NCBI RefSeq assembly: GCF_020297055.1
Contig: NZ_JAIXCQ010000013.1
Location: 1-64,000 of the forward strand
Length of the DNA: 64,000 nt
Direction: 5' to 3'
Source: Isoptericola luteus
GTDB taxonomy: Bacteria; Actinomycetota; Actinomycetes; Actinomycetales; Cellulomonadaceae
This document shows positions 1 to 64,000 of the stretch, in pieces (the first letter of the stretch is position 1; every line of letters starts with the position of its first letter). The notes under the pieces were generated by a model, which ran no database searches, was not told the origin of the DNA, and saw nothing but the letters and a program-made list of their open reading frames with translations. The position numbers and the translations under genes were made by a program.

Positions 1-60
1 CCCTTAAGCGCCGATGGTACTGCCCTCGAGAGGGGGTGGGAGAGTAGGACGCCGCCGGAC
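1..60 (+). rRNA. rrf: 5S ribosomal RNA, 3' end (partial)
   Basis: The first 60 bases match the conserved 3' half of bacterial 5S rRNA: the CCGATGGTACTGC segment, then GGGAGAGTAGGACGCCGCC, which is the 3' strand of the terminal helix. The 5' part lies outside the window, so an rRNA operon reads into this window from the left. The exact 3' nucleotide cannot be fixed to better than a base or two. Confidence 0.93.
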
Positions 61-70
61 ACCATTCACA

Positions 71-103
71 TGAAGGCCCACCCCACCCCGGGGTGGGCCT
101 TCA
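71..103 (+). terminator. Intrinsic terminator of the rRNA operon
   Basis: Perfect 14-bp inverted repeat (71-84 with 90-103) around a 5-base loop, starting 10 bases after the 5S end and followed by a T-containing stretch. Position and symmetry fit the rRNA operon terminator. There is no strong U-tract, as is common in GC-rich actinobacteria. Confidence 0.85.
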
Positions 104-200
104 TGCATTTCCAGCCTTCATGCACCCAACGTCCGTGCGCCCACCTTGGCGCTCTCCCTTCAGGCGACCGTCCGAGGACGGCGGGCCGGATAGCCGGTGC

Positions 201-229
201 TTGACATGTCCTGCCTCGCGCGCGAGGCT
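201..229 (+). promoter_or_regulatory. Predicted promoter of the malic enzyme gene, with palindrome in the spacer
   Basis: A consensus -35 (TTGACA, 201-206) is followed after 17 bp by GAGGCT (224-229), an acceptable actinobacterial -10. A perfect 16-bp palindrome (GCCTCGCG/CGCGAGGC, 213-228) fills the spacer and overlaps the -10, a classic position for a repressor operator. It would give a 5' leader of about 120 nt before the ATG at 357. Confidence 0.55.
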
Positions 230-356
230 TCGACGCACGTACACGCGGTTCCGTGGCAAGGAAGCCTGAGCCTGAGGGTTGTCCGGCGACGGGGCCTGCG
301 GCACGAAGCGCCATCGCCACTGGCCGTCATCAGAGGGTCGAGAGGACACCAGCACC

Positions 357-1808
357 ATGGCGATGCCGAGCCCGAGCTACACGATCACGCTGCGCATCGA
401 GGCGCCGGCCACACAGCGTGCCACGAGCGAGCTCGTGCACGAGGTGGCGGCCGCCGGCGGCTCGGTCATGGGTGTAGACATCGCACAGTCCCACGCCGAC
501 ACCATCGTCGTCGACGTCACCTGCGACACCGTGGACGCGGAGCACGGCGAGCGGATCGTGGCGGCGCTCGACGTCCTCGACGGGGTCCGGGTGCTCAAGA
601 TGTCCGACTCGACGTTCCTCATGCACCTGGGCGGGAAGATCGAGGTCACTCCCAAGGTGCCGCTCAAGACCCGCCGCGACCTGTCGCGGGCGTACACGCC
701 GGGCGTCGCGCGGGTGTGCCTGGCCATCGCGAAGCGCAAAGAGGATGCGCGGCGCCTCACGATCAAGCGGAACACGGTCGCCGTCGTCACCGACGGCACG
801 GCGGTGCTCGGTCTCGGGAACATCGGCCCCGAGGCGGCGATGCCGGTGATGGAGGGCAAGGCCGCCCTGTTCAAGCAGTTCGCCGACGTCGACGCCTGGC
901 CCATCGCCCTGGACACGACCGACACGGAGGAGATCATCCGGACGGTCAAGGCGATCGCGCCGGGCTTCGGGGGAGTCAACCTTGAGGACATCTCGGCGCC
1001 CCGGTGCTTCGAGATCGAGGCACGGCTGCGCGAGGAGCTCGACATCCCGGTCTTCCACGACGACCAGCACGGCACGGCGATCGTCGTGCTCGCCGCGCTC
1101 ATCAACGCGCTCAAGGTCACGGGCAAGAAGATCGGGGACGTCCGGATCGCGGTCTCCGGAGTGGGGGCGGCGGGTTCGGCGATCATCCGGCTGCTGCTGG
1201 CGCAGGGGGCACGTGACATCATCGGCTTCGACCGCAACGGGGCGCTCACCACCGAGTCGGCGGGCCAGGACGTCAGCCGGCAGTGGATCGTGGAGAACAC
1301 CAACCCGACGGGTTTCACCGGCACGCTGCGGGAAGGTCTCGTGGGGGCCGACGTGTTCGTCGGCGTGTCCGCGGGCAACATCCTCAAGGGTGCCGACGTG
1401 GCTCGGATGAACGACCAGGCCATCGTCTTCGCGCTCGCCAACCCCACGCCGGAGGTCGACCCGATCGCGGCGGGGGAGACGGCCGCCGTCGTCGCCACGG
1501 GCCGCAGCGACTACCCCAACCAGATCAACAACGTGCTCGCGTTCCCCGGCCTCTTCCGCGGGCTGCTCGATGCCGGCGCCGCGCAGATCACGGACGAGAT
1601 GCTGCGCGTCGCGGCGGTCGCGATCTCCTCCGTGGTCAGCGACGAGGAGCTGAACCCGACGTTCATCATCCCGGGCGTCTTCGACCACCGGGTGGCCGAG
1701 GCGGTGGCCGACGCCGTGCGCACGGAGGGCCTCAAGCAGACCGAGGTCGAGGCCGTCCGCGCCCAGGACGCCGAGCAGCTCGCCCAGGACGTCGGCCGGG
1801 GGCTGTAG
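357..1808 (+). CDS. NAD(P)-dependent malic enzyme with N-terminal ACT domain
   Basis: Oxidative decarboxylation of malate to pyruvate, linking the TCA cycle to pyruvate. The 483-residue protein starts with a region resembling an ACT domain (about residues 5-80), suggesting allosteric control by a small ligand. It continues with the malic enzyme N-domain ([19 protein letters not shown], then [20 protein letters not shown]) and the NAD-binding domain ([20 protein letters not shown]). The ATG at 357 is chosen because a GAGAGGA ribosome-binding site lies 9-18 bases upstream; the open frame extends back to 279 without such a site. Monocistronic behind its own predicted promoter. Cofactor preference cannot be told from sequence. 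Confidence 0.93.
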
Positions 1809-1847
1809 TCGGGCGCGACCTTCGACCGGCGGGGGCGCCGCGACGAC

Positions 1848-1853
1848 TAGACT
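1848..1853 (+). promoter_or_regulatory. -10 hexamer of the gatCAB operon (leaderless start)
   Basis: TAGACT ends exactly 7 bases before the gatC ATG at 1861, and no Shine-Dalgarno sequence lies between. This is the arrangement expected for leaderless transcription starting at or next to the start codon. No convincing -35 is seen. Confidence 0.5.
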
Positions 1854-1860
1854 GACGGCC

Positions 1861-2157
1861 ATGTCCACCATCTCCCGAGACGAGGTCGCGCGCGTCGCCG
1901 CACTGGCCCGCATCGACCTGCGCGAAGACGAGGTCGACAGGCTTGCCGGCGAGCTCGACGTCATCGTTGACTCCATCGCCCGTGTGAACGAGGTCGCGAC
2001 CCCTGACGTGCCCGCGACGAGCCACCCGCTGCCCATGACGAACGTGTTCCGCGAGGACGTGCCTGTCCCGGCGCTGCCCGTCGCGGACGTTCTCGCCGCG
2101 GCGCCGGACGCCCAGGACGGCCGCTTCGCCGTGCCGCAGATCCTCGGGGAGGAGTGA
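1861..2157 (+). CDS. gatC: Asp-tRNA(Asn)/Glu-tRNA(Gln) amidotransferase subunit C
   Basis: Small 98-residue subunit that wraps and stabilises GatA-GatB in the tRNA-dependent amidotransferase. The N-terminus ([17 protein letters not shown]) and the later FREDVP segment are typical of GatC. First gene of gatC-gatA-gatB; gatA starts 1 base after the stop. The complex corrects mischarged Glu-tRNA(Gln), consistent with the single discriminating-looking gltX elsewhere in the window and no glnS seen here. Confidence 0.96.
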
Positions 2158-2158
2158 G

Positions 2159-3664
2159 ATGACCGACCTGACCCGACTCAGCGCCGCCCGCCTCGCCGAG
2201 ACGCTCGCCGCCGGTGAGGCGTCGAGCGTGGAGGCCACCCGCGCGCACCTGGACCGCATCGCCGCCGTCGAGGGCGACGTGCACGCGTTCCTGCACGTGA
2301 GCTCCGAGGACGCCCTGGCGACCGCCGCCGACGTCGACGCGCGTCGTGCCGCCGGTGAGGAGCTGCACCCGCTGGCCGGGGTGCCGATCGCCGTCAAGGA
2401 CGTCGTCGTCACCCAGGGCATGCCGTCCACCGCCGGGTCGAAGATCCTCGAGGGCTGGATCCCGCCGTACGACGCGACCCTCGTCGAGAAGATCCGGGCC
2501 GCGGGCCTGCCGATCCTCGGCAAGACGAACATGGACGAGTTCGCCATGGGCTCCTCCACCGAGCACTCGGCCTACGGAAACTCCCACAACCCGTGGGACC
2601 TGGAGCGCACCCCGGGCGGCTCCGGCGGTGGCTCCGCGGCCGCGGTGGCCGCGTTCGAGGCCCCGCTGGCGATCGGTACGGACACAGGCGGCTCGATCCG
2701 GCAGCCCGGGGCGGTCACCGGCACGGTCGGCGTCAAGCCCACCTACGGCGGGGTCTCCCGCTACGGGCTCATCGCGATGGCGTCCTCGCTCGACCAGGCC
2801 GGGCCGGTCACGCGCACGGTGCTGGACTCGGCACTGCTGCACGAGCTCATCGGCGGGCACGACCCGCGCGACTCGACGTCGATCCCCGAGCCGCTGCCGG
2901 CCCTGGTGGCGGCCGCCCGGCAGGGCGCGCTCGGCGACCTGTCCGGCCTTCGGGTCGGCGTGGTCACGCAGCTCCAGGGCGACGGGTACCAGCCCGGCGT
3001 CCTCGCCCGGTTCCAGGAGTCGCTCGAGCTGCTGACCACGGCGGGCGCCGAGGTCGTCGAGGTCTCCTGCCCCAGCTTCGAGTCGGCCTTGGCCGCGTAC
3101 TACCTGATCATGCCCGCGGAGGCGTCCAGCAACCTCGCGAAGTTCGACGGCATGCGCTTCGGCCTGCGCGTCGAGCCCGAGGACGGCCCGATCACGGCGG
3201 AGCGCGTCATGGCGGCCACCCGCGGCGCCGGCTTCGGCGACGAGGTCAAGCGGCGCGTCATCCTCGGCACCTACGCGCTGAGCGCCGGCTACTACGACGC
3301 CTACTACGGCAGCGCGCAGAAGGTCCGCACGCTGATCCAGCGCGACTTCGCCGCGGCCTTCGGCCAGGCGGACGTGCTCGTGTCGCCCACCGCCCCCACC
3401 ACGGCGTTCAGGCTGGGCGAGAAGCTCGACGACCCGCTGGCGATGTACCTCAACGACGTCGCGACCATCCCCGCCAACCTCGCGGGCGTGCCCGGCATCT
3501 CGGTGCCGAACGGGCTGTCCGACGACGGCCTGCCGGTCGGGTTCCAGATCCTCGCGCCCGCCAAGGCCGACGACCGCCTGTACCGGGTGGGCGCGGCCCT
3601 CGAGGCGGCGCTCGAGTCCACCTGGGGCGGCCCGCTGCTGGACCGCGCGCCCGAGCTCGGCTGA
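2159..3664 (+). CDS. gatA: Asp-tRNA(Asn)/Glu-tRNA(Gln) amidotransferase subunit A
   Basis: Amidase-signature subunit that hydrolyses glutamine and channels ammonia to GatB. At 501 residues it has the usual length. The Lys-cisSer-Ser triad is visible as K80 (GVPIAVKDV), S155 in the glycine/serine-rich segment [11 protein letters not shown], and S179 ([12 protein letters not shown]). Tightly coupled to gatC (1 base gap) and followed 23 bases later by gatB. Confidence 0.97.
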
Positions 3665-3687
3665 CGGAAGAGACGGAGACCAACGCT

Positions 3688-5217
3688 GTGACCACGCAGT
3701 CGACCACCACCACTGCCAGCACCCCCCGGCTCGTCCCCTACGACGACGCCGTCCGCCGCTACGACCCGGTGCTCGGGATCGAGGTGCACGTCGAGCTCGG
3801 CACCCGCACCAAGATGTTCTGCGCCGCCGAGGTGTCCTTCGGCGCCGACCCGAACACGCAGACCACGCCGGTCTCGCTCGGGCTGCCGGGCGCGCTGCCC
3901 GTCGTCAACGGCACCGCGGTGGAGTATGCGATCCGCATCGGCCTGGCGCTGAACTGCCAGATCGCGGAGAGCTGCCGGTTCGCCCGGAAGAACTACTTCT
4001 ACCCGGACGTGCCGAAGAACTTCCAGACGTCGCAGTACGACGAGCCGATCGCCTTCGACGGCTGGCTCGACGTCGAGCTCGAGGACGGCACGGTGCACCG
4101 CGTCGAGATCGAGCGCGCGCACATGGAGGAGGACGCCGGCAAGAACACGCACGTCGGCGGCTCCGCCGGGCGCATCCACGGCGCGGAGTACTCGCTGGTG
4201 GACTACAACCGGGCGGGCATCCCGCTCGTGGAGATCGTGACCAGGCCGATCGAGGGCGCGGGGGAGCGTGCGCCCGAGGTCGCCCGGGCCTACGTGCAGG
4301 CGCTGCGCGACATCTTCCGCGTGCTGGACGTCTCCGAGGCCCGCATGGAGCGGGGCAACGTGCGCGCCGACGTCAACCTGTCGCTGCGCCCGACGCCCGA
4401 GTCCCCGCTCGGCACCCGCACGGAGACGAAGAACGTCAACTCGTTCCGCTCCGTCGAGCGTGCGGTGCGGTACGAGGTCTCGCGACAGGCCGCGATCCTC
4501 GACGCCGGCCAGACCGTGATCCAGGAGACGCGGCACTTCCATGAGGAGGACGGCAGCACGTCGCCCGGCCGCGTGAAGTCGGACGCCGAGGACTACCGCT
4601 ACTTCCCGGAGCCGGACCTGGTGCCGGTGGCGCCGAGCCGCGAGTGGGTCGAGGAGATCCGCGCGACGCTCCCGGAGCTGCCGCAGGCACGCCGCCGCCG
4701 GCTGCACGACGAGTGGGGCTTCGCCGACGCCGAGATGCGTGACGTCGTCAACGCGGGCGCGCTCGACCTCATCGAGTCCACGGTCGCGGCGGGGGCCACG
4801 GCCGCCGCGGCGCGCAAGTGGTGGATGGGCGAGCTGGCCCGCCGTGCCAAGCAGGACGAGGTCGAGCTCGCCGAGCTCGCGATCACCCCGGGGCAGATCG
4901 GCGAGCTCCAGCAGCTCGTCGACGCCGGTCGTATCAACGACAAGATCGCGCGCCAGGTGCTCGACGGCGTGCTCGCGGGCGAGGGCGACCCGGAGCAGGT
5001 CGTGGTCGCCCGGGGCCTGGAGATCGTGTCCGACGACGGCCCGTTGCTCGCGGCGATCGACGAGGCGCTGGCGGCCCAGCCCGACATCGTGGCCAAGGTC
5101 CGTGCCGGCAACCAGGGCCCGGTCGGCGCGATCATCGGTGCGGTGATGAAGACGACGCGTGGCCAGGCGGACGCCAAGCGCGTGCGCGAGCTCGTCCTGG
5201 AGAGGATCGGCGGGTGA
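3688..5217 (+). CDS. gatB: Asp-tRNA(Asn)/Glu-tRNA(Gln) amidotransferase subunit B
   Basis: The kinase/transamidase subunit of GatCAB: it phosphorylates the misacylated Glu (or Asp) and transfers ammonia. The protein has 509 residues from the GTG at 3688, with the core starting [15 protein letters not shown], the conserved [11 protein letters not shown] segment, and a C-terminal YqeY-like helical tail binding tRNA. The GTG start follows AGAGACGGAG and gives the expected length; the frame is open far upstream through gatA but that part is only a shadow of gatA. Confidence 0.96.
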
Positions 5218-5798
5218 GGTCGCCCGCCCTGCACGGCGAGCTGGTGCGGCTGCGTCCCCTGGAGGCGAAGGACGCGGACCGGCTGTGGGTGTCTCTCCGC
5301 GACCCCGACAGCGCCCGCATCACGGGCATGGGGACGAACGGTTCCTCGACCCGTGCCGAGGTGGCCGAGTGGGCCGCGACGGCGGCCGACCGGCCCGGTC
5401 GGTACGACTGGGCGATCACCTCCGCCGCCGTGCGGGACGGGGAGCTGGTGAGCGACGACCTGCTGGGCGAGATCTCGCTGGACCAGGTGAGCCGCGCGCT
5501 GGGCTCGGCGAGCCTGCGCCTGCGGATGCTGCCGGACTACCGGGGGCGCGGGTACGGGCGCGAGGCGATCGTCGAGGTGCTGCGTTTCGCGTTCGAGGCT
5601 TCCGAAGGCCCGCGCCTGCACAGGGTGGGCTTGTCGGTGCCGAGCCTCAACCCGCGCGCGCGGATGCTGTACGACTCGCTCGGCTTCCGCGAGGAGGGTC
5701 GGCTGCGTGACGCCCTGCGTGACGGCGACGGCTGGACGGACTCCGTCGTCATGAGCATCCTCGAGGACGAGTTCCGCGCGGGGGCGAGCGCCGGCTGA
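5214..5798 (+). CDS. GNAT family N-acetyltransferase (RimJ/RimL-like)
   Basis: 194-residue acetyltransferase beginning with the RimJ-type sequence [16 protein letters not shown]. The acetyl-CoA loop is visible as [11 protein letters not shown] (about residues 106-116), followed by the C-terminal [11 protein letters not shown] strand-helix. The GTG start overlaps the gatB stop (GTGA), so it is translationally coupled to gatCAB. Substrate unknown; N-terminal acetylation of a protein or acetylation of a small molecule are both possible. Confidence 0.85.
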
Positions 5799-5853
5799 GG
5801 GCGGCGCCCCTGGTGCGGTCGCCGGTGCCGCACGGCGGTGCCACAGTTTGGGG

Positions 5854-7374
5854 ATGAGCGAGCAGCCGGAAGGGCCTGCGACGCGGCCGGAGCACGACGA
5901 CGACCGCGCCTTCTTCGGCCATCCCCGCGGACTGATGACGCTGGCGACCACGGAGCTGTGGGAGCGGTTCAGCTACTACGGGATGCGCGCCATCCTGCTG
6001 TACTACCTCACGGACACGGTGGCCGACGGCGGCCTCGGGATGGACCCGACCACCGGTGCGGCCTTCGTGTCCATCTACGGCACCTCGGTGTACCTGCTCT
6101 CGGTGGTGGGCGGCTGGCTCGCCGACCGGGTGATCGGGGCGCGGCGCTCCGTCCTCTACGGCGGGATCGTCATCGCCGCCGGGCACGTGGCGCTCACCGT
6201 GCCCGGCTACGGCTTCTCGATGCTGGGCATCGGGCTCGTGGCGTTCGGTACCGGGCTGCTCAAGCCGAACGTGTCGTCGATGGTGGGGGAGCTGTACGCC
6301 CGCAACGACGAGCGTCGCGACCCGGCGTTCTCGATCTTCTACATGGGGATCAACCTGGGCTCGTTTCTCTCGCCGCTGGTCGTCGGCGTGGTGGAGCAGA
6401 CGTGGGGGTACCACGCCGGCTTCTCCGTGGCGGCGATCGGGATGGGCATCGCGCTGGTGTTCTTCGTGGGCGGGTACCGCCATCTCGGCGAGGCGGGGAC
6501 GGACATCCCGAACCCGATCACCCCGGAGGACCGGCCCGCGGTGGTCCGGCTCGGGCTGATCGTCGTCGCTGCGATCGTGGTCGCGGCCGTGGTCGCCGCC
6601 GTGGTCGCGGGCGGCTGGGCGGTCGAGACCTTCATCGACGCCGTCTCCTACCTCGCCCTGGCGACGCCGATCGTGCTGCTCACGGTGATGTACCGCTCGA
6701 AGCGGGTGACCGCCGCCGAGCGCCCCCGCATCGTCGCGTACATCCCCCTGTTCGTCGGGGCCATGCTGTTCTGGATGATTTTCGAGCAGGCGGCGACGAC
6801 GCTCGCGGCGTTCGCCGCGGACCGCACCGAGCTGGAGCTCTTCGGCATCGGCCTGTCGCCGGCGTTCTTCCAGTCGGTCAACCCGGCGTCGATCATCATC
6901 CTGGCCCCGGTGTTCGCCTGGATCTGGACCAGGACGGGCGACCGCCCGCCGACGGCGTACAAGTTCGTCATGGGCCTGACCCTGGCCGCGCTCTCGTTCC
7001 TCTTCCTGTCGGCGATGTCCGCCGTCTTCGAGGGTGAGCTCGCCCCGCCGTGGGTGCTCATCGGCGTCTTCGTGATCCAGACGCTCGGTGAGCTGTGCCT
7101 GTCGCCGGTGGGCATCGCCGCGACGACGTTGCTGGCGCCGCGAGCGTTCCGGGGGCAGGCGATGGCCCTGTGGTTCTTGTCGTCGGCGGCCGGGCAGGCG
7201 ATCACGGCGCAGACCATCGAGGCGACCGAGGGGGTGTCCGACACCCGGTACTTCGGTGGGATCGGCGTGGTCGCGCTCGTCTTCGCGGGGCTCCTGCTCC
7301 TGCTCGCGCCGTGGGTGACCCGGCACATCCGGCACGCCGACGAGCTCGAGGGCACCCACAGCGCCGGCGCGTGA
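5854..7374 (+). CDS. Proton-dependent oligopeptide transporter (POT/PTR family)
   Basis: Membrane protein of 506 residues importing di- and tripeptides with protons. The family signature ExxERFxYYG is seen near the N-terminus (TELWERFSYYGMRA, about residues 33-46). There are about 12-14 hydrophobic segments, and the PTR2 signature region FSIFYMGINLGSF sits around residue 160. ATG at 5854 is preferred over the upstream TTG at 5848. Resembles DtpT/YdgR-like bacterial transporters; substrate range cannot be read from sequence. Confidence 0.92.
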   Translation: MSEQPEGPATRPEHDDDRAFFGHPRGLMTLATTELWERFSYYGMRAILLYYLTDTVADGGLGMDPTTGAAFVSIYGTSVYLLSVVGGWLADRVIGARRSVLYGGIVIAAGHVALTVPGYGFSMLGIGLVAFGTGLLKPNVSSMVGELYARNDERRDPAFSIFYMGINLGSFLSPLVVGVVEQTWGYHAGFSVAAIGMGIALVFFVGGYRHLGEAGTDIPNPITPEDRPAVVRLGLIVVAAIVVAAVVAAVVAGGWAVETFIDAVSYLALATPIVLLTVMYRSKRVTAAERPRIVAYIPLFVGAMLFWMIFEQAATTLAAFAADRTELELFGIGLSPAFFQSVNPASIIILAPVFAWIWTRTGDRPPTAYKFVMGLTLAALSFLFLSAMSAVFEGELAPPWVLIGVFVIQTLGELCLSPVGIAATTLLAPRAFRGQAMALWFLSSAAGQAITAQTIEATEGVSDTRYFGGIGVVALVFAGLLLLLAPWVTRHIRHADELEGTHSAGA

Positions 7375-7448
7375 GCGCCGGCGCTCCGGGCGCCCCCGGC
7401 TCGGAATCGGCGCGGGGCGCGGTGCGGGCTCGGCGGGCCGTGGAGTCC

Positions 7449-8024
7449 TCAGCGCAGCCAGGTGGCGGTGCCGGGCAGGCGCGAGGACGCCCAGGCGCGT
7501 CCGAGCCCCCACGTGTCGCCGGCCCGGGTGAGCGCGAGCGCGGCGAGCAGCGCGACGTAGACCACGTGCTGGTCGACGACGGGGTTCTGCGAGCCCGCCG
7601 CGAACGGCCACACCGAGAGCCACAGGGTCGTCATGAGCAGCCCGCCGGCGACGGCGGCGACCCGCAGGCCGATGCCGAGCAGCAGGGCGACCCCGGTGCC
7701 GAGCATCCCCAGCATGAAGAGCCAGTCGGTCGCCGGGCTCGCGAGGGAGCCGAACGTGTCCGCGAGCGGGCTCTCGATCGACCCGAGGTAGCCGGTGGTG
7801 GGCGAGGCGCCGGAGACCCAGGCCTTCGCGGCGGGCGTCGCGTAGCCCAGGCCGAAGGACTTGTCGGCCACGGGCCAGAGGAAGACCGCTGCGAGGAGCA
7901 GGCGACACAGGGCCAGGGCGCGTCGCGCGCCGAGCCGGGTCACGACGGGCGCGACGTGGTCCGTGGAGGGTGGGCTGTCGAGGGTGGTCGTGCCGATCGT
8001 GCTGCCTGCGGCGGTCGCGGTCAT
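7449..8024 (-). CDS. DoxX-like membrane protein
   Basis: 191-residue protein with four hydrophobic segments ([62 protein letters not shown]) in the DoxX/DoxD arrangement. Family members are small integral membrane proteins associated with quinone or thiol redox chemistry, but no catalytic residues are known that would prove it. The ATG at 8024 is preceded by GGGAGC, a usable ribosome-binding site; the longer frame to 8126 has none. Convergent with the peptide transporter, divergent from ilvD. Confidence 0.72.
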
Positions 8025-8268
8025 GAGGTTGCTCCCTGATCGTGGTGCGCTGCGTGGTGCTGTGGTCGGTGACTCCGCGCCGTGCGGACCCGGCACAACA
8101 TGCGCAGCGTTGCCCGGGGAGCGCAAGTGTCCCGAGACGTCCGGATCGTTTCAGTACGAAAACGGCTCACTGGGCGGACGAATGCCCGCGATCTGGGACG
8201 GCGGGCGTAACGTTCCCCTGCGTCGTCGTCCGCGACGTCGCACCGCCGTACTCGTCGAAGGAGCAGAC

Positions 8269-10131
8269 ATGAGCCGCCCCCTGCGCTCTCGGACGTCCAC
8301 CCACGGCCGGAACATGTCCGGCGCCCGTGCGCTCTGGCGCGCGACCGGCATGGGCTCGGAGGACTTCGGCAAGCCGATCGTCGCGATCGCGAACTCGTAC
8401 ACGCAGTTCGTCCCGGGCCACGTCCACCTCAAGGACATGGGCGACCTGGTGGCCTCGGCGATCCGCGAGGCGGGCGGCGTCTCCAAGGAGTTCAACACGA
8501 TCGCCGTCGACGACGGCATCGCGATGGGCCACGCCGGCATGCTCTACTCGCTGCCCAGCCGCGACCTCATCGCCGACTCGGTCGAGTACATGGTGAACGC
8601 GCACTGTGCGGACGCGCTGGTGTGCATCTCCAACTGCGACAAGATCACGCCGGGCATGCTCAACGCCGCGCTGCGGCTCAACATCCCGGTGATCTTCGTG
8701 TCCGGCGGGCCGATGGAGGCGGGCAAGGCCGTCGTCGCGGACGGCGTCGCCAAGACCCCGCTGAACCTCGTCAACGCGATCAACTACGCGGCCGACGACG
8801 ACGTCTCCGACGAGGCCCTCGCCGCGGTCGAGGAGAACGCGTGCCCCACGTGCGGCTCGTGCTCCGGGATGTTCACCGCGAACTCGATGAACTGCCTCAC
8901 GGAGGCGCTCGGACTCTCGCTGCCCGGCAACGGGTCCACGCTCGCCACGCACGCGGCGCGCAAGGAGCTGTTCCTCGACGCCGGGCGAACCATCGTCGAC
9001 CTGGCCCGGCGCTACTACGAGGACGAGGACGACTCGGCCGCGCCGCGCTCGATCGCCACCAAGGCGGCGTTCGCCAACGCGATGACGCTCGACGTCGCGA
9101 TGGGCGGGTCCACGAACACTGTGCTGCACATCCTCGCCGCGGCGCAGGAGGGCGAGGTCGACTTCGACCTGACCGACATCGAGACGATCAGCCGCCAGGT
9201 GCCGTGCCTGAGCAAGGTGGCCCCGAACCACCCGCGGTTCCACATGGAGGACGTGCACCGCGCCGGCGGCATCCCTGCCCTGCTGGGCGAGCTGGACCGC
9301 GCCGGCCTGCTCGACCACGACGTCACGTCCGTGCACACCCCGACCCTGCGGGCCTGGCTCGACGACTGGGACGTGCGTGGCGGCAAGGCCACCGAGCGCG
9401 CGGTCGAGCTGTTCCACGCCGCGCCGGGTGGTGTGCGCACCACGCAGGCGTTCTCCACGTCGAACGTGTGGGAGAGCCTCGACACGGACGCCGCCGAGGG
9501 GTGCATCCGCGACCTCGAGCACGCCTACACCGTCGAGGGCGGGCTCGCCGTCCTGCGCGGCAACCTCGCTGCCGACGGCGCCGTCTTCAAGACGGCGGGT
9601 GTGGACCCGGACGTCTTCCACTTCGTGGGCAGGGCGCTCGTGTGCGAGTCCCAGGACGAGGCCGTCGAGAAGATCCTCACCAAGCAGGTCGAGCCGGGCC
9701 ACGTCGTGGTCGTGCGCTACGAGGGGCCCGCGGGCGGGCCGGGCATGCAGGAGATGCTCTACCCGACGTCGTTCATCAAGGGCCGCGGCCTGGGCAAGGT
9801 GTGCGCGCTCATCACCGACGGCCGGTTCTCCGGCGGGTCGAGCGGCATCTCGGTGGGGCATGTGTCGCCCGAGGCGGCCGCCGGCGGCACCATCGGCCTG
9901 GTGGAGGACGGCGACGAGATCGAGATCGACGTCGAGGACCGTCTCATCCGCCTCAACGTGCCGGACGAGGTCCTCGCGGAGCGGCGCGCCAAGATGGAGT
10001 CCCGGGAGAACCCGTGGCAGCCCGTCGACCGCGACCGCTACGTCTCCCCGGCGCTGCGGGCGTACGCCGCGATGGCGACGTCTGCCGACCGCGGCGCCGT
10101 GCGCGACGTCTCCCTCATCACCCGCCGCTGA
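8269..10131 (+). CDS. ilvD: Dihydroxy-acid dehydratase, long form (first ilvD)
   Basis: Dehydrates 2,3-dihydroxy-isovalerate and 2,3-dihydroxy-3-methylvalerate to the keto acids of valine and isoleucine. At 620 residues it is the enterobacterial-like long type. The Fe-S ligand regions are [10 protein letters not shown] and [20 protein letters not shown]; the C-terminal [14 protein letters not shown] tail is typical. The start at 8269 is set by GAAGGAG 5 bases upstream and the [20 protein letters not shown] opening; the open frame runs back to 7861 only as a shadow. A second, divergent ilvD lies 0.7 kb downstream. Confidence 0.95.
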
Positions 10132-10174
10132 GGGGACCCCGTCCGGCGTCCGGCCACGGGCCGGGCGGGCCCCG

Positions 10175-10738
10175 TCAACACTCCTCCTCGCTCTGCTCGT
10201 TGATCACCCACCGGCCGCCTTCCGGCTCCATGACCACGGAGCCACAGGTACCGGTCGCGTAGACGATGGACAGCTCGGCAAGGTCCGGTCCCTCCTCGCG
10301 GACCTCGACGCGCACCTCGGCGGACTGGTCGAAGGCGGCGTAGAGCTCGGCGGTGGCCGTGGTCATCGACGCGCAGTCCGTGATGCCGGGCCAGCCGTCG
10401 GCGATCATCTCCGCAACCATCCGGTCGACGAGCGCCGGGGTCAGGTAGCCGCACGCCGTGTCGACGTCGGGCTCGCGGCTCGCGGCGAGCCAGGCGCGGA
10501 ACGAGCCCTCCGGGGTGCTGACGTCGCCCTCCGCGCCGGCCGGATCCGTGCGCGGCGCGGTCTCGGTCGGCTCCGCGGTCCCCGCCGACTCGGTCGGCTC
10601 GGCCGCGGCGTCCGGGGAGTCCGTCGCGGCGGCCGGGGAGCCGGCGACCGGTGCGGGCGGGTCGGCGGCGGAGCAGGCGCCCGTGAGGGCGAGGGTACCG
10701 GCGGCGAGCAGGCCGGTCAGGCGGGTGCGGGGGTTCAC
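10175..10738 (-). CDS. Putative secreted lipoprotein, unknown function
   Basis: 187 residues with a lipoprotein signal peptide: basic start (NPRTRLT), hydrophobic core and lipobox LTGAC at about residues 12-16 of the hydrophobic stretch, so Cys is the likely diacylglycerol-modified residue. A Pro/Ala/Glu-rich linker (about residues 20-65) leads to a globular domain resembling the small NTF2-like stress or import-associated lipoproteins of actinobacteria ([25 protein letters not shown]). The GTG at 10738 is chosen because AGGA sits 8 bases upstream; an ATG at 10747 has no site. Lies between the two ilvD genes on the opposite strand; no functional link is evident. Confidence 0.75.
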
Positions 10739-10797
10739 GGCGCACATCCTGCCGTACCGCACATGGTTCCGCCGCGCCCTGGGCGGCGGTGGTTCCT

Positions 10798-10803
10798 ACA
10801 GTG
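10798..10803 (+). promoter_or_regulatory. -10 hexamer of the second ilvD (leaderless start)
   Basis: TACAGT ends 7 bases before the ATG at 10810, with only GGGGGTC between. This suggests a transcript beginning at the start codon. No clear -35. Confidence 0.45.
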
Positions 10804-10809
10804 GGGGTC

Positions 10810-12513
10810 ATGAGCGACGACGCCGGCATCGACCTCAAGCCCCGCTCCCGCCAGGTCACGGACGGGCTGGAGGCCACGGCCTCGCGCGGCATGCTGCGCG
10901 CCGTCGGCATGACCGACGGCGACTGGGACAAGCCGCAGATCGGCGTCGCGAGCTCCTGGAACGAGATCACACCGTGCAACCTGTCCCTCGACCGGCTGGC
11001 GAAGGCCGTCAAGGAAGGCGTGCACGCGGGCGGGGGCTACCCGCTGGAGTTCGGCACCATCTCCGTCTCGGACGGCATCTCCATGGGGCACGAGGGGATG
11101 CACTTCTCGCTCGTGTCGCGCGACGTCATCGCCGACTCCGTGGAGACGGTGATGCAGGCCGAGCGGCTGGACGGCTCCGTGCTGCTCGCGGGCTGCGACA
11201 AGTCGCTGCCCGGCATGCTGATGGCCGCGGCGCGGCTCGACCTCGCAAGCGTGTTCCTCTACGCCGGCTCGATCATGCCCGGCTGGGTGAAGCTCTCCGA
11301 CGGTACGGAGAAGGACGTCACCCTCATCGACGCCTTCGAGGCCGTCGGCGCGTGCGCGCGCGGGCTCATGAGCCGCGAGGACGTGGACCGGATCGAGCGC
11401 GCCATCTGCCCCGGCGAGGGCGCGTGCGGCGGCATGTACACGGCGAACACCATGGCGTCGGTCGCGGAGGCGATGGGCATGTCGTTGCCGGGCTCCGCGG
11501 CGCCGCCGTCGGCGGACCGTCGCCGCGACGGCTTCGCCCACGCGTCGGGGGAGGCGGTGGTGGGGCTGCTGCGGCGCGGCATCACCGCCCGGCAGATCAT
11601 GACGAAGGAGGCGTTCGAGAACGCCATCGCGGTCGTGATGGCCTTCGGAGGGTCCACGAACGCCGTGCTGCACCTGCTCGCGATCGCGCACGAGGCGGAG
11701 GTGGAGCTCACCCTCGACGACTTCTCCCGCGTCGCCGACCGCGTGCCGCACCTGGGCGACCTCAAGCCGTTCGGCCGCTACGTGATGAACGACGTCGACC
11801 GGATCGGCGGCGTGCCGGTGGTGATGAAGGCGCTGCTCGACGCCGGGCTGCTGCACGGCGACTGCCTGACCGTCACGGGACGGACCGTCGCGGAGAACCT
11901 CGCCGAGATCGACCCCCCGGACCCGGACGGGAAGATCCTGCGCGCCCTCGACCGGCCCATCCACCCGACCGGCGGCATCACGATCCTGCACGGCTCGCTC
12001 GCCCCCGAAGGGGCGGTGGTGAAGTCGGCCGGCTTCGACTCCGACGTCTTCGAGGGCACCGCCCGCGTCTTCGAGCGGGAGCGTGGTGCGCTCGACGCGC
12101 TGGAGGACGGCACCATCGTCGCGGGCGACGTCGTCGTCATCCGCTACGAGGGCCCCAAGGGCGGGCCGGGCATGCGGGAGATGCTGGCGATCACCGGCGC
12201 GATCAAGGGAGCGGGGTTGGGCAAGGACGTGCTGCTGGTCACCGACGGACGGTTCTCCGGAGGCACCACGGGGCTGTGCGTGGGCCACATCGCGCCGGAG
12301 GCCGTGGATGCCGGACCGATCGCGTTCGTGCGTGACGGCGACCGCATCCGCCTCGACGTGGCGAGCAAGACCCTCGACCTGCTCGTGGACGACGCCGAGC
12401 TGGCGGCACGCCGGGACGGCTGGGCCCCGCTGTCGCACGGGTACACGCGCGGGGTCCTGGCGAAGTACACGAAGCTGGTGCAGTCGGCCTCCCGCGGCGC
12501 GGTCCTGGGATGA
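10810..12513 (+). CDS. ilvD: Dihydroxy-acid dehydratase, short form (second IlvD/Edd family gene)
   Basis: 567-residue IlvD/Edd family member of the actinobacterial type, clearly distinct from the 620-residue copy upstream. Iron-sulphur ligand segments are present: [21 protein letters not shown] and [14 protein letters not shown]. The short type usually carries a [2Fe-2S] cluster. It may be a redundant ilvD or a sugar-acid dehydratase of the same family; the [14 protein letters not shown] segment matches the branched-chain type better than the sugar type, so I favour dihydroxy-acid dehydratase. Followed by a stand-alone pterin dehydratase gene. Confidence 0.85.
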
Positions 12514-12577
12514 GGCCCCGCATGGTCGTCGGCGGGTCGGGCACGCGAGCGGTCCGCTCCCGGGCGATGCTGGGCCC

Positions 12578-12889
12578 ATGAGCGACACGATCAGCCCCGA
12601 CCAGTTCTCCGCCTCCGAGGGGGTCGCCGACTGGCAGGCCGAGGAGGGGTCCGCGGCCGCCGAGTTCCGCACCGGCTCGTTCGCGGCGGGCGTGCGGTTC
12701 GTCGACGCGATCGGGGAGATCGCGGACGGGGTCGACCACCACCCGGACGTGGACCTGCGCTACGCGACCGTGACCGTCCGTACGTCGTCGCACGACGTCG
12801 ACGGGCTGTCGGAGCGTGACGTCGACCTGGCGCGGCGGATCAGCGACGCCGCCCGCGAGCTGGAGATCCCGGCCGCGCCGTCGCGCTGA
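12578..12889 (+). CDS. 4a-hydroxytetrahydrobiopterin dehydratase (PCD/DCoH family)
   Basis: 103-residue protein of the pterin-4a-carbinolamine dehydratase fold, which recycles the pterin cofactor of aromatic amino acid hydroxylases. The active-site signature with two adjacent histidines is present (GVDHHPDVDLRY, then the later HDVDGLSERDVDLA). The ATG at 12578 has no strong ribosome-binding site. No pterin-dependent hydroxylase gene is in the window, so the physiological partner is unknown. The next gene carries two further domains of this family. Confidence 0.85.
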   Translation: MSDTISPDQFSASEGVADWQAEEGSAAAEFRTGSFAAGVRFVDAIGEIADGVDHHPDVDLRYATVTVRTSSHDVDGLSERDVDLARRISDAARELEIPAAPSR

Positions 12890-13036
12890 CCGCGTCCGCC
12901 GAGGCGTCCCGCACGGCGCCGACGACGGTACCGAACGCGGCTCGAAGCGATGACCGGGCGCCGCGTCGTCCGGCGGGCGTGGCGTCCGCGAGCGCGCCAT
13001 GGTGGACCGGAAGCCCACGACCCGACGGGAGGCACC

Positions 13037-14383
13037 ATGGCCGACGACACCACCGGCGGTCGCGCCGGAGGCCCCGGCGCGCTCACGCCCCGGCAGTTCG
13101 AGGACGCGCCCGGGACCGGTGACTGGCGCGCCCTGGGCCGGGGTGCGAGCGCGCTCTTCCGCACCAGCTCCCTCGGCGAGGGGGCGGTGCTCCTCGAGCG
13201 GGTGCGTGTGCTCGCCGACGGTGCCGACCACCACCCCGACGTCGACCTGCGGCCCGAAGCGGTGGTGGTCCGTGTGGTCTCGCACGACGTCGAAGGGCTC
13301 AGCGAGCGCGACGTCGCCCTCGCCCGCGAGATCTCCGCGACAGCTGCCGAGCTGGGGCTCGCCGCCGACCCGGGCGGAGTGCAAGAGGTGCGGCTCACCA
13401 TCGACGCCGCCGACCGGGAGCGCGTCATGCCCTTCTGGGGCGCCGTCCTGGCCTACCGCCGTGCCGACCGGGACCTCGTGGACCCGCACGGGCGCTGGCC
13501 CGGCATCAGGTTCGCGCAGCAGGACGTCCCGCGCCCGCTGCGCAACCGCCTGCACGTCGACGTCTTCGTGCCGCACGACGTCCGCCCGGCGCGGGTCGAC
13601 GCCGCGCTCGCGGCCGGCGGCCGGGTCACGACCGAGGAGTTCGTCCCCCGGTGGTGGACGCTGGCCGACCCGGAGGGCAACGAGGCCGACGTGGACGCGT
13701 GGGAGGGCTTCGACGACGACCTGCCCGACCACCTGGTCGCGCCGGACTCGTTCCGCGCGGCCGACGGCGTCGAGGACTGGCGGGTGCTCCAGGGCGCGAG
13801 CGCCTATTACGCCACCGGCGGCTTCGACCCGGGCGTCGAGCTGGTCGCCCAGGCCGCGCGGATCGCGGAGGACGTCGGCGCGCCGTTGTTCGCCGACCTG
13901 CGCCACGCGGGAGTCACGCTGCGGGTGGGCCCGCCCGAGGACGGCTGGATCGACGCCGACCGCCTGCTCCTGGCGCAGCGGGTCCAGGCGGCGGCGCGCG
14001 CCCTCGGGATCCGTGCCGACCCGTCCGTGCTGCGCGACGTGCAGCTCACTTTCGACGCGCTCGACGTCCCGGCGGTCCAGCGGTTCTGGGCCGCGACGCT
14101 CGGCTACCTGCCGCGCGAGGACACGGACCTGTACGACCCGCTGCTCCGGGGGCCGTCCGTCTTCATCCAGCCGATGGACGAACCGCGTGAGCAGCGCAAC
14201 CGGATCCACGTCGACGTCCTCCTCCCGGCCGACGCCGCCGACGCGCGGGTGGCCGCCGCCCTCGCCGCGGGCGGGCGGGTGGTGCGCGACGCCGAGGCGC
14301 CGTTCTGGCGGACGGTCACAGACCCCGAGGGGAACGAGGTCGACTTCGTCGTCGTCCCCGGGCGTGCGGAGGCGCGGGGCTGA
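13037..14383 (+). CDS. Four-domain protein: PCD-like, VOC, PCD-like, VOC
   Basis: 448 residues that read as a tandem duplication of a two-domain unit. Unit 1: PCD-like domain (about 15-110, FEDAPGTGDWRALGR ... GADHHPDVDLRPEAV, HDVEGLSERDVALA) then a VOC/glyoxalase-like domain (about 115-225, VQEVRLTIDAADRERVMPFW ... WTLADPEGNEADV). Unit 2: PCD-like domain (about 235-325) that has lost the adjacent His pair (GAPLFADLRHAGVTL), then a second VOC domain (about 330-445, RDVQLTFDALDVPAVQRFW ... RTVTDPEGNEVDFVV). The ATG at 13037 is set by GGGAGG 6 bases upstream. It follows the stand-alone PCD gene. The reaction is unknown; at least one PCD site looks intact and one looks dead. Confidence 0.85.
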   Translation: MADDTTGGRAGGPGALTPRQFEDAPGTGDWRALGRGASALFRTSSLGEGAVLLERVRVLADGADHHPDVDLRPEAVVVRVVSHDVEGLSERDVALAREISATAAELGLAADPGGVQEVRLTIDAADRERVMPFWGAVLAYRRADRDLVDPHGRWPGIRFAQQDVPRPLRNRLHVDVFVPHDVRPARVDAALAAGGRVTTEEFVPRWWTLADPEGNEADVDAWEGFDDDLPDHLVAPDSFRAADGVEDWRVLQGASAYYATGGFDPGVELVAQAARIAEDVGAPLFADLRHAGVTLRVGPPEDGWIDADRLLLAQRVQAAARALGIRADPSVLRDVQLTFDALDVPAVQRFWAATLGYLPREDTDLYDPLLRGPSVFIQPMDEPREQRNRIHVDVLLPADAADARVAAALAAGGRVVRDAEAPFWRTVTDPEGNEVDFVVVPGRAEARG

Positions 14384-14532
14384 CCGGAGGACCGGAAGCC
14401 CGACCGCGAACGCCCAGGTGAGGTCGCGTCGCCACCCCCGCGGCGACGGGCGACCCGCTATGCTCCGGGACGCGCCGGAACGCCGGTGCGACGACCGGGC
14501 CCGGTGACGCCGCGGCCTCGAGGGAGGTGGCG

Positions 14533-15585
14533 GTGACCCTGCTCGACGACGGTGACCTCGCGATCGAGACACGCGGGCTGCGCAAGACGTACCGGAGCGT
14601 GCGCGGTACCTCCGTGGGGGTCGAGGGGCTCGACCTGCGGGTGCCGGTCGGGGGAGTGCACGGCTTCCTGGGGCCGAACGGTTCGGGCAAGACCACGACG
14701 ATCCGCATGCTGCTGGGGCTGATCCGCCCCGACCGCGGCACGGCCGCGATCTTCGGCCACCCGGTACCGAAGCACCTGCCGGACGTCGTGGGCCGCGTCG
14801 GCGCCATCGTCGAGAGCCCCAAGTTCTTCCCGGCGTTCTCCGCGCGCCGCAACCTGAGCCTGCTGGCCGACGGCATCGGCACGCCGAGGTCCCGGGTGGA
14901 CGCCGTGATCGAGGAGGTCGGCCTCACCGGGCGCGCGAAGGACAAGTACCGCACCTACTCCCTCGGCATGAAGCAGCGGCTCGCGATCGCCGCGACGCTG
15001 CTCAAGGACCCCGACCTGCTGATCTTCGACGAGCCCACGAACGGGCTCGACCCGGCGGGCATCCGGGAGGTCCGGCAGACGATGCGCTCGCTGGCGGACC
15101 AGGGCAAGACGGTGCTCGTGTCCAGCCACATCCTCGCGGAGGTCGAGCAGATCGCCGACACCGTCTCGATCGTGGCGCGGGGCCGGCTGGTCGCGGCGGG
15201 TCGCGTGGCCGACCTCATCGGCGAGGGGGCGAGCACCCGGTCGGTGCGTGTGCGGGTGGCGCCGGAGGACGTGACCATCGCGACCAGCGTGCTGGAGACG
15301 GGCGGCCTGCTCGTGCGGCGTGAGCACGACGCGCTGCTCGTCGACGGTGCCGGCGACGCCGCGCAGGTCAACCGCACCCTGGGCGAGCGCGGGGTGTGGG
15401 TGCAGGAGCTCACCCCGCTGCATGCCGACCTCGAGTCCGTGTTCCTCGGTCTCACGCAGCACGAGACGCCGGGCGGGCACACCCACCGCGGCAAGCGGCG
15501 CAAGCGCGGCGGCCCACCGCCCGAGCCTGGCCACGCGGCCGCCCCCGCCGCCCGGCCGGAGCCGACCACGGAGGTGGCCTCATGA
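14533..15585 (+). CDS. ABC transporter ATP-binding protein (ABC-2 type)
   Basis: About 350 residues. Walker A GPNGSGKTTT, signature YSLGMKQRLAIAATL, Walker B LLIFDEPTNGLDP and switch His in SSHIL are all intact. The C-terminal part (after about residue 230) is the DUF4162-like extension seen in drug/antibiotic efflux ATPases of the CcmA/NatA type. GGAGG at 14523-14527 favours the GTG at 14533 over the one at 14527. The stop overlaps the permease start (ATGA), so the two form an export unit; substrate unknown. Confidence 0.9.
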   Translation: MTLLDDGDLAIETRGLRKTYRSVRGTSVGVEGLDLRVPVGGVHGFLGPNGSGKTTTIRMLLGLIRPDRGTAAIFGHPVPKHLPDVVGRVGAIVESPKFFPAFSARRNLSLLADGIGTPRSRVDAVIEEVGLTGRAKDKYRTYSLGMKQRLAIAATLLKDPDLLIFDEPTNGLDPAGIREVRQTMRSLADQGKTVLVSSHILAEVEQIADTVSIVARGRLVAAGRVADLIGEGASTRSVRVRVAPEDVTIATSVLETGGLLVRREHDALLVDGAGDAAQVNRTLGERGVWVQELTPLHADLESVFLGLTQHETPGGHTHRGKRRKRGGPPPEPGHAAAPAARPEPTTEVAS

Positions 15586-16673
15586 TGCGGTTGCTGCGGG
15601 TCGAGCTCAGGAGGCTCTGGGCGCGCCGGGTCACCCGGTGGGCGTGGCTGGGAGTGCTCCTGGTCGTCGTCCTGGGCGGGTACTCGGCCTACGAGATGGC
15701 CGAGCCCCCGTCGGAGCAGGAGATCACCCAGGGCCGGCTGTTCTACGAGCAGGAGCTCGAGAGCTGGGAGTCCGACGGCGAGCAGATGACCGCCGACTGC
15801 CTCGAGGGTGCCGAGGCCGCCGGGGAATCTGCGGCCGCGTGGGGCTGTGACGACCTGGAGCCGCGGCTGGAGCACTACCTGCCGCCGTCGGAGACGTTCG
15901 TGCCCGCGGCCGAGGACCTCGAGATGATGACCGGCATGGACGAGGTGCCGGGCGCTGACCCGGCGCCGAACGCTGCCGCGGTCCGGGAGATCCAGTCGTC
16001 GGTGTGGAACTGGTGGTCGGGGCTGGGCGCCGTCGACGACTTCGCCCCCCTGCTGCTCATGCTCGTGCTCGTCGTGGCCGTGAGCTTCGTGACCGCGGAG
16101 ATCAACAGCGGCTCGATGGGCATGTGGCTCACGTTCGAACCACGTCGTCAGCGGGTCTACTGGTCGAAGGCCGCGGCGGCAGCCGTGGGCACGCTGCCGA
16201 TCGTCGTGGTCGGGTTCGCCCTGGTGTTCGGGGCGTCGTACGCGGCCTTCGCCTCCTTCGACGCGGTGGGGGAGATGACGCCCCGGCTCTGGGCCGAGGT
16301 GGGCACGTACACGGCTCGTCTCGCGGCCGCCGGGGTGTTCGTCGCCGTCGTCGGCGTGGCACTGGGCATCCTGCTGCGGCACGCGGCCGCGGTGGTGGGC
16401 GGGCTGGCCGCCCTGCTCTGGTGCTCGATGATCTTCGCCTACCCGATGGGCGCGCTGCAGCGATGGCTGCCCACCACGAACCTCACCGCCTGGCTCCACG
16501 AGGGCACCGTCTTCACCGTCGACAGGTGCGTCCCCGACGCGGGGGGCGTGTACTCGTGCACCTCGGTGGACCACGTCGTGACCACGGCGCAGGGCGGCCT
16601 GTACATGGCGGCCGTGGCGGCGGTGCTCACGTTCGTCGCGGTCATCGTGTTCCGGTACCGCGACGTGAACTGA
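15582..16673 (+). CDS. ABC-2 type transporter permease
   Basis: 363-residue membrane protein with one N-terminal transmembrane segment (WAWLGVLLVVVLGGYSAYE), a large outer loop of about 140 residues rich in Glu/Asp, then five hydrophobic segments ending LTFVAVIVFRYRDVN. This is the usual ABC-2 half-permease layout, partner of the ATPase just upstream (ATGA overlap). The long extracytoplasmic loop is larger than average. Followed by a strong hairpin terminator. Confidence 0.82.
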   Translation: MMRLLRVELRRLWARRVTRWAWLGVLLVVVLGGYSAYEMAEPPSEQEITQGRLFYEQELESWESDGEQMTADCLEGAEAAGESAAAWGCDDLEPRLEHYLPPSETFVPAAEDLEMMTGMDEVPGADPAPNAAAVREIQSSVWNWWSGLGAVDDFAPLLLMLVLVVAVSFVTAEINSGSMGMWLTFEPRRQRVYWSKAAAAAVGTLPIVVVGFALVFGASYAAFASFDAVGEMTPRLWAEVGTYTARLAAAGVFVAVVGVALGILLRHAAAVVGGLAALLWCSMIFAYPMGALQRWLPTTNLTAWLHEGTVFTVDRCVPDAGGVYSCTSVDHVVTTAQGGLYMAAVAAVLTFVAVIVFRYRDVN

Positions 16674-16728
16674 CACCGGCGGCCGCTCCTTCCCGGTGGC
16701 CCGGGCCCACCGTCTCAGCGGTCGGCGT

Positions 16729-16759
16729 GCCGGGCGTCCCACGATGCGGGACGCCCGGC
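16729..16759 (+). terminator. Terminator after the ABC transporter operon
   Basis: 12-bp perfect inverted repeat (16729-16740 with 16748-16759) around a 7-base loop, about 55 bases after the permease stop and just before the ilvB promoter. No U-tract. Confidence 0.6.
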
Positions 16760-16766
16760 TCACGAC

Positions 16767-16795
16767 GTGACATCCACCGGGCGCGGGCGTAACGT
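16767..16795 (+). promoter_or_regulatory. Promoter of ilvBN(C)
   Basis: GTGACA (16767-16772), 17-bp spacer, TAACGT (16790-16795). The expected start of transcription, 7-8 bases later, falls on the GTG of the leader peptide at 16803, so the leader peptide would be read from a leaderless mRNA. Confidence 0.65.
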
Positions 16796-16802
16796 TCGAC
16801 AC

Positions 16803-16847
16803 GTGCAGACGATTCTTCTCGTAGTACTTCCTGAGCGCGCCGGCTGA
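16803..16847 (+). CDS. ilvB leader peptide (14 residues)
   Basis: Short frame starting GTG and reading VQTILLVVLPERAG, with a run of Ile-Leu-Leu-Val-Val-Leu, the three products of the pathway. Several of these use codons that are rare in this GC-rich sequence (ATT, CTT, GTA, GTA, CTT), which would sharpen sensitivity to charged tRNA. It lies 120 bases before ilvB, directly after a good promoter and before a terminator-like hairpin: the arrangement of ribosome-mediated attenuation known for ilv operons in proteobacteria and actinobacteria. No Shine-Dalgarno site; probably leaderless. Confidence 0.75.
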   Translation: MQTILLVVLPERAG

Positions 16848-16917
16848 GGCCACGTCCAGGCTTCGTCAGCGCGCTCACCCCTCGCTCGTCCCGACGTCCC
16901 GGGACCGGGGGGTTTTT
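16832..16917 (+). promoter_or_regulatory. ilvB transcription attenuator
   Basis: Between leader peptide and ilvB there are competing pairings: TGAGCGCG (16832-16839) with CGCGCTCA (16870-16877), and GCTGA (16843-16847) with TCAGC (16866-16870), the first overlapping the leader stop codon region. A GC-rich hairpin (about 16895-16912) followed by five T's (16913-16917) is the terminator. Stalling at the Ile/Leu/Val codons should change which upstream stem forms. The exact antiterminator is not resolved by eye. Confidence 0.65.
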
Positions 16918-16967
16918 CATTGCACCGACACGTTCGCCCCGCCCCTCTCGACCGGCAGGAGACACCG

Positions 16968-18791
16968 ATGGTCCAGCCGAACCCGACCCCCGCTCACGTG
17001 GCGGCACGCGCCACGCGTGCCGCCGACCGTGCCGTGCCCGGTGAGGAGGTCACCGGCGCCGAGGCGATCGTCCGCTCGCTCGAGTCCGTCGGCGCCGAGG
17101 TCGTCTTCGGGATCCCCGGCGGCGCCATCCTCCCGGCGTACGACCCGCTCATGGACTCCGCCAAGCTCCGGCACATCCTGGTGCGGCACGAGCAGGGCGG
17201 CGGCCACGCTGCGCAGGGCTACGCCCACGCGACGGGCAAGGTCGGCGTGACGATGGCGACCTCGGGGCCTGGGGCCACCAACCTGGTGACGCCGCTGGCC
17301 GACGCCCACATGGACTCGATCCCGCTGGTGGCGATCACCGGCCAGGTCGGGCAGGCGCTCATCGGCACCGACGGCTTCCAGGAGGCTGACATCGTCGGCA
17401 TCACGATGCCCGTCACCAAGCACAGCTACCTGGTGACCGACCCGGACGAGATCACGCGCACCATCGCCGAGGCGTTCCACATCGCGTCGACCGGGCGGCC
17501 GGGCCCCGTGCTGGTCGACATCGCGAAGTCGGCGATGCAGGCGAGCACCACGTTCTCGTGGCCCCAGGAGCTGGCCCTGCCGGGCTACCACCCGGTGACC
17601 AAGCCCCACGCCAAGCAGATCCGCGAGGCGGCCAAGCTGCTCGCGGTCGCCCGGCGCCCCGTGCTCTACGTGGGCGGCGGCGTGGTCCGGTCCGGCGCCT
17701 CGGCGGCGCTGCGCCGGCTGGTCGACCTGTCCGGCGCCGCGGTCGTGACCACGCTGATGGCCCGCGGCGCCGTCCCCGACAGCCACCCGCAGCACCTCGG
17801 CATGCCGGGCATGCACGGCACGGTGCCCGCCGTGGCGGCGCTGCAGAAGGCCGACCTGGTGGTCGCGCTGGGGGCCCGCTTCGACGACCGCGTCACGGGG
17901 AAGCTGTCGAGCTTCGCCCCGCACGCCGCGATCGTGCACGCGGACATCGACCCCGCCGAGATCGGCAAGAACCGGGCCGTCGACGTGCCGATCGTCGGCG
18001 ACCTGCGCGAGGTCCTCGGGGACCTGGTGCCGGCGCTCGAGGCCGAGCACGCCAAGGTGGGCAGGCCCGACCTCGCGGCGTGGTGGCACCAGCTCGACAC
18101 CTGGCGCGAGACGTACCCCCTCGGGTTCGCACCCACGGGCGACGGCGCGCTCGCGCCCCAGCAGGTGATCGCGCGGCTCGGCGAGCTGGCGGGACCAGAC
18201 GCGATCTTCGCCTCGGGCGTCGGCCAGCACCAGATGTGGGCCGCGCAGTTCATCCGCTACGAACGCCCGAACACGTGGCTCAACTCCGGTGGCCTGGGCA
18301 CCATGGGCTTCGCGGTCCCGGCCGCGATGGGTGCCAAGGTCGGCGAGCCCGACCGCCCCGTGTGGGCGATCGACGGGGACGGCTGCTTCCAGATGACCAA
18401 CCAGGAGCTCGCGACCTGCGCGATCAACGACATCCCCATCAAGGTGGCGCTGATCAACAACAGCTCGCTCGGCATGGTGCGCCAGTGGCAGACGCTCTTC
18501 TACGACAAGCGCTACTCCAACACCGACCTGCACACCGGCCAGGGCACCCGGCGGATCCCGGACTTCGTCAAGCTCGCGGACGCCTACGGCTGCGAGGGCA
18601 TCCGGGTGGAGCACGAGCGTGACGTGGACGCCGCGATCAAGCGGGCGCAGGAGATCGACGACCGACCCGTGGTGATCGACTTCAACGTGTCGCGCGACGC
18701 GATGGTCTGGCCGATGGTCGCGTCCGGCGTGAGCAACGACGACATCCAGTACGCCCGCGGCATCTCGCCGGCGTGGGACCGGGAGGACTGA
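16968..18791 (+). CDS. ilvB: Acetolactate synthase, large (catalytic) subunit
   Basis: First common step of branched-chain synthesis: ThDP- and FAD-dependent condensation of pyruvate with pyruvate or 2-oxobutyrate. 607 residues. The catalytic Glu region [20 protein letters not shown], the FAD-binding middle domain and the ThDP motif [15 protein letters not shown] ... [12 protein letters not shown] are intact. The ATG at 16968 follows AGGAG by 6 bases; an in-frame upstream ATG at 16920 directly abuts the attenuator T-run and is unlikely. Expression is probably set by the attenuator just upstream. Followed after 124 bases by ilvN. Confidence 0.96.
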
Positions 18792-18796
18792 GCGCG

Positions 18797-18886
18797 ATGA
18801 AGCGGAAGTTGCGGGCCGCAGCGATGCCAGGCGCTCGGCTGCGGCGGAACGCAGTCTCGATCCGACCCATGAACACCGAAGACTGA
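18797..18886 (+). CDS. Possible 29-residue peptide between ilvB and ilvN
   Basis: An ATG frame starting 5 bases after the ilvB stop reads 29 codons, strongly basic at the start (MKRKLRAAAMPGARLRRN) and ending PMNTED. GGGAGG lies 7 bases before it within the ilvB end. It fills most of the 124-base ilvB-ilvN gap, which is larger than usual for this operon. I do not recognise it. It could be chance, or an intercistronic RNA structure. Confidence 0.25.
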   Translation: MKRKLRAAAMPGARLRRNAVSIRPMNTED

Positions 18887-18915
18887 TCGGCCGCAGAGGG
18901 AAGACGGAGCCACCC

Positions 18916-19437
18916 ATGTCGCGACACACCCTGTCCGTGCTGGTCGAGAACAAGCCCGGCGTCCTCACGCGCGTCGCCGGCCTGTTCGCCCGCCGCGCGT
19001 TCAACATCCACTCGCTGGCCGTGGGCCCGACCGAGCACGAGGAGATCTCGCGCATCACGGTCGTCGTCGACGTCGACGAGCACCCGCTCGAGCAGGTGAC
19101 GAAGCAGCTCAACAAGCTCGTGCACGTCATCAAGATCGTGGAGCTCGACGCCGAGTCGTCGGTGCAGCGCGAGCTGCTGCTCGTCAAGGTGCGCGCCGAC
19201 GGGGCCTCACGGTCCGGCGTCCTCGAGGTGGTCGACCTGTTCCGGGCCCACGTCGTCGACGTCGTCCCGGACAGCGTGGTCATCGAGGCCACCGGCACCT
19301 CGGCCAAGCTCACGGCGCTGCTGTCCGCCCTCGAGCCCTTCGGCGTCCGTGAGATCGTCAAGTCCGGGACGCTCGCCGTCGGGCGCGGCTCGCGTTCCAT
19401 CACCGACCGGGCCCTCGACCGCGTCCGCAGCGCCTGA
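18916..19437 (+). CDS. ilvN: Acetolactate synthase, small regulatory subunit
   Basis: 173-residue ACT-domain subunit that activates IlvB and gives valine feedback inhibition. The N-terminal ACT sequence HTLSVLVENKPGVLTRVAGL and the RRAFNIHSLAVGPTE segment are canonical, followed by the C-terminal domain ending GSRSITDRALDRVRSA. AGGGAAG lies upstream of the ATG. Part of ilvBNC. Confidence 0.96.
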   Translation: MSRHTLSVLVENKPGVLTRVAGLFARRAFNIHSLAVGPTEHEEISRITVVVDVDEHPLEQVTKQLNKLVHVIKIVELDAESSVQRELLLVKVRADGASRSGVLEVVDLFRAHVVDVVPDSVVIEATGTSAKLTALLSALEPFGVREIVKSGTLAVGRGSRSITDRALDRVRSA

Positions 19438-20538
<1,101 letters not shown>

Positions 20539-20562
20539 CCCACACCGTCAGCAGCGACGCGC

Positions 20563-20599
20563 GCGGCCGCCGCCCGGGAGACCCCCGGACGGCGGCCGC
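20563..20599 (+). terminator. Terminator after ilvC
   Basis: Stem of 10 bp (20563-20572 with 20590-20599), one mismatch, then 5 bp more, loop of 5 bases. No U-tract. Located 25 bases after the ilvC stop. Confidence 0.65.
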
Positions 20600-20830
20600 A
20601 CGTACGTCCGGACCCTTCGCCGGTGCTCAGGGCAGCAGGCCGGCCCAGCGGCGGCAGACGTCGACCAGCTCGACGCGGTCGAGGGCGTCGACGTCCTTAT
20701 CGTGGGGCAGCAGGATGTGGTCGTCCGGACGACGAGGGCGCAGGCCGCGACACGCGTGATCATCGGGGCATCGTGCCGGCTCGGCTTCGAGATTGGTCGT
20801 CGTTTCCCTCCGCGGCCGGGCATGGCCTGG
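20600..20830. other. Gap between ilvC and the ASCH gene; possible gene remnant
   Basis: After the ilvC terminator the gap contains, on the minus strand, a stretch of about 32 codons ending at a TGA at 20627-20629 with strong codon-position bias (reads DDHILLPHDKDVDALDRVEL then VDVCRRWAGLLP). No start codon in that frame fits; the frame just upstream looks non-coding. It may be the 3' remnant of a deleted gene. I do not recognise the family. Confidence 0.3.
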
Positions 20831-20843
20831 CAGGATGGCGGTC

Positions 20844-21398
20844 ATGATCGACGACGCGACCCCCGGCGGCGCCCCCGAGGGGGCCCCGATGCTCGACGAC
20901 GTCCAGCAGGCAGAGCGCATCACGCAGTTCTGGGACGTGGCGCGCCACAAGGCGGGCCGCACCAGCCACGGCGGGGCGGTGGGGGAGCGGTCGGAGAACA
21001 TCGTGCCGCCGCCCGCGTGGGCGTTCGGCGACTCGCCGGAGCTCGCCGACGGGCTCCTGGCGCTGGTGCTGGACGGCACGAAGACGGCCACGGCGTCGCT
21101 CGTCGTGGAGTACGAGGAGGCGAACGAGCCCGCGCCCGCCAAGGGCGACCTGTCGATCGTGCTCGACGGCGCGGGGGACCCGCGGCTCCTGATCCGGACG
21201 ACCCGCGTGGACACCGTGCCGTTCGACGAGGTCACGGAGGAGCACGCCTACCTCGAGGGCGAGGACGACCGCACGCTGGCGTCGTGGCGCACGGAGCACG
21301 AGCGGTACTGGCGTCGGGCGCTCGGCGGGCTCGGCCGGGAGTTCGACCCGTCCATGGCCGTGGTGTGCGAGCGGTTCAAGGTCCTCTACGGGGCGTGA
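20844..21398 (+). CDS. ASCH domain protein
   Basis: 184 residues with the ASCH fold (an RNA-binding, PUA-like domain): W in FWDVARHKAG, PPAWAFGDSPELADGLLALVLDGTKTATASL and the later GDLSIVLDGAGDPRLLIRTT strand. Some ASCH proteins hydrolyse N4-acetylcytidine or bind RNA; which applies here is unknown. The ATG at 20844 lies 7 bases after a CAGGAT hexamer that could be a -10 of a leaderless transcript or a weak AGGA site. Confidence 0.82.
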   Translation: MIDDATPGGAPEGAPMLDDVQQAERITQFWDVARHKAGRTSHGGAVGERSENIVPPPAWAFGDSPELADGLLALVLDGTKTATASLVVEYEEANEPAPAKGDLSIVLDGAGDPRLLIRTTRVDTVPFDEVTEEHAYLEGEDDRTLASWRTEHERYWRRALGGLGREFDPSMAVVCERFKVLYGA

Positions 21399-21463
21399 GG
21401 AACGTCGGGGCGACGACGAGCCGGTGCGAGATGATAGCGCCGCCTCGGCGCCTGTCCGACCAG

Positions 21464-21503
21464 TGAGACCAGAGTCTCATTGCCGCGCTCCGCGACCTAG
21501 GCT
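21464..21503 (+). promoter_or_regulatory. leuB promoter with LtbR-like operator
   Basis: A perfect inverted repeat TGAGAC-CAGA-GTCTCA (21464-21479) has its right half exactly at the -35 position, 18 bp before a -10 hexamer TAGGCT (21498-21503), which ends 6 bases before the leuB ATG. A protein on the repeat would block polymerase. The same TGAGACC half-site recurs before leuC (60764-60770). Confidence 0.65.
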
Positions 21504-21509
21504 CCCCTC

Positions 21510-22562
21510 ATGACGCGGAGCATCGACCTGGCAGTGGTGGCTGGCGACGGCATCGGCACCGAGGTGGTGGAGCAGGGGCTCGCCGTGCTCGAGGCCGCGG
21601 TAGCCGGGTCGGACGTCAAGGTCTCGACGACGGAGTTCGACCTGGGCGCACGCCGCTGGCACGCGACCGGCGAGACGCTCACCGACACCGACCTCGAGGC
21701 GATCAAGGGCCACGACGCGATCCTGCTCGGCGCGATCGGCGACCCCAGCGTCCCCTCCGGCGTGCTGGAGCGCGGCCTGCTCCTCAAGCTGCGCTTCGCG
21801 CTCGACCACTACGTCAACCTGCGCCCGGGCAAGCTCTACCCCGGCGTGACCAGCCCCCTGGCGGACCCGGGCGAGATCGACTTCGTCGTCGTGCGCGAGG
21901 GCACCGAGGGCCCGTACGTGGGCAACGGCGGCGCGCTGCGCACCGGTACCCCGCACGAGATCGCCACCGAGGTGTCGGTCAACACCGCGTTCGGCGTCGA
22001 GCGGGTGGTGCGCGACGCGTTCGCCCGCGCGCAGGAGCGGCCGCGCAAGCACCTCACGCTCGTGCACAAGCACAATGTCCTGGTGCACGCGGGCCACCTG
22101 TGGCGCCGCACGGTCGAGGCCGTGAACGCAGACTTCCCGGACGTGACGACCGACTACCTGCACGTCGACGCCGCCACCATCTTCCTGACGACGAACCCGT
22201 CGCGCTTCGACGTCATCGTCACGGACAACCTCTTCGGCGACATCCTCACGGACCAGGCCGCCGCGATCACGGGCGGCATCGGCCTCGCCGCGTCCGCGAA
22301 CATCAACCCGGACCGCACGGCGCCGTCGATGTTCGAGCCGGTGCACGGCTCCGCGCCGGACATCGCCGGCCAGGGCAAGGCCGACCCGACGGCGACCGTG
22401 CTGTCGGTCTCGCTGCTGCTCGACCACCTCGGCCTGAGCGACGCCGCGCAGCGCGTCGAGGCCGCGGTCGCCGCCGACCTCGTCGAGCGGTCCGCCGGGC
22501 ACGGCCGAGTACGCACGACGGCCGAGGTGGGGCGCGAGCTCGCTGCCCGCGTCGCCGGCTGA
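21510..22562 (+). CDS. leuB: 3-isopropylmalate dehydrogenase
   Basis: Oxidative decarboxylation of 3-isopropylmalate in leucine synthesis. 350 residues, the actinobacterial type. GDGIGTEV near the N-terminus, catalytic Lys/Asp region [14 protein letters not shown], metal-binding [20 protein letters not shown] and NAD-binding [20 protein letters not shown] are all present. No ribosome-binding site: the -10 is 6 bases before the ATG, so the mRNA is probably leaderless. Likely repressed through the operator on its -35. Confidence 0.95.
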
Positions 22563-22722
22563 GCGTCCTCGACGCCGCCGCCTGCCCCTCCCGGCCGTCC
22601 TTCCCCCAGCCGCCCTGCATCTTCGGTCCAGGGTGATCGCTGCGGTCGGCACGGTACGTCCCCCACGGGGTGGCTTGTCGTGGAAAACTACAGGGATCAC
22701 CCAGGTGAAAGGCCCTGCGATC

Positions 22723-23865
22723 ATGACCACGACCTCCAGCACGACCGCGTCCAGCATCCTCCCGTCCGAGCTCGAGGACCTGGTCGCACTGTTCGACGTC
22801 CGAGGCACGGACGACCCCACCCCTGACGCGGACCGCGAGGCGGCGCTGCAGGCGCCCAAGTTCGGCACCGTGTTCTCGGACCACATGGCGCGCATCACGT
22901 GGCGCCAGGCCGACGGCTGGCTCGACCGCCGCATCGAGAAGTACGGTCCGCTCCAGCTCGACCCCGCGGCCGCGGTCCTGCACTACGCGCAGGAGATCTT
23001 CGAGGGGATGAAGGCCTACCGGCACGACGACGGGTCGGTGTGGACGTTCCGGCCGGAGGCCAACGCGGCCCGGTTCGCGCGCTCCGCGCACCGCCTGGCG
23101 CTGCCCGCGCTGTCGATCGACGACTTCGTCGGCTCCGTCGCCGCACTGGTGCGCACGGACGTCGACTGGGTGCCCTCGGGCGAGGACTCCAGCCTGTACC
23201 TGCGCCCGTTCATGTTCGCCTCCGAGACGTTCCTCGGGGTGCGTCCGGCGGCCGAGGTCGAGTACCTCGTCATCGCCTCGCCCGTCGGCCCGTACTTCGC
23301 GGGCGGGGTGCGGCCCGTGTCGATCTGGGTGGACGAGGACTACCACCGGTCCGGGCCCGGCGGCACCGGTGACGCCAAGTGCGGCGGCAACTACGCGGCG
23401 AGCCTCCTGCCGCAGCTGCTGGCCCAGGAGAAGGGCTGCGACCAGGTCTGCTTCCTCGACGCCACGACGAACACCCACCTCGAAGAGCTCGGCGGCATGA
23501 ACGTGTTCGTGGTGATGGCGGACGGTTCCGTGCACACCCCGGAGCTCACCGGCTCGATCCTGGAGGGCGTGACGCGCTCGTCGATCCTTCAGCTCGTGGG
23601 CGACCGCGGGCGGGACGTCGTGGAGCGCCGCATCCCGCTCGCGGAGATCGTGCAGGGCCTGGCGGACGGCACCGTGCGCGAGATCTTCGCATGCGGCACG
23701 GCGGCGGTCGTCACGCCCGTGGGCCGGTTGGCGGGCAGCACGTTCGACCACGCCGTGGCCGGGGGCGAGCCGGGCGAGCTGACCATGGACATCCGCCACG
23801 AGCTCACGGACGTCCAGTACGGGCGTGCGGCGGACCGGCACGGGTGGATGCGCCGCCTCGCGTGA
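22723..23865 (+). CDS. ilvE: Branched-chain amino acid aminotransferase
   Basis: PLP-dependent (fold IV) transaminase for the last step to Val, Leu and Ile. 380 residues. Typical segments: PKFGTVFSDHM, YAQEIFEGMKAYR, the PLP Lys region GDAKCGGNYAASLLPQ, and ACGTAAVVTPVG. The ATG at 22723 gives the family N-terminus; the preceding AAAGG is a weak site. The stop codon lies inside a 72-bp element that is repeated 90 bp downstream. Confidence 0.95.
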   Translation: MTTTSSTTASSILPSELEDLVALFDVRGTDDPTPDADREAALQAPKFGTVFSDHMARITWRQADGWLDRRIEKYGPLQLDPAAAVLHYAQEIFEGMKAYRHDDGSVWTFRPEANAARFARSAHRLALPALSIDDFVGSVAALVRTDVDWVPSGEDSSLYLRPFMFASETFLGVRPAAEVEYLVIASPVGPYFAGGVRPVSIWVDEDYHRSGPGGTGDAKCGGNYAASLLPQLLAQEKGCDQVCFLDATTNTHLEELGGMNVFVVMADGSVHTPELTGSILEGVTRSSILQLVGDRGRDVVERRIPLAEIVQGLADGTVREIFACGTAAVVTPVGRLAGSTFDHAVAGGEPGELTMDIRHELTDVQYGRAADRHGWMRRLA

Positions 23866-24061
23866 GCCGGAGGTGCAGCGCAGGGTGAGGGCCGAGGAAC
23901 GAGGCACTCGCCCGGAGCGGAACCGCAGGCTCGCGCGAGAATGAGGACCGCGTGAGCCGGAGGTGCAGCGCAGGGTGAGGGCCGAGGAACGAGGCACTCG
24001 CCCGGAGCGGAACCGCAGGCAGGCGAGCGGAGGTGTGGCGCAAGCAGGAGCGGAACCGTAG
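23859..24061 (+). repeat. Stop-codon-anchored direct repeat, locus 1 (after ilvE)
   Basis: Two identical 72-bp copies (23859-23930 and 23949-24020) at a 90-bp period, then a degenerate third copy with an internal deletion (about 24026-24061). Copy 1 contains the ilvE TGA; copy 2 carries the same TGA in the same frame, 90 bases later. The core GGAGGTGCAGCGCAGGGTG is shared, in the same orientation relative to the upstream gene, with the element at 43971-44124. Not a tRNA, IS or CRISPR repeat. Confidence 0.9.
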
Positions 24062-24140
24062 GTTCACGCGTGAGGGGCGCGGCATGCGCCGGAGCCGGCG
24101 TGCAATGTGGCGCGTCAGGAGACACCGTGTGAGAGGTCCG

Positions 24141-25283
24141 ATGCCTGTACCCATCAGCGACGACGAGCTGACCCGGACGACGCTGGCCCGCCAGGGCCTG
24201 CTCGCCCGGTCCGACGACGCCCTGGAGGACGTGGTCGGCCGGGTGGGAGGCCTGCAGGCGCAGCACGCGGACATGCCGTACGTCGCGCTGTGGTCGCGGC
24301 GCGCGGGCCAGACGATCGCGGACCTCGAGGCGGCGCTCACCCGCAGGTCCGTGGTCAAGGCGACGCTGATGCGCTCGACGCTGCACGTGGTGCCGAGCGA
24401 GCGGTGGCCGCTGCTGGACGCGGTGTCCGGGGAACAGCGGGCGGCGGCATGGCGGGCGAGCGCCCGCCGGGCCGGCGTCGACCTGGCGGAGCTCAACGCC
24501 GCGGTCCGTGCGTTCTGCGCCACGCCGCGTTCGGTGGACGAGATCGAGGAGCACGCGGCGTCGCTCTACCCGGGCACCGACGTCGTCGGCGCGATCCCGG
24601 GCGGGGTGAGCCGGGCATGGTGGCGGTTGGCGAGCGCGGCGGGCGGGCTCGTGCACGTGCCGCCGAGCGGCATGTGGGGCTCGCACGCCGCACCGCGGTA
24701 CCAGGACGGCACGGTGTGGCTCGCGGACCGGCTGCCGCTGCCGCTGCCGCAGCTCGCCCCGGACGAGGCGCGGTCGCTCGCGGTCGCGGGCTACCTGACG
24801 GCGTTCGGTCCGGCGTCGCTGGCCGACATCGCGCGGGGGCTCGGAATCCGGGGCGCGACGGCGATGAAGACCGCCCTCGGGGGGCTCGACCTGAGGACGT
24901 ACGAGGCCCGTGACGGGCGCGTCCTGTACGACCTCGCGGGCGGCGAGGTCGTGCCGGGCGACACGCCGACGCCGGTGCGGTTCCTGCCTCGGTGGGACCA
25001 GCTGCTCGTGGCGTTCGACGTGCGGGAGCGGGTGCTCGACGCCGAGCAGGCCGCGGCCGTGTACCGGCGCAACGCCGACGTGCTGCCCACGGTGCTGCTG
25101 GACGGCCGGGTCGCCGGCACGTGGGCGTCCGAACGCGACAAGGACGCGGCGACGCTGCGCATCACGACGTTCGTCGAGCCGTCCGCGGGGGCCCGGCAGG
25201 AGGCGGAGGCCGAGGGGCTGGCGCTGCTGCGCTACCTCGAGCCGGACGCCCCGCAGGTGTCCGTCACGTGGGTGGAGCCGTAG
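24141..25283 (+). CDS. Winged-helix DNA-binding domain protein (HTH_42/AlkX family)
   Basis: 380 residues of the YcaQ/HTH_42 family, seen in DNA glycosylase-like proteins acting on cross-links and in uncharacterised actinobacterial relatives. Typical segments: GRVGGLQAQHADMPYVALW, then TLMRSTLHVVPSERW and the C-terminal PVRFLPRWDQLLVAF. The start at 24141 has GAGAGG 5 bases upstream; the longer frame to 24033 runs through the repeat array and is rejected. Its 3' end overlaps the convergent membrane protein by 20 bases. Confidence 0.8.
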   Translation: MPVPISDDELTRTTLARQGLLARSDDALEDVVGRVGGLQAQHADMPYVALWSRRAGQTIADLEAALTRRSVVKATLMRSTLHVVPSERWPLLDAVSGEQRAAAWRASARRAGVDLAELNAAVRAFCATPRSVDEIEEHAASLYPGTDVVGAIPGGVSRAWWRLASAAGGLVHVPPSGMWGSHAAPRYQDGTVWLADRLPLPLPQLAPDEARSLAVAGYLTAFGPASLADIARGLGIRGATAMKTALGGLDLRTYEARDGRVLYDLAGGEVVPGDTPTPVRFLPRWDQLLVAFDVRERVLDAEQAAAVYRRNADVLPTVLLDGRVAGTWASERDKDAATLRITTFVEPSAGARQEAEAEGLALLRYLEPDAPQVSVTWVEP

Positions 25284-25845
25284 GGCGCACGAGCGTGCGT
25301 CCGAGCACGCCGCTGAGCATCGACGACGTGGCGAGCCCCAGGACGATCCACACGAGGGCGGTGACCACGGCCGGCACGGCGTCCGGGTTCCCCGTGAACG
25401 GGGTGACCGCGAGGATCACGGTCACGACGGCGACGAGCCAGCCGAAGAACATGCGGGGCCGCGGTGCCACCATCACGAGCACCTGCAGCACGACGGCGGC
25501 GAGCAGGCCGAAGAGGGCGCCGGTCATCGCCCAGGCCAGGCTCGACGACCCTCCGACCACGTCGAGGAGCCCCACGTCGAAGGCCTGGTCGAAGATCACG
25601 GAGGCCGCGAGGCCGATGAGCCCGCACACGACGACGGTCACGACGGCGCCGGCCCAGTACCGGCGGACGTCGAGGCCGAGCCGTTCGTCTGAGGCGGACG
25701 CAGGCAGGTCGCAGGCCTCCACGGGCTCGTCGGTGGGAACCGTCCCCGGTGGGGTGGTGGGCACGGGGGTCGGCCCGCCCGGAGGGAAGGACCGTGGGCG
25801 CGGCGAGGGGTCGTACGGCTCGCCGCCGTGCATGGATGCGTTCAT
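25264..25845 (-). CDS. Four-helix membrane protein of unknown function
   Basis: 193 residues: a proline-rich cytoplasmic N-terminus (about 1-60), then four hydrophobic segments (AGAVVTVVVCGLIGLAASV, AMTGALFGLLAAVVLQVLVM, FFGWLVAVVTVILAVTPF, AVVTALVWIVLGLATSSML). Resembles the DUF6069-type membrane proteins of actinobacteria, but I am not certain. AGGAGG lies 9 bases before the ATG. Divergent from cimA. Confidence 0.7.
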   Translation of the reverse strand: MNASMHGGEPYDPSPRPRSFPPGGPTPVPTTPPGTVPTDEPVEACDLPASASDERLGLDVRRYWAGAVVTVVVCGLIGLAASVIFDQAFDVGLLDVVGGSSSLAWAMTGALFGLLAAVVLQVLVMVAPRPRMFFGWLVAVVTVILAVTPFTGNPDAVPAVVTALVWIVLGLATSSMLSGVLGRTLVRPTAPPT

Positions 25846-26002
25846 CGGACGGACCTCCTGACGTCGTGACCGTCACTGCGATCACATCACAGCAGGTGAG
25901 GCGCTGCCTCGCGAGGCTCGCGGCGGGCGGCGAGCCCGGCTCGCCCGCCCGGCGGGCGGACGATGGTGACCGGCGTGGTGCGGGTGTGGCACCATGTGAG
26001 CC

Positions 26003-26044
26003 ATGACACGCCTCGCGCACCAGCGTCCGCTGATCATTGCGTAG
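26003..26044 (+). CDS. cimA leader peptide (13 residues)
   Basis: ATG frame reading MTRLAHQRPLIIA and stopping at TAG, with Leu-Ile-Ile just before the end. Isoleucine is the end product of the citramalate pathway that the following gene starts. One of the two Ile codons is ATT, rare here. A perfect 8-bp hairpin begins at the last base of the stop codon and a terminator follows, so this looks like ribosome-mediated attenuation. No Shine-Dalgarno; CACCAT 7 bases upstream is a weak -10. Confidence 0.68.
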   Translation: MTRLAHQRPLIIA

Positions 26045-26099
26045 CGCGTCCGGCCACCGCTGGACGCGCAGACCTTCCGTACCCCGGGGGGTCTTTTTT
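26020..26099 (+). promoter_or_regulatory. cimA transcription attenuator
   Basis: Terminator: 9-bp stem (26070-26078 with 26086-26094, two G-U pairs), 7-base loop, then a run of T's to 26099. Immediately upstream is a perfect 8-bp hairpin GCGCGTCC/GGACGCGC (26044-26051 with 26062-26069). Its right side can alternatively pair with CCAGCG inside the leader frame (26020-26025 with CGCTGG 26058-26063). The geometry resembles a pause/terminator system controlled by where the ribosome stands on the leader peptide. Confidence 0.7.
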
Positions 26100-26164
26100 C
26101 ATGACCAGAGCACGAAGCACCACGACGTCCCGCCCCCGGACGTCCCCGAGATGGGGAGCCCCGC

Positions 26165-27811
26165 ATGGCCACCGCCGGATTCCACGTGTACGACACCACC
26201 CTGCGTGACGGCGCGCAGCAGGAGGGGATGAACCTCTCCGTGGCGGACAAGCTCGCGATCGCGCCGCTGCTCGACGAGCTCGGCGTCGGCTTCATCGAGG
26301 GCGGCTGGCCGGGCGCGGTGCCCAAGGACACGGAGTTCTTCCGCCGGGCGGCCAAGGAGCTCGAGCTCAAGCACTCCGTCCTGGCGGCGTTCGGCGCGAC
26401 CCGCAGGGCCGGTGCCCGGGCGTGGGACGACCCGCAGGTCCGGGCCCTGGTGGACGCCGAGACCCCGGTGGTGACGCTCGTCGCCAAGTCGGACGTGCGT
26501 CACGTGGAGCGTGCGTTGCGGACCACGCCGGACGAGGGTCTCGCGATGATCGCGGACACCGTGGCGTTCCTGGTGGGCGAGGGGCGTCGTGTGGTCGTCG
26601 ACGCGGAGCACTTCTTCGACGGCTACCGGTACGACGCGGCGTTCACCCGCGCGGCGGTCGAGGCCGCATTCGGCGCGGGGGCCGAGGTCGTCACGCTGTG
26701 CGACACGAACGGCGGGATGCTGCCGCACTGGGTGACCGACGTCGTCGGCGAGCTGCGCGGGGCGCTGGCCCTGGAGCACGGCCGGGACGCGCCCGCGGGC
26801 GCCCCGATCCTCGGGATGCACGCGCACAACGACTCGGGCTGCGCCGTCGCGAACACCCTCGCCGCCGTCGAGGCGGGCTGCTGGCACGTCCAGGGCACGG
26901 TGAACGGCTACGGCGAGCGCACGGGCAACGTGGACCTCGTGACGGTCGTCGCGAACCTCGAGCTCAAGGACGGGCTGCGGACCCTCGCGGGCGACGGGCT
27001 CGCGGAGTCCACCCGCATCGCGCACGCCGTCGCCGAGATCACGAACATCTCCCCGTACGGGCGCCAGCCCTACGTCGGGGCGAGCGCGTTCGCGCACAAG
27101 GCGGGTCTGCACGCCAGCGCGATCAAGGTCGACCCGGACCTGTACCAGCACATCGACCCGACCGCGGTCGGCAACGACATGCGCATGCTCGTCTCCGACA
27201 TGGCGGGCCGGGCGTCGATCGAGCTCAAGGGCCGCGAGCTCGGCTTCGACCTGTCCGGCCAGGGCGAGCTGCTCTCGCGCGTCACCGCGCGGGTCAAGGA
27301 CGCCGAGGCGCAGGGCTACACGTACGACGCGGCCGACGCGTCGTTCGAGCTGCTGCTCCGCGAGGAGCTGGGGGAGCGGCCGGCGTTCTTCCGGGTGGAG
27401 AGCTGGCGCACCATCGTCGAGACGGTGGCCGGCGGCAGCGCGGACCGGCACGACGCCGAGGCCGTCGCGGAGGCGACCGTGAAGCTGCACGCGGGCGGGG
27501 AGCGGGTCGTGGCCACCGGGGAGGGCAACGGCCCGGTGAACGCTCTCGACCAGGCGCTGCGCCACGCGCTGACCCGGGTCTACCCGCAGATCGGGGGGTT
27601 CGAGCTCATCGACTTCAAGGTGCGCATCCTCGACGCGCAGCACGGCACGGACGCGACCACGCGGGTGCTCGTCGAGACGAGCGACGGGCAGGGGTCGTGG
27701 TCGACGGTCGGGGTGGGGCCGAACATCATCGAGGCGGCGTGGGAGTCGCTCATCGACGCGTACGTGTTCGGGCTGCTGCATGCCGGGGTCGAGCCGCAGA
27801 CCGCGGGGTGA
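26165..27811 (+). CDS. cimA: (R)-citramalate synthase
   Basis: Condenses pyruvate and acetyl-CoA to citramalate, a threonine-independent route to 2-oxobutyrate and isoleucine. 548 residues: HMGL-like TIM barrel (about 5-290) with YDTTLRDGAQQEG, the metal-binding HAHNDSGCAVANTLAAVEAG and NGYGERTGNVDL, then a C-terminal LeuA-type regulatory dimer domain (about 400-545). The SVADKLAIAPLLDELGVGFI start and length separate it from LeuA. The next steps can be run by LeuCD and LeuB, all encoded in this window. Controlled by its own attenuator. Confidence 0.92.
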   Translation: MATAGFHVYDTTLRDGAQQEGMNLSVADKLAIAPLLDELGVGFIEGGWPGAVPKDTEFFRRAAKELELKHSVLAAFGATRRAGARAWDDPQVRALVDAETPVVTLVAKSDVRHVERALRTTPDEGLAMIADTVAFLVGEGRRVVVDAEHFFDGYRYDAAFTRAAVEAAFGAGAEVVTLCDTNGGMLPHWVTDVVGELRGALALEHGRDAPAGAPILGMHAHNDSGCAVANTLAAVEAGCWHVQGTVNGYGERTGNVDLVTVVANLELKDGLRTLAGDGLAESTRIAHAVAEITNISPYGRQPYVGASAFAHKAGLHASAIKVDPDLYQHIDPTAVGNDMRMLVSDMAGRASIELKGRELGFDLSGQGELLSRVTARVKDAEAQGYTYDAADASFELLLREELGERPAFFRVESWRTIVETVAGGSADRHDAEAVAEATVKLHAGGERVVATGEGNGPVNALDQALRHALTRVYPQIGGFELIDFKVRILDAQHGTDATTRVLVETSDGQGSWSTVGVGPNIIEAAWESLIDAYVFGLLHAGVEPQTAG

Positions 27812-27857
27812 CTCCGGGAGCGGCCGGGTGCGGCCGGGTGCGGGGCCGGCGCGCGGC

Positions 27858-28733
27858 TCAGCGGCGCGGGAGCAGGCGGTGCGGCTGCACGGCGTCGTAC
27901 GTCGCCTTGAGCGCGGCGGCCGTCGCGTCGTAACGCTGCTGGGCGACCCGCACGAACAGGAAGTCGACGACCGCGAGCTGCGCGATGCGGCTGGACATGG
28001 CGCCGGAGCGGAACTGCGTCTCGCGCGCCGTCGTGGTCAGGACGATGTCGGCGAGCTCCGCCAGCGGTGACGCCGGGAAGTTGGTCACCGCGATCGTGGT
28101 GGCCCCGGCCTCCTTCGCGAGGCCCAGCGCCTGGTTCGACTCGACGGTGCGCCCCGTGTGGGACACGGCGACGGCCACGCATCCCGGCGTGAGCAGGGCG
28201 GCGGACGTGAGCTGGCCGTGCGGGTCCACGGGCGCGGTGCACACCAGGCCGATCCGGGACAGCTTCTGGGCGAGGTCCTGCGCGGTGAGGCCGCTGGACC
28301 CCACCCCGTAGACGTCGGTGCGGGGCGCCGCGGCGACCGCCTCGACGGCGCGCTCGAGGGCCTCGAGGTCGAGCATGCGGGCCGTCTCCTCGATGGTGCG
28401 CGCCTCGTGGAACGCGATCTTGGAGACGACGTCGGTGGTCGTGTCGGTCTGGTTGATCTCGCCCTCGGCGATCCCGGACCGCTCGAGCTCGAGCTCGAGC
28501 CGGCTCGTGGCCTGGGCCAGGTCGATCCGGAACTCGGGGTAGCCGGCGTACCCGACGGCACGGCAGAATCGCACCACCGTGGCCTGCGAGGTCTCGGCCC
28601 GCGCGGCCAGCTCGGTGATCGTGGCGCCGACGACGCCGGTGGCGTCGTCGAGCACGACCTGGGCGATGCGGGCCTCCGCGGGGCGCAAGGTCGGGAGCGC
28701 CTGGCGGAGCCGGACGAGCACGTCACCGTTCAC
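27858..28733 (-). CDS. RpiR/MurR family transcriptional regulator
   Basis: 291 residues: N-terminal RpiR helix-turn-helix (about 1-80, ITELAARAETSQATVVRFCRAVGY) and C-terminal SIS sugar-phosphate-binding domain (about 120-260, VYGVGSSGLTAQDLAQKL ... VAVSHTGRTVESNQALGLAK). Family members respond to phosphosugars; MurR relatives repress MurNAc-6-P genes. The operon with nagZ-like and murQ genes lies 1.5 kb downstream with one gene in between, so it is the obvious candidate regulator. GTG start. Confidence 0.87.
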   Translation of the reverse strand: MNGDVLVRLRQALPTLRPAEARIAQVVLDDATGVVGATITELAARAETSQATVVRFCRAVGYAGYPEFRIDLAQATSRLELELERSGIAEGEINQTDTTTDVVSKIAFHEARTIEETARMLDLEALERAVEAVAAAPRTDVYGVGSSGLTAQDLAQKLSRIGLVCTAPVDPHGQLTSAALLTPGCVAVAVSHTGRTVESNQALGLAKEAGATTIAVTNFPASPLAELADIVLTTTARETQFRSGAMSSRIAQLAVVDFLFVRVAQQRYDATAAALKATYDAVQPHRLLPRR

Positions 28734-28885
28734 GCGCCCAGTGTGACATTTGTTTTCGGATACCGGGGCATTTGCGGAGGAAATCTCACCCGCGACCGTC
28801 GTCCCTGCTCCCGGGCCTGCCGCCCGGTCGGCGTGTGACGAACGGTACTCCCGCAGCCGCGTCGAACCGCGGATACGGTGGTGCC

Positions 28886-29962
28886 GTGCATGGTGAGTAC
28901 AAGGTTCCCGGGGGAAAGCTCGTCGCGGTCGACCTCGAGGTGCGGGACGAGCAGCTGTCCGACGTCCGCCTCAGCGGGGACTTCTTCCTGGAGCCCGACG
29001 ACGCGCTCGGCGTCATCGACGCGGCGCTGACCGGGGTGCCGGCCGCCTCTGCCACCGGGGAGCTGGCGCGCGCGGTCTCCTCCGCGCTGCGTGCGGCGGA
29101 GACGTCCGGCGAGGTGGTCGGGCCCGTCGCGATGGTCGGGTTCGACGAGTGGGCCGTCGCCGTGGCGGTCCGCCGGGCGCTGGGCCTGGCCACGACGTGG
29201 GAGGACCACACCTTCGAGGTGCTGCGCCCGGGCCCGCTGTCGCCCGCGACGCTGGCGGCGCTCGACCAGGTGCTCACCGAGGAGCTGGCGGCGGGACGGC
29301 GCGGTCCCACGCTGCGGTTCTGGGACTGGAACGAGCGGGCCGTGTTCATCGGCTCCTTCCAGTCCCTCGCCAACGAGGTCGACCCGGCCGGGGTCCGCGA
29401 GCACGACGTGACCGTCGTGCGGCGGATCTCCGGGGGCGGGGCGATGTTCATGGAGGCGGGCAACTGCGTGACCTTCTCGCTCGTGGTGCCCGCCTCTCTC
29501 GTGGACGGCATGACCTTCGAGCAGTCCTACGCGTTCCTCGACCAGTGGGTGCTGGGCGCCCTGGCGGACGTGGGCGTCGAGGCGTACTTCTCGGGCCTCA
29601 ACGACGTGGCCTCGCCCGCAGGCAAGCTCGCCGGGTCGGCCCAGAAGCGGCTGGCCGGCGGCGCGGTGCTGCACCACATGACGATGGCCTACGACATCGA
29701 CAGCGCGAAGATGCTCGAGGTGCTGCGCATCGGGCGCGAGAAGCTGTCCGACAAGGGCACCCGGAGCGCCGCGAAGCGCGTCGACCCCTTGCGCTCGCAG
29801 ACGGGCCTGTCGCGCGAGCAGATCGTCGACGCGTTCGAGGCGCACTTCCGGGGCCTGCACTCCACCGTGGACTCCGAGCTGCGCCCCCAGGAGCTGGAGC
29901 GTGCCGCCGAGCTGGTGCGCACCAAGTTCGCCGACCCGGCGTGGATCAACCGGGTGCCCTGA
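28886..29962 (+). CDS. Lipoate-protein ligase A family protein
   Basis: 358 residues. The small accessory domain normally found at the LplA C-terminus is at the N-terminus here (about 1-90, EYKVPGGKLVAVDLEVRDEQ, then LSGDFFLEPDDAL); the biotin/lipoate ligase catalytic domain follows (about 120-350: WDWNERAVFIGSFQS, VVRRISGGGAMFMEAGN, KLAGSAQKRLAGGAVLHH). The RRxSGGGxxFH-type motif has Met-Phe-Met in place of the usual Val-Phe-His. Either lipoylates acyl carriers or is an octanoyl transferase. GTG at 28886, TACGGT 6 bases upstream, no ribosome-binding site. Confidence 0.86.
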   Translation: MHGEYKVPGGKLVAVDLEVRDEQLSDVRLSGDFFLEPDDALGVIDAALTGVPAASATGELARAVSSALRAAETSGEVVGPVAMVGFDEWAVAVAVRRALGLATTWEDHTFEVLRPGPLSPATLAALDQVLTEELAAGRRGPTLRFWDWNERAVFIGSFQSLANEVDPAGVREHDVTVVRRISGGGAMFMEAGNCVTFSLVVPASLVDGMTFEQSYAFLDQWVLGALADVGVEAYFSGLNDVASPAGKLAGSAQKRLAGGAVLHHMTMAYDIDSAKMLEVLRIGREKLSDKGTRSAAKRVDPLRSQTGLSREQIVDAFEAHFRGLHSTVDSELRPQELERAAELVRTKFADPAWINRVP

Positions 29963-30040
29963 CCGGCCGATCCCGTCGCTCCTGCAGGCCGCCTGCCCGC
30001 GGCCCGCCCGCGTCCGACCCGGCCGCTCGCAGGTCACCGT

Positions 30041-30123
30041 CGGGTCACGACCCGCGCGTGGGGTCTTCCCCTGCCCACGCTCCGGCAGTAATCTTCATCA
30101 TGCGACGGTGATCGGGAAGTTCC
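30041..30123 (+). promoter_or_regulatory. Promoter/operator region of the amino-sugar operon
   Basis: The 318-base gap before the ABC operon holds a 14-bp palindrome CGGGTC-AC-GACCCG (30041-30054), a -10 hexamer TAATCT (30089-30094, with a poor TTCCCC at -35 spacing) and a short palindrome GGAA-G-TTCC (30115-30123) just downstream of the presumed start. Either palindrome could bind the RpiR-type regulator. The remaining 150 bases before the ATG show nothing I can name. Confidence 0.45.
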
Positions 30124-30280
30124 TTTCAGCCGACGGCCGTCGCACGACCGACCGAGCAGAGCCAGCGAGACGACGACGTCGCGCAGAGACGACGACGTCG
30201 ACACGGGACACGGACATCGACGACGGCGCCCCCGGCGCCGGGCGAGGACGGCGGCCGGCGGCCGCCCAGGAAGGACGACG

Positions 30281-31582
30281 ATGCGGCGAGAGATGTGGAG
30301 CCGGAGGACACCGATGGTGGCCACCGCGGCGCTGGTGGCGCTGGGCGCCGCCGCCTGCAGCGGTGGTGGCGACAGCGGCGACAGCGAGGACGGCGAGGGC
30401 AAGACCCTCGACGTCTGGATCATGCAGGGCACGAACCCGAGCGCGGACGCCTTCTTCGAGGAGGTCACCACGGCCTTCAAGGAGGAGACGGGCGCGGACC
30501 TCAACGTCGAGTTCGTGGAGTGGGGCGACGCGCACGACCGGTTCGTCACCTCGATCGCGGGCGGCACCACCCCCGACGTGGCGGAGACGGGCACCACCTG
30601 GACCCCGGAGTTCGCCGATGCCGGCGCGCTCGCGCCGCTCGACGACTTCGTGGCGGAGGCCGGGCTGGGCGACGACCTCGTGGCGGGGCTGGTCGAGGCC
30701 GGCACGTACGAGGAGCAGCTCTACGGCATGCCCTGGTACGCCGGCGTCCGCTCGCTCGTGTACAACACGGAGATCTTCGAGCAGGCCGGGGTCGAGCCGC
30801 CCACCACGTGGGCCGAGATCGAGTCGGCGGCCAAGGCGATCAAGGCGGAGTTCCCGGACAAGGTCGCCGTCGCGGTCCCCGGCGACGCGGAGTTCACCGT
30901 GTACCCGTGGGTCTGGGGCGCGGGCGGCGAGGTGGCGACGCTCGAGGGCGACACCTGGACGTCGGGCCTCGACAGCCCCGCGTCGCAGGAGGGCCTGAGC
31001 TTCTGGACGGGCCTGGCCGCCGACGGCTACTCCTCGGCCGGCGCCACCACCTGGCGGGAGACGGACGTGCTCGACGCGTTCGCCCAGGGCAACGTGGGCA
31101 TGGCGATCATGGGCTCCTGGACGCCGGGCGCCATCGTCGAGGCCAACGCCGACATGGAGGGCAAGTTCGCCGCGGTGCCGATCCCGGGCAAGGACGGCGG
31201 CATCTCGCCGTCGGTCCTCGGCGGGTCGCACCTGAGCATGTTCAACACGACGGACGACCAGGACCTCGCGTTCGCGTTCATCGAGCTCATGACCACGGGA
31301 GAGTTCGCCACCACGTGGGGCGAGCAGGCGGGGTACTTCCCGGGCCAGACGTCGCTGCTCGACGAGACCCTCCAGAGCACCGACCCGCTCGTCGCACCGT
31401 TCGCGCAGCAGTTCGTCGAGGGCGGGGCGTCCGTCCCGGTGTCGCCGAACTTCGGCGCCGTCCAGGCCAAGGCCACGACCGGCACGATGATGCAGTCGAT
31501 CCTCTCCGGCTCCGAGGACGTGGCGACGGCGAGCGCCAAGGCTGCCGAGGAGATGACGTCCCTGCTGAACGGCGGCAGCTGA
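30281..31582 (+). CDS. ABC sugar transporter, substrate-binding lipoprotein
   Basis: 433 residues with a lipoprotein signal peptide (lipobox GAAAC, Cys at about residue 26), then a family 1 extracellular solute-binding fold (TLDVWIMQGTNPSADAFFEE, ... PDVAETGTTWTPEFADAGAL ... YGMPWYAGVRSLVYNTEIF). This is the CUT1 group, which binds oligosaccharides. GGAAGGA lies upstream of the ATG. First gene of an operon whose other members act on GlcNAc/MurNAc, so the ligand is probably MurNAc, GlcNAc-MurNAc or a muropeptide. Confidence 0.92.
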   Translation: MRREMWSRRTPMVATAALVALGAAACSGGGDSGDSEDGEGKTLDVWIMQGTNPSADAFFEEVTTAFKEETGADLNVEFVEWGDAHDRFVTSIAGGTTPDVAETGTTWTPEFADAGALAPLDDFVAEAGLGDDLVAGLVEAGTYEEQLYGMPWYAGVRSLVYNTEIFEQAGVEPPTTWAEIESAAKAIKAEFPDKVAVAVPGDAEFTVYPWVWGAGGEVATLEGDTWTSGLDSPASQEGLSFWTGLAADGYSSAGATTWRETDVLDAFAQGNVGMAIMGSWTPGAIVEANADMEGKFAAVPIPGKDGGISPSVLGGSHLSMFNTTDDQDLAFAFIELMTTGEFATTWGEQAGYFPGQTSLLDETLQSTDPLVAPFAQQFVEGGASVPVSPNFGAVQAKATTGTMMQSILSGSEDVATASAKAAEEMTSLLNGGS

Positions 31583-31585
31583 CGC

Positions 31586-32557
31586 ATGTCGAGCACGATG
31601 CCCGTCGCGGCGCCCGCGGGAACCGGCCCGGAGCCGGGGTACCGCGGGCGTCGCCCGCTCGGTCGTTCCCTCATCTCCCGGCTGCGGCCGTGGATGCTGC
31701 TCACCCCCGCGCTGCTGGTCCTCGCCGTCCTGCTCCTGTGGCCGCTCGTCCGGGTCGCGCTCTTCTCGCTGCAGGACTACGGGCTGAAGGAGATCGTCTC
31801 CAAGGAGTCGAACTGGATCGGCCTGGACAACTTCGTCGAGATCTTCACCTCGGAGCAGCTGTGGCAGGTCGTGCTGCCGAACACCGTGGTGTTCGCCGTC
31901 CTGTCCGTGGCCTGCACCGTGGTGTTCGGCACGGTGGTCGCCGTGCTCCTGGCCTCCCTCGGCCGGGTCTGGCGCACGGTCGTCTCGAGCGCGATCATGG
32001 CCGCCTGGGCGATGCCCGCGGTGACGGGCACCTACGTGTGGGTGTGGATCTTCGACGCCGACCGCGGCGTGTTCAACCACGTCGCGCAGACGCTGGGCCT
32101 GCAGGACGCCCCCGTCAACTGGTTCACGGAACGCTGGTCGTTCTACGCCATCGTGCTGCTCAACGTCGTGCACCACGGCTTCCCGTTCGTGGCGGTGACG
32201 GTGCTCGCCGGGCTGCTCAGCGTGCCGAACGAGCTGCTCGAGGCCGCCGAGATCGACGGTGCCGGGCCGTGGCGCCGGTTCTTCTCGGTGATCGTGCCGC
32301 AGCTGCGGCAGATCTTCGCCGTCGTGATCATCCTGTCGACGATCTGGGACTTCAAGGTGTTCGCGCAGGTCTATCTCATGCCGGGCGGGTCGGGGACCAA
32401 CCGTGAGGTGCTCAACCTCGGCGTGTGGTCGTACACCGAGTCGTTCGGGCAGAACCGGTACGGCTTCGGCGCGGCGATCGCGGTGCTGCTCACCCTGCTG
32501 CTGCTCGCCATCACCGTCGTGTACGTCCGCACCATCCTCAAGGAGGACGAGCTGTGA
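31586..32557 (+). CDS. ABC sugar transporter permease (MalF/MsmF type)
   Basis: 323 residues, six hydrophobic segments, with the ATPase-contact EAA motif ELLEAAEIDGAGPWRRFFSV near residue 220. Starts 3 bases after the binding-protein stop. Forms the membrane channel with the next gene. Confidence 0.92.
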   Translation: MSSTMPVAAPAGTGPEPGYRGRRPLGRSLISRLRPWMLLTPALLVLAVLLLWPLVRVALFSLQDYGLKEIVSKESNWIGLDNFVEIFTSEQLWQVVLPNTVVFAVLSVACTVVFGTVVAVLLASLGRVWRTVVSSAIMAAWAMPAVTGTYVWVWIFDADRGVFNHVAQTLGLQDAPVNWFTERWSFYAIVLLNVVHHGFPFVAVTVLAGLLSVPNELLEAAEIDGAGPWRRFFSVIVPQLRQIFAVVIILSTIWDFKVFAQVYLMPGGSGTNREVLNLGVWSYTESFGQNRYGFGAAIAVLLTLLLLAITVVYVRTILKEDEL

Positions 32558-33408
32558 GCGCGCGTGCGCGCGTGCGCGGCGGCCGCCGCCCGCAGCCGGG
32601 CGTGCAGGTCGGCAAGGGCGTCGCCGTCGCCGCGCTGCTCGCCTTCACCCTGTTCCCGACGTACTGGATGCTCGTCAGCGCCCTGGACGCCAAGGCCGGG
32701 ATCGGCACGTCGTTCGTGCCGGCGGAGCCGACGCTGGAGCACTTCCGCTTCGTCCTCACCGACGGCGGGTTCGACGTGTTCCTGCGCAACTCGCTGGTCG
32801 TCGCGCTCGCCACGGTGGTGGCCTCGTCCCTGCTGGCGCTGCTCGCCTCCGTCGCGGTGGCGCGGTTCCGGTTCCGCTTCCGCACCCAGGTGCTGATGAT
32901 GGTGCTCGTGGTGCAGATGGTGCCGCTCGAGGCGCTCGTCATCCCGCTGTTCGTCCAGGTGCGTGACCTGAACCTGCTGGGCACGCTCACCGGCATCACC
33001 ATCGTCTACATCGCGCTCGCGTTGCCGTTCGGTATCTGGATGCTGCGCGGCTTCGTCGCGGCGGTGCCCGTCGAGCTGGAGGAGGCCGCCTACCTCGACG
33101 GCGCGAGCTGGGGGCGGATGTTCCGTTCGATCCTGTTCCCGCTCGTGGCCCCCGGGCTCGTGGCGACGAGCATCTTCAGCTTCATCACCGCGTGGAACGA
33201 GTTCGTGTTCGCGATGACGCTGCTCGGCGGCGCCACGGAGAACTACACGGTCGCGATCGGGCTGCGCTCGTTCTTCGGGCAGCACTCGAACGACTGGGGC
33301 GCGATCATGGCCGCCTCGACGATCATCACGGTGCCCGTCATGGTCTTCTTCATCGTCGTGCAGCGCCGCCTGGCCAGCGGGCTCACCGCCGGTGCGGTGA
33401 AGGGCTGA
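32554..33408 (+). CDS. ABC sugar transporter permease (MalG/MsmG type)
   Basis: 284 residues with six hydrophobic segments and the EAA motif ELEEAAYLDGASWGRMFRSI near residue 175. GTG start overlaps the previous stop (GTGA). No ATPase gene accompanies the two permeases; CUT1 systems of actinobacteria commonly share one MsiK-type ATPase encoded elsewhere. Confidence 0.92.
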   Translation: MSARARVRGGRRPQPGVQVGKGVAVAALLAFTLFPTYWMLVSALDAKAGIGTSFVPAEPTLEHFRFVLTDGGFDVFLRNSLVVALATVVASSLLALLASVAVARFRFRFRTQVLMMVLVVQMVPLEALVIPLFVQVRDLNLLGTLTGITIVYIALALPFGIWMLRGFVAAVPVELEEAAYLDGASWGRMFRSILFPLVAPGLVATSIFSFITAWNEFVFAMTLLGGATENYTVAIGLRSFFGQHSNDWGAIMAASTIITVPVMVFFIVVQRRLASGLTAGAVKG

Positions 33409-33413
33409 CGGCG

Positions 33414-35108
33414 GTGGCGGACGTGGCGGGGGTGGACGTGGCGGGGGAGGGCGACGCCGTCCTGCGCGCGGTGCACGGCGTGCTCCTGCCCGGGTTCACC
33501 GGGACCCGGGTGCCGGCCTGGCTGGAGCACGCGGCGCGGACCGGGCTGGCCGGCGTCGTGCTGTTCGCGCACAACACCCCGGACCTGCCGACGACGGTCG
33601 CCCTCACGCGGCGCCTGCACGAGCTGTCGCCCGACCTGGTGGTCGCGACCGACGAGGAGGGCGGCGACGTGTCGCGGCTCGAGGTGGCCGAGGGGTCGTC
33701 GTTGCCGGGAGCGGCAGCCCTCGGGGTCCTCGACGACGAGCGGGCCACCCACGACGTCGGCGAAGCGCTGGGGCGGCTGCTCGCGTCGGCCGGCGTCGAC
33801 CTCGACCTGGCGCCCGTGCTCGACGTCAACCACCCCGACAACCCGGTGATCGGCGTGCGGGCCTTCGGGGACTCGCCGTGGCTGGTGGCCCGGCACGGCG
33901 TCGCCCTCGCGCGCGGGCTGCACCGCGGGGGCGTCGCGGCGTGCGCGAAGCACTTCCCCGGCCACGGATCCACGACGACGGACTCCCACCTGACGCTTCC
34001 CGTGGTGTCCGACGACCTGGAGGTGCTGGAGCGGCGCGACCTGGCGCCGTTCGTCGCCGCGCTCGCCGCCGACGCGGACGGCGGGCCCGGCCTGGACGCG
34101 CTGATGACGGCGCACGTCGTCGTCGAGGCCCTCGGCCCGGCGCCGGCGTCGCTCGAGCCCGCCGTCGTCGCGCTGGCGCGGGAGCGGGGCTTCACCGGCC
34201 CGGTCGTCACCGACGCCCTGGACATGCGGGCGGTGTCCGACGGCGCGGACGTGGGCGAGGTCGCGGTGCGCGCGGTCGAGGCGGGGGCGGACCTGCTGTG
34301 CCTCGGCACGACGCGGGGCCGCGACGACGAGGCCCTGTTCCGGACCGCCGTGGACGCGCTCGTCGCGGCCGTGGCCGCCGGGAGGGTCACGACCGACCGG
34401 CTCGAGGCGTCCGCCGCGCGGACGGCGGCGCTGCGGGAACGGGTGCGCACCCGGCGCGAGGACGCCGGCGTGGTCCCGGGGGAGCAGGCGGCCCAGCGGG
34501 CCCGCGCGGCGCTCGCGGACGTCGGGGAGCGGGTCGCCCGCGAGGCGGTCCGCGGGTCCGGGCCCGCGTGGCCCCCGCTCGGCGACGGCGCCCGGCCCGA
34601 GGTGGTCGACCTGCGCGTGCGTCTCGACCACGCGGCGGGCCGCACGGCACTGCACGTGCAGCACGCCCTGACCGGGCGCTGGCCGGGGACGGTCGTGCAC
34701 CCGCCGCTCGGCGACGACGCGTTCGCCGAGCTCCTCGCCGCGCTCGAGCCGTCCGGCCGCCCTGCCGGCGACGAGCCGGTGCGCCCGCTGGTCGTCGTGA
34801 CGCGCGAGCCTGTGCCGGGCTCGGAGGAACGGGCCCGGCTCACCGACCTCCGCGCCGTCCGGCCGGACCTCGTCGTCGTGCACACGGGTGTCCCGACGGC
34901 GGGCCGCCGGTGGTTCACGACCCTCGGGGGCGCTCCGCCAGCCGTCGTGCTCGCGTGCGGCACCGGGCGGGCGAACGCCCGGGCCGCCGTCGAGCTGCTC
35001 GCGGCCGGGTGGGACGCGCACGACCTCGATCCGTCGGCCTCCCCGCCTGCGGGGGACGACCGAGGAACGGACCAGGCCGACACGACACCGAAGGGGGCGG
35101 GGCGATGA
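33414..35108 (+). CDS. Family 3 glycoside hydrolase, beta-N-acetylglucosaminidase (NagZ-like)
   Basis: About 564 residues with GH3 N-terminal barrel. The NagZ-type His loop KHFPGHGSTTTDSHLTLP (about 178-195) is present, where His replaces the acid/base Glu of other GH3 enzymes, and the nucleophile Asp is in VTDALDM (about 264). Such enzymes release GlcNAc from GlcNAc-MurNAc; some are phosphorylases. A C-terminal region of about 200 residues goes beyond the minimal NagZ, like the longer two-domain GH3 forms of Gram-positives. No signal peptide, so cytoplasmic. Start uncertain among several in-frame GTG codons; 33414 is nearest the permease stop. Confidence 0.87.
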   Translation: MADVAGVDVAGEGDAVLRAVHGVLLPGFTGTRVPAWLEHAARTGLAGVVLFAHNTPDLPTTVALTRRLHELSPDLVVATDEEGGDVSRLEVAEGSSLPGAAALGVLDDERATHDVGEALGRLLASAGVDLDLAPVLDVNHPDNPVIGVRAFGDSPWLVARHGVALARGLHRGGVAACAKHFPGHGSTTTDSHLTLPVVSDDLEVLERRDLAPFVAALAADADGGPGLDALMTAHVVVEALGPAPASLEPAVVALARERGFTGPVVTDALDMRAVSDGADVGEVAVRAVEAGADLLCLGTTRGRDDEALFRTAVDALVAAVAAGRVTTDRLEASAARTAALRERVRTRREDAGVVPGEQAAQRARAALADVGERVAREAVRGSGPAWPPLGDGARPEVVDLRVRLDHAAGRTALHVQHALTGRWPGTVVHPPLGDDAFAELLAALEPSGRPAGDEPVRPLVVVTREPVPGSEERARLTDLRAVRPDLVVVHTGVPTAGRRWFTTLGGAPPAVVLACGTGRANARAAVELLAAGWDAHDLDPSASPPAGDDRGTDQADTTPKGAGR

Positions 35109-36118
35109 GTCGCACGCCTGACACCACCACCGACGCGGACGGGCGCCCGCCCGGGAGCGAGGCCGCACGCGACGCCTCGCCCCGGCCGGCGGGCGAGCCG
35201 GACCTGTTGTCCGTGGTGCGCCTCGCCTCGCCGACGGAGGAACGCAACCCCCGCACGACCGACATCGACCTGCTGTCCACCGCCGACCTCGTGCGCGTCA
35301 TCCTCGACGAGGACGCGGGCGTGGCGAGCGTCGTGCGCGCGGAGCGGTTCCGCGTGACGCAGATGGTGGACCTCGCCGTCACGGCGATCCGCGCCGGGGG
35401 CCGGGTGCACTACGCCGGGGCAGGGACGTCGGGACGGCTCGGGGTGCTCGACGCCGTGGAGCTCGCACCCACGTACGGCGTGGGCGCGGAGTGGTTCGAC
35501 GCGCACCTCGCCGGCGGGCCGGACGCGATGACGGTGTCCGTCGAGGGCGCGGAGGACGACGCCGAGGTGGGCCGGCGCGACCTGGACCACGTGGGGCCCC
35601 ACGACCTCGTGGTGGGGCTGGCCGCGAGCGGACGCACGCCGTACGTGGCGGGAGCGCTGGACCTGGCGCGCGAGCGCGGTGCCAGGACCGCGCTCGTCAG
35701 CGCGAACCCCGGGGCGCCCCTCGCGGTGGGGGTCGACGTGGCGATCCTGCTCGACACCGGCCCCGAAGCCGTGACCGGGTCCACGCGGATGAAGGCCGCC
35801 AGCGCGCAGAAGATCGTGCTCAACACGTTCTCCACCGCGACGATGGTCCGCCTCGGCAAGACCTACTCGAACCTCATGGTGGACGTCCGCGCCACCAACG
35901 CCAAGCTGCGGGCGCGGCTGGTACGCCTGCTCGCGCAGGCCACCGGCCTGGACCCCGAGGACTGTGCGGCCGTCCTCGCCGAGGCCGGGGGAGAGGTGCA
36001 GGTGGCCCTCGTCATGCTGCTCGCCGGCGTCGAGGGCGCCACCGCGCGCCGCGCGCTCGACGGCAGCGGAGGAGTGCGCGGTGCGCTGTCCCGGCTGGGG
36101 GGCGCCCCGCCGAAGTAG
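35105..36118 (+). CDS. murQ: N-acetylmuramic acid 6-phosphate etherase
   Basis: Cleaves the lactyl ether of MurNAc-6-phosphate to GlcNAc-6-phosphate and lactate. 337 residues, SIS fold: TEERNPRTTDIDLLSTADLV, YAGAGTSGRLGVLDAVEL, GLAASGRTPYVAGAL and the TGSTRMKAASAQKIVLNTFS segment are diagnostic. An extra N-terminal segment of about 40 residues precedes the core. ATGA overlap with the upstream hydrolase. A kinase giving MurNAc-6-P is not in the operon. Confidence 0.95.
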   Translation: MSRTPDTTTDADGRPPGSEAARDASPRPAGEPDLLSVVRLASPTEERNPRTTDIDLLSTADLVRVILDEDAGVASVVRAERFRVTQMVDLAVTAIRAGGRVHYAGAGTSGRLGVLDAVELAPTYGVGAEWFDAHLAGGPDAMTVSVEGAEDDAEVGRRDLDHVGPHDLVVGLAASGRTPYVAGALDLARERGARTALVSANPGAPLAVGVDVAILLDTGPEAVTGSTRMKAASAQKIVLNTFSTATMVRLGKTYSNLMVDVRATNAKLRARLVRLLAQATGLDPEDCAAVLAEAGGEVQVALVMLLAGVEGATARRALDGSGGVRGALSRLGGAPPK

Positions 36119-36185
36119 GCGCCGTGCCGAGGTGGGTTCCACGCCGAGGCGGGCACCCTGGTGACGTCAGGCGCGACGGCGCGGG

Positions 36186-36947
36186 CTACCGCGTGACGGG
36201 GCGCTCGCCGAAGACGGCGGTACCGACCCGGACGACGGTCGCGCCCTCCGCGACGGCGAGCTCCAGATCACCGGTCATGCCCATGGACAGCTCCCGGGCC
36301 GCCGCCGTCCCCGGTGCGCCGCTCGAGCCGACCTCGTCGCGGACCCGGCGCAGCCGGGCGAAGCCCGCCCGTACGGCGGCCTCGTCGTCGGACCGCAGGC
36401 CGATGGTCATGAAGCCGACCAGGCGCAGGCCCGGCAGCGCGGCGACGTCGGTCGCGAGGGCGACCGCCTCGTCGGGGGCGACGCCGGACTTGCTCTCCTC
36501 GCCCGAGACGTTGACCTGCACCATGACGTCGAGGGTGCGCCCGTCACGCACGCACCGGCCCGACAGCGCCTCGGCGAGCGCCAGGGTGTCGACGGTCTGC
36601 ACGCCCGTGGCCGACGCCAGCACCTGGTTGACCTTGTTGCGCTGCAGGTGGCCGATCATGTGCGCCTCGAGACGCCCCGCGGCCACGAGCCCGGCCAGCG
36701 CGGGCGCCTTCGCGACCAGCTCCTGCACCCGGTTCTCGCCGACGAGGACGGGCCGGTCGTCACCGGCCTCGGCCGCGAGCTCCAGGGCGGCGGTCACGGC
36801 CTCGACGACCGTGCCGGGATCCTGCGTCTTGGTGGCCAGCAGCACCCGCACCTCGCGCGGGTCGCGACCGGCCGCGCGGGCGGCGTCGGCCACCCGCGCA
36901 CGGATGGCGGCCAGGCGTGCAGGGATCCCCGGAGGTGCGGTGGGCAT
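36186..36947 (-). CDS. YggS/PROSC family PLP-binding protein
   Basis: 253-residue PLP homeostasis protein. The PLP lysine is in LLATKTQDP (about residue 41), followed by GENRVQELVAK, HMIGHLQRNKVNQV and SMGMTGDLELAVAEGATVVRVGTAVFG near the C-terminus. No enzymatic activity is known for the family. TAGACT ends 6 bases before the ATG, so probably leaderless. Confidence 0.93.
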   Translation of the reverse strand: MPTAPPGIPARLAAIRARVADAARAAGRDPREVRVLLATKTQDPGTVVEAVTAALELAAEAGDDRPVLVGENRVQELVAKAPALAGLVAAGRLEAHMIGHLQRNKVNQVLASATGVQTVDTLALAEALSGRCVRDGRTLDVMVQVNVSGEESKSGVAPDEAVALATDVAALPGLRLVGFMTIGLRSDDEAAVRAGFARLRRVRDEVGSSGAPGTAAARELSMGMTGDLELAVAEGATVVRVGTAVFGERPVTR

Positions 36948-37039
36948 GACGCCAGTCTACGAAGCGGCAGGGCGACTCGGGGGCGTCTCAGGGGGATCCC
37001 GGGTGGTGGCGCCGCTCCCGCGCGCGGGACAATGCCCGC

Positions 37040-37459
37040 ATGAAGGCGCTGCTCAACATCATCTGGCTCGTGTTCGGCGGGTTCTGGCTCGCGCTCGGCT
37101 ACGCCGCGGCGGGCATCCTGTGCTGCATCACGATCGTGGCCATCCCGTGGGGCATCGCGTCGTTCCGGATCGCCGGGTACGCGCTGTGGCCGTTCGGCCG
37201 CACCGTCGTCGACAAGCCCGGAGCCGGCGGCTGGTCCGTGCTCGGCAACATCATCTGGATCATCTTCGCGGGCATCTGGCTCACCGTCGGGCACATCACC
37301 ACCGCCGTCGCGCAGGCCGTCACGATCATCGGCATCCCGCTCGCCATCGCGAACCTCAAGATGATCCCGGTCTCGCTGCTCCCGCTGGGCAAGGACATCG
37401 TGCCGAGCGACGCCCGGTTCCCGACGTACCAGCACGCCCCGGCGCAGCCGCCGCGCTGA
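37040..37459 (+). CDS. YccF domain membrane protein
   Basis: 139 residues made of two YccF repeats (NIIWLVFGGFWLALGY ... and NIIWIIFAGIWLTVGH ...), each with hydrophobic helices and a GIPxxIAxxx motif (IPWGIASFRIAGYALWPFG; IPLAIANLKMIPVSLLPLG). Inner membrane protein of unknown function. GACAAT ends 6 bases before the ATG. Confidence 0.88.
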   Translation: MKALLNIIWLVFGGFWLALGYAAAGILCCITIVAIPWGIASFRIAGYALWPFGRTVVDKPGAGGWSVLGNIIWIIFAGIWLTVGHITTAVAQAVTIIGIPLAIANLKMIPVSLLPLGKDIVPSDARFPTYQHAPAQPPR

Positions 37460-37462
37460 CCG

Positions 37463-37487
37463 TGACGCCCGCCACGTCCGGGCGTCA
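37463..37487. terminator. Bidirectional terminator between yccF and ybaK genes
   Basis: Perfect 9-bp inverted repeat TGACGCCCG/CGGGCGTCA (37463-37471, 37479-37487) with 7-base loop, between two convergent genes. Confidence 0.5.
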
Positions 37488-37521
37488 GGACTGCGCGATC
37501 GGGCGTCAGGTCCGCGCGATC
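37480..37521 (-). repeat. 21-bp direct duplication over the ybaK stop codon
   Basis: 37480-37500 and 37501-37521 differ at only two positions. The unit contains the ybaK TGA, so a second in-frame stop lies 21 bases later. Confidence 0.7.
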
Positions 37522-38006
37522 GGCGCCAGGACGCCGTCCGTGAGCCGCAGCAGGTCCGCCGGCGCCAGCGAGACGTCCAGCCCGCGCCGTCCGCCGGACA
37601 CGTAGACCCGCTCGCGGGACCCGGCCGCCTCGTCCAGCACCGTGGGGTGACGCTGCTTCTGCCCGAGCGGCGAGATCCCGCCCACCACGTAGCCGGTGGC
37701 GCGCTGGGCCGCGGCGGGCGCCGCCATCGTCGCGCGCTTGCCGCCGACCGCCCTGGCCAGCGCCTTGAGGTCGAGGGAGGCGTCGACCGGCACGATGCCG
37801 ACGACGAGCCGCCCGTCGACGTCCGCCACGAGCGTCTTGAGCACCGCGGCGGGGTCGGCGCCGAGAGCGGCCGCGGCCTCGAGGCCATAGCTGAGCGGTG
37901 AGGCCGGGTCGTGCTCGTACGCGTGCGGCGTGTACGCCACGCCCGCGCGCTCCAGGGCCAGCACCGCGGGCGTACCGTGCGTCGTCTGCTTCGCCTTCTT
38001 GGCCAC
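37506..38006 (-). CDS. Cys-tRNA(Pro)/aminoacyl-tRNA deacylase, YbaK/EbsC family
   Basis: 166 residues of the editing-deacylase fold that hydrolyses Cys-tRNA(Pro): THGTPAVLALERAGVAYTPH at the start, the catalytic Lys in AAVLKTLVADVDGRLVVGIV, and the C-terminal GGISPLGQKQRHPTVLDE loop. GTG at 38006 has no ribosome-binding site but CAGAAT ends 7 bases upstream. Stop codon sits in a 21-bp duplication. Confidence 0.92.
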   Translation of the reverse strand: MAKKAKQTTHGTPAVLALERAGVAYTPHAYEHDPASPLSYGLEAAAALGADPAAVLKTLVADVDGRLVVGIVPVDASLDLKALARAVGGKRATMAAPAAAQRATGYVVGGISPLGQKQRHPTVLDEAAGSRERVYVSGGRRGLDVSLAPADLLRLTDGVLAPIART

Positions 38007-38061
38007 GGCGCCGATTCTGCCGTGCGCGGGCCCGCGACGCCGCACCGCGTACTGTGGCCCG

Positions 38062-38817
38062 GTGCTCGCCCTCCTCGTCCTCGCGATCCTCGTCGGCGGA
38101 GCGCTCCAGCGGGTCACGGGGATGGGCTTCGGACTCGTCGCCGGGCCGTTCATCGTGCTCCTCGTGGGGCCGCTCGATGGGGTGCTCTTCGTCAACCTCG
38201 CGGGGGCGATCGCCTCGCTGCTCATCCTGGGCCGCGTGGTGCGCGACGTCGAGTGGCGCACGTACGCCTGGCTCGCCGCCACGTCGGTGCTGGTGACCGT
38301 GCCGGCAGCGCTGCTCCTGCGCGAGGCGAGCGCCGCGGCGCTCGAGATCACCGTGGGCGCCGTCGTCGTCGTGGCGATGACGCTCGCCGTGGTCACGAAC
38401 CGGCTGCGGACCGAGGGGCGGCACCCCCTGCGGCGCGACGCCCGGTGGCCGCTGGTGCTCACCGGCACGGCGAGCGGGTTCGGCAGCGTCGCGGCCGGCA
38501 TCGGCGGGCCGCCGGTCGCGATCTACTCCGTGCTGAGCGGGTGGGACCCGCGCCGGTTCGCCGCGACGGCGCAGCCGTACTTCGCGACGAACGCCGTCGC
38601 AGCGATCGTGTCCAAGGTCGTGTTCGCCGACGCGACGTTCCCGGCGTTCGACTGGTGGCAGTGGGTCGTCGTGCTCGGCGCCGTCGTGGGCGGCCTCGTC
38701 ATCGGCGACGTGCTGGCGCCCCGCGTGTCCACGACCGCGATGCGTCGCGGGCTCATCGTGCTCGCGTACCTCGGTGGTGCCGCGACGCTCGTGCGGGGCC
38801 TGCTGCACCTCGGCTGA
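38062..38817 (+). CDS. TauE/SafE family membrane exporter
   Basis: 251 residues with seven to eight hydrophobic segments in two halves; the family motif GFGSVAAGIGGPPVAIYSVL sits near residue 140, mirrored by QRVTGMGFGLVAGPFIVLLV near the N-terminus. Members export sulfite, sulfoacetate or related organic anions; the substrate here is unknown. TACTGT ends 6 bases before the GTG start. Confidence 0.88.
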   Translation: MLALLVLAILVGGALQRVTGMGFGLVAGPFIVLLVGPLDGVLFVNLAGAIASLLILGRVVRDVEWRTYAWLAATSVLVTVPAALLLREASAAALEITVGAVVVVAMTLAVVTNRLRTEGRHPLRRDARWPLVLTGTASGFGSVAAGIGGPPVAIYSVLSGWDPRRFAATAQPYFATNAVAAIVSKVVFADATFPAFDWWQWVVVLGAVVGGLVIGDVLAPRVSTTAMRRGLIVLAYLGGAATLVRGLLHLG

Positions 38818-38839
38818 GCGGCGGCAGCCCGGCCGGACG

Positions 38840-39313
38840 TCAGACCGGCCGGTCGCCCTGCTCCCCGGGTCGTGACGCGTCCGGCGGCCCGTCGGCGCGG
38901 TGCTCGGGAGCGTGACCGGGCGGACGCCCCTGCTCCGGCGCGCGACCCTGGTCCGGGTCCAGCTCGTCGGCGCGTCGCAGGCGCTCGTCGACCTCGGCCC
39001 TGCGCTCGCCGAGGCTCGCGTCCCGGCTCCGCGCCTCCTCCTGCAGGCGCGCGGCCTCGGCAGCCTTCCGGTCGGCCTCCGCCTGCGACAGCCGGGCCTC
39101 CGCGTCGAGCTTCGCGGTGGCGGCCTCGCGCTCCTGCACGGCGATGCGGTCGTGCGCCGCCTGCTGGCGCAGCTCGGCGGCCTCGTCGCGACGCTCGTCG
39201 CGACGCCGCTCCTGGGCGGCCCGCGACCGACGTGCCAGCGCCATGGCGATCAGCACGATCAGCAGCACGACGACGACGGCGACGACGATCCAGACGATGG
39301 TCGTGGTGTCCAT
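38840..39313 (-). CDS. Membrane-anchored coiled-coil protein
   Basis: 157 residues: one N-terminal transmembrane helix (IVWIVVAVVVVLLIVLIAMA), then about 85 residues of highly charged heptad-like sequence rich in Glu, Arg, Ala and Gln (AELRQQAAHDRIAVQEREAA), and a disordered polar tail. Probably a single-span scaffold with a cytoplasmic coiled coil. AGGAG lies 6 bases before the ATG. I do not recognise a named family. Confidence 0.75.
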   Translation of the reverse strand: MDTTTIVWIVVAVVVVLLIVLIAMALARRSRAAQERRRDERRDEAAELRQQAAHDRIAVQEREAATAKLDAEARLSQAEADRKAAEAARLQEEARSRDASLGERRAEVDERLRRADELDPDQGRAPEQGRPPGHAPEHRADGPPDASRPGEQGDRPV

Positions 39314-39437
39314 GGCGGACTCCTGACGTCGGGGACGCCCGGGTGGCGCCCTGTGTCGATCACAGGGCTCCTCGGCGTTGCTTGCAACCGGTGCCACGTG
39401 CGACGTCGCGCGACCGGGGGCGACGCGTGCGACCGGC

Positions 39438-42173
39438 TCAGAACTGCCCGACGTCCACGACGGTGAGGACGACCGCGCCGGCCTCGTCGCTCGCCGCCAG
39501 GTCGACGACACCGGTGATGGCCCAGTCGCCGTCGCCGTCGGCGTCGTCGAGCACCTGCCGCACCCACCACGTGCCGGGCTGGACGACGCCGTGCTCGCCC
39601 TCCCCGCCGACGCCCCGCGTCGTCGCGCCACCGGGCAGCTCGGCCCCCGGCTCGAGGATCGTGAGCAGGGCCGTGGAGCGAGCCTGCGGCCCGATGCCGA
39701 TCGCCTCGTCGCCCTGGGCCTCGAACAGCGGGTCGAGGGCCTCGGCCCAGGCGTCGCCGTCCCAGCCCCCCGTGCCGTCCAGGGCGCCCAGCCCGGCGTA
39801 GCTCTCGCGGGCCGCGAGCTCCACCCGGCGGAACATGGCGTTGCGCACCAGGCGGCGGAACGCGCGCGGGTTGCCGGTCACCGGGCGCGCCGGCGCCTCC
39901 GCCCCCGCCTCGGCCAGCTCGCCCTCGACGACCAGGTCGGCGTCGTCGTCCACCGGGTTCTGCAGGCGCTCCCACTCGTCGAGCAGGGAGGAGTCGACAC
40001 CGCGCACCAGCTCGCCGAGCCACTCGACGATCTCCGCGACCTCCTCGGTGCGGTGCTCGTCGGGCACCACCTGGCGCACCGCCCGGTAGGCGTCGGCGAG
40101 GTAGCGCAGCACCACGCCCTCCGTGCGCTCGAGGCCGTAGACGGAGACGAGCTCGGCGAACGTCATCGCCTGCTCGAGCATGTCGCGCACCACGGACTTG
40201 GGCGCCGGCTGGGCGTCGGCCACCCACGGGTTGGACTTCTTGTACAGCTCGAACGCAGGCTCGAGCAGGTCGGCCAGCGGGCGCGGCCAGGTGACCTCCT
40301 CGAGCGCCTCCATGCGCTCCTCGTACTCCATGCCCTCGGCCTTCATCGCGGCGACGGCCTCGCCCTTCGCCTTGTTCTGCTGGCCGTAGAGGATCTGGCG
40401 CGGGTCGTCGAGCGTCGCCTCGATGACGGACACGACGTCGAGGGCGTGCGCCGGGGACTCGACGTCCAGCAGGTCCATGGCCGCGAGCGCGAACGGGGAC
40501 AGCGGCGCGTTGAGCGCGAAGTCGCGGGGCAGGTCGACGACCAGCCGGACGCTCGGCCGGTACCCGGTGGGCCGGGCCGCGTCCGGGACGCGGATCTTCT
40601 CGACGACGCCCGCCAGCCGCAGCGAGCGGTAGATGCGGAACGCCTGGCGCACGTGCTTGGCCTGCTGCGCCTCGGTGTCGTGGTTCGCGCTGAGCAGGTG
40701 CCGCATCGCGTCGACCGGGTCGGCGTGCTCGCCGTCGTCCCGGGTGCGCGCCAGCACGTTGAGGACCATCGCGTGGTTGACGCGGAACTGGCTGGACAGC
40801 GGCTCCGGGTCGGCGTCGCGCAACCGCTCGTAGGTCGAGTCCGTCCAGTTCACGGAGCCCGACGGGGCCTTCTTGCGGACGATCTTCTTGAGCTTCTTCG
40901 GGTCGTCGCCCGCCTTGGCGAGCATCTTGCGGTTCTCGATGACGTGGTCCGGCGCCATCACGAGCACCTCGCCGATCGTGTCGAACCCGGCGCGCCCCGC
41001 GCGGCCGGAGATCTGGTGGAACTCGCGCGCCGACAGGTGGCGCATGCGCTCGCCGTCGAACTTCACCAGGGACGTCAGCAGCACGGTGCGGATGGGCACG
41101 TTGATGCCGACGCCGAGCGTGTCGGTGCCGCACACCACCTTGAGCAGGCCCTTCTGGGTGAGCCGCTCCACCAGGCGGCGGTACTTGGGCAGCATGCCCG
41201 CGTGGTGCACGCCCACCCCGGCGCGCAGGAACTTGCTCAGCGTCTTGCCGAAGCCCGTGCCGAACCGGAACGCGCCGATCTCGGCCGCGATCCGGGCCTT
41301 CTCGTCCTTGCCGGCCAGCGGCGTCGACAGCAGCGCCTGCGCCCGCTCGACGGCGTCCTTCTGCGTGAAGTGCACGACGTACACCGGGGCGCGGTGCGTG
41401 GTGACGAGCTCGGAGATCACCTCCGTCAGCGGCTCGACGACGTAGGAGAACGTCAGCGGCACGGGCCGCTCGGCCCCCGCGACCTCGGCCACGGGGCGGC
41501 CCGTGCGCTCCGCCAGGTCCTCGCGCAGCCGCGTCGTGTCACCGAGCGTGGCCGACATCAGCAGGAACTGGGTGTTGGGCATCTCCAGCAGCGGCACCTG
41601 CCAGGCCCAGCCGCGCTGCGGGTCGCCGTAGAAGTGGAACTCGTCCATGACCACCTGGGTGATCGCGTCGTCCTCGGTGCCGTCCGCGGCGGCGTCGCCG
41701 TCGGTGCCCGAGCCGCGCAGTGCCAGGTTCGCGAGGATCTCCGCCGTGCAGCAGATGATCGGGGCGTCGGCGTTGACGGCGGAGTCGCCCGTCATCATGC
41801 CTACGTTGCGCGAGCCGAACGCGGCCACGAGGTCGAAGAACTTCTCGCTGACCAGCGCCTTGAGCGGGGCCGTGTAGAACGTGCGTCCGCCCAGGCCCGA
41901 GCGCCGGGCCGCCAGCGCCGCGAACTGCGCGCCCATTGCGACCATCGACTTGCCGGAGCCGGTGGGCGTCGCCAGGACGACGTGCGAGCCCGTCATGAGC
42001 TCCAGCAGCGCCTCCTCCTGGTGGGCGTAGAGCGGTCGACCGGTCCCCGCCGCCCACTCGCCGAAGCTCTCGAACAGGACGTCGGCGTCCGGGGCGCCGC
42101 CCGTCGGAGCGGGCAGGTGCGGCAGCAGCGTGCCGGCGGGGCGGGGGGCGGGGGCGGTGTCGAGGGAGGTCAT
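39438..42173 (-). CDS. DEAD/DEAH-box RNA helicase with DUF3516 C-terminus (Ski2-like)
   Basis: 911 residues. Helicase core about 40-560: Walker A ATPTGSGKSMVA, DExH box VMDEFHFYGD, SATLGD, HHAGMLPKYRRLVE and the QxxGRxGR-type HQISGRAGRAGFD. A long C-terminal region (about 560-911) matches actinobacterial DUF3516 proteins. Probably an RNA helicase for turnover or ribosome biogenesis. The ATG at 42173 has GAGGG within 10 bases upstream on its strand being weak; the frame is open further to 42308, so the N-terminus is slightly uncertain. Confidence 0.92.
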   Translation of the reverse strand: MTSLDTAPAPRPAGTLLPHLPAPTGGAPDADVLFESFGEWAAGTGRPLYAHQEEALLELMTGSHVVLATPTGSGKSMVAMGAQFAALAARRSGLGGRTFYTAPLKALVSEKFFDLVAAFGSRNVGMMTGDSAVNADAPIICCTAEILANLALRGSGTDGDAAADGTEDDAITQVVMDEFHFYGDPQRGWAWQVPLLEMPNTQFLLMSATLGDTTRLREDLAERTGRPVAEVAGAERPVPLTFSYVVEPLTEVISELVTTHRAPVYVVHFTQKDAVERAQALLSTPLAGKDEKARIAAEIGAFRFGTGFGKTLSKFLRAGVGVHHAGMLPKYRRLVERLTQKGLLKVVCGTDTLGVGINVPIRTVLLTSLVKFDGERMRHLSAREFHQISGRAGRAGFDTIGEVLVMAPDHVIENRKMLAKAGDDPKKLKKIVRKKAPSGSVNWTDSTYERLRDADPEPLSSQFRVNHAMVLNVLARTRDDGEHADPVDAMRHLLSANHDTEAQQAKHVRQAFRIYRSLRLAGVVEKIRVPDAARPTGYRPSVRLVVDLPRDFALNAPLSPFALAAMDLLDVESPAHALDVVSVIEATLDDPRQILYGQQNKAKGEAVAAMKAEGMEYEERMEALEEVTWPRPLADLLEPAFELYKKSNPWVADAQPAPKSVVRDMLEQAMTFAELVSVYGLERTEGVVLRYLADAYRAVRQVVPDEHRTEEVAEIVEWLGELVRGVDSSLLDEWERLQNPVDDDADLVVEGELAEAGAEAPARPVTGNPRAFRRLVRNAMFRRVELAARESYAGLGALDGTGGWDGDAWAEALDPLFEAQGDEAIGIGPQARSTALLTILEPGAELPGGATTRGVGGEGEHGVVQPGTWWVRQVLDDADGDGDWAITGVVDLAASDEAGAVVLTVVDVGQF

Positions 42174-42235
42174 GGTGCGGCCATTGTCCCAGCCCGGCCC
42201 ACGCCGTCCACGCCCTGATCGACCGTGGGGCGGAG

Positions 42236-42958
42236 TCAGCAGGCGCCGAGGTCCTTCCAGACGCCCCACTCGCCGCTGTTCGCCGGGTTCTCGCCCCGGG
42301 TCCACCACTTGGCCTGGTACGTCCGGCCGTCGTGCGAGACCTGGGCCCCGTTGAGGTAGACGGCGTTCGCGTCCCAGGCGGCCGCCTCGCAGTCACCGGG
42401 CGGGTCCGTCGGGTCGGGGTCCGGGTCGGGCTCGCCGGTGCCATCCACGTTCACGTCGACGCACGCGTAGAAGGCGTTGGCGGTGTCCGCGACGTTCCAG
42501 CGCGCCAGGATCGTGTGGTTCCCCGCCGGCAGGTTCTCCACCCTGTGCTCGACGACGGACCCCGGCTGGGCGCCGCCGTCGTCGAACGTGCGGTGCAGCA
42601 CGCCGTCGACGAAGTACTCCCACGTGCTCGTGGCGTGCCGGGCGGTGAGCTCCCACCGGAAGGTGGTGCTGCTGCCGACCGTGGTGCGCGGCCACGGCTT
42701 CGACGTGTCGTCGAGGATCGAGAACCGGCTGCCGCCGGAGCACAGCATGGAACCCTTGGGCGCCTCGACGCTGTGCGGCTCATACTTGATCTGGCCGCAG
42801 TCGAAGGACGTCGTGCCCGTCGCGCAGTGGTCCTGGCGGCTGGGTGGCGACGTGATCCAGCCGTGTGCCGACGCGCTCGGCGCGACGACGACGGGGGCCG
42901 CGACGGTCAGGAGCCCGACCGCGGCGGCGAGCAGTGCGGAGCGAAGCTTGGTCTTCAT
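42236..42958 (-). CDS. Secreted lytic polysaccharide monooxygenase (AA10) with CBM5/12, copy 1
   Basis: 240 residues. Signal peptide 1-31 ends ASA, so the mature enzyme begins with His32 (HGWITSPPSRQDHC), the copper-binding N-terminal His of the His brace; the second His is H108 in TARHATSTWEYF. Catalytic domain about 32-170, Asp/Pro-rich linker, then a chitin-type carbohydrate-binding module (about 190-240, WDANAVYLNGAQVSHDGRTY ... WWTRGEN). Oxidatively cleaves chitin or cellulose; the CBM5/12 favours chitin. Next to a near-duplicate. Confidence 0.95.
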   Translation of the reverse strand: MKTKLRSALLAAAVGLLTVAAPVVVAPSASAHGWITSPPSRQDHCATGTTSFDCGQIKYEPHSVEAPKGSMLCSGGSRFSILDDTSKPWPRTTVGSSTTFRWELTARHATSTWEYFVDGVLHRTFDDGGAQPGSVVEHRVENLPAGNHTILARWNVADTANAFYACVDVNVDGTGEPDPDPDPTDPPGDCEAAAWDANAVYLNGAQVSHDGRTYQAKWWTRGENPANSGEWGVWKDLGAC

Positions 42959-43072
42959 CGACTCGTCTCCCTCGTGTTGCTCTGGGGCACCGGTGTGGTG
43001 CTTGCTTCGTCTGGCGACGGCGGGCGGCCCGCGGGAGGGTCCGCCCGCCGCGTCAGGACGAGGTCCGGGACG

Positions 43073-43801
43073 TCAACAGGCGCCCAGGTCCCTCCACGCT
43101 CCCCATTCGCCGGTGGTCGTGGGGTTCTCGCCCCGGGTCCACCACCTGGCCTCGTACGTGTGGCCACCGACGGTGGCCCGGTCACCGAGTACGTAGACGG
43201 CCGCCGGGTCCCAGGCTGCGACGTCGCAGTCGCCGGGCTCGACGGGCGGGTCGGTCGGGTCGACGGGCGGCTCGGTGGTGCCGCCGCCCTCGCCCACGGT
43301 CACGTCGACGCACGCGTAGAACGCGTTCACCGTGTCGGCGACGTTCCAGCGGGCGAGGATCGTGTGGTCGCCCGCCGGGAGGTTGTCGACCGTGTGCTCG
43401 ACGACGGCGTCCGGCTTGGCGCCGTGGTCGTCGAACGTGCGGTGCAGCACGCCGTCGACGAAGTACTCCCACGTGCTCGTGGCGTGCTGGGCCTTGAGCT
43501 GCCAGCGCATCGTCACGCTGTTGTCGATCTGGGTGCGCGGCCAGGGCAGGGACTCGTCGTCGAGCACCGTGAAGCCGCCGCCGCCGGAGCACTGCATGGA
43601 GCCCTTCGGGGCCTCCACGCTCTGCGGCTCGTACTGCAGGCCGCCGCAGTCGAACGACACCGCCCCGGTCGAGCAGTGGTCCTGCCGGCTCGGCGGGTTG
43701 GTGACCCATCCGTGGGCGGAGGCCGTGGGTGCCACGAGGACCGGCGCGAGAAGGGCCGCGGCTCCGACGGCCGCAGCGACCAGAGTTGAACGCCATCGCA
43801 T
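43073..43801 (-). CDS. Secreted lytic polysaccharide monooxygenase (AA10) with CBM5/12, copy 2
   Basis: 242 residues with the same plan as its neighbour: signal peptide 1-29, mature N-terminal His30 (HGWVTNPPSRQDHC), second copper His H106 (QHATSTWEYF), linker rich in Pro/Glu/Thr, and C-terminal CBM5/12 (WDPAAVYVLGDRATVGGHTY). The catalytic domains are highly alike, while linker and CBM have diverged most. First in order on this strand, 114 bases upstream of copy 1; a GGGAG ribosome-binding site precedes the ATG. Confidence 0.95.
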   Translation of the reverse strand: MRWRSTLVAAAVGAAALLAPVLVAPTASAHGWVTNPPSRQDHCSTGAVSFDCGGLQYEPQSVEAPKGSMQCSGGGGFTVLDDESLPWPRTQIDNSVTMRWQLKAQHATSTWEYFVDGVLHRTFDDHGAKPDAVVEHTVDNLPAGDHTILARWNVADTVNAFYACVDVTVGEGGGTTEPPVDPTDPPVEPGDCDVAAWDPAAVYVLGDRATVGGHTYEARWWTRGENPTTTGEWGAWRDLGAC

Positions 43802-43825
43802 CTATTGCTCTCCCGTTCGTGAGGG

Positions 43826-43842
43826 AACTTGACAAACTTGAC
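43826..43842 (-). promoter_or_regulatory. Direct repeat upstream of the LPMO pair, possible regulator site
   Basis: Two AACTTGAC units (43826-43833 and 43835-43842; GTCAAGTT on the coding strand) at a 9-bp period, 25-41 bases before the LPMO start. TAGCGT (43844-43849 on the minus strand) directly upstream could be the -10. Chitin genes in actinobacteria are often controlled through direct repeats near the promoter. No DasR-like site is visible. Confidence 0.4.
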
Positions 43843-43950
43843 GCTAGGTCGTCGTCCGCCCCCGCACATCAGGTGAACTGCGTAACCCGGCCCTGCCGAC
43901 CGGTGCCTCGGGCTAGGGGATTCCGCGTACGCGGAGAGCGCCCCGGTGCT

Positions 43951-44124
43951 TGCACCTTCGCCTCAGCCAGCGGTTGCGCTGCGGGCGGGTGCCTCGTGCC
44001 TCGGCCCCCACCCTGCGCTGCACCTTCGCCTCAGGCTGTGTCGTCTGTCGGCGGGGGCTGCGGTTGCGCTGCGGGCGGGTGCCTCGTGCCTCGGCCCCCA
44101 CCCTGCGCTGCACCTCCGCCTCAG
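43951..44124 (-). repeat. Stop-codon-anchored direct repeat, locus 2 (after the phosphotransferase gene)
   Basis: Two 64-bp copies (44061-44124 and 43971-44034, nearly identical) at a 90-bp period, plus a 16-bp partial third copy (43951-43966). Read on the minus strand each starts with TGAGGCGGAGGTGCAGCGCA or a one-base variant; copy 1 contains the stop codon of the phosphotransferase gene. About 85-90% identical to the repeats after ilvE, in the same orientation to the gene and with the same 90-bp period. Confidence 0.9.
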
Positions 44125-44864
44125 CCGAGGTCCCAGAGGCGGCGGTAGAACCCGATCCGCTCCGTGTCCGGCGCGATGCCGTAGGCGTCGAAGAACGCGG
44201 CCTCGTGGCCGTCCCCGTAGTTCCACCCGAGGCTGTAGCTCGCGACGGCAAGGTCGGCCCACCGGTCCGCCACGCCCAGCGCGTCGAGGTCGACGTGCGC
44301 CGTCCAGCGGCCGTCGTCGTCGAGCAGGGTGTTGGGTGCGCAGGGGTCGCCGTGGCACACGACGACGCGGTCGTCGTCGGGCACCTCGCCGACCTGCGCA
44401 CGGGCGGCGGGGGACAGGCGCGCGACACGCTCGCCGACGCTCCACGAGAACGGGCACTCGCCCACCGGCAGCGACTCGTGCAGGGCGCGCAGCCCCGCCC
44501 CGAGGGCCCGGGCGGCCGTCTCGGGCCGTGCCAGCCAGTGCGGGTCGACGGCGGACCGGCCCGCGATCCCGGCGGTGACCAGCCACCGGCCGGTCGCGTC
44601 CGCGCCGCGCTCCAGCACACGCGGGACGGCGGTGTACCGGCCGGCCCACGCGAGACGGTCCGCCTCGGCATCCAGGTCCAGCTCGGGCGTGCCGGCCGCC
44701 ACCCACTTGACGTAGCGCTCGCCCGACGGCCCGGTCAGGCGGAACGTCAGGCCGCCCAGCTCGTTGCGCCACACGGGGTGGACGGCGTCCCCGGCCGCCA
44801 GTGCGACGACAGGGTCCGGGACGACGACGGTGGCCTCGGGGGCGGCGGCGAGGACGCGGGGCAT
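44121..44864 (-). CDS. APH family phosphotransferase (aminoglycoside 3'-phosphotransferase-like)
   Basis: 247 residues of the kinase fold. Catalytic loop VVVCHGDPCAPNTLLD (about 168-183) and metal-binding HVDLDALGVADRWADLA (about 190-206) match APH(3')-like enzymes; the ATP-binding Lys is probably in RYVKWVA. Could confer low-level aminoglycoside resistance or act on another small molecule; sequence alone does not say. GACGAT ends 6 bases before the ATG. Stop codon lies in the 90-bp-period repeat. Confidence 0.85.
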   Translation of the reverse strand: MPRVLAAAPEATVVVPDPVVALAAGDAVHPVWRNELGGLTFRLTGPSGERYVKWVAAGTPELDLDAEADRLAWAGRYTAVPRVLERGADATGRWLVTAGIAGRSAVDPHWLARPETAARALGAGLRALHESLPVGECPFSWSVGERVARLSPAARAQVGEVPDDDRVVVCHGDPCAPNTLLDDDGRWTAHVDLDALGVADRWADLAVASYSLGWNYGDGHEAAFFDAYGIAPDTERIGFYRRLWDLG

Positions 44865-44892
44865 GGACGCATCGTCGCACCCCGCGGCCGCC

Positions 44893-44977
44893 GTCCGCGT
44901 CGCTCAGTCGTCCGCGTCGCTCAGTCGTCCGCGTCGCTCAGTCGTCCGCGTCGCTCAGTCGTCCGCGTCGCTCAGTC
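44893..44977 (-). repeat. 17-bp tandem repeat, five copies
   Basis: GTCCGCGTCGCTCAGTC repeated five times without interruption (starts at 44893, 44910, 44927, 44944, 44961). It covers the stop codon of the EamA transporter gene and extends towards the phosphotransferase start. Each unit carries TGA on the minus strand. A simple variable-number repeat. Confidence 0.92.
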
Positions 44978-45952
44978 GGGCGCGCCCACGGGCTCGACGG
45001 TGGTGCGCGGCGTCGCTCGCCTGGTCGCGGCGTCGCCCTGCTGCACCACGACGACGCCGGCGAGCAGCACCGCGCCGCCCATCAGCTGGACGGGGCTCGG
45101 CAGCTCGCCGAGCAGCAGCCAGGCGAGGACCACCGCGCTCACGACCTCCACCAGCCCGACGAACGACGACGGCCGCGCCCCCAGACGTCGCCCGGCGCCG
45201 ACGCCGGTGACGTAGGCGACGCCGGCCGTCACCACCCCGAGCACGGCGAGCACGGCCCACACCGGCACGACGGCGCCGGCCAGGGCGACGGGCTCGGCGG
45301 AGGCGGTGACCGGCATCAGGCCGGCCACGGCGAGCAGTCCCAGCAGCGCGGCCCCGACGACCATGCCGCCGGCCGCCAGGCTCAGCGGGGGCAGCCCCGT
45401 GTGGGCGCGGGCGTTGATGAGGAAGTAGGCGGAGACCCCGACCATCGCGCCGAGCGCCCAGGCCACGCCGACCGGGTCGAGCCGTGCACCGGTGAGGTCG
45501 AGCACGAGCACCAGGCCCACGGCGGCGAGCGTGATCCCGCCCACGGTGGCCCGCCCGGGCCGCTGGCCGTGCCGAAGCCAGAGCCACGTGACCACCGCGG
45601 CGGGGGACGAGTACTCGATGAGCAGCGCCGGGCCGACCTGCATGTGCTGCACGGCCGCGAAGTAGCAGAACTGGGTCGCGGCGACGGCCAGCGCGCCGTA
45701 CGCGAGCAGGAGGCGCACGTTGCGGCGCACCGGGGACCAGTCGCCGCGCAGGGCGACGACGCCGAACGGCGCCACCACGAGCGCACCGAGCGCGACGCGC
45801 ACCAGGACCACCGCGCCCGGGCTCCACCCGGTCGCGAAGAGCCCGGCCGCCAACGGTCCGGACAGGCTGAAGGTCACCGCCGACGCGACTGCCAGCGCGA
45901 GGCCGGCCCCGACGTCGGACCGCCGCGGCGCGTCATGGGCCATCATGCTCAT
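44972..45952 (-). CDS. EamA/DMT superfamily transporter (RhtA-like)
   Basis: 326 residues, about ten hydrophobic segments in two EamA halves, ending LAWLLLGELPSPVQLMGGAVLLAGVVVVQQ. Family members export amino acids, homoserine or other metabolites. Start ambiguous among ATG codons at 45952 and 45943. Divergent from, and sharing a 38-base control region with, the CGNR regulator, which probably controls it. Confidence 0.85.
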   Translation of the reverse strand: MSMMAHDAPRRSDVGAGLALAVASAVTFSLSGPLAAGLFATGWSPGAVVLVRVALGALVVAPFGVVALRGDWSPVRRNVRLLLAYGALAVAATQFCYFAAVQHMQVGPALLIEYSSPAAVVTWLWLRHGQRPGRATVGGITLAAVGLVLVLDLTGARLDPVGVAWALGAMVGVSAYFLINARAHTGLPPLSLAAGGMVVGAALLGLLAVAGLMPVTASAEPVALAGAVVPVWAVLAVLGVVTAGVAYVTGVGAGRRLGARPSSFVGLVEVVSAVVLAWLLLGELPSPVQLMGGAVLLAGVVVVQQGDAATRRATPRTTVEPVGAPD

Positions 45953-45990
45953 GGGTCATGACGCTAGGGCGGTCGAGGTAACGTGTCAAC

Positions 45991-46548
45991 ATGCTTTTCG
46001 CTCATGACACCGAGCAGTCGCTCCGCGCCGCCGTCGACGTGGTCAACGCCGTCGAGCCCCCCGAGACGCTCGACACGGTCGCGGACCTGGACGCGTTCTA
46101 CGCCCGGCACCGCTACACCGGCCGTCACGACGGCACCACGGCGGAGCTCGCGCAGGTCCGGGCGCTCGCCCCCCGCCTGCGCGAGCTGCTGCTCGCGGAC
46201 CGCGACGACGCGGCGCCGCTCGTCAACGCGATGCTCGCCGAGGCGGAGGCCACCCCACGGCTCGTGCGCCACGGGGACGAGGACTGGCACGTGCACGCCG
46301 TCGGCGACGACGCACCGCTGGCCACCCGGATCCTCGTCGAGACGGCGATGGCGATGATCGACGTCGTGCGCGCCGACGAGCTCTCCCGCCTGTCCGGGTG
46401 CGCCGACGCGGACTGCGACGGGATCGTCCTCGACCTCTCCCGCAACCGCTCGCGGCGCTACTGCTCGACCGCGTGCACCAACCGCAACGCCCAGGCCGCG
46501 CTGCGGGCGCGCCGCGCCGGGCGGGCGGGCCGAGACCCTGCGGGCTGA
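45991..46548 (+). CDS. CGNR zinc-finger regulator (ABATE domain)
   Basis: 185 residues: N-terminal ABATE domain (about 1-125, stress-induced regulator fold) and C-terminal CGNR zinc finger with Cys ligands in GCADADCDG and RRYCSTACTNRNAQAALRARR (about 138-172). Here the motif has Thr for Gly (CTNR). Such proteins bind DNA and control adjacent exporters. TAACGT ends 6 bases before the ATG, so leaderless. Its stop codon lies in a 15-bp duplication. Confidence 0.88.
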   Translation: MLFAHDTEQSLRAAVDVVNAVEPPETLDTVADLDAFYARHRYTGRHDGTTAELAQVRALAPRLRELLLADRDDAAPLVNAMLAEAEATPRLVRHGDEDWHVHAVGDDAPLATRILVETAMAMIDVVRADELSRLSGCADADCDGIVLDLSRNRSRRYCSTACTNRNAQAALRARRAGRAGRDPAG

Positions 46549-46561
46549 GACCCTGCGGGCG
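46532..46561 (+). repeat. 15-bp direct duplication over the stop codon of the CGNR gene
   Basis: GAGACCCTGCGGGCT (46532-46546) is repeated at 46547-46561 with one change at the last base. The stop TGA spans the junction. Confidence 0.65.
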
Positions 46562-46570
46562 GTGCCCGCC

Positions 46571-47509
46571 TCAGGCGGCGGGGACAGCACCCAGCAGGGC
46601 GTCGCAGACGTCGACCAGCCAGGCGCGCAGCACCTGGCCCCGCTCCGCGAAGCCCCGCTGGCGGCGCACGTACTCCGCCTTGCCCTCCGGCGTCTCGATG
46701 GCCACGGCCGCCACGCCGTAGGACGAGACGTCGTACGGCGCGGCCGCCATGTCGGTGTACCTGATGTCGCGGGCGAGCTCGAACGCGTCGAGCAGCAGGT
46801 CGCCCGGCACCGCGGGCCCCAGCTTCAAGGCCCACTTGTACAGGTCCATGCCGGCGTGCAGGCAGCCCGGCTGCTCCATCGCGGGCTGGCGCTCGCGGGT
46901 GGGCCGGAGCTGGTTGCGCTCACGGGCCTCGGGCGTGAAGAACCGGAACGCGTCGAAGTGCGAGCAGCCCACCCGGTGCGACTCGACGACGGCGTCCGTC
47001 CCCTCGTGCCCCAGCCGCAGGGGGAGCGGGTGGCGCTGGTCGCGCCCGGCCGCGCGGTCGCGGTAGACCATCGCCCACTCGTGCAGTCCGAAGCACCCGA
47101 ACGTGCCGGGGCGCCCGGCCGTGGCGGCCACGAGCCCCCGCACGAAGCGGACGGTGTCGCCGCGGTCGGCCAGGAACGCCGCGGTGTCGAGCGCGGCGCC
47201 CGTGCCGCCGTCCGGCAGGGCCACGTCGCGGTACCAGCGCCGTCCGGCGTGCTCGGCGGCGCCCACCAGGACGACGCCGGGACCGGGGTGCCAGCGCCGC
47301 AGGTGGCTCACCCGCGTCGGGTAGTAGGTGAACAGGAAGTCCTCGACGGCGTGCTTGTCGCCACGGTCGCGGGCCGCGCGCCAGACGGCGGTGAGGGCGT
47401 CTGCGCGCTCCGCGTGCGCGTCGGCGCGGGGTTCCCACGCGTCGCGGGGCAGCACGACGGCCGGCGCCCCGGAGGGCGTCTGAAGGTCGTCGAGGGTCGT
47501 GGCGCGCAC
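46571..47509 (-). CDS. Protein of the actinobacterial '3-methyladenine DNA glycosylase' family
   Basis: 312 residues. Conserved segments typical of this actinobacterial family include HAVEDFLFTYYPTRVSHLRR, GTFGCFGLHEWAMVYRD, SHFDAFRFFTPEAR and QPGCLHAGMDLYKWALKLGP. It is usually labelled 3-methyladenine DNA glycosylase, but I see no helix-hairpin-helix or other classical glycosylase motif, so the function is a database habit rather than something shown here. GTG at 47509 with TACGCT ending 6 bases upstream, probably leaderless. Confidence 0.7.
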   Translation of the reverse strand: MRATTLDDLQTPSGAPAVVLPRDAWEPRADAHAERADALTAVWRAARDRGDKHAVEDFLFTYYPTRVSHLRRWHPGPGVVLVGAAEHAGRRWYRDVALPDGGTGAALDTAAFLADRGDTVRFVRGLVAATAGRPGTFGCFGLHEWAMVYRDRAAGRDQRHPLPLRLGHEGTDAVVESHRVGCSHFDAFRFFTPEARERNQLRPTRERQPAMEQPGCLHAGMDLYKWALKLGPAVPGDLLLDAFELARDIRYTDMAAAPYDVSSYGVAAVAIETPEGKAEYVRRQRGFAERGQVLRAWLVDVCDALLGAVPAA

Positions 47510-47573
47510 CCCACCAGCGTACGAGCGGGGCGCCCGGCGGCCGCGCGGCCCGGGCAGCACTAGCGTGTGAGAC

Positions 47574-48428
47574 GTGCCGCACCTCCGCCCCTTCCGCCAG
47601 GTCGACGTCTTCGCCTCCGGGCCCCTCACGGGCAACCCGCTGGCGGTGGTGCACGACGCCGACGACCTCACCGACGACCAGATGGCGGCGTTCGCGCGCT
47701 GGACGAACCTCTCGGAGACGACGTTCCTGCTGGCACCCACGGACCCCGCGGCGGACTACCGCGTGCGCATCTGGACGCCGAGCGGCGAGCTGCCGTTCGC
47801 GGGGCACCCCACGCTGGGGTCCGCGCACGCGTGGCTCGAGGCGGGCGGCGTGCCGCAGAGCGCCGACGGGGAGGGCGACGTGCTGCAGGAGTGCGGCGTC
47901 GGCCTCGTGAGCGTGCGCCGCGAGGACGGCGGCCGGCTCGCCTTCGCGGCGCCGCCGCTGATCCGGTCCGGCTCGGTCGGGCCCGAGGATCTGGCGCGCG
48001 TCGCCCGGGCGCTGCGGCTGACGGCAGCCGACGTCGTCGACGCGGCGTGGATCGACAACGGTCCGGGCTGGGTCGGGGCGCGCCTGCGGGACGCCGCCGC
48101 CGTGCTCGCCGTCCGCCCCGACCCGGACGCGCTCGGGGACCTCAAGCTCGGCGTCGTCGGGCCCACGGCGCCGGGCGAGGACGCCGCCGTCGAGGTGCGC
48201 GCGTTCTTCGGCGAGCGTGGCGCCGTCGTCGAGGACCCGGTGACCGGCAGCCTCAACGCCGGGCTCGGCCAGTGGCTCGCCGGGTCCGTCCTACCCACGT
48301 CGTACGTCGCCTCGCAGGGCACCGCGCTGGGCCGGCGTGGCCGCGTCCACGTGCGTCGTGACGCCGACGGCGAGGTGTGGGTGGGCGGCGCCGCGGTGAC
48401 GACGATCCAGGGCACCGTCGCTCTCTAG
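47574..48428 (+). CDS. PhzF family isomerase/epimerase
   Basis: 284 residues, two-fold diaminopimelate-epimerase-like fold. QVDVFASGPLTGNPLAVV at the start, catalytic Glu region WTNLSETTFLL, PFAGHPTLGSAH in the middle and EDPVTGSLNAGLGQWL near residue 222. Substrate unknown. TAGCGT ends 7 bases before the GTG. Convergent with the next gene; the two stops overlap at CTAG. Confidence 0.92.
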   Translation: MPHLRPFRQVDVFASGPLTGNPLAVVHDADDLTDDQMAAFARWTNLSETTFLLAPTDPAADYRVRIWTPSGELPFAGHPTLGSAHAWLEAGGVPQSADGEGDVLQECGVGLVSVRREDGGRLAFAAPPLIRSGSVGPEDLARVARALRLTAADVVDAAWIDNGPGWVGARLRDAAAVLAVRPDPDALGDLKLGVVGPTAPGEDAAVEVRAFFGERGAVVEDPVTGSLNAGLGQWLAGSVLPTSYVASQGTALGRRGRVHVRRDADGEVWVGGAAVTTIQGTVAL

Positions 48429-49651
48429 GTGCGTGAGCCCCGGGACGGCGTGACACGTCGTGCGGCGCCGTCGGCCGTCCACGCCAGCAGCCGTTCCAGC
48501 GGCCCGCGGCCCACGAGGAACCGCCACGCGGTCGCGGCGACGAGCGTGACCACCACCATCAGGGCCAGCGGCCCGTTCGTCGCGGACCCCACCAAATCCC
48601 AGCGCCAGATCGCCACGATCTGCAGGGAGTAGACGGTCAGCGCCATGGACCCGGCGGCGGCCAGCGGCGCGAGCACCCACCGGCCCACCGCGCCCGCGTA
48701 CAGGCACAGGCCCAGCACGGCGACGGCGAACCCGCCCGACGCGACCGCCTCGAACGTCGTGTCGTGGTGCGGGCCGGAGAGCAGCAGGTACGACGACGTC
48801 GGCCAGGCGTCCGACCAGGCGTACGGCTCCGGGACGAGGGCGCTGGAGGTCATCGTGACCCGGTCCTCGATCGCCGTCACCCCGCCGGCGCGAGCGACGA
48901 GCCACTCGGACAGGACCCCACCGACGGCGGTCGCCGTCAGCCCGCCGAGCACCAGGCCCTTGCGCAGCCCGCGCGAGCCCAGGCCGCACCGGCCGATCGC
49001 CATCCCCGCCAGCACGTACGCCATCCAGACCACGGCCGGGTAGTGGCCGGTGAGCAGGAAGTCGGTGGCCGCGCCCGACCCGTCGTGGGGCAGCCGCAGG
49101 CCCGCGCGGGCGAGCACCTCCGGACCCCAGTGCGCGAGCACCGGGCCGACGGCCGCGACCACGACGGCGAGGGCGGCCAGCCGTGGCGGCCGCCAGCGCA
49201 GGAACGGCAGTGCCAGCACGAAGTAGGCGGCGTAGAAGCCGAGGATCAGGGCCACCCGGGTCCCGAGCAGGTCGAGCAGCGCGACCAGCGCCATCAGCAG
49301 CACGGCCCGCACGAGCAGTCGCGTCCGCGCGCGGACGAGGGCCGCGCCGTCGAGCGGGCGCTCCCCGCCGCTGACGATGGCGATCGACACCCCTGCCACC
49401 AGCGCGAAGAGGATCGACGACCGGCCGTGCGCGAGGGACAACCACCCCTCCAGCGTGCCGGGGTCGCCCGAGGTGACCCCGACGTGCGCCGTGAACATGC
49501 CGAGCACCGCGATGCCGCGCGCCACGTCGACGCCCGGCACGCGGCCGGGCCCGCCGGTCAGCCGGTCGACGTGGCGCCGTACCCACCCGCCGTCCGCGGC
49601 CGGTGCGGTGGCGCGGCCCGCAGGCTCGCTGGCAGCGGTGGCGGCACCCAT
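48425..49651 (-). CDS. DUF418/HGSNAT-like membrane acyltransferase
   Basis: 408 residues with about ten hydrophobic segments. The N-terminal RVPGVDVARGIAVLGMFTAH and HGRSSILFALVAGVSIAI are the hallmark of the DUF1624/HGSNAT (heparan-alpha-glucosaminide acetyltransferase-like) and DUF418 families. Probably acylates a surface sugar or exports an acyl group; unproven. ATG at 49651 chosen as the first before the conserved core; CATCAT lies 7 bases upstream. Confidence 0.78.
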   Translation of the reverse strand: MGAATAASEPAGRATAPAADGGWVRRHVDRLTGGPGRVPGVDVARGIAVLGMFTAHVGVTSGDPGTLEGWLSLAHGRSSILFALVAGVSIAIVSGGERPLDGAALVRARTRLLVRAVLLMALVALLDLLGTRVALILGFYAAYFVLALPFLRWRPPRLAALAVVVAAVGPVLAHWGPEVLARAGLRLPHDGSGAATDFLLTGHYPAVVWMAYVLAGMAIGRCGLGSRGLRKGLVLGGLTATAVGGVLSEWLVARAGGVTAIEDRVTMTSSALVPEPYAWSDAWPTSSYLLLSGPHHDTTFEAVASGGFAVAVLGLCLYAGAVGRWVLAPLAAAGSMALTVYSLQIVAIWRWDLVGSATNGPLALMVVVTLVAATAWRFLVGRGPLERLLAWTADGAARRVTPSRGSRT

Positions 49652-49756
49652 GGCGCCGATGATGCCACCGGCACGGCGCCCCACGGGTGAGGCTCGGCGT
49701 CCCGCACCGTGAGAACTGGCCGGTGGCGGCGCGGGCGGGTCACTACGGTAGGCACC

Positions 49757-50662
49757 ATGAGCGACCAGCGCACGGACTCCGAGGGCGCGGCCGAACCGGC
49801 CGGCGCCGACCTCAACGATGCGATCGAGGCACCGAGCACGCACCACACCGTGCCCAGCAAGGAGTCCGAGTCGTACACGCACGGCCACCACGAGTCCGTG
49901 CTGCGCGCCCACCGCAGCCGCACCGCGCAGAACTCCGCGGGCTTCCTGCTGCCGCACCTGCGCGACGACATGTCCCTGCTCGACGTCGGCTGCGGCCCCG
50001 GCACCGTGACCGCGGACCTGGCGCGCATCCTCGCCGGCGGCGAGGTGGTGGGCGTAGACGCGTCGGCCAAGGTGCTCGACGCCGCGCGCCAGCACGCGGA
50101 GGCGCTCGGCAACACCAACGTCCGCTTCGAGCAGGCCGACGTCTACGAGCTCCCGTTCGCCGACGACTCGTTCGACGTCGTGTACGCCCACCAGCTCCTG
50201 CAGCACCTGAGCGACCCGGTCGCGGCGCTGCGCGAGATGCGCCGCGTCGCCCGGCCCGGCGGTCTCGTCGCCCTGCGCGACGCGGACTACGCGGCCATGG
50301 CCTGGTACCCCGAGTCACCCGGCCTGCAGGAGTGGAACACGCTGTACCACGAGGTGACGCACGCGTACGGGTTCGAGCCGGACGCCGGCCGGCGCCTCAT
50401 GTCGTGGGCGATGGAGGCGGGCCTGGACGGGATCGTCCCGTCGGCGTCGTCGTGGTGCTACGCCACCCCGACCGACCGGCAGTGGTGGGGCCAGGTGTGG
50501 GCGGAGCGCTGCGTCGAGTCGAACTTCGCGGTGCAGGCCCAGGAGTCGGGCCTGGCCGACGACGTCGCCCTCGAGCAGCTCGCCCAGGACTGGCTGGCGT
50601 GGGCGCAGGCGCCCGACGGCTGGTTCGCCATCCTGCACGGCGAAGTCCTCGCCCGCGCGTAA
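49757..50662 (+). CDS. Class I SAM-dependent methyltransferase (UbiE/Arsenite-type)
   Basis: 301 residues. SAM-binding motif LLDVGCGPGTVTADLARIL (about 75-93), acidic loop VVGVDASAKVLDAAR, and motif DVVYAHQLLQHLSDPVAAL. N-terminal 40 residues disordered. Substrate unknown. TACGGT ends 7 bases before the ATG, so leaderless. Confidence 0.87.
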   Translation: MSDQRTDSEGAAEPAGADLNDAIEAPSTHHTVPSKESESYTHGHHESVLRAHRSRTAQNSAGFLLPHLRDDMSLLDVGCGPGTVTADLARILAGGEVVGVDASAKVLDAARQHAEALGNTNVRFEQADVYELPFADDSFDVVYAHQLLQHLSDPVAALREMRRVARPGGLVALRDADYAAMAWYPESPGLQEWNTLYHEVTHAYGFEPDAGRRLMSWAMEAGLDGIVPSASSWCYATPTDRQWWGQVWAERCVESNFAVQAQESGLADDVALEQLAQDWLAWAQAPDGWFAILHGEVLARA

Positions 50663-50671
50663 CCTGAACCC

Positions 50672-51454
50672 GTGCGCATCGCGAGATTCACCACCGGAGA
50701 CGACCCCCGTTTCGCCCTGGTCCAGCAGGAGGGCGACCGCACCTTCCTCGCCGTGCTGGGCGGCGACCCGCTCTCCATGCCGGCCATGCCGACGGGCGAG
50801 CGGGTCGAGCTCGGCGACGGCGTGCGGCTGCTCGCCCCGGTGATCCCACGCTCCAAGATCGTGGCGGTCGGCAAGAACTACGCCGACCACGCCAAGGAGA
50901 TGGGCGGCGAGGTCCCCGCCAACCCGCTGCTGTTCTTCAAGCCGAACACCGCCGTCGTCGGCCCGGATGACCCGATCGTCCTGCCGGAGTTCACCCGCGA
51001 GGTGAGCTATGAGGCCGAGCTCGCCGTCGTCATCTCCAAGGTGTGCAAGGACGTCGAGCCGGAGCACGTGAGGTCGTACGTGCTGGGCTACACCGTCGCC
51101 AACGACGTCACCGCGCGCGACGCGCAGCGCACGGACGGGCAGTGGGCGCGCGCCAAGGGTTTCGACACCTCGTGCCCGCTGGGCCCGTGGATCGACACGG
51201 ACCTCGACCCGGAGGACGTCGGCGTCCGTAGCTACGTCAACGGCGTGCTCAAGCAGGACGGCCGCACCGCCGACATGGTCTTCGACGTGCCGTTCCTCGT
51301 GTCCTACATCAGCCGGGCGATGACCCTGCTGCCGGGCGACGTCATCCTCACCGGCACGCCCGCCGGCGTCGGCCGCATCGAGCACGGCGACCGCGTCGAG
51401 GTCGAGGTCGAGGGCCTCGGCACGCTGGCCAACCCCGTCTTCCGCCGCGACTGA
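50672..51454 (+). CDS. Fumarylacetoacetate hydrolase family protein
   Basis: 260 residues of the FAH C-terminal fold. KIVAVGKNYADHAKEMGG and LFFKPNTAVVGPDDPI, metal ligands in EVSYEAELAVVISK, and DVILTGTPAGVGRIEHGD. Typical of 2-hydroxyhepta-2,4-diene-dioate isomerase or acylpyruvase-like enzymes; many are oxaloacetate tautomerases/decarboxylases. TAACCT ends 6 bases before the GTG. Followed 1 base later by the Nudix gene. Confidence 0.9.
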   Translation: MRIARFTTGDDPRFALVQQEGDRTFLAVLGGDPLSMPAMPTGERVELGDGVRLLAPVIPRSKIVAVGKNYADHAKEMGGEVPANPLLFFKPNTAVVGPDDPIVLPEFTREVSYEAELAVVISKVCKDVEPEHVRSYVLGYTVANDVTARDAQRTDGQWARAKGFDTSCPLGPWIDTDLDPEDVGVRSYVNGVLKQDGRTADMVFDVPFLVSYISRAMTLLPGDVILTGTPAGVGRIEHGDRVEVEVEGLGTLANPVFRRD

Positions 51455-51455
51455 G

Positions 51456-52004
51456 GTGCCCCCGCTGCACGACGACGCGCTCGCCGTCCTGCGGGCGACC
51501 TCACCGGCGACGCCGTACCAGCGCGCGCTGCGGGACCGTTTCGTCGCCCACCTGGCGGACCACCCCGACGGCGTGCTGCGCACGTGCCGGCCGGACCACC
51601 TCACGGCGTCGACCGTCGTGCTGTCCGCCGACGGCGAGCAGGTGCTGCTGACCCTGCACGCCAAGGCGCGGCAGTGGTTCCAGCTCGGCGGGCACGTCGA
51701 GCCCGGCGACCCGTCGCTGGCCGCCGCCGCGCTGCGCGAGGCCGCCGAGGAGTCGGGGCTGGCCACCCGCGAACTGGCGCTCGACCCGGTCCCGGTGCAC
51801 CTCGACGAGCACGCGGTGCCGTTCTGCGGCGCCGACGGCGAGGCGCACCACCTGGACGTGCGGTTCGTCGCGGTCGCCGCGCCGGGCGCGCAGCACGCGG
51901 TGAGCGAGGAGTCCCTCGACGTGCGGTGGTGGCCGACGGGCGCCCTGCCGAACCCCGACCTGACGGAGCCGGTCGCGCTCGCCGTGGCGCGCGTGCGGGG
52001 CTGA
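51456..52004 (+). CDS. Nudix hydrolase
   Basis: 182 residues. Nudix box GGHVEPGDPSLAAAALREAA-EESGL (about 74-98) is complete with the REXXEE core. Hydrolyses a nucleoside diphosphate derivative; substrate unknown. GTG start 1 base after the FAH stop, so co-transcribed. Confidence 0.9.
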   Translation: MPPLHDDALAVLRATSPATPYQRALRDRFVAHLADHPDGVLRTCRPDHLTASTVVLSADGEQVLLTLHAKARQWFQLGGHVEPGDPSLAAAALREAAEESGLATRELALDPVPVHLDEHAVPFCGADGEAHHLDVRFVAVAAPGAQHAVSEESLDVRWWPTGALPNPDLTEPVALAVARVRG

Positions 52005-52089
52005 CGCCGGGGGACTCGTCTTCCGACGCCGGGCCGGTTCCCGGCGTCGAACGGCCCGCGCCGAGCGGCCCTCGACTCTCGGCGTGCGG

Positions 52090-52791
52090 TCAGCGGTAGT
52101 GGTCCTCGTCGATCGTCGCCAGGCGCGAGGGATGCACCTGGTCGCCCAGGCCGTAGAACTTCTGGAAGCTCATGACCAGTGGGCGCCACCGGTCCGGGTC
52201 GATGCGGTCCCGGTGGCCCGCGAGCCGGATCGCGGGGTCGACCCACACGCGCGTCACCTCCGCCTCGACGTTGAGCTGGCGGGCGGCGTCGACGTCGTCC
52301 CCCGGGCGGGCGCCGAGCGGACGCACCTGGCGGACCACCGCCTCCAGGTGCACCTGGCACTCGGCGACGCGCTGCGGACGGACGGTCGCCGACTCCAGCG
52401 GTGTCACGCTGGCGGCGGCGAACTTGTCGGGCGTGAAGACGTAGCCCGCGCGGGCCTTCCACGGTGAGACGTCGGACCGGCCGGTGGTCAGGGCAAGCCG
52501 GTCGACGTGGGTCACGACGGCCGGCGACGCCAGGTTGAGCACGAGCTCCGGTCGCCGGCGCAGGTTGTGCGCCGTGTGGCTGCGCGCGCCGATGCCGAGC
52601 ACGGCGTGGTGCCCGAGCCAGAACACGGACGACATCGGCATGAGGTTCGTCGAGCCGTCGTCGTTGGTGGAGCTGAGCAGCACGACGGGTGTGCCGAAGT
52701 AGAGGATCGCGGGGTCGACGGCGACGTGCCCCGCCGGGTGCTGCGTCGCGTGCTCGGTCGCGTGCTCGGTGCCGTTCGAGGTGCTGGTCAT
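52090..52791 (-). CDS. Flavin reductase-like (FMN-binding split barrel) protein
   Basis: 233 residues. The split-barrel core (about 28-190) includes [40 protein letters not shown] and [11 protein letters not shown], as in flavin reductase domain proteins of the NADH:FMN group. Binds FMN; partner unknown. The N-terminus has a His-rich stretch ([10 protein letters not shown]) coded by a 12-bp duplication. TAGCGT ends 7 bases before the ATG, so leaderless. Divergent from gltX. Confidence 0.82.
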
Positions 52792-52896
52792 GCGCTCGAC
52801 GCTAGGACGGGGGCGCGGGCGGCGTCCGGCGGGAATCGGACGCGGCGTCGTCCACCCCGACGACGGCGGGTGGTGCGGGCCAACTACGCTGGTGCC

Positions 52897-54318
52897 GTGA
52901 TCCCCGCTGCAGGCTCTTCCGACGTCCGTGTCCGCTTCGCCCCGTCCCCGACGGGCATGTTCCACGTGGGCGGCGCCCGCTCGGCGCTGTTCAACTGGGC
53001 GGTGGCCAAGAACCAGGGCGGCACGTTCGTGCTGCGCATCGAGGACACCGACGCCGCGCGCAACAAGCCGGAGTGGACCGACGGCATCCTGTCGGCGCTC
53101 GCGGCCCTCGGCATGCACGCCGAGGACCCCACGTTCGAGGGCCCGTACTTCCAGTCGCAGAACGTCGCCAAGCACCGCGAGGCGACCGCGACGCTGCTCG
53201 ACGCCGGCCGCGCCTACTACTGCGACTGCACCCGCGACGACGTCGCCGCCCGCACAGGCAACCCCCAGTCGGGCTACGACGGCTTCTGTCGCGACCGCGG
53301 CCTGACGTACGAGGCCGGGCGCGCGCTGCGCTTCCGCACCCCGGACGAGGGCGAGACGCACGTCGTCGACCTGATCCGCGGGAACCCGTCGTTCCCGAAC
53401 TCGGCGCTCGAGGACTTCATCGTCGCGCGTGGCGACGGCTCGCCCGTCTTCCTGCTCGCGAACGTCGTCGACGACCTCGACGAAGGCATCACGCACGTCA
53501 TCCGCGGCGAGGAGCACCTGTCGAACACGCCCAAGCAGCAGCTGCTGTGGGAGGCGCTCGGGGCCACGCCGCCGGTCTGGGCGCACCTGCCCGTGATCGT
53601 CAACGAGAAGCGCCAGAAGCTGTCCAAGCGCCGCGACAAGGTGGCGCTCGAGGACTACCTCGCCGAGGGCTACCTGCCCGACGCGATGGTCAACTACCTC
53701 ATGCTGCTCGGCTGGGCGCCGGGGAACGACGAGGAGATCCTGCCCTTCGAGGAGCTCGTCGAGCGGTTCCGCGTGGAGGACGTCAACAGCGCGTCGGCGT
53801 TCTTCGACGTCAAGAAGCTGGCGTCGTTCAACGGCGAGTACATCCGCAAGATGAGCGTCGCCGCGTTCAGCGCGGCCGTCGACCCGTGGCTGCACGCCCC
53901 GCGTGCGCCCTGGACTGAGGAGCAGTTCGATGCCGCCGCGTTCGCCGCCGTCGCGCCGCTGGCCCAGTCCCGGGTCGCGCTGCTCAGCGACATCACGGAC
54001 AACGTGGACTTCCTGTTCCTCGACGAGCCCGCCACCGACGAGCGGTCCTGGGCGAAGGCGATGAAGGAGGGGGCCGCGGAACTGCTCACGGACGTCCGGG
54101 CGGCGCTCGCGACGCTCGAGCCGTGGGCGGCCGAGCCGCTCAAGGACACCGTCGCCGCGGTGGGGGAGAAGCACGGCCTCAAGCTCGGCAAGGCGCAGGC
54201 CCCGGTCCGCGTCGCCGTCACCGGCCGCACCGTCGGCCTGCCCCTCTTCGAGTCCCTCGAGGTGCTGGGCCGCGAGCGCACCCTCGCCCGGGTCGACGCG
54301 GCGATCGCGAAGCTGTGA
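52897..54318 (+). CDS. gltX: Glutamyl-tRNA synthetase
   Basis: 473 residues, class I synthetase. HIGH-type motif [19 protein letters not shown] near the N-terminus and KMSKS-type motif [14 protein letters not shown] around residue 240. A discriminating or non-discriminating enzyme; GatCAB encoded at 1.9-5.2 kb would handle Glu-tRNA(Gln). TACGCT ends 6 bases before the GTG, so leaderless. The stop overlaps the HAD gene start (GTGA). Confidence 0.95.
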
Positions 54319-55064
54319 GCGGCCGGGGAACCGTCGACGGGGTCCTGCTCGACGTCGACGACACGCTCGTCGACACCAAGGGCGCGTTCGCCAAGGCGCT
54401 CACCGCCGTCGCGGTGGAGTACCTGCCGCACGTGCCGGCCGACCGGTACCCGGAGCTGCTCGACCACTGGCGCTCCGACCCGGGCGGGCACTACCAGCGG
54501 TACACGCGCGGGGAGACGGACCACCTGACGCAGCGGCGGCTGCGCGCGGACCTGCTGCACCGCACGTTCGGAGGCGGCGAGGTCACGGAGGCGTCGTTCG
54601 GGGCCTGGGACACGCTCTTCTGGGGCACGTTCGAGCGCTCGTGGTCGGCGTTCGACGACGCGCTGCCGGCCCTGGTCGCCCTGCGTGCGGCCGGTGTCGC
54701 GGTGGGGGTCGTGACGAACGCCGCGACCGAGCTCCAGGAGCGCAAGCTGCGTGCCGCGGGACTCTTCGAGGGGCTGCCGGTTCTCGTGGGCGTCGACACG
54801 CTCGGGTACGGCAAGCCGCACCCGGACGTGTTCCGCACCGGAGCCGAGAAGCTGGGCACCGACCCGGCCCGCACCGCGTACGTGGGCGACGAGCCGACCG
54901 TCGACGCCCGCGCCGCGCACGACGCCGGCCTCGTCGGGGTGTGGCTCGACCGCCCGGGCGCGCGGCGCGGCAGCGAGCACGACGTGGACGTCGCGGCCAT
55001 GCGCTCCGCGGGGATCGCCGTCGTGCCCGGGCTGGCGGACCTGCCGGCGGCCCTCGCCCTCTGA
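54315..55064 (+). CDS. HAD family hydrolase
   Basis: 249 residues. Motif [16 protein letters not shown] (nucleophile Asp), motif [14 protein letters not shown], motif [13 protein letters not shown] and [16 protein letters not shown]. Cap domain between. Phosphatase of unknown substrate, phosphoglycolate-phosphatase-like. GTGA overlap with gltX. Confidence 0.9.
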
Positions 55065-55078
55065 GCGGTCAGACCCTC

Positions 55079-55130
55079 CGAGCTGTCAGGTCCACGTGCA
55101 CGTTCCGGTGCACGTGGACCTGACAACTCG
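55079..55130. repeat. Hairpin repeat element, copy 1
   Basis: Nearly perfect palindrome: 18-bp perfect stem (55084-55101 with 55108-55125), 6-base loop, extended by CGAG/CTCG (55079-55082 with 55127-55130) past one mismatch. Sits between two convergent genes and can act as a bidirectional terminator. The TTGTCAGG/CCTGACAA ends recur at 57274-57381. Confidence 0.9.
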
Positions 55131-55142
55131 TGCGGTGCGCGC

Positions 55143-56294
55143 TCAGGGGGTGAGCACGAGGACGGCGACCAGCGACGTCGCCGTCACGACGACGGCGGAC
55201 GCCGCCCCGAGCAGCAGCGGGCGCCGTCCGGTGCGGGCGAGCCGCGGCACGTCGACGCCGAGGCCCAGCGCGAACATCGCCGCGACGAACAGGGCGGTCG
55301 TGACGTGGGCCGCCACGTCGAGCGCCGGGTCGGGCACGACGCCGAGGCTGCGCACCATGACGGCGGCGAGGAAGCCCAGGACGAACCCGGGCACGGGCAG
55401 GGTGCGTCGGCGGTGCCCGCCGCCAGCCCTGGCTCCCGCCTGGGCACGGGCGTCTGATGCCGCCGCCGCCGCCCGCCGCGCCAGCACCGCGCTCGTGCCC
55501 GCCACCAGCGGGGCGAGCAGCACCACGCGCGCGAGCTTGGCCACGGTCGCGGTGGCGAGGGCCGCGGTGGACACCGTCCCCGCTGCCGCGACCACCTGCG
55601 CGACCTCCTGGACGCTCGCGCCCAACCACAGGCCGGCCTGGTGGTCGTCGAGGCCGAGCCGCTCGGCCAGCCAGGGCAGCACGAACACGGCCGCCGTCCC
55701 GTAGAGGGTGACGAGCGCGAGCGCGGCCGCGACGTCGTCCCGCAGGCCGCTGCGCGGCGGGGCGCCGCCGTTCCGCGTCACGGGGGTCCGCTCGAGCACG
55801 CCCGTCATCGCGGACACGGCGGCCGCGCCGCAGACGGAGAAGCCGGTGGCCACGAGCAGCGACGTCGCGCGCGGCACCCGCAGCACTCGCCCGAGCGCGA
55901 GCGTCGCGGCGAACGTCGTCGCGACGGTCACCAGGACGACGCCGATGCCCCGCCAGCCGAGGTCCAGCACGTCCGGGAGGGAGAGCTGGAGCCCGAGCAG
56001 CACCACCCCGGCGCGCAGCACGTGGCGCGCCACCCAGGCGACGCCGGGCGCGGTGCGGTCGGTGAACCGCCGCGCTCCCGCCCGGCGCGAGCTGCCGAGC
56101 GCTGACCCCGCCACGGCTCCCGCCAGCAGCGCGAGGACCAGCGGGGAGACGACGGTGACGCCCGCCGCCGAGAGCCACGCGCCGCCGAGCAGGAGGGCGG
56201 CGGCCGCGGTGCCGGCGAGCACGACGCCCGGCAGGGCGCGGGCCGGTGCCCGGGTCGCGGCCGCCGTCGGCCGCGGGGCGAGGGTCTCGGTCAC
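55143..56294 (-). CDS. YeiH/UPF0324 family membrane transporter (putative sulfate exporter)
   Basis: 383 residues, ten to eleven hydrophobic segments. GVVLLGLQLSLPDVLDLG, TGFSVCGAAAVSAM and LWLGASVQEVAQVVAAAG mark the YeiH family. GTG at 56294 has GAGGGTGG upstream. Divergent from a LysR-type regulator that resembles YeiE, so the pair probably handles sulfite/sulfate or a related anion. Confidence 0.9.
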   Translation of the reverse strand: MTETLAPRPTAAATRAPARALPGVVLAGTAAAALLLGGAWLSAAGVTVVSPLVLALLAGAVAGSALGSSRRAGARRFTDRTAPGVAWVARHVLRAGVVLLGLQLSLPDVLDLGWRGIGVVLVTVATTFAATLALGRVLRVPRATSLLVATGFSVCGAAAVSAMTGVLERTPVTRNGGAPPRSGLRDDVAAALALVTLYGTAAVFVLPWLAERLGLDDHQAGLWLGASVQEVAQVVAAAGTVSTAALATATVAKLARVVLLAPLVAGTSAVLARRAAAAASDARAQAGARAGGGHRRRTLPVPGFVLGFLAAVMVRSLGVVPDPALDVAAHVTTALFVAAMFALGLGVDVPRLARTGRRPLLLGAASAVVVTATSLVAVLVLTP

Positions 56295-56363
56295 GTGCCC
56301 ACCCTCGCGTGCGCGGGTGGCCGTCAGAAGGCCCAGTCTCCGATCGATCCATAGACTCCCGCT

Positions 56364-57269
56364 ATGGCTGAACGGACCTCCCTGGCGGCGCTCGAGCTTC
56401 TCGTGGCCGTCGACGACACCGGGTCGATCAGCGCCGCCGCCCGAGAGCTGGGGGTGTCGCAGCCGACGGCGTCGGCCGGCCTGCGCCGGCTGGAACGGCG
56501 GCTCGGGGTGGAGCTCCTGGCGCGCGGCGCCCGGGGCACGAGCCTGACGGGAGCGGGCAGGTCGGCCGCGGCGTGGGCGCGGGACGTGGTGTCGTCGTCC
56601 GACCGTTTCGAGGACGCGGTCGCGGCGCTCCGTGCCGGGCGTGGAGAGCGGCTGCGCGTGGCGGCGAGCCTGACGATCGCCGAGTACCTCGCGCCGCGCT
56701 GGCTCGGTGCGCTGGCCGGAGCCACGACCGCAGGAGATGGGTCGCCGGACGTCGAGCTCGTCGTGCGCAACTCGCGCGAGGTGATGGAGCTGGTGCTCGA
56801 CGGCGTGGCCGAGCTCGGGTTCGTCGAGAGCCCGACGGTGCGCCGGGGGCTGCGGGCCCGGACGGTCGCGACCGACGAGCTGGTGGCGGTCGTGGCCCCT
56901 CGCCACCCGTGGGCCCGGCGCAGGTCCGTCAGCCCCGGGGAGCTCGTCACGGGACACCTCGTGCTGCGGGAGGCGGGCTCCGGGACGCGCGACGTGCTCG
57001 AGGAGGCGCTCGGTCAGGCCGGGGTGCGGCTGCCGGACCACGTGACGGTGCTGGGGTCCACCGTCGCGGTCAAGACGGCGGTGCGCCACGGCGACGGGAT
57101 CACCGTGCTCTCCGCGCTCACGGTGGCCGACGACGTCGCGGCGGGACACCTGGTGACCGTCCCCATCGCCCAGCTCGACCTGTCGCGCCGGCTGCGGGTG
57201 GTCTGGCGCGACGGCGCGACGCTCTCGCGCACCGCCCAGCAGCTCGTGACGGAGGCCGGAGCCGGCTGA
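56364..57269 (+). CDS. LysR family transcriptional regulator (YeiE/CysB-like)
   Basis: 301 residues: N-terminal winged helix ALELLVAVDDTGSISAAARE then SQPTASAGLRRLERRLGVEL, and C-terminal effector-binding domain (about 90-295). YeiE-type regulators pair with yeiH. TAGACT ends 6 bases before the ATG, so leaderless. The 69-base divergent region with the YeiH gene is the likely binding site. Confidence 0.92.
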   Translation: MAERTSLAALELLVAVDDTGSISAAARELGVSQPTASAGLRRLERRLGVELLARGARGTSLTGAGRSAAAWARDVVSSSDRFEDAVAALRAGRGERLRVAASLTIAEYLAPRWLGALAGATTAGDGSPDVELVVRNSREVMELVLDGVAELGFVESPTVRRGLRARTVATDELVAVVAPRHPWARRRSVSPGELVTGHLVLREAGSGTRDVLEEALGQAGVRLPDHVTVLGSTVAVKTAVRHGDGITVLSALTVADDVAAGHLVTVPIAQLDLSRRLRVVWRDGATLSRTAQQLVTEAGAG

Positions 57270-57273
57270 CCGA

Positions 57274-57325
57274 CGAGTTGTCAGGTTCTGGTGCACGTTC
57301 CGGCGCACGTGGGCCTGACAACTCG
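57274..57325. repeat. Hairpin repeat element, copy 2
   Basis: CGAGTTGTCAGG (57274-57285) pairs perfectly with CCTGACAACTCG (57314-57325); the inner arms pair with mismatches (GTGC/GCAC). Same ends as copy 1 at 55079-55130. Directly after the LysR stop. Confidence 0.82.
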
Positions 57326-57336
57326 CTGGGCGCGGG

Positions 57337-57381
57337 AGTTGTCAGGTTCTGGTGCACGTTTTGGTGCACGAGGGCCTGACA
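57337..57381. repeat. Hairpin repeat element, copy 3
   Basis: TGTCAGG (57340-57346) pairs with CCTGACA (57375-57381) with an imperfect GTGCAC inner stem. Begins 12 bases after copy 2 and ends 5 bases before the convergent methyltransferase stop at 57387. Confidence 0.75.
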
Positions 57382-57386
57382 GGTGG

Positions 57387-58187
57387 TCAGCGTCGCCGGG
57401 CGCGGTAGGCGTGCGTCACGTACGGCAGGTCGACCCGGTCGCGGCCGGCCAGTGCCGGGTGCGTCGCGACCAGGGTGTCGACGTCGTCCAGCAGGGCGTC
57501 GCGCTCGTCGTCGGGCAGCGTCAGGAGGTAGCTGCGCGACGAGGCGAGCGGCCGCAGGGCGGTGGTGCGCAGCAGGTCGGCCCAGGTGAAGGTGGCGCGC
57601 TCGACGTCGCCGAACGACGCGCCGAGGCGCGGACCGGCCGCGCCGCGGGCGGGGTTCGGCTCCAGGCGGTCGCCCCGATGCAGGATCTCGCCGAACCGGG
57701 CCACCCAGTCCACCGTGTGGTCGCGGTCGTTGAAGATCACGGCGACCTGGCCGCCGGGGCGCAGCACGCGCGCGATCTCGGCGGGCGCGCGTTCCTCGTC
57801 GAACCAGTGCCAGGCCTGCCCGACGACGACGGCGTCCACGGACGCGTCCGGCAGCGGGATCGTCTCGGCGGTGCCGAGGTGCGCCTCGATCTCGGGCAGC
57901 GCGTGCCGCAGGCGCCCCAGCATCCCGGGGGAGGGCTCCACCGCCACGACGTCGAGCCCGCGGCCGGACAGGGCGGTCGTGAGCTTGCCCGTGCCGGCGC
58001 CGAGGTCCAGCACGCGGCGCGCGCCCGGCGGCAGGAGCCAGTCGACGGCCTCGGGCGGGTACGACGGCCGGACGGCGGCGTACACGTCGGCGCCCCGCTC
58101 GAAGGAGGCCGCGCGGTCGGCCGGCGAGGTCGGGTCCGCGCCCGTGACGACGGGGCGAGATGCGGGGGAGGGCGCGCCGGTCGTCAT
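57387..58187 (-). CDS. Class I SAM-dependent methyltransferase
   Basis: 266 residues. SAM motif VLDLGAGTGKLTTALSGRG (about 52-70), VVAVEPSPGMLGRLR, and VVVGQAWHWFDEERA, as in the generic methyltransferase 11 group with the AxHW motif. Substrate unknown. The ATG at 58187 follows GAGGCT by 7 bases; the frame runs on to 58382 but overlaps the tRNA gene and is rejected. Confidence 0.87.
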   Translation of the reverse strand: MTTGAPSPASRPVVTGADPTSPADRAASFERGADVYAAVRPSYPPEAVDWLLPPGARRVLDLGAGTGKLTTALSGRGLDVVAVEPSPGMLGRLRHALPEIEAHLGTAETIPLPDASVDAVVVGQAWHWFDEERAPAEIARVLRPGGQVAVIFNDRDHTVDWVARFGEILHRGDRLEPNPARGAAGPRLGASFGDVERATFTWADLLRTTALRPLASSRSYLLTLPDDERDALLDDVDTLVATHPALAGRDRVDLPYVTHAYRARRR

Positions 58188-58245
58188 GGCGTCCAGCCTC
58201 GCACGGTTCGCGGCTGGACAGTGATCCAGAGCACCCCCTCCCGTT

Positions 58246-58274
58246 TTGGAGGACGGCCTCCGGTCCGGTAATGT
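58246..58274 (+). promoter_or_regulatory. Promoter of the tRNA cluster
   Basis: TTGGAG (58246-58251), 17-bp spacer, TAATGT (58269-58274). About 66 bases before the first tRNA. Confidence 0.6.
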
Positions 58275-58340
58275 TCTGCGTCGTTGGGCCTGACCGGTCA
58301 CGCCGACCACAGTCGGTTTTGTCCGGAAGGTTCCATCCCT

Positions 58341-58412
58341 TGGGGTATGGTGTAATTGGCAGCACGAGTGGTTCTGGTCCACTTAGTCTAGGTTCGAGTC
58401 CTGGTACCCCAG
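58341..58412 (+). tRNA. tRNA-Gln(CTG)
   Basis: 72-nt cloverleaf: acceptor TGGGGTA pairs with TACCCCA plus discriminator G; anticodon stem AGTGG/CCACT encloses loop TTCTGGT, anticodon CTG; T arm GGTTCGAGTCC. CCA is not encoded. Confidence 0.95.
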
Positions 58413-58481
58413 CGCAGCGCTCTGCGAAGAGCTCTCACAGCACGGTGGACCGGGAGCGATCCAGGATCATCGAGTTCATAG

Positions 58482-58554
58482 GCCCCCATCGTCTAGCGGC
58501 CTAGGACGCCGCCCTCTCACGGCGGTAACGCGGGTTCAAATCCCGCTGGGGGTA
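58482..58554 (+). tRNA. tRNA-Glu(CTC), copy 1
   Basis: 73-nt cloverleaf: acceptor GCCCCCA with TGGGGGT; anticodon stem CCGCC/GGCGG encloses CTCTCAC, anticodon CTC; T arm GGGTTCAAATCC. CCA not encoded. Confidence 0.95.
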
Positions 58555-58619
58555 CGCAGTTCGCCGGCTCGTCCGGCGTCGCTCGCTCACCTCGCCTCGG
58601 CGCGGGGGAGCGGTTCTGG

Positions 58620-58692
58620 GCCCCCATCGTCTAGCGGCCTAGGACGCCGCCCTCTCACGGCGGTAACGCGGGTTCAAATCCCGCTGGGGGTA
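58620..58692 (+). tRNA. tRNA-Glu(CTC), copy 2
   Basis: Identical to the first tRNA-Glu across all 73 bases, 138 bases downstream, with unrelated flanks. A recent duplication or gene conversion. Confidence 0.95.
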
Positions 58693-58711
58693 CTCGCTCG
58701 TCGGAGCTGTC

Positions 58712-58742
58712 GAAGGCCCGGTCCATCACGGACCGGGCCTTC
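58712..58742 (+). terminator. Terminator of the tRNA cluster
   Basis: Perfect 13-bp stem (58712-58724 with 58730-58742), 5-base loop, followed by a T-rich GTCGTT. About 20 bases after the last tRNA. Could also serve the convergent PH-domain gene. Confidence 0.85.
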
Positions 58743-58820
58743 GTCGTTCCCAGGCCCGGCGGGCGCATCCCCTGGCCCATGGCGCGGGCGGCCCGTCTGC
58801 GAGCGCCCTGGGCGTGCGGG

Positions 58821-59687
58821 TCAGAGGAACGGCTTGGGGACGACGGCGCCGCCGCCGTCGCTCTTGGGCGGCGCGTACCACTGGGGCGGGTCGACGGTCG
58901 GGATGGGGTCGCTGTCGTCGGCGGGGCGTGGGGCGGGCGCCCGGGGCGGCACCTCGATCGGCTGGGTGATCGGCCGCCGTCGGGCCTGCTCGCCGTGGTC
59001 GCCGTGGTCGCCGTGGTCGCCGTGGCCGACCGTCACGGTCGGGCCGCCAGGTACCGCGCCGCCGGCGGGACCGCCGGGTCCGGCCGGTCCGCCGGGCCGG
59101 CCGGCGCCGCCGCCGACGGGGATCGCCGGGGGCTGGCGGGGGCCGTCGGGCTCGGTCGTCGCGGCGCCGGGCGTGAAGATCGTGTCGCACAGGACGCGAT
59201 AGGTGGCGTCCGGCTGCGGTACGAAGTTGATCGTGCGCAGCGCCTGGTCCTGCCCGGCGGACTCCATGTCGAACCGCCCGTAGCCCACGAGCTGCCCGAC
59301 GGGGCTCCGTGCGTAGCCCATGTCGGTGACCTTCTTCAACGGCATCATCGAGACGCGGTGCACGATGAGGCCGTAGAGCAGCAGCAGGCGCTTGTCGGTG
59401 GCGACGAACCACTCGTGGCTCCACTCGAGCCATAGCCAGACCAGTCGGCCGGCCACGACGAACCAGACGAGCCACAGCCACTGCACGACGCCGCGCATCT
59501 CGTGCGGCGTCGACATGACGATGGCGCCGATGACCAGGAACGCGGCCACCGTGACGGCGGCGGGCTTGAGCAGGCGCGCCCAGTGGAGCCGGGTCGCGAC
59601 GACGACCCGCTCGTGGGGCAGGACGTACCGACGCAGGTGGCGGTGCGCGCGGACGGCGTCGCGGAGGTGGGGCTCGTCGGGATCCAC
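58821..59687 (-). CDS. Bacterial PH-domain (DUF304-type) membrane protein
   Basis: 288 residues: two N-terminal transmembrane helices (LKPAAVTVAAFLVIGAIVM and VVQWLWLVWFVVAGRLVWLW), a bacterial PH domain (about 95-165, FVATDKRLLLLYGLIVHRVS ... VGYGRFDMESAGQDQALRTI), then about 120 residues of low-complexity Gly/Pro-rich sequence including a 9-bp-repeat-coded GDHGDHGDHG. GTG start. Function unknown. 15 bases after a small membrane protein gene. Confidence 0.85.
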   Translation of the reverse strand: MDPDEPHLRDAVRAHRHLRRYVLPHERVVVATRLHWARLLKPAAVTVAAFLVIGAIVMSTPHEMRGVVQWLWLVWFVVAGRLVWLWLEWSHEWFVATDKRLLLLYGLIVHRVSMMPLKKVTDMGYARSPVGQLVGYGRFDMESAGQDQALRTINFVPQPDATYRVLCDTIFTPGAATTEPDGPRQPPAIPVGGGAGRPGGPAGPGGPAGGAVPGGPTVTVGHGDHGDHGDHGEQARRRPITQPIEVPPRAPAPRPADDSDPIPTVDPPQWYAPPKSDGGGAVVPKPFL

Positions 59688-59702
59688 GGCGTCCGCCCGG
59701 CG

Positions 59703-59870
59703 TCAGGAGGCCAGGTTCGCGAAGAACTGGCCGAAGCTGGCGAAGGCGCCCGTGATGAACTCCCAGATCGCCGTCACGATGTCCGCGGCGGAGTCAGGGC
59801 TGGTCACGATCGCATAGATCAGGAAGATCACGACGATCCAGATCAGCAGTGTCTTGGCCTTCGCCGGCAT
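59703..59870 (-). CDS. 55-residue single-span membrane protein
   Basis: Short protein with one hydrophobic helix (LLIWIVVIFLIYAIV, about 8-22) and an amphipathic C-terminal region ending FGQFFANLAS. TGAGG lies 5-6 bases before the ATG. It is directly upstream of the PH-domain gene in the same direction, so probably co-transcribed. No named family recognised. Confidence 0.75.
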   Translation of the reverse strand: MPAKAKTLLIWIVVIFLIYAIVTSPDSAADIVTAIWEFITGAFASFGQFFANLAS

Positions 59871-60018
59871 CAGGTCCTCACGCCCTCCAGTCGCGGGGCA
59901 GGGGTTGCGCCCGTCAGCCTGGAGCCTACTGACCTGGGCGAGGCGCCGAAAGTACCGGTCTCGGCGCGGCGCGTCAGGCACCGCGCGCGTGAACGCCCAG
60001 GTGAGCGTGGTGGCGGCG

Positions 60019-60738
60019 TCATTCGCCCGCGCGGCGCAGCACCTCGGTGAGGCGGTTGGCGGCGGAGACGACGGCGGCCGAGTGCAGCCGCCCGGGCTGA
60101 CGGGTGAGCCGCTCGACCGGGCCGGAGACCGACACCGACGCGACGACGCGACCCGACGGCCCGCGCACCGGGGCGGAGACCGACGCGACGCCGAGCTCGC
60201 GCTCGGACACCGACTGGGCCCAGCCGCGCCGTCGGACGCCCGACAGGATCGTGGCCGTGAACACGGCCTCCCGCAGCCCGCGGTGCAGGCGGTCGGGCTC
60301 CTCCCAGGCGAGCAGCACCTGCGCCGCGGATCCTGCGTGCATGGTGAGGGTCGCGCCGACCGGGATCGAGTCGCGCAGTCCGACCGGGCGCTCCGCAGCG
60401 GCCACGCACACGCGGTGGTCGCCCTGGCGCCGGTAGAGCTGCGCGCTCTCCCCGGTGTGGTCTCGCAGCGCCGTGAGCACGGGGTTCGCGGCCGCGAGCA
60501 GCCGGTCCTCGCCGGCCGCCGTGGCGAGCTCGTTGAGTCGCGGTCCGAGCACGAATCGGCCCTGCATATCGCGTGCCACCAGGCGGTGGTGTTCGAGCGC
60601 GACCGCCAGGCGGTGCGCCGTGGGTCGCGCCAGGCCCGTCGAGGAGACCAGCTGCGCGAGGGTGGCCGGACCGGCCTCGAGAGCGCCCAGAACGGACGCG
60701 GCCTTGTCGAGTACGCCGACTCCGCTAGTATCGTCCAT
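60019..60738 (-). CDS. IclR family regulator of leucine biosynthesis (LtbR/NdgR type)
   Basis: 239 residues: winged helix at the N-terminus (GVGVLDKAASVLGALEAG, LAQLVSSTGLARPTAHRLAV) and IclR effector domain (about 80-235). The sequence opening GVGVLDKA and the position divergent from leuC match the LtbR/NdgR group, which represses leu genes in corynebacteria and streptomycetes. The ATG at 60738 lies at the centre of an inverted repeat (60727-60749), so autoregulation is likely. CAGTAT ends 6 bases before the ATG. Confidence 0.9.
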   Translation of the reverse strand: MDDTSGVGVLDKAASVLGALEAGPATLAQLVSSTGLARPTAHRLAVALEHHRLVARDMQGRFVLGPRLNELATAAGEDRLLAAANPVLTALRDHTGESAQLYRRQGDHRVCVAAAERPVGLRDSIPVGATLTMHAGSAAQVLLAWEEPDRLHRGLREAVFTATILSGVRRRGWAQSVSERELGVASVSAPVRGPSGRVVASVSVSGPVERLTRQPGRLHSAAVVSAANRLTEVLRRAGE

Positions 60739-60770
60739 AGGTCGATACTGACGTCTCGCCCACTGAGACC
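60727..60770. promoter_or_regulatory. iclR-leuC control region with two inverted repeats
   Basis: AGTATCG...CGATACT (60727-60749) is a perfect 7-bp inverted repeat centred on the regulator start codon; its arms contain TANNNT-type -10 sequences in both directions. Just downstream is GTCTC-N7-GAGAC (60753-60769), sharing the TGAGACC half-site with the leuB operator. Confidence 0.6.
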
Positions 60771-60877
60771 GCAAGTCGGGGACGACATCTCACTGGACGA
60801 AATTACTCGACGACAGCCCGACGACGACGCACGACGCAGTCACGAGAGCCGCCCACGAGGCGGCGGACGAGGAGCAC

Positions 60878-62356
60878 ATGATGGCCGGCACGCTGGCGGA
60901 GAAGGTCTGGGAGGCGCACCTGGTGCGCCGCGGCTCCGACGGGTCGCCGGACCTTCTCTACATCGACCTGCACCTCGTGCACGAGGTGACGAGCCCGCAG
61001 GCTTTCGAGGGTCTGCGCCTGGCCGGGCGCCCGGTCCGACGCCCGGACCTCACGATCGCGACCGAGGACCACAACACCCCCACGCTCGACATCGACCTGC
61101 CGATCGCGGACCTCACGAGCCGCACGCAGATCGACACGCTGCGCAACAACGCGCGCGAGTTCGGCGTGCGGATCCACTCCCTGGGCGACGCCGACCAGGG
61201 CATCGTCCACCAGGTGGGACCGCAGCTCGGGCTGACCATGCCCGGCCTGACGGTCGTGTGCGGCGACTCGCACACCTCGACCCACGGCGCGTTCGGCGCG
61301 CTCGCGTTCGGCATCGGCACCTCGGAGGTCGAGCACGTGCTCGCCACCCAGACGCTGCCGCTCGCCCCGTTCAAGACGATGGCGATCACCGTCGACGGCG
61401 AGCTGCCGGTGGGCGCGACCAGCAAGGACATCATCCTGGCGATCATCGCCAAGATCGGCACCGGCGGCGGGCAGGGCTACGTGCTCGAGTACCGCGGCGA
61501 GGCGATCCGCCGGCTCTCCATGGAGGCCCGGATGACGATCTGCAACATGTCGATCGAGGCCGGTGCCCGCGCGGGCATGATCGCCCCCGATGAGACCACC
61601 TTCGAGTACCTCAAGGGCCGCCCGCACGCGCCCGAGGGCGCCGACTGGGACGCCGCCGTCGAGTACTGGAAGACGCTGCGCAGCGACGACGACGCCCGGT
61701 TCGACGCCGAGGTCGTGCTCGAGGCCTCGGACCTGGAGCCGTTCGTCACGTGGGGCACCAACCCGGGCCAGGGCCTGCCGCTGTCCGCGTCGGTGCCGGT
61801 CCCGGCCGAGATCGCCGACGAGAACGAGCGGGTCACCGCCGAGCGGTCGCTGGAGTACATGGGCCTGACCCCCGGCACCCCGCTGCGCGAGATCCCCGTC
61901 GACACCGTGTTCATCGGCTCGTGCACCAACGGCCGCATCGAGGACCTGCGGTCCGTGGCCAAGGTGCTCAAGGGCCAGGAGAAGGCCGAGAACGTCCGCG
62001 TTCTCGTCGTGCCCGCCTCGGCGCGCGTGCGACTGCAGGCCGAGGCCGAGGGCCTCGACGTCGTGTTCAAGGAGTTCGGCGCGGAGTGGCGCAACGCCGG
62101 CTGTTCGATGTGTCTGGGCATGAACCCCGACCAGCTCAAGCCGGGCGAGCGTGCGGCGTCGACGTCGAACCGCAACTTCGAGGGGCGCCAGGGCAAGGGC
62201 GGCCGCACCCACCTGGTCTCGCCGCTGGTCGCGGCGGCCACCGCCATCCGCGGCACGCTGTCGTCGGTCTCCGACCTCGACCTGGGCTACGACGTCGACC
62301 TCACGACCTTCGACGGCTCGCCGCTGGCGCCGCTCGAGGCCCCGTCCTTCGTCTGA
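60878..62356 (+). CDS. leuC: 3-isopropylmalate dehydratase, large subunit
   Basis: 492 residues, aconitase superfamily. The [4Fe-4S] ligands are in [14 protein letters not shown] and [32 protein letters not shown] and [20 protein letters not shown] are typical. Also processes citramalate in the isoleucine route. GAGGAGC before the ATG; a second ATG at 60881 is equally possible. 26 bases before leuD. Confidence 0.96.
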
Positions 62357-62382
62357 CCCCCGACACCGAGCAGGAGATCGTC

Positions 62383-63021
62383 ATGGAGAAGTTCACCACC
62401 CACACGGGTGTCGGGGTGCCGCTGCGCCGCAGCAACGTCGACACGGACCAGATCATCCCCGCCGTCTATCTCAAGCGGGTGACGCGCACGGGGTTCGAGG
62501 ACGCCCTGTTCGCCGCCTGGCGCGGCGACCCGTCGTTCGTGCTCAACCAGGACGCCTACTCCGCGGGCTCCGTGCTCGTGGCGGGCCCCGACTTCGGCAC
62601 CGGCTCGTCGCGCGAGCACGCCGTCTGGGCGCTCAAGGACTACGGCTTCCGGGTCGTCCTGGCCTCCCGGTTCGCGGACATCTTCCGCGGGAACTCGGGC
62701 AAGCAGGGCCTCGTCGCCGGCATCGTGGCGCCCGAGGACATCGAGCTGCTGTGGAAGGTGCTCGAGACCAAGCCGGGCACGGAGGTGACGGTGGACCTCG
62801 GGGCGAAGACCGCGGCCGCGGACGACGTCACCGTGCCGTTCCAGATCGACGACTACACGCGCTGGCGCCTCATGGAGGGCCTGGACGACATCGGCCTGAC
62901 CCTGCAGAACGAGGCCGACATCACCGCGTTCGAGGCCGACCGCGCGTCGTGGCGGCCCACGACCCTGCCGGCCAAGCACCTGCCGTCCGTGCCGATCGAG
63001 CCGGCGCGCCCCGTCGGCTGA
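62383..63021 (+). CDS. leuD: 3-isopropylmalate dehydratase, small subunit
   Basis: 212 residues, swivel domain of the aconitase fold: [19 protein letters not shown] and [26 protein letters not shown] precedes the ATG. Pairs with leuC. Confidence 0.96.
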
Positions 63022-63060
63022 CGCCTGCGTCGGCACGCTCGTTGCCGTCCGGGGCGGTGC

Positions 63061-63924
63061 CTAGAGGGCCGGTGGGCCCTGCTGAGCCCGTTCGAGCAGG
63101 CGCTCGGGGGTGGTCGTGGTCGGATCCCACCACGACTCCATCCACCACGTGGCACCGGCGTCGGCCACCTCGCGCGCCTGCTGCGCGGCCGTGGCGGGAT
63201 CGTCGTCGAGCCGACCCTGGAACACGACGTCGAACGGACCGGCGTCCGGGCCGCGCTGCTCGGCGATCCAGGACACGAGCTCGCGGATCTGCTCCGGCCC
63301 CGCCTCGGCGTCCTCCGGCGAATCGCCCCGCACCTGCGGAACGATGCCGTCCCACCGCAGCGCGCGGTCGAGGCTGCGCCGTGGCGGTCGCTGCGCGTCC
63401 CAGACCCCGACCGGCCACACCGGCACCCGGCCGTGCACCGGCGGCGCGGGGAAGCGGAACGGTCCCGTGTGCAGCAGCTCGCCGTCGTAGTCGAACGACT
63501 CGCCCGACCAGGACCGCTCGAGCCAGCCCAGCACGTCGTCGAGCAGGTGCGCGCGGTCGCGCAGCGCGGTGGCCTGGCCCGGCACGGACGTGAACGCCTG
63601 GTCCGAGGGGACGCCGACGCCGACCGGGAGCACGAGGCGCCCGCCGGAGAGGCTGTCGACGGTCAGCACGCGCTGCGCGAGCTCCCACGGCCGATGGCGC
63701 GGGAGCGCGAACACCATCGCGCCCAGCGTGATCCGCTCCGTGGTGGCCGCCACCGCGGCGAGGAGGGCGAACGGGTCGTAGGTGGGGTGGGCGTCGAACC
63801 CCGGCTCGTCGAGCGAGATCCCGTCCCAGGTGAAGAAGCCGTCCCAGCCGTTGTCCTCGCAGGCGCGGGCGAGCGCGACCTGCTGCGCGGGCGTGCCGTA
63901 GCTGCCGATGAAGCCGAACCTCAT
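63061..63924 (-). CDS. LLM class flavin-dependent oxidoreductase
   Basis: 287 residues, luciferase-like TIM barrel (FGFIGSYGTPAQQVALARAC, HPTYDPFALLAAVAATTERI, HRPWELAQRVLTVDSLSGGR). Uses FMN or F420; substrate unknown. Convergent with leuCD. The window ends 76 bases beyond its start. Confidence 0.87.
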   Translation of the reverse strand: MRFGFIGSYGTPAQQVALARACEDNGWDGFFTWDGISLDEPGFDAHPTYDPFALLAAVAATTERITLGAMVFALPRHRPWELAQRVLTVDSLSGGRLVLPVGVGVPSDQAFTSVPGQATALRDRAHLLDDVLGWLERSWSGESFDYDGELLHTGPFRFPAPPVHGRVPVWPVGVWDAQRPPRRSLDRALRWDGIVPQVRGDSPEDAEAGPEQIRELVSWIAEQRGPDAGPFDVVFQGRLDDDPATAAQQAREVADAGATWWMESWWDPTTTTPERLLERAQQGPPAL

Positions 63925-64000
63925 GCTGCTGCCCTCCGTCGTCGGACCTTCGGGTGTCGGGTTCGACGCTACGACTCGCCACAGACAACGTGCGTCTAGG
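63925..64000. other. Upstream region of the LLM gene, cut by the window end
   Basis: 76 bases with no gene; a TAGCGT hexamer on the minus strand (about 63969-63974) is a possible -10. Nothing else stands out. Confidence 0.3.

Follow-up and report, generated by a model that had tools for sequence, protein, structure and literature searches.

A mobile hairpin on the stop codons of unrelated actinobacterial genes with an inverted copy of the gene end in its 3' arm

Two unrelated genes of Isoptericola luteus, ilvE and a phosphotransferase gene, end in closely related short repeats that include the stop codon of the gene. What places the same sequence on the stop codons of genes with nothing else in common, and how does it fit itself to each of them? 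We addressed these questions starting from a 64,000-nt stretch of the genome (assembly GCF_020297055.1, contig NZ_JAIXCQ010000013.1, positions 1 to 64,000), referred to below as the window. The first-pass annotation had described at both genes a repeat carrying the TGA in its first copy, a second copy 90 bp further on, a partial third one and hence a second in-frame stop. It had suggested either a 3'-UTR processing or termination RNA or a site-specific element inserting at gene ends, and not a REP, MITE or CRISPR repeat that it recognized.

The repeats in the window and their spacing

The observation itself was confirmed, and both loci are organized as had been described. The features are as follows (T1, end of the host gene; T', 3' arm; T2, repeat of the gene end).
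22633-23865 (+): host gene ilvE (aminotransferase class IV), TGA at 23863-23865
23858-23938 (+): copy 1 at ilvE, whole hairpin: gene end TCGCG (T1, 23858-23862), stop TGA (23863-23865), core, arm CGCGA (T', 23934-23938)
23939-23952 (+): linker and T2 (..CCGCG) before the TGA of copy 2
23948-24026 (+): copy 2 at ilvE, 90 bp on; its 3' arm (GGCGAG, with a 2-nt deletion beside it) fits the CTCGCC gene end of relatives, not the present CTCGCG
24027-24073 (+): decayed third copy, ending at about 24073 (read from the sequence)
44121-44864 (-): host gene, phosphotransferase of the Pfam APH family, TGA at 44121-44123
44048-44128 (-): copy 1 at the phosphotransferase gene: gene end TCGGC, TGA (44121-44123), core and 3' arm
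43958-44038 (-): copy 2, 90 bp on
43946-43967 (-): partial third copy, approximate limits (read from the sequence)
18784-18864 (+): a further, decayed copy, missed in the first-pass annotation, on the TGA (18789-18791) of ilvB, before ilvN (both genes named from their translations)

The similarity is far beyond chance: the four main copies matched the query in the own genome with E values of 1.4e-32 to 1.6e-19 and scored 102.8, 86.5, 78 and 77.2 bits with a covariance model, although the model was built partly from the first of them. The copy at ilvB, the fifth, scored 32.8 bits (E 4e-6). The phenomenon is also much larger than two loci, since the genome of the window has at least 17 matches at 10 sites. 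The spacing, however, is not fixed at 90 bp. In 72 multi-copy loci the 84 intervals were 87 (2 cases), 88 (12), 89 (15), 90 (39), 91 (5), 92 (7), 93 (3) and 95 bp (1), so that 40 of 84 are not multiples of three. The in-frame second stop is therefore a coincidence of the two loci and fails as a rule (44 of 84 intervals), and in-frame readthrough or selenocysteine-like recoding was rejected as a general role because periods of 88, 89, 91, 92 and 95 bp break the frame.

Position on stop codons and the locus-specific arm

It had been set beforehand that copies placed at random relative to stop codons, or with a freely varying period, would reduce the two loci to coincidence; the copies proved not to be randomly placed and the period is confined to 87-95 bp. 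In loci from 16 Isoptericola genomes, 99 of 113 first copies start exactly on the TGA of a co-oriented upstream gene, 3 more lie within 6 nt and 11 do not meet our ORF criterion. Copies were also not randomly placed in a second set of loci, which overlaps the first since some contigs come from the same genomes. Partial hits, hits near contig ends, N-masked sites and duplicate contexts were dropped before counting. Counts are by copy, and copies are not independent since some loci (trkH, lacI-like) are shared between species. The preference for stops may follow in part from the target motif alone: in the window TCGNCTGA occurs 3 times at called stops, once in genes and 4 times elsewhere, some of these inside the elements themselves, as judged by our own simple gene calls. 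G was present at position -3 in 120 of 124 copies, against 19 of 38 TGA genes called in the window.

The copies fold on the sense strand into a rod hairpin whose core, of about 66 nt, contains three 3x3 GNA/GNA internal loops, retained in nearly all aligned copies. Two-sided changes were found in 15 of 26 pairs and the covariation was.315 against.134 (sd.011), a value reached in 0 of 500 shuffles. Among the 154 of 208 copies without indels, there were 57 G.U against 15 A.C cells and a near-invariant U.G pair (150 of 154).

The closing stem of the hairpin includes the last 5 nt of the host gene. The 3' arm of the element, T', is their reverse complement and differs from locus to locus (own match 5.09 of 7, permuted 3.72, sd 0.08). 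Among 124 full-length first copies at TGA with an ORF of at least 60 codons, the WC frequency at positions -1 to -5 was.99,.81,.97,.96 and.85, falling to.27 at -6, whereas the cross-locus control gave.76,.30,.94,.74,.42 and.29. The match is not perfect, since mismatches remain in 23 of 124 copies at -2 (12 of them A.G; T' is G in 19) and in 18 of 124 at -5. A direct copy of the gene end, T2, often follows after a short linker (own match 4.52 of 7, permuted 3.28, sd.08; 115 of the 124 copies had a TG to anchor on). In Promicromonospora the segment after the linker is often a recurrent 'agagcctga' instead of a copy of the gene end.

Empty and filled orthologous sites, turnover and core-deleted remnants were observed. 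By our reading the element is absent or decayed in 17 of 18 relatives at ilvE, 12 of 18 at trkH and 15 of 17 at an imuB-dnaE2-like junction. At the last, the clearest locus, the gene in all 17 genomes found ends in TATGAC plus a stop; 15 show no element, and the two filled ones carry GTCAT and GTCAG as T' (5 and 4 of 5 pairing), so the host is the template. Sixty pairs of copies (tandem units included) with identical 59-nt cores but different T had T' differing by 1.22 of 5, with an own match of 4.59 against 3.53 when swapped, and the match showed no trend with core divergence. In 19 second-or-later units whose T differs from that of the gene, T' fits the gene end better in 16 and its own T in 3.

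Origin of the inverted arm

Our preferred explanation, held with moderate confidence, is a non-coding, MIRU-like mobile hairpin of Actinomycetes with the unit T1-C-T'-l-T2, in which T1 is the last 5 nt of the host gene plus TGA, C the core, T' the reverse complement of T1, l a linker (commonly 7-9 nt) and T2 a repeat of T1. The analysis itself demonstrates the location on stops, the sense orientation, the fold with its covariation, the locus-specific T', the direct repeat at most loci, the empty and filled sites, tandem growth, core-deleted remnants and the existence of relatives beyond the family. The mechanism, in contrast, is inferred. In this view the element would enter where a gene end resembles its own T (TCGNC|TGA), the single-stranded hairpin would fold back onto T1, and DNA synthesis would copy T1 into T' during insertion or in a template-switch event soon after; whole units, T' included, would later be duplicated in tandem between the T repeats. 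Stops would predominate because the target contains TGA, which in these GC-rich genomes is tolerated mainly at gene ends, although in-frame insertions inside tolerant protein regions also occur. The identical-core pairs and the lack of a trend with core divergence speak for T' being set early, and the second-or-later units for its being set once. Strict copying of all five nucleotides would leave no mismatch at birth, contrary to the residual mismatches at -2 and -5, and identical cores could reflect constraint or transfer rather than youth. No mobilizing enzyme, if there is one, was found among those searched for (see below).

As to the first-pass interpretation, it was partly supported. Insertion of a site-specific element at gene ends is supported by the anchoring on stops, the empty and filled sites, and the turnover and remnants. 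Of the exclusion of REP, MITE and CRISPR repeats only the first was borne out, as far as no Y1 transposase was found in 18 of 18 genomes, and the element is not unlike everything known, since mycobacterial MIRUs also sit at TGA in tandem. With a 3'-UTR processing or termination RNA the sense-strand bias of the fold is merely compatible, whereas absence and decay at orthologous sites argue against an essential role.

Among the alternatives the one that survives best, though we consider it unlikely, is correction after insertion: the element would arrive with the T' of its donor, and repeated quasipalindrome template switching during replication would rewrite T' (or T1) to restore the stem. Template switching has been proposed to create and repair RNA stems (PMC8794818), mismatched T' at -2 are mostly the common letter G (19 of 23), and the arm of copy 2 at ilvE fits the gene end of relatives while copy 1 fits the present one. 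However, the match does not rise with age, second units are not corrected to their own T, and the 3x3 loops persist. Slow compensation was rejected on the lack of a trend with core divergence and on the identical-core pairs, with the above caveat on core constraint.

Less probable still is selection for a 3' mRNA structure acting at the stop codon (ribosome-termination structure, stalling, 3' protection or attenuation), with T' evolving by compensatory change. The G.U bias and the near-invariant U.G pair favour it, as do trkH copies with GGT/acc against GGG/ccc; structures just after stops are reported to govern re-initiation (PMC7518266) and REPs within 15 nt of a stop to stall ribosomes (PMC12306157). 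Against it, T' differs between copies with identical cores, the element is absent or decayed at the same gene in most relatives, second units drift unpaired, and by a crude frame test the next gene is co-directional in 65, on the other strand in 30 and unclear in 9 of 104 cases. Guided insertion, in which an inherited T' pairs with the target as guides do in IS200/IS605 or bridge-RNA elements, would agree with the strong target motif and with mismatches mainly at one position but is very unlikely, since an inherited guide should travel with its core while identical cores carry different T', no Y1 transposase was found in 18 genomes and IS110 is present in only 6 of 18.

How MIRU-type repeats move has, to our knowledge, not been established since they were named. 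Here each copy records its own target in an inverted arm, so the order of events (insertion, templating, tandem growth, decay) can be read from genomes and tested. It also warns that textbook covariation in a stem can be produced at insertion by copying and is not by itself proof of selected RNA structure. Tentatively, the process may be an integration by target-templated fold-back, in which a hairpin of ~70 nt without a known transposase joins the stop codon, primes on itself and writes an inverted copy of the target into its own end. Such a mode of mobility, perhaps ancestral to MIRU-type elements, was not described for bacterial repeats in the literature consulted, and no title or abstract opening listed in our searches named this element.

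Relation to known repeats

The closest known elements are the mycobacterial interspersed repetitive units, MIRUs (Supply et al. 1997, as cited by others; PMC12548453; PMC2734929), short GC-rich tandem units, mobile and dispersed, at TGA or ATGA gene boundaries; MIRUs insert at DTGA/ATGA stop-start overlaps of operon genes; the copies described here lie on TGA in 99 of 113 cases, but by the crude frame test the next gene is co-directional in only 65 of 104. A MIRU core hit 13 of 394 Actinomycetes genomes, all of one genus (taken to be Mycobacterium) of the family labelled f22, with 51-55 bp tandem spacing. In 23 such loci there is no locus-specific arm, the longest complementary run of the host flank being 4.17 own and 4.14 swapped (sd.20). 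The unit described here is longer, its T' copies the host, and ends facing an opposite-strand gene are used too. Model R2, preferred to model R1 whose alignment was poor, lists no f22 genome among its 12 under strict filters that lose weak matches, and the sequences share only a similar GCAGCG..GAGG flavour; common descent is not shown. Divergent relatives elsewhere in Actinomycetes mostly obey the T' rule. One genome of another family, G149, holds a subfamily with a constant stem, and an ATGA-type subfamily exists there; of the loci compared, 42 were used and three (L307, L308, L303) that gave no stop by the criterion were left out. Three further loci (L314, L344, L380) look like chance or degenerate matches and are not used as support.

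REP/REPIN elements with RAYT are likewise palindromic, intergenic and partly near stops (PMC12306157), but a profile search for the Y1 transposase (PF01797) gave 0 of 18 genomes, with controls positive in 5 of 14, and here the stem includes the stop codon and host coding letters. A retroelement (retron, DGR, group II intron) is not indicated, as reverse transcriptase (PF00078) was found in 0 of 18 genomes, with controls positive in 3 of 14. The IS110 recombinase (PF01548) was found in 6 of 18 genomes; it is absent from the window's own genome, and there is none in genomes G000 and G007, which have at least 17 and 21 matches. On this evidence none of the three is the mover. A MITE of a DDE transposon would have element-encoded terminal inverted repeats directly flanked by the target duplication, and a matching transposon; here the core is itself an imperfect inverted repeat and a direct repeat exists, but a host-specific arm and a linker lie between them on the right, and a relation to MITEs remains possible. 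No Rfam family matched these loci at gathering score, nothing convincing appeared in a permissive search, and plasmid and phage collections gave no match.

Integron attC sites are likewise imperfect hairpins after the stop of a gene, with arms complementary within each site but different between sites; the present elements lie at dispersed housekeeping genes and, of the GTTRRRY core of attC sites, no GTT was seen at the stem base in the alignment. YPAL/RU-2 of Yersinia (PMC2229807) shows target duplications of variable size and targets at or near dyad symmetry, but is 168 bp long and no locus-specific arm is mentioned in the text consulted. Like Rickettsia palindromic elements (PMC10969869), the element can sit in frame inside proteins, as in a maltokinase-like gene (loci L171, L206) and the N-terminus of an ABC ATPase (L230, L212), although it is mostly on stops and not preferentially in frame in ORFs, has a host-templated arm, and few in-frame cases were seen among the copies off stops. 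When they land off a stop, the elements add to or change proteins.

Genomic position of the element

The first-pass annotation had described a sequence carrying the stop codon of ilvE, and a closely related one carrying the stop codon of a phosphotransferase gene, each repeated 90 bp further on, and both loci were found to be exactly as it stated. In the genome under study 17 matches at E values up to 1e-4 were detected at 10 sites. The search with the model listed three more on the contig designated C26, one of which lies near the contig end and is perhaps an assembly duplicate. Two further features of the window were recorded:

18784-18864 (+), decayed copy of the same element on the TGA of ilvB, with an altered apical loop and a downstream 'GACTGA' resembling T2 (the direct repeat of the gene end)
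44892-44978, five perfect copies of a 17-bp unit between two minus-strand genes

Among 18 genomes of the genus Isoptericola 16 have matches, and we read 113 first copies from them (individual loci are designated L, genomes G). In 99 of these the TGA of a long high-GC3 frame on the same strand lies exactly at the first model base, three lie within 6 nt, and 11 fail the criterion applied. Of the latter, L032 and L066 border runs of N, L016 and L058 are partial copies, L011 and L053 fail only the GC3 cut-off and L072 has the gene end of L011, L075 and L108 lie 35 and 4 nt past the stop codon of a gene, respectively, and L097 and L134 show no such gene. Among 121 first copies obtained in a scan of genome contigs, 78 are at offset 0, 18 are within 6 nt (10 of them displaced by one base), 15 have no such stop codon and 10 are too near a contig end. 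The Pfam families of the host genes include aminotransferase class IV, APH, TrkH, LacI, MFS and ParA-like proteins, whereas two of the eight proteins scanned had no match; the hosts share nothing evident.

Predicted hairpin and the arm complementary to the host gene

The consensus folds into a single rod with three 3x3 internal loops of the form GNA/GNA. Of eight single copies folded alone four had z below -2.4, the weakest being L003 (z -0.24). In an alignment of 26 diverse copies 94.1% of cells pair, 15 of 26 pairs have two-sided changes and the covariation score is.315, in comparison to.134 (sd.011) in shuffled alignments (0 of 500 shuffles) and.026-.064 in slid controls. When the host arm, the pair of the TGA's own T and one invariant U.G pair are set aside, G.U cells outnumber A.C cells 57 to 15, so that the sense strand is the one that folds.

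The closing stem runs through the stop codon into the coding sequence. The last five letters of the element are the reverse complement of the last five letters of the gene, with a sharp edge between positions -5 and -6, and after a linker, commonly of 7-9 nt, the gene end is repeated. Rare gene ends (TATGAC, GCA, GGG and GAGGAA) follow the rule. At a gene preceding a dnaE2-like start the 17 genomes found all end in TATGAC plus a stop codon; 15 of them show no element and the two filled ones have the arms GTCAT and GTCAG. In Arthrobacter sp. ISL-30 the same apical core is present at the end of the presumed rplK gene with a TAA stop, its arm being complementary in 9 of 9 positions and accompanied by a 20-nt direct copy with two differences. 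Copies at the end of presumed rplK were seen in an Arthrobacter and in a genome of the family designated f6 (L141 and L300), with TAA and TAG stops, and in L300 the element seems to supply the stop codon.

The arm is not set slowly, since the match does not depend on core divergence, and copies with identical 59-nt cores have different arms, mostly fitting their own sites. The findings on the timing of the arm should be read with the caveat that cores may be constrained or transferred and that loci shared between species are counted more than once. Nor is the arm set continually, since in tandem arrays in which the second T (the repeated gene end) has drifted the arm still fits the gene end better in 16 of 19 cases. 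So the arm was set at the first unit and carried along by duplication. Residual A.G mismatches with a common G at position -2 show that copying was incomplete or that correction followed.

Mobility and distribution of the copies

At ilvE one full element (that of the window) and one core-deleted remnant in genome G014 were found, with no clear element in the other 16 genomes. At trkH we read six full elements and several remnants among 18 genomes, the rest being empty. Copies were also found away from stop codons. Three tandem units with a period of 93 bp sit in frame inside a gene for a maltokinase-like protein of Antribacter gilvus (L171, about 2434-2700) and one unit sits in frame in such a gene of a second genus (L206, about 3058). 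The element also lies in frame at the start of an ABC ATPase (L230 and L212), and in L229 and L231 new stop codons arise a few codons into the element.

With the model designated R2 the element was listed in 28 of 396 genomes of the order and 12 of 394 genomes of the class. Outside the family the cores differ but the gene end, the inverted arm and the direct copy recur: for 22 loci the longest complementary run was 5.59 with the own gene end against 4.73 (sd.19) when gene ends were swapped, although the runs of L320 and L326 (3 nt) are no better than chance. These belong to a subfamily (L319-L324 and L326) in G149, a genome of another family of the order, which has a constant stem, near-constant 'GGCATGAGCGGCGAGGAGCG' flanks and no locus-specific arm, and in which the upstream stop and a possible downstream start overlap at ATGA, as in MIRUs. 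In a genus of the class designated g126 (L373, L376-L379, L383 and L386) the same gene end '..atcgagcggctgagcTGA' carries the element in several genomes, with up to three units at 99-100 bp.

Inferred mechanism and comparison with MIRUs

The analysis itself demonstrates a target motif, a direct repeat of the target, an arm complementary to the target, empty sites, tandem growth and core deletions, whereas hairpin fold-back synthesis on the target, with an as yet unidentified mover, is only inferred. The principle that template switching can create or repair stems (PMC8794818) supports this inference.

MIRUs have been described as mobile units coupled to genes at start codons with a spacing of -4 (PMC12548453), and as units of 40-100 bp at 41 places in H37Rv (PMC2734929). 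In 23 loci found with a MIRU core as the query, a TGA lies within the upstream host flank in 15 and within 20 nt downstream in 17, the left stem letters are constant in 20, and no locus-specific arm shows (longest complementary run 4.17 own, 4.14 swapped). The element analyzed here thus appears to work like a MIRU in site choice and tandem growth but differs in the arm, irrespective of whether the two share a common descent.
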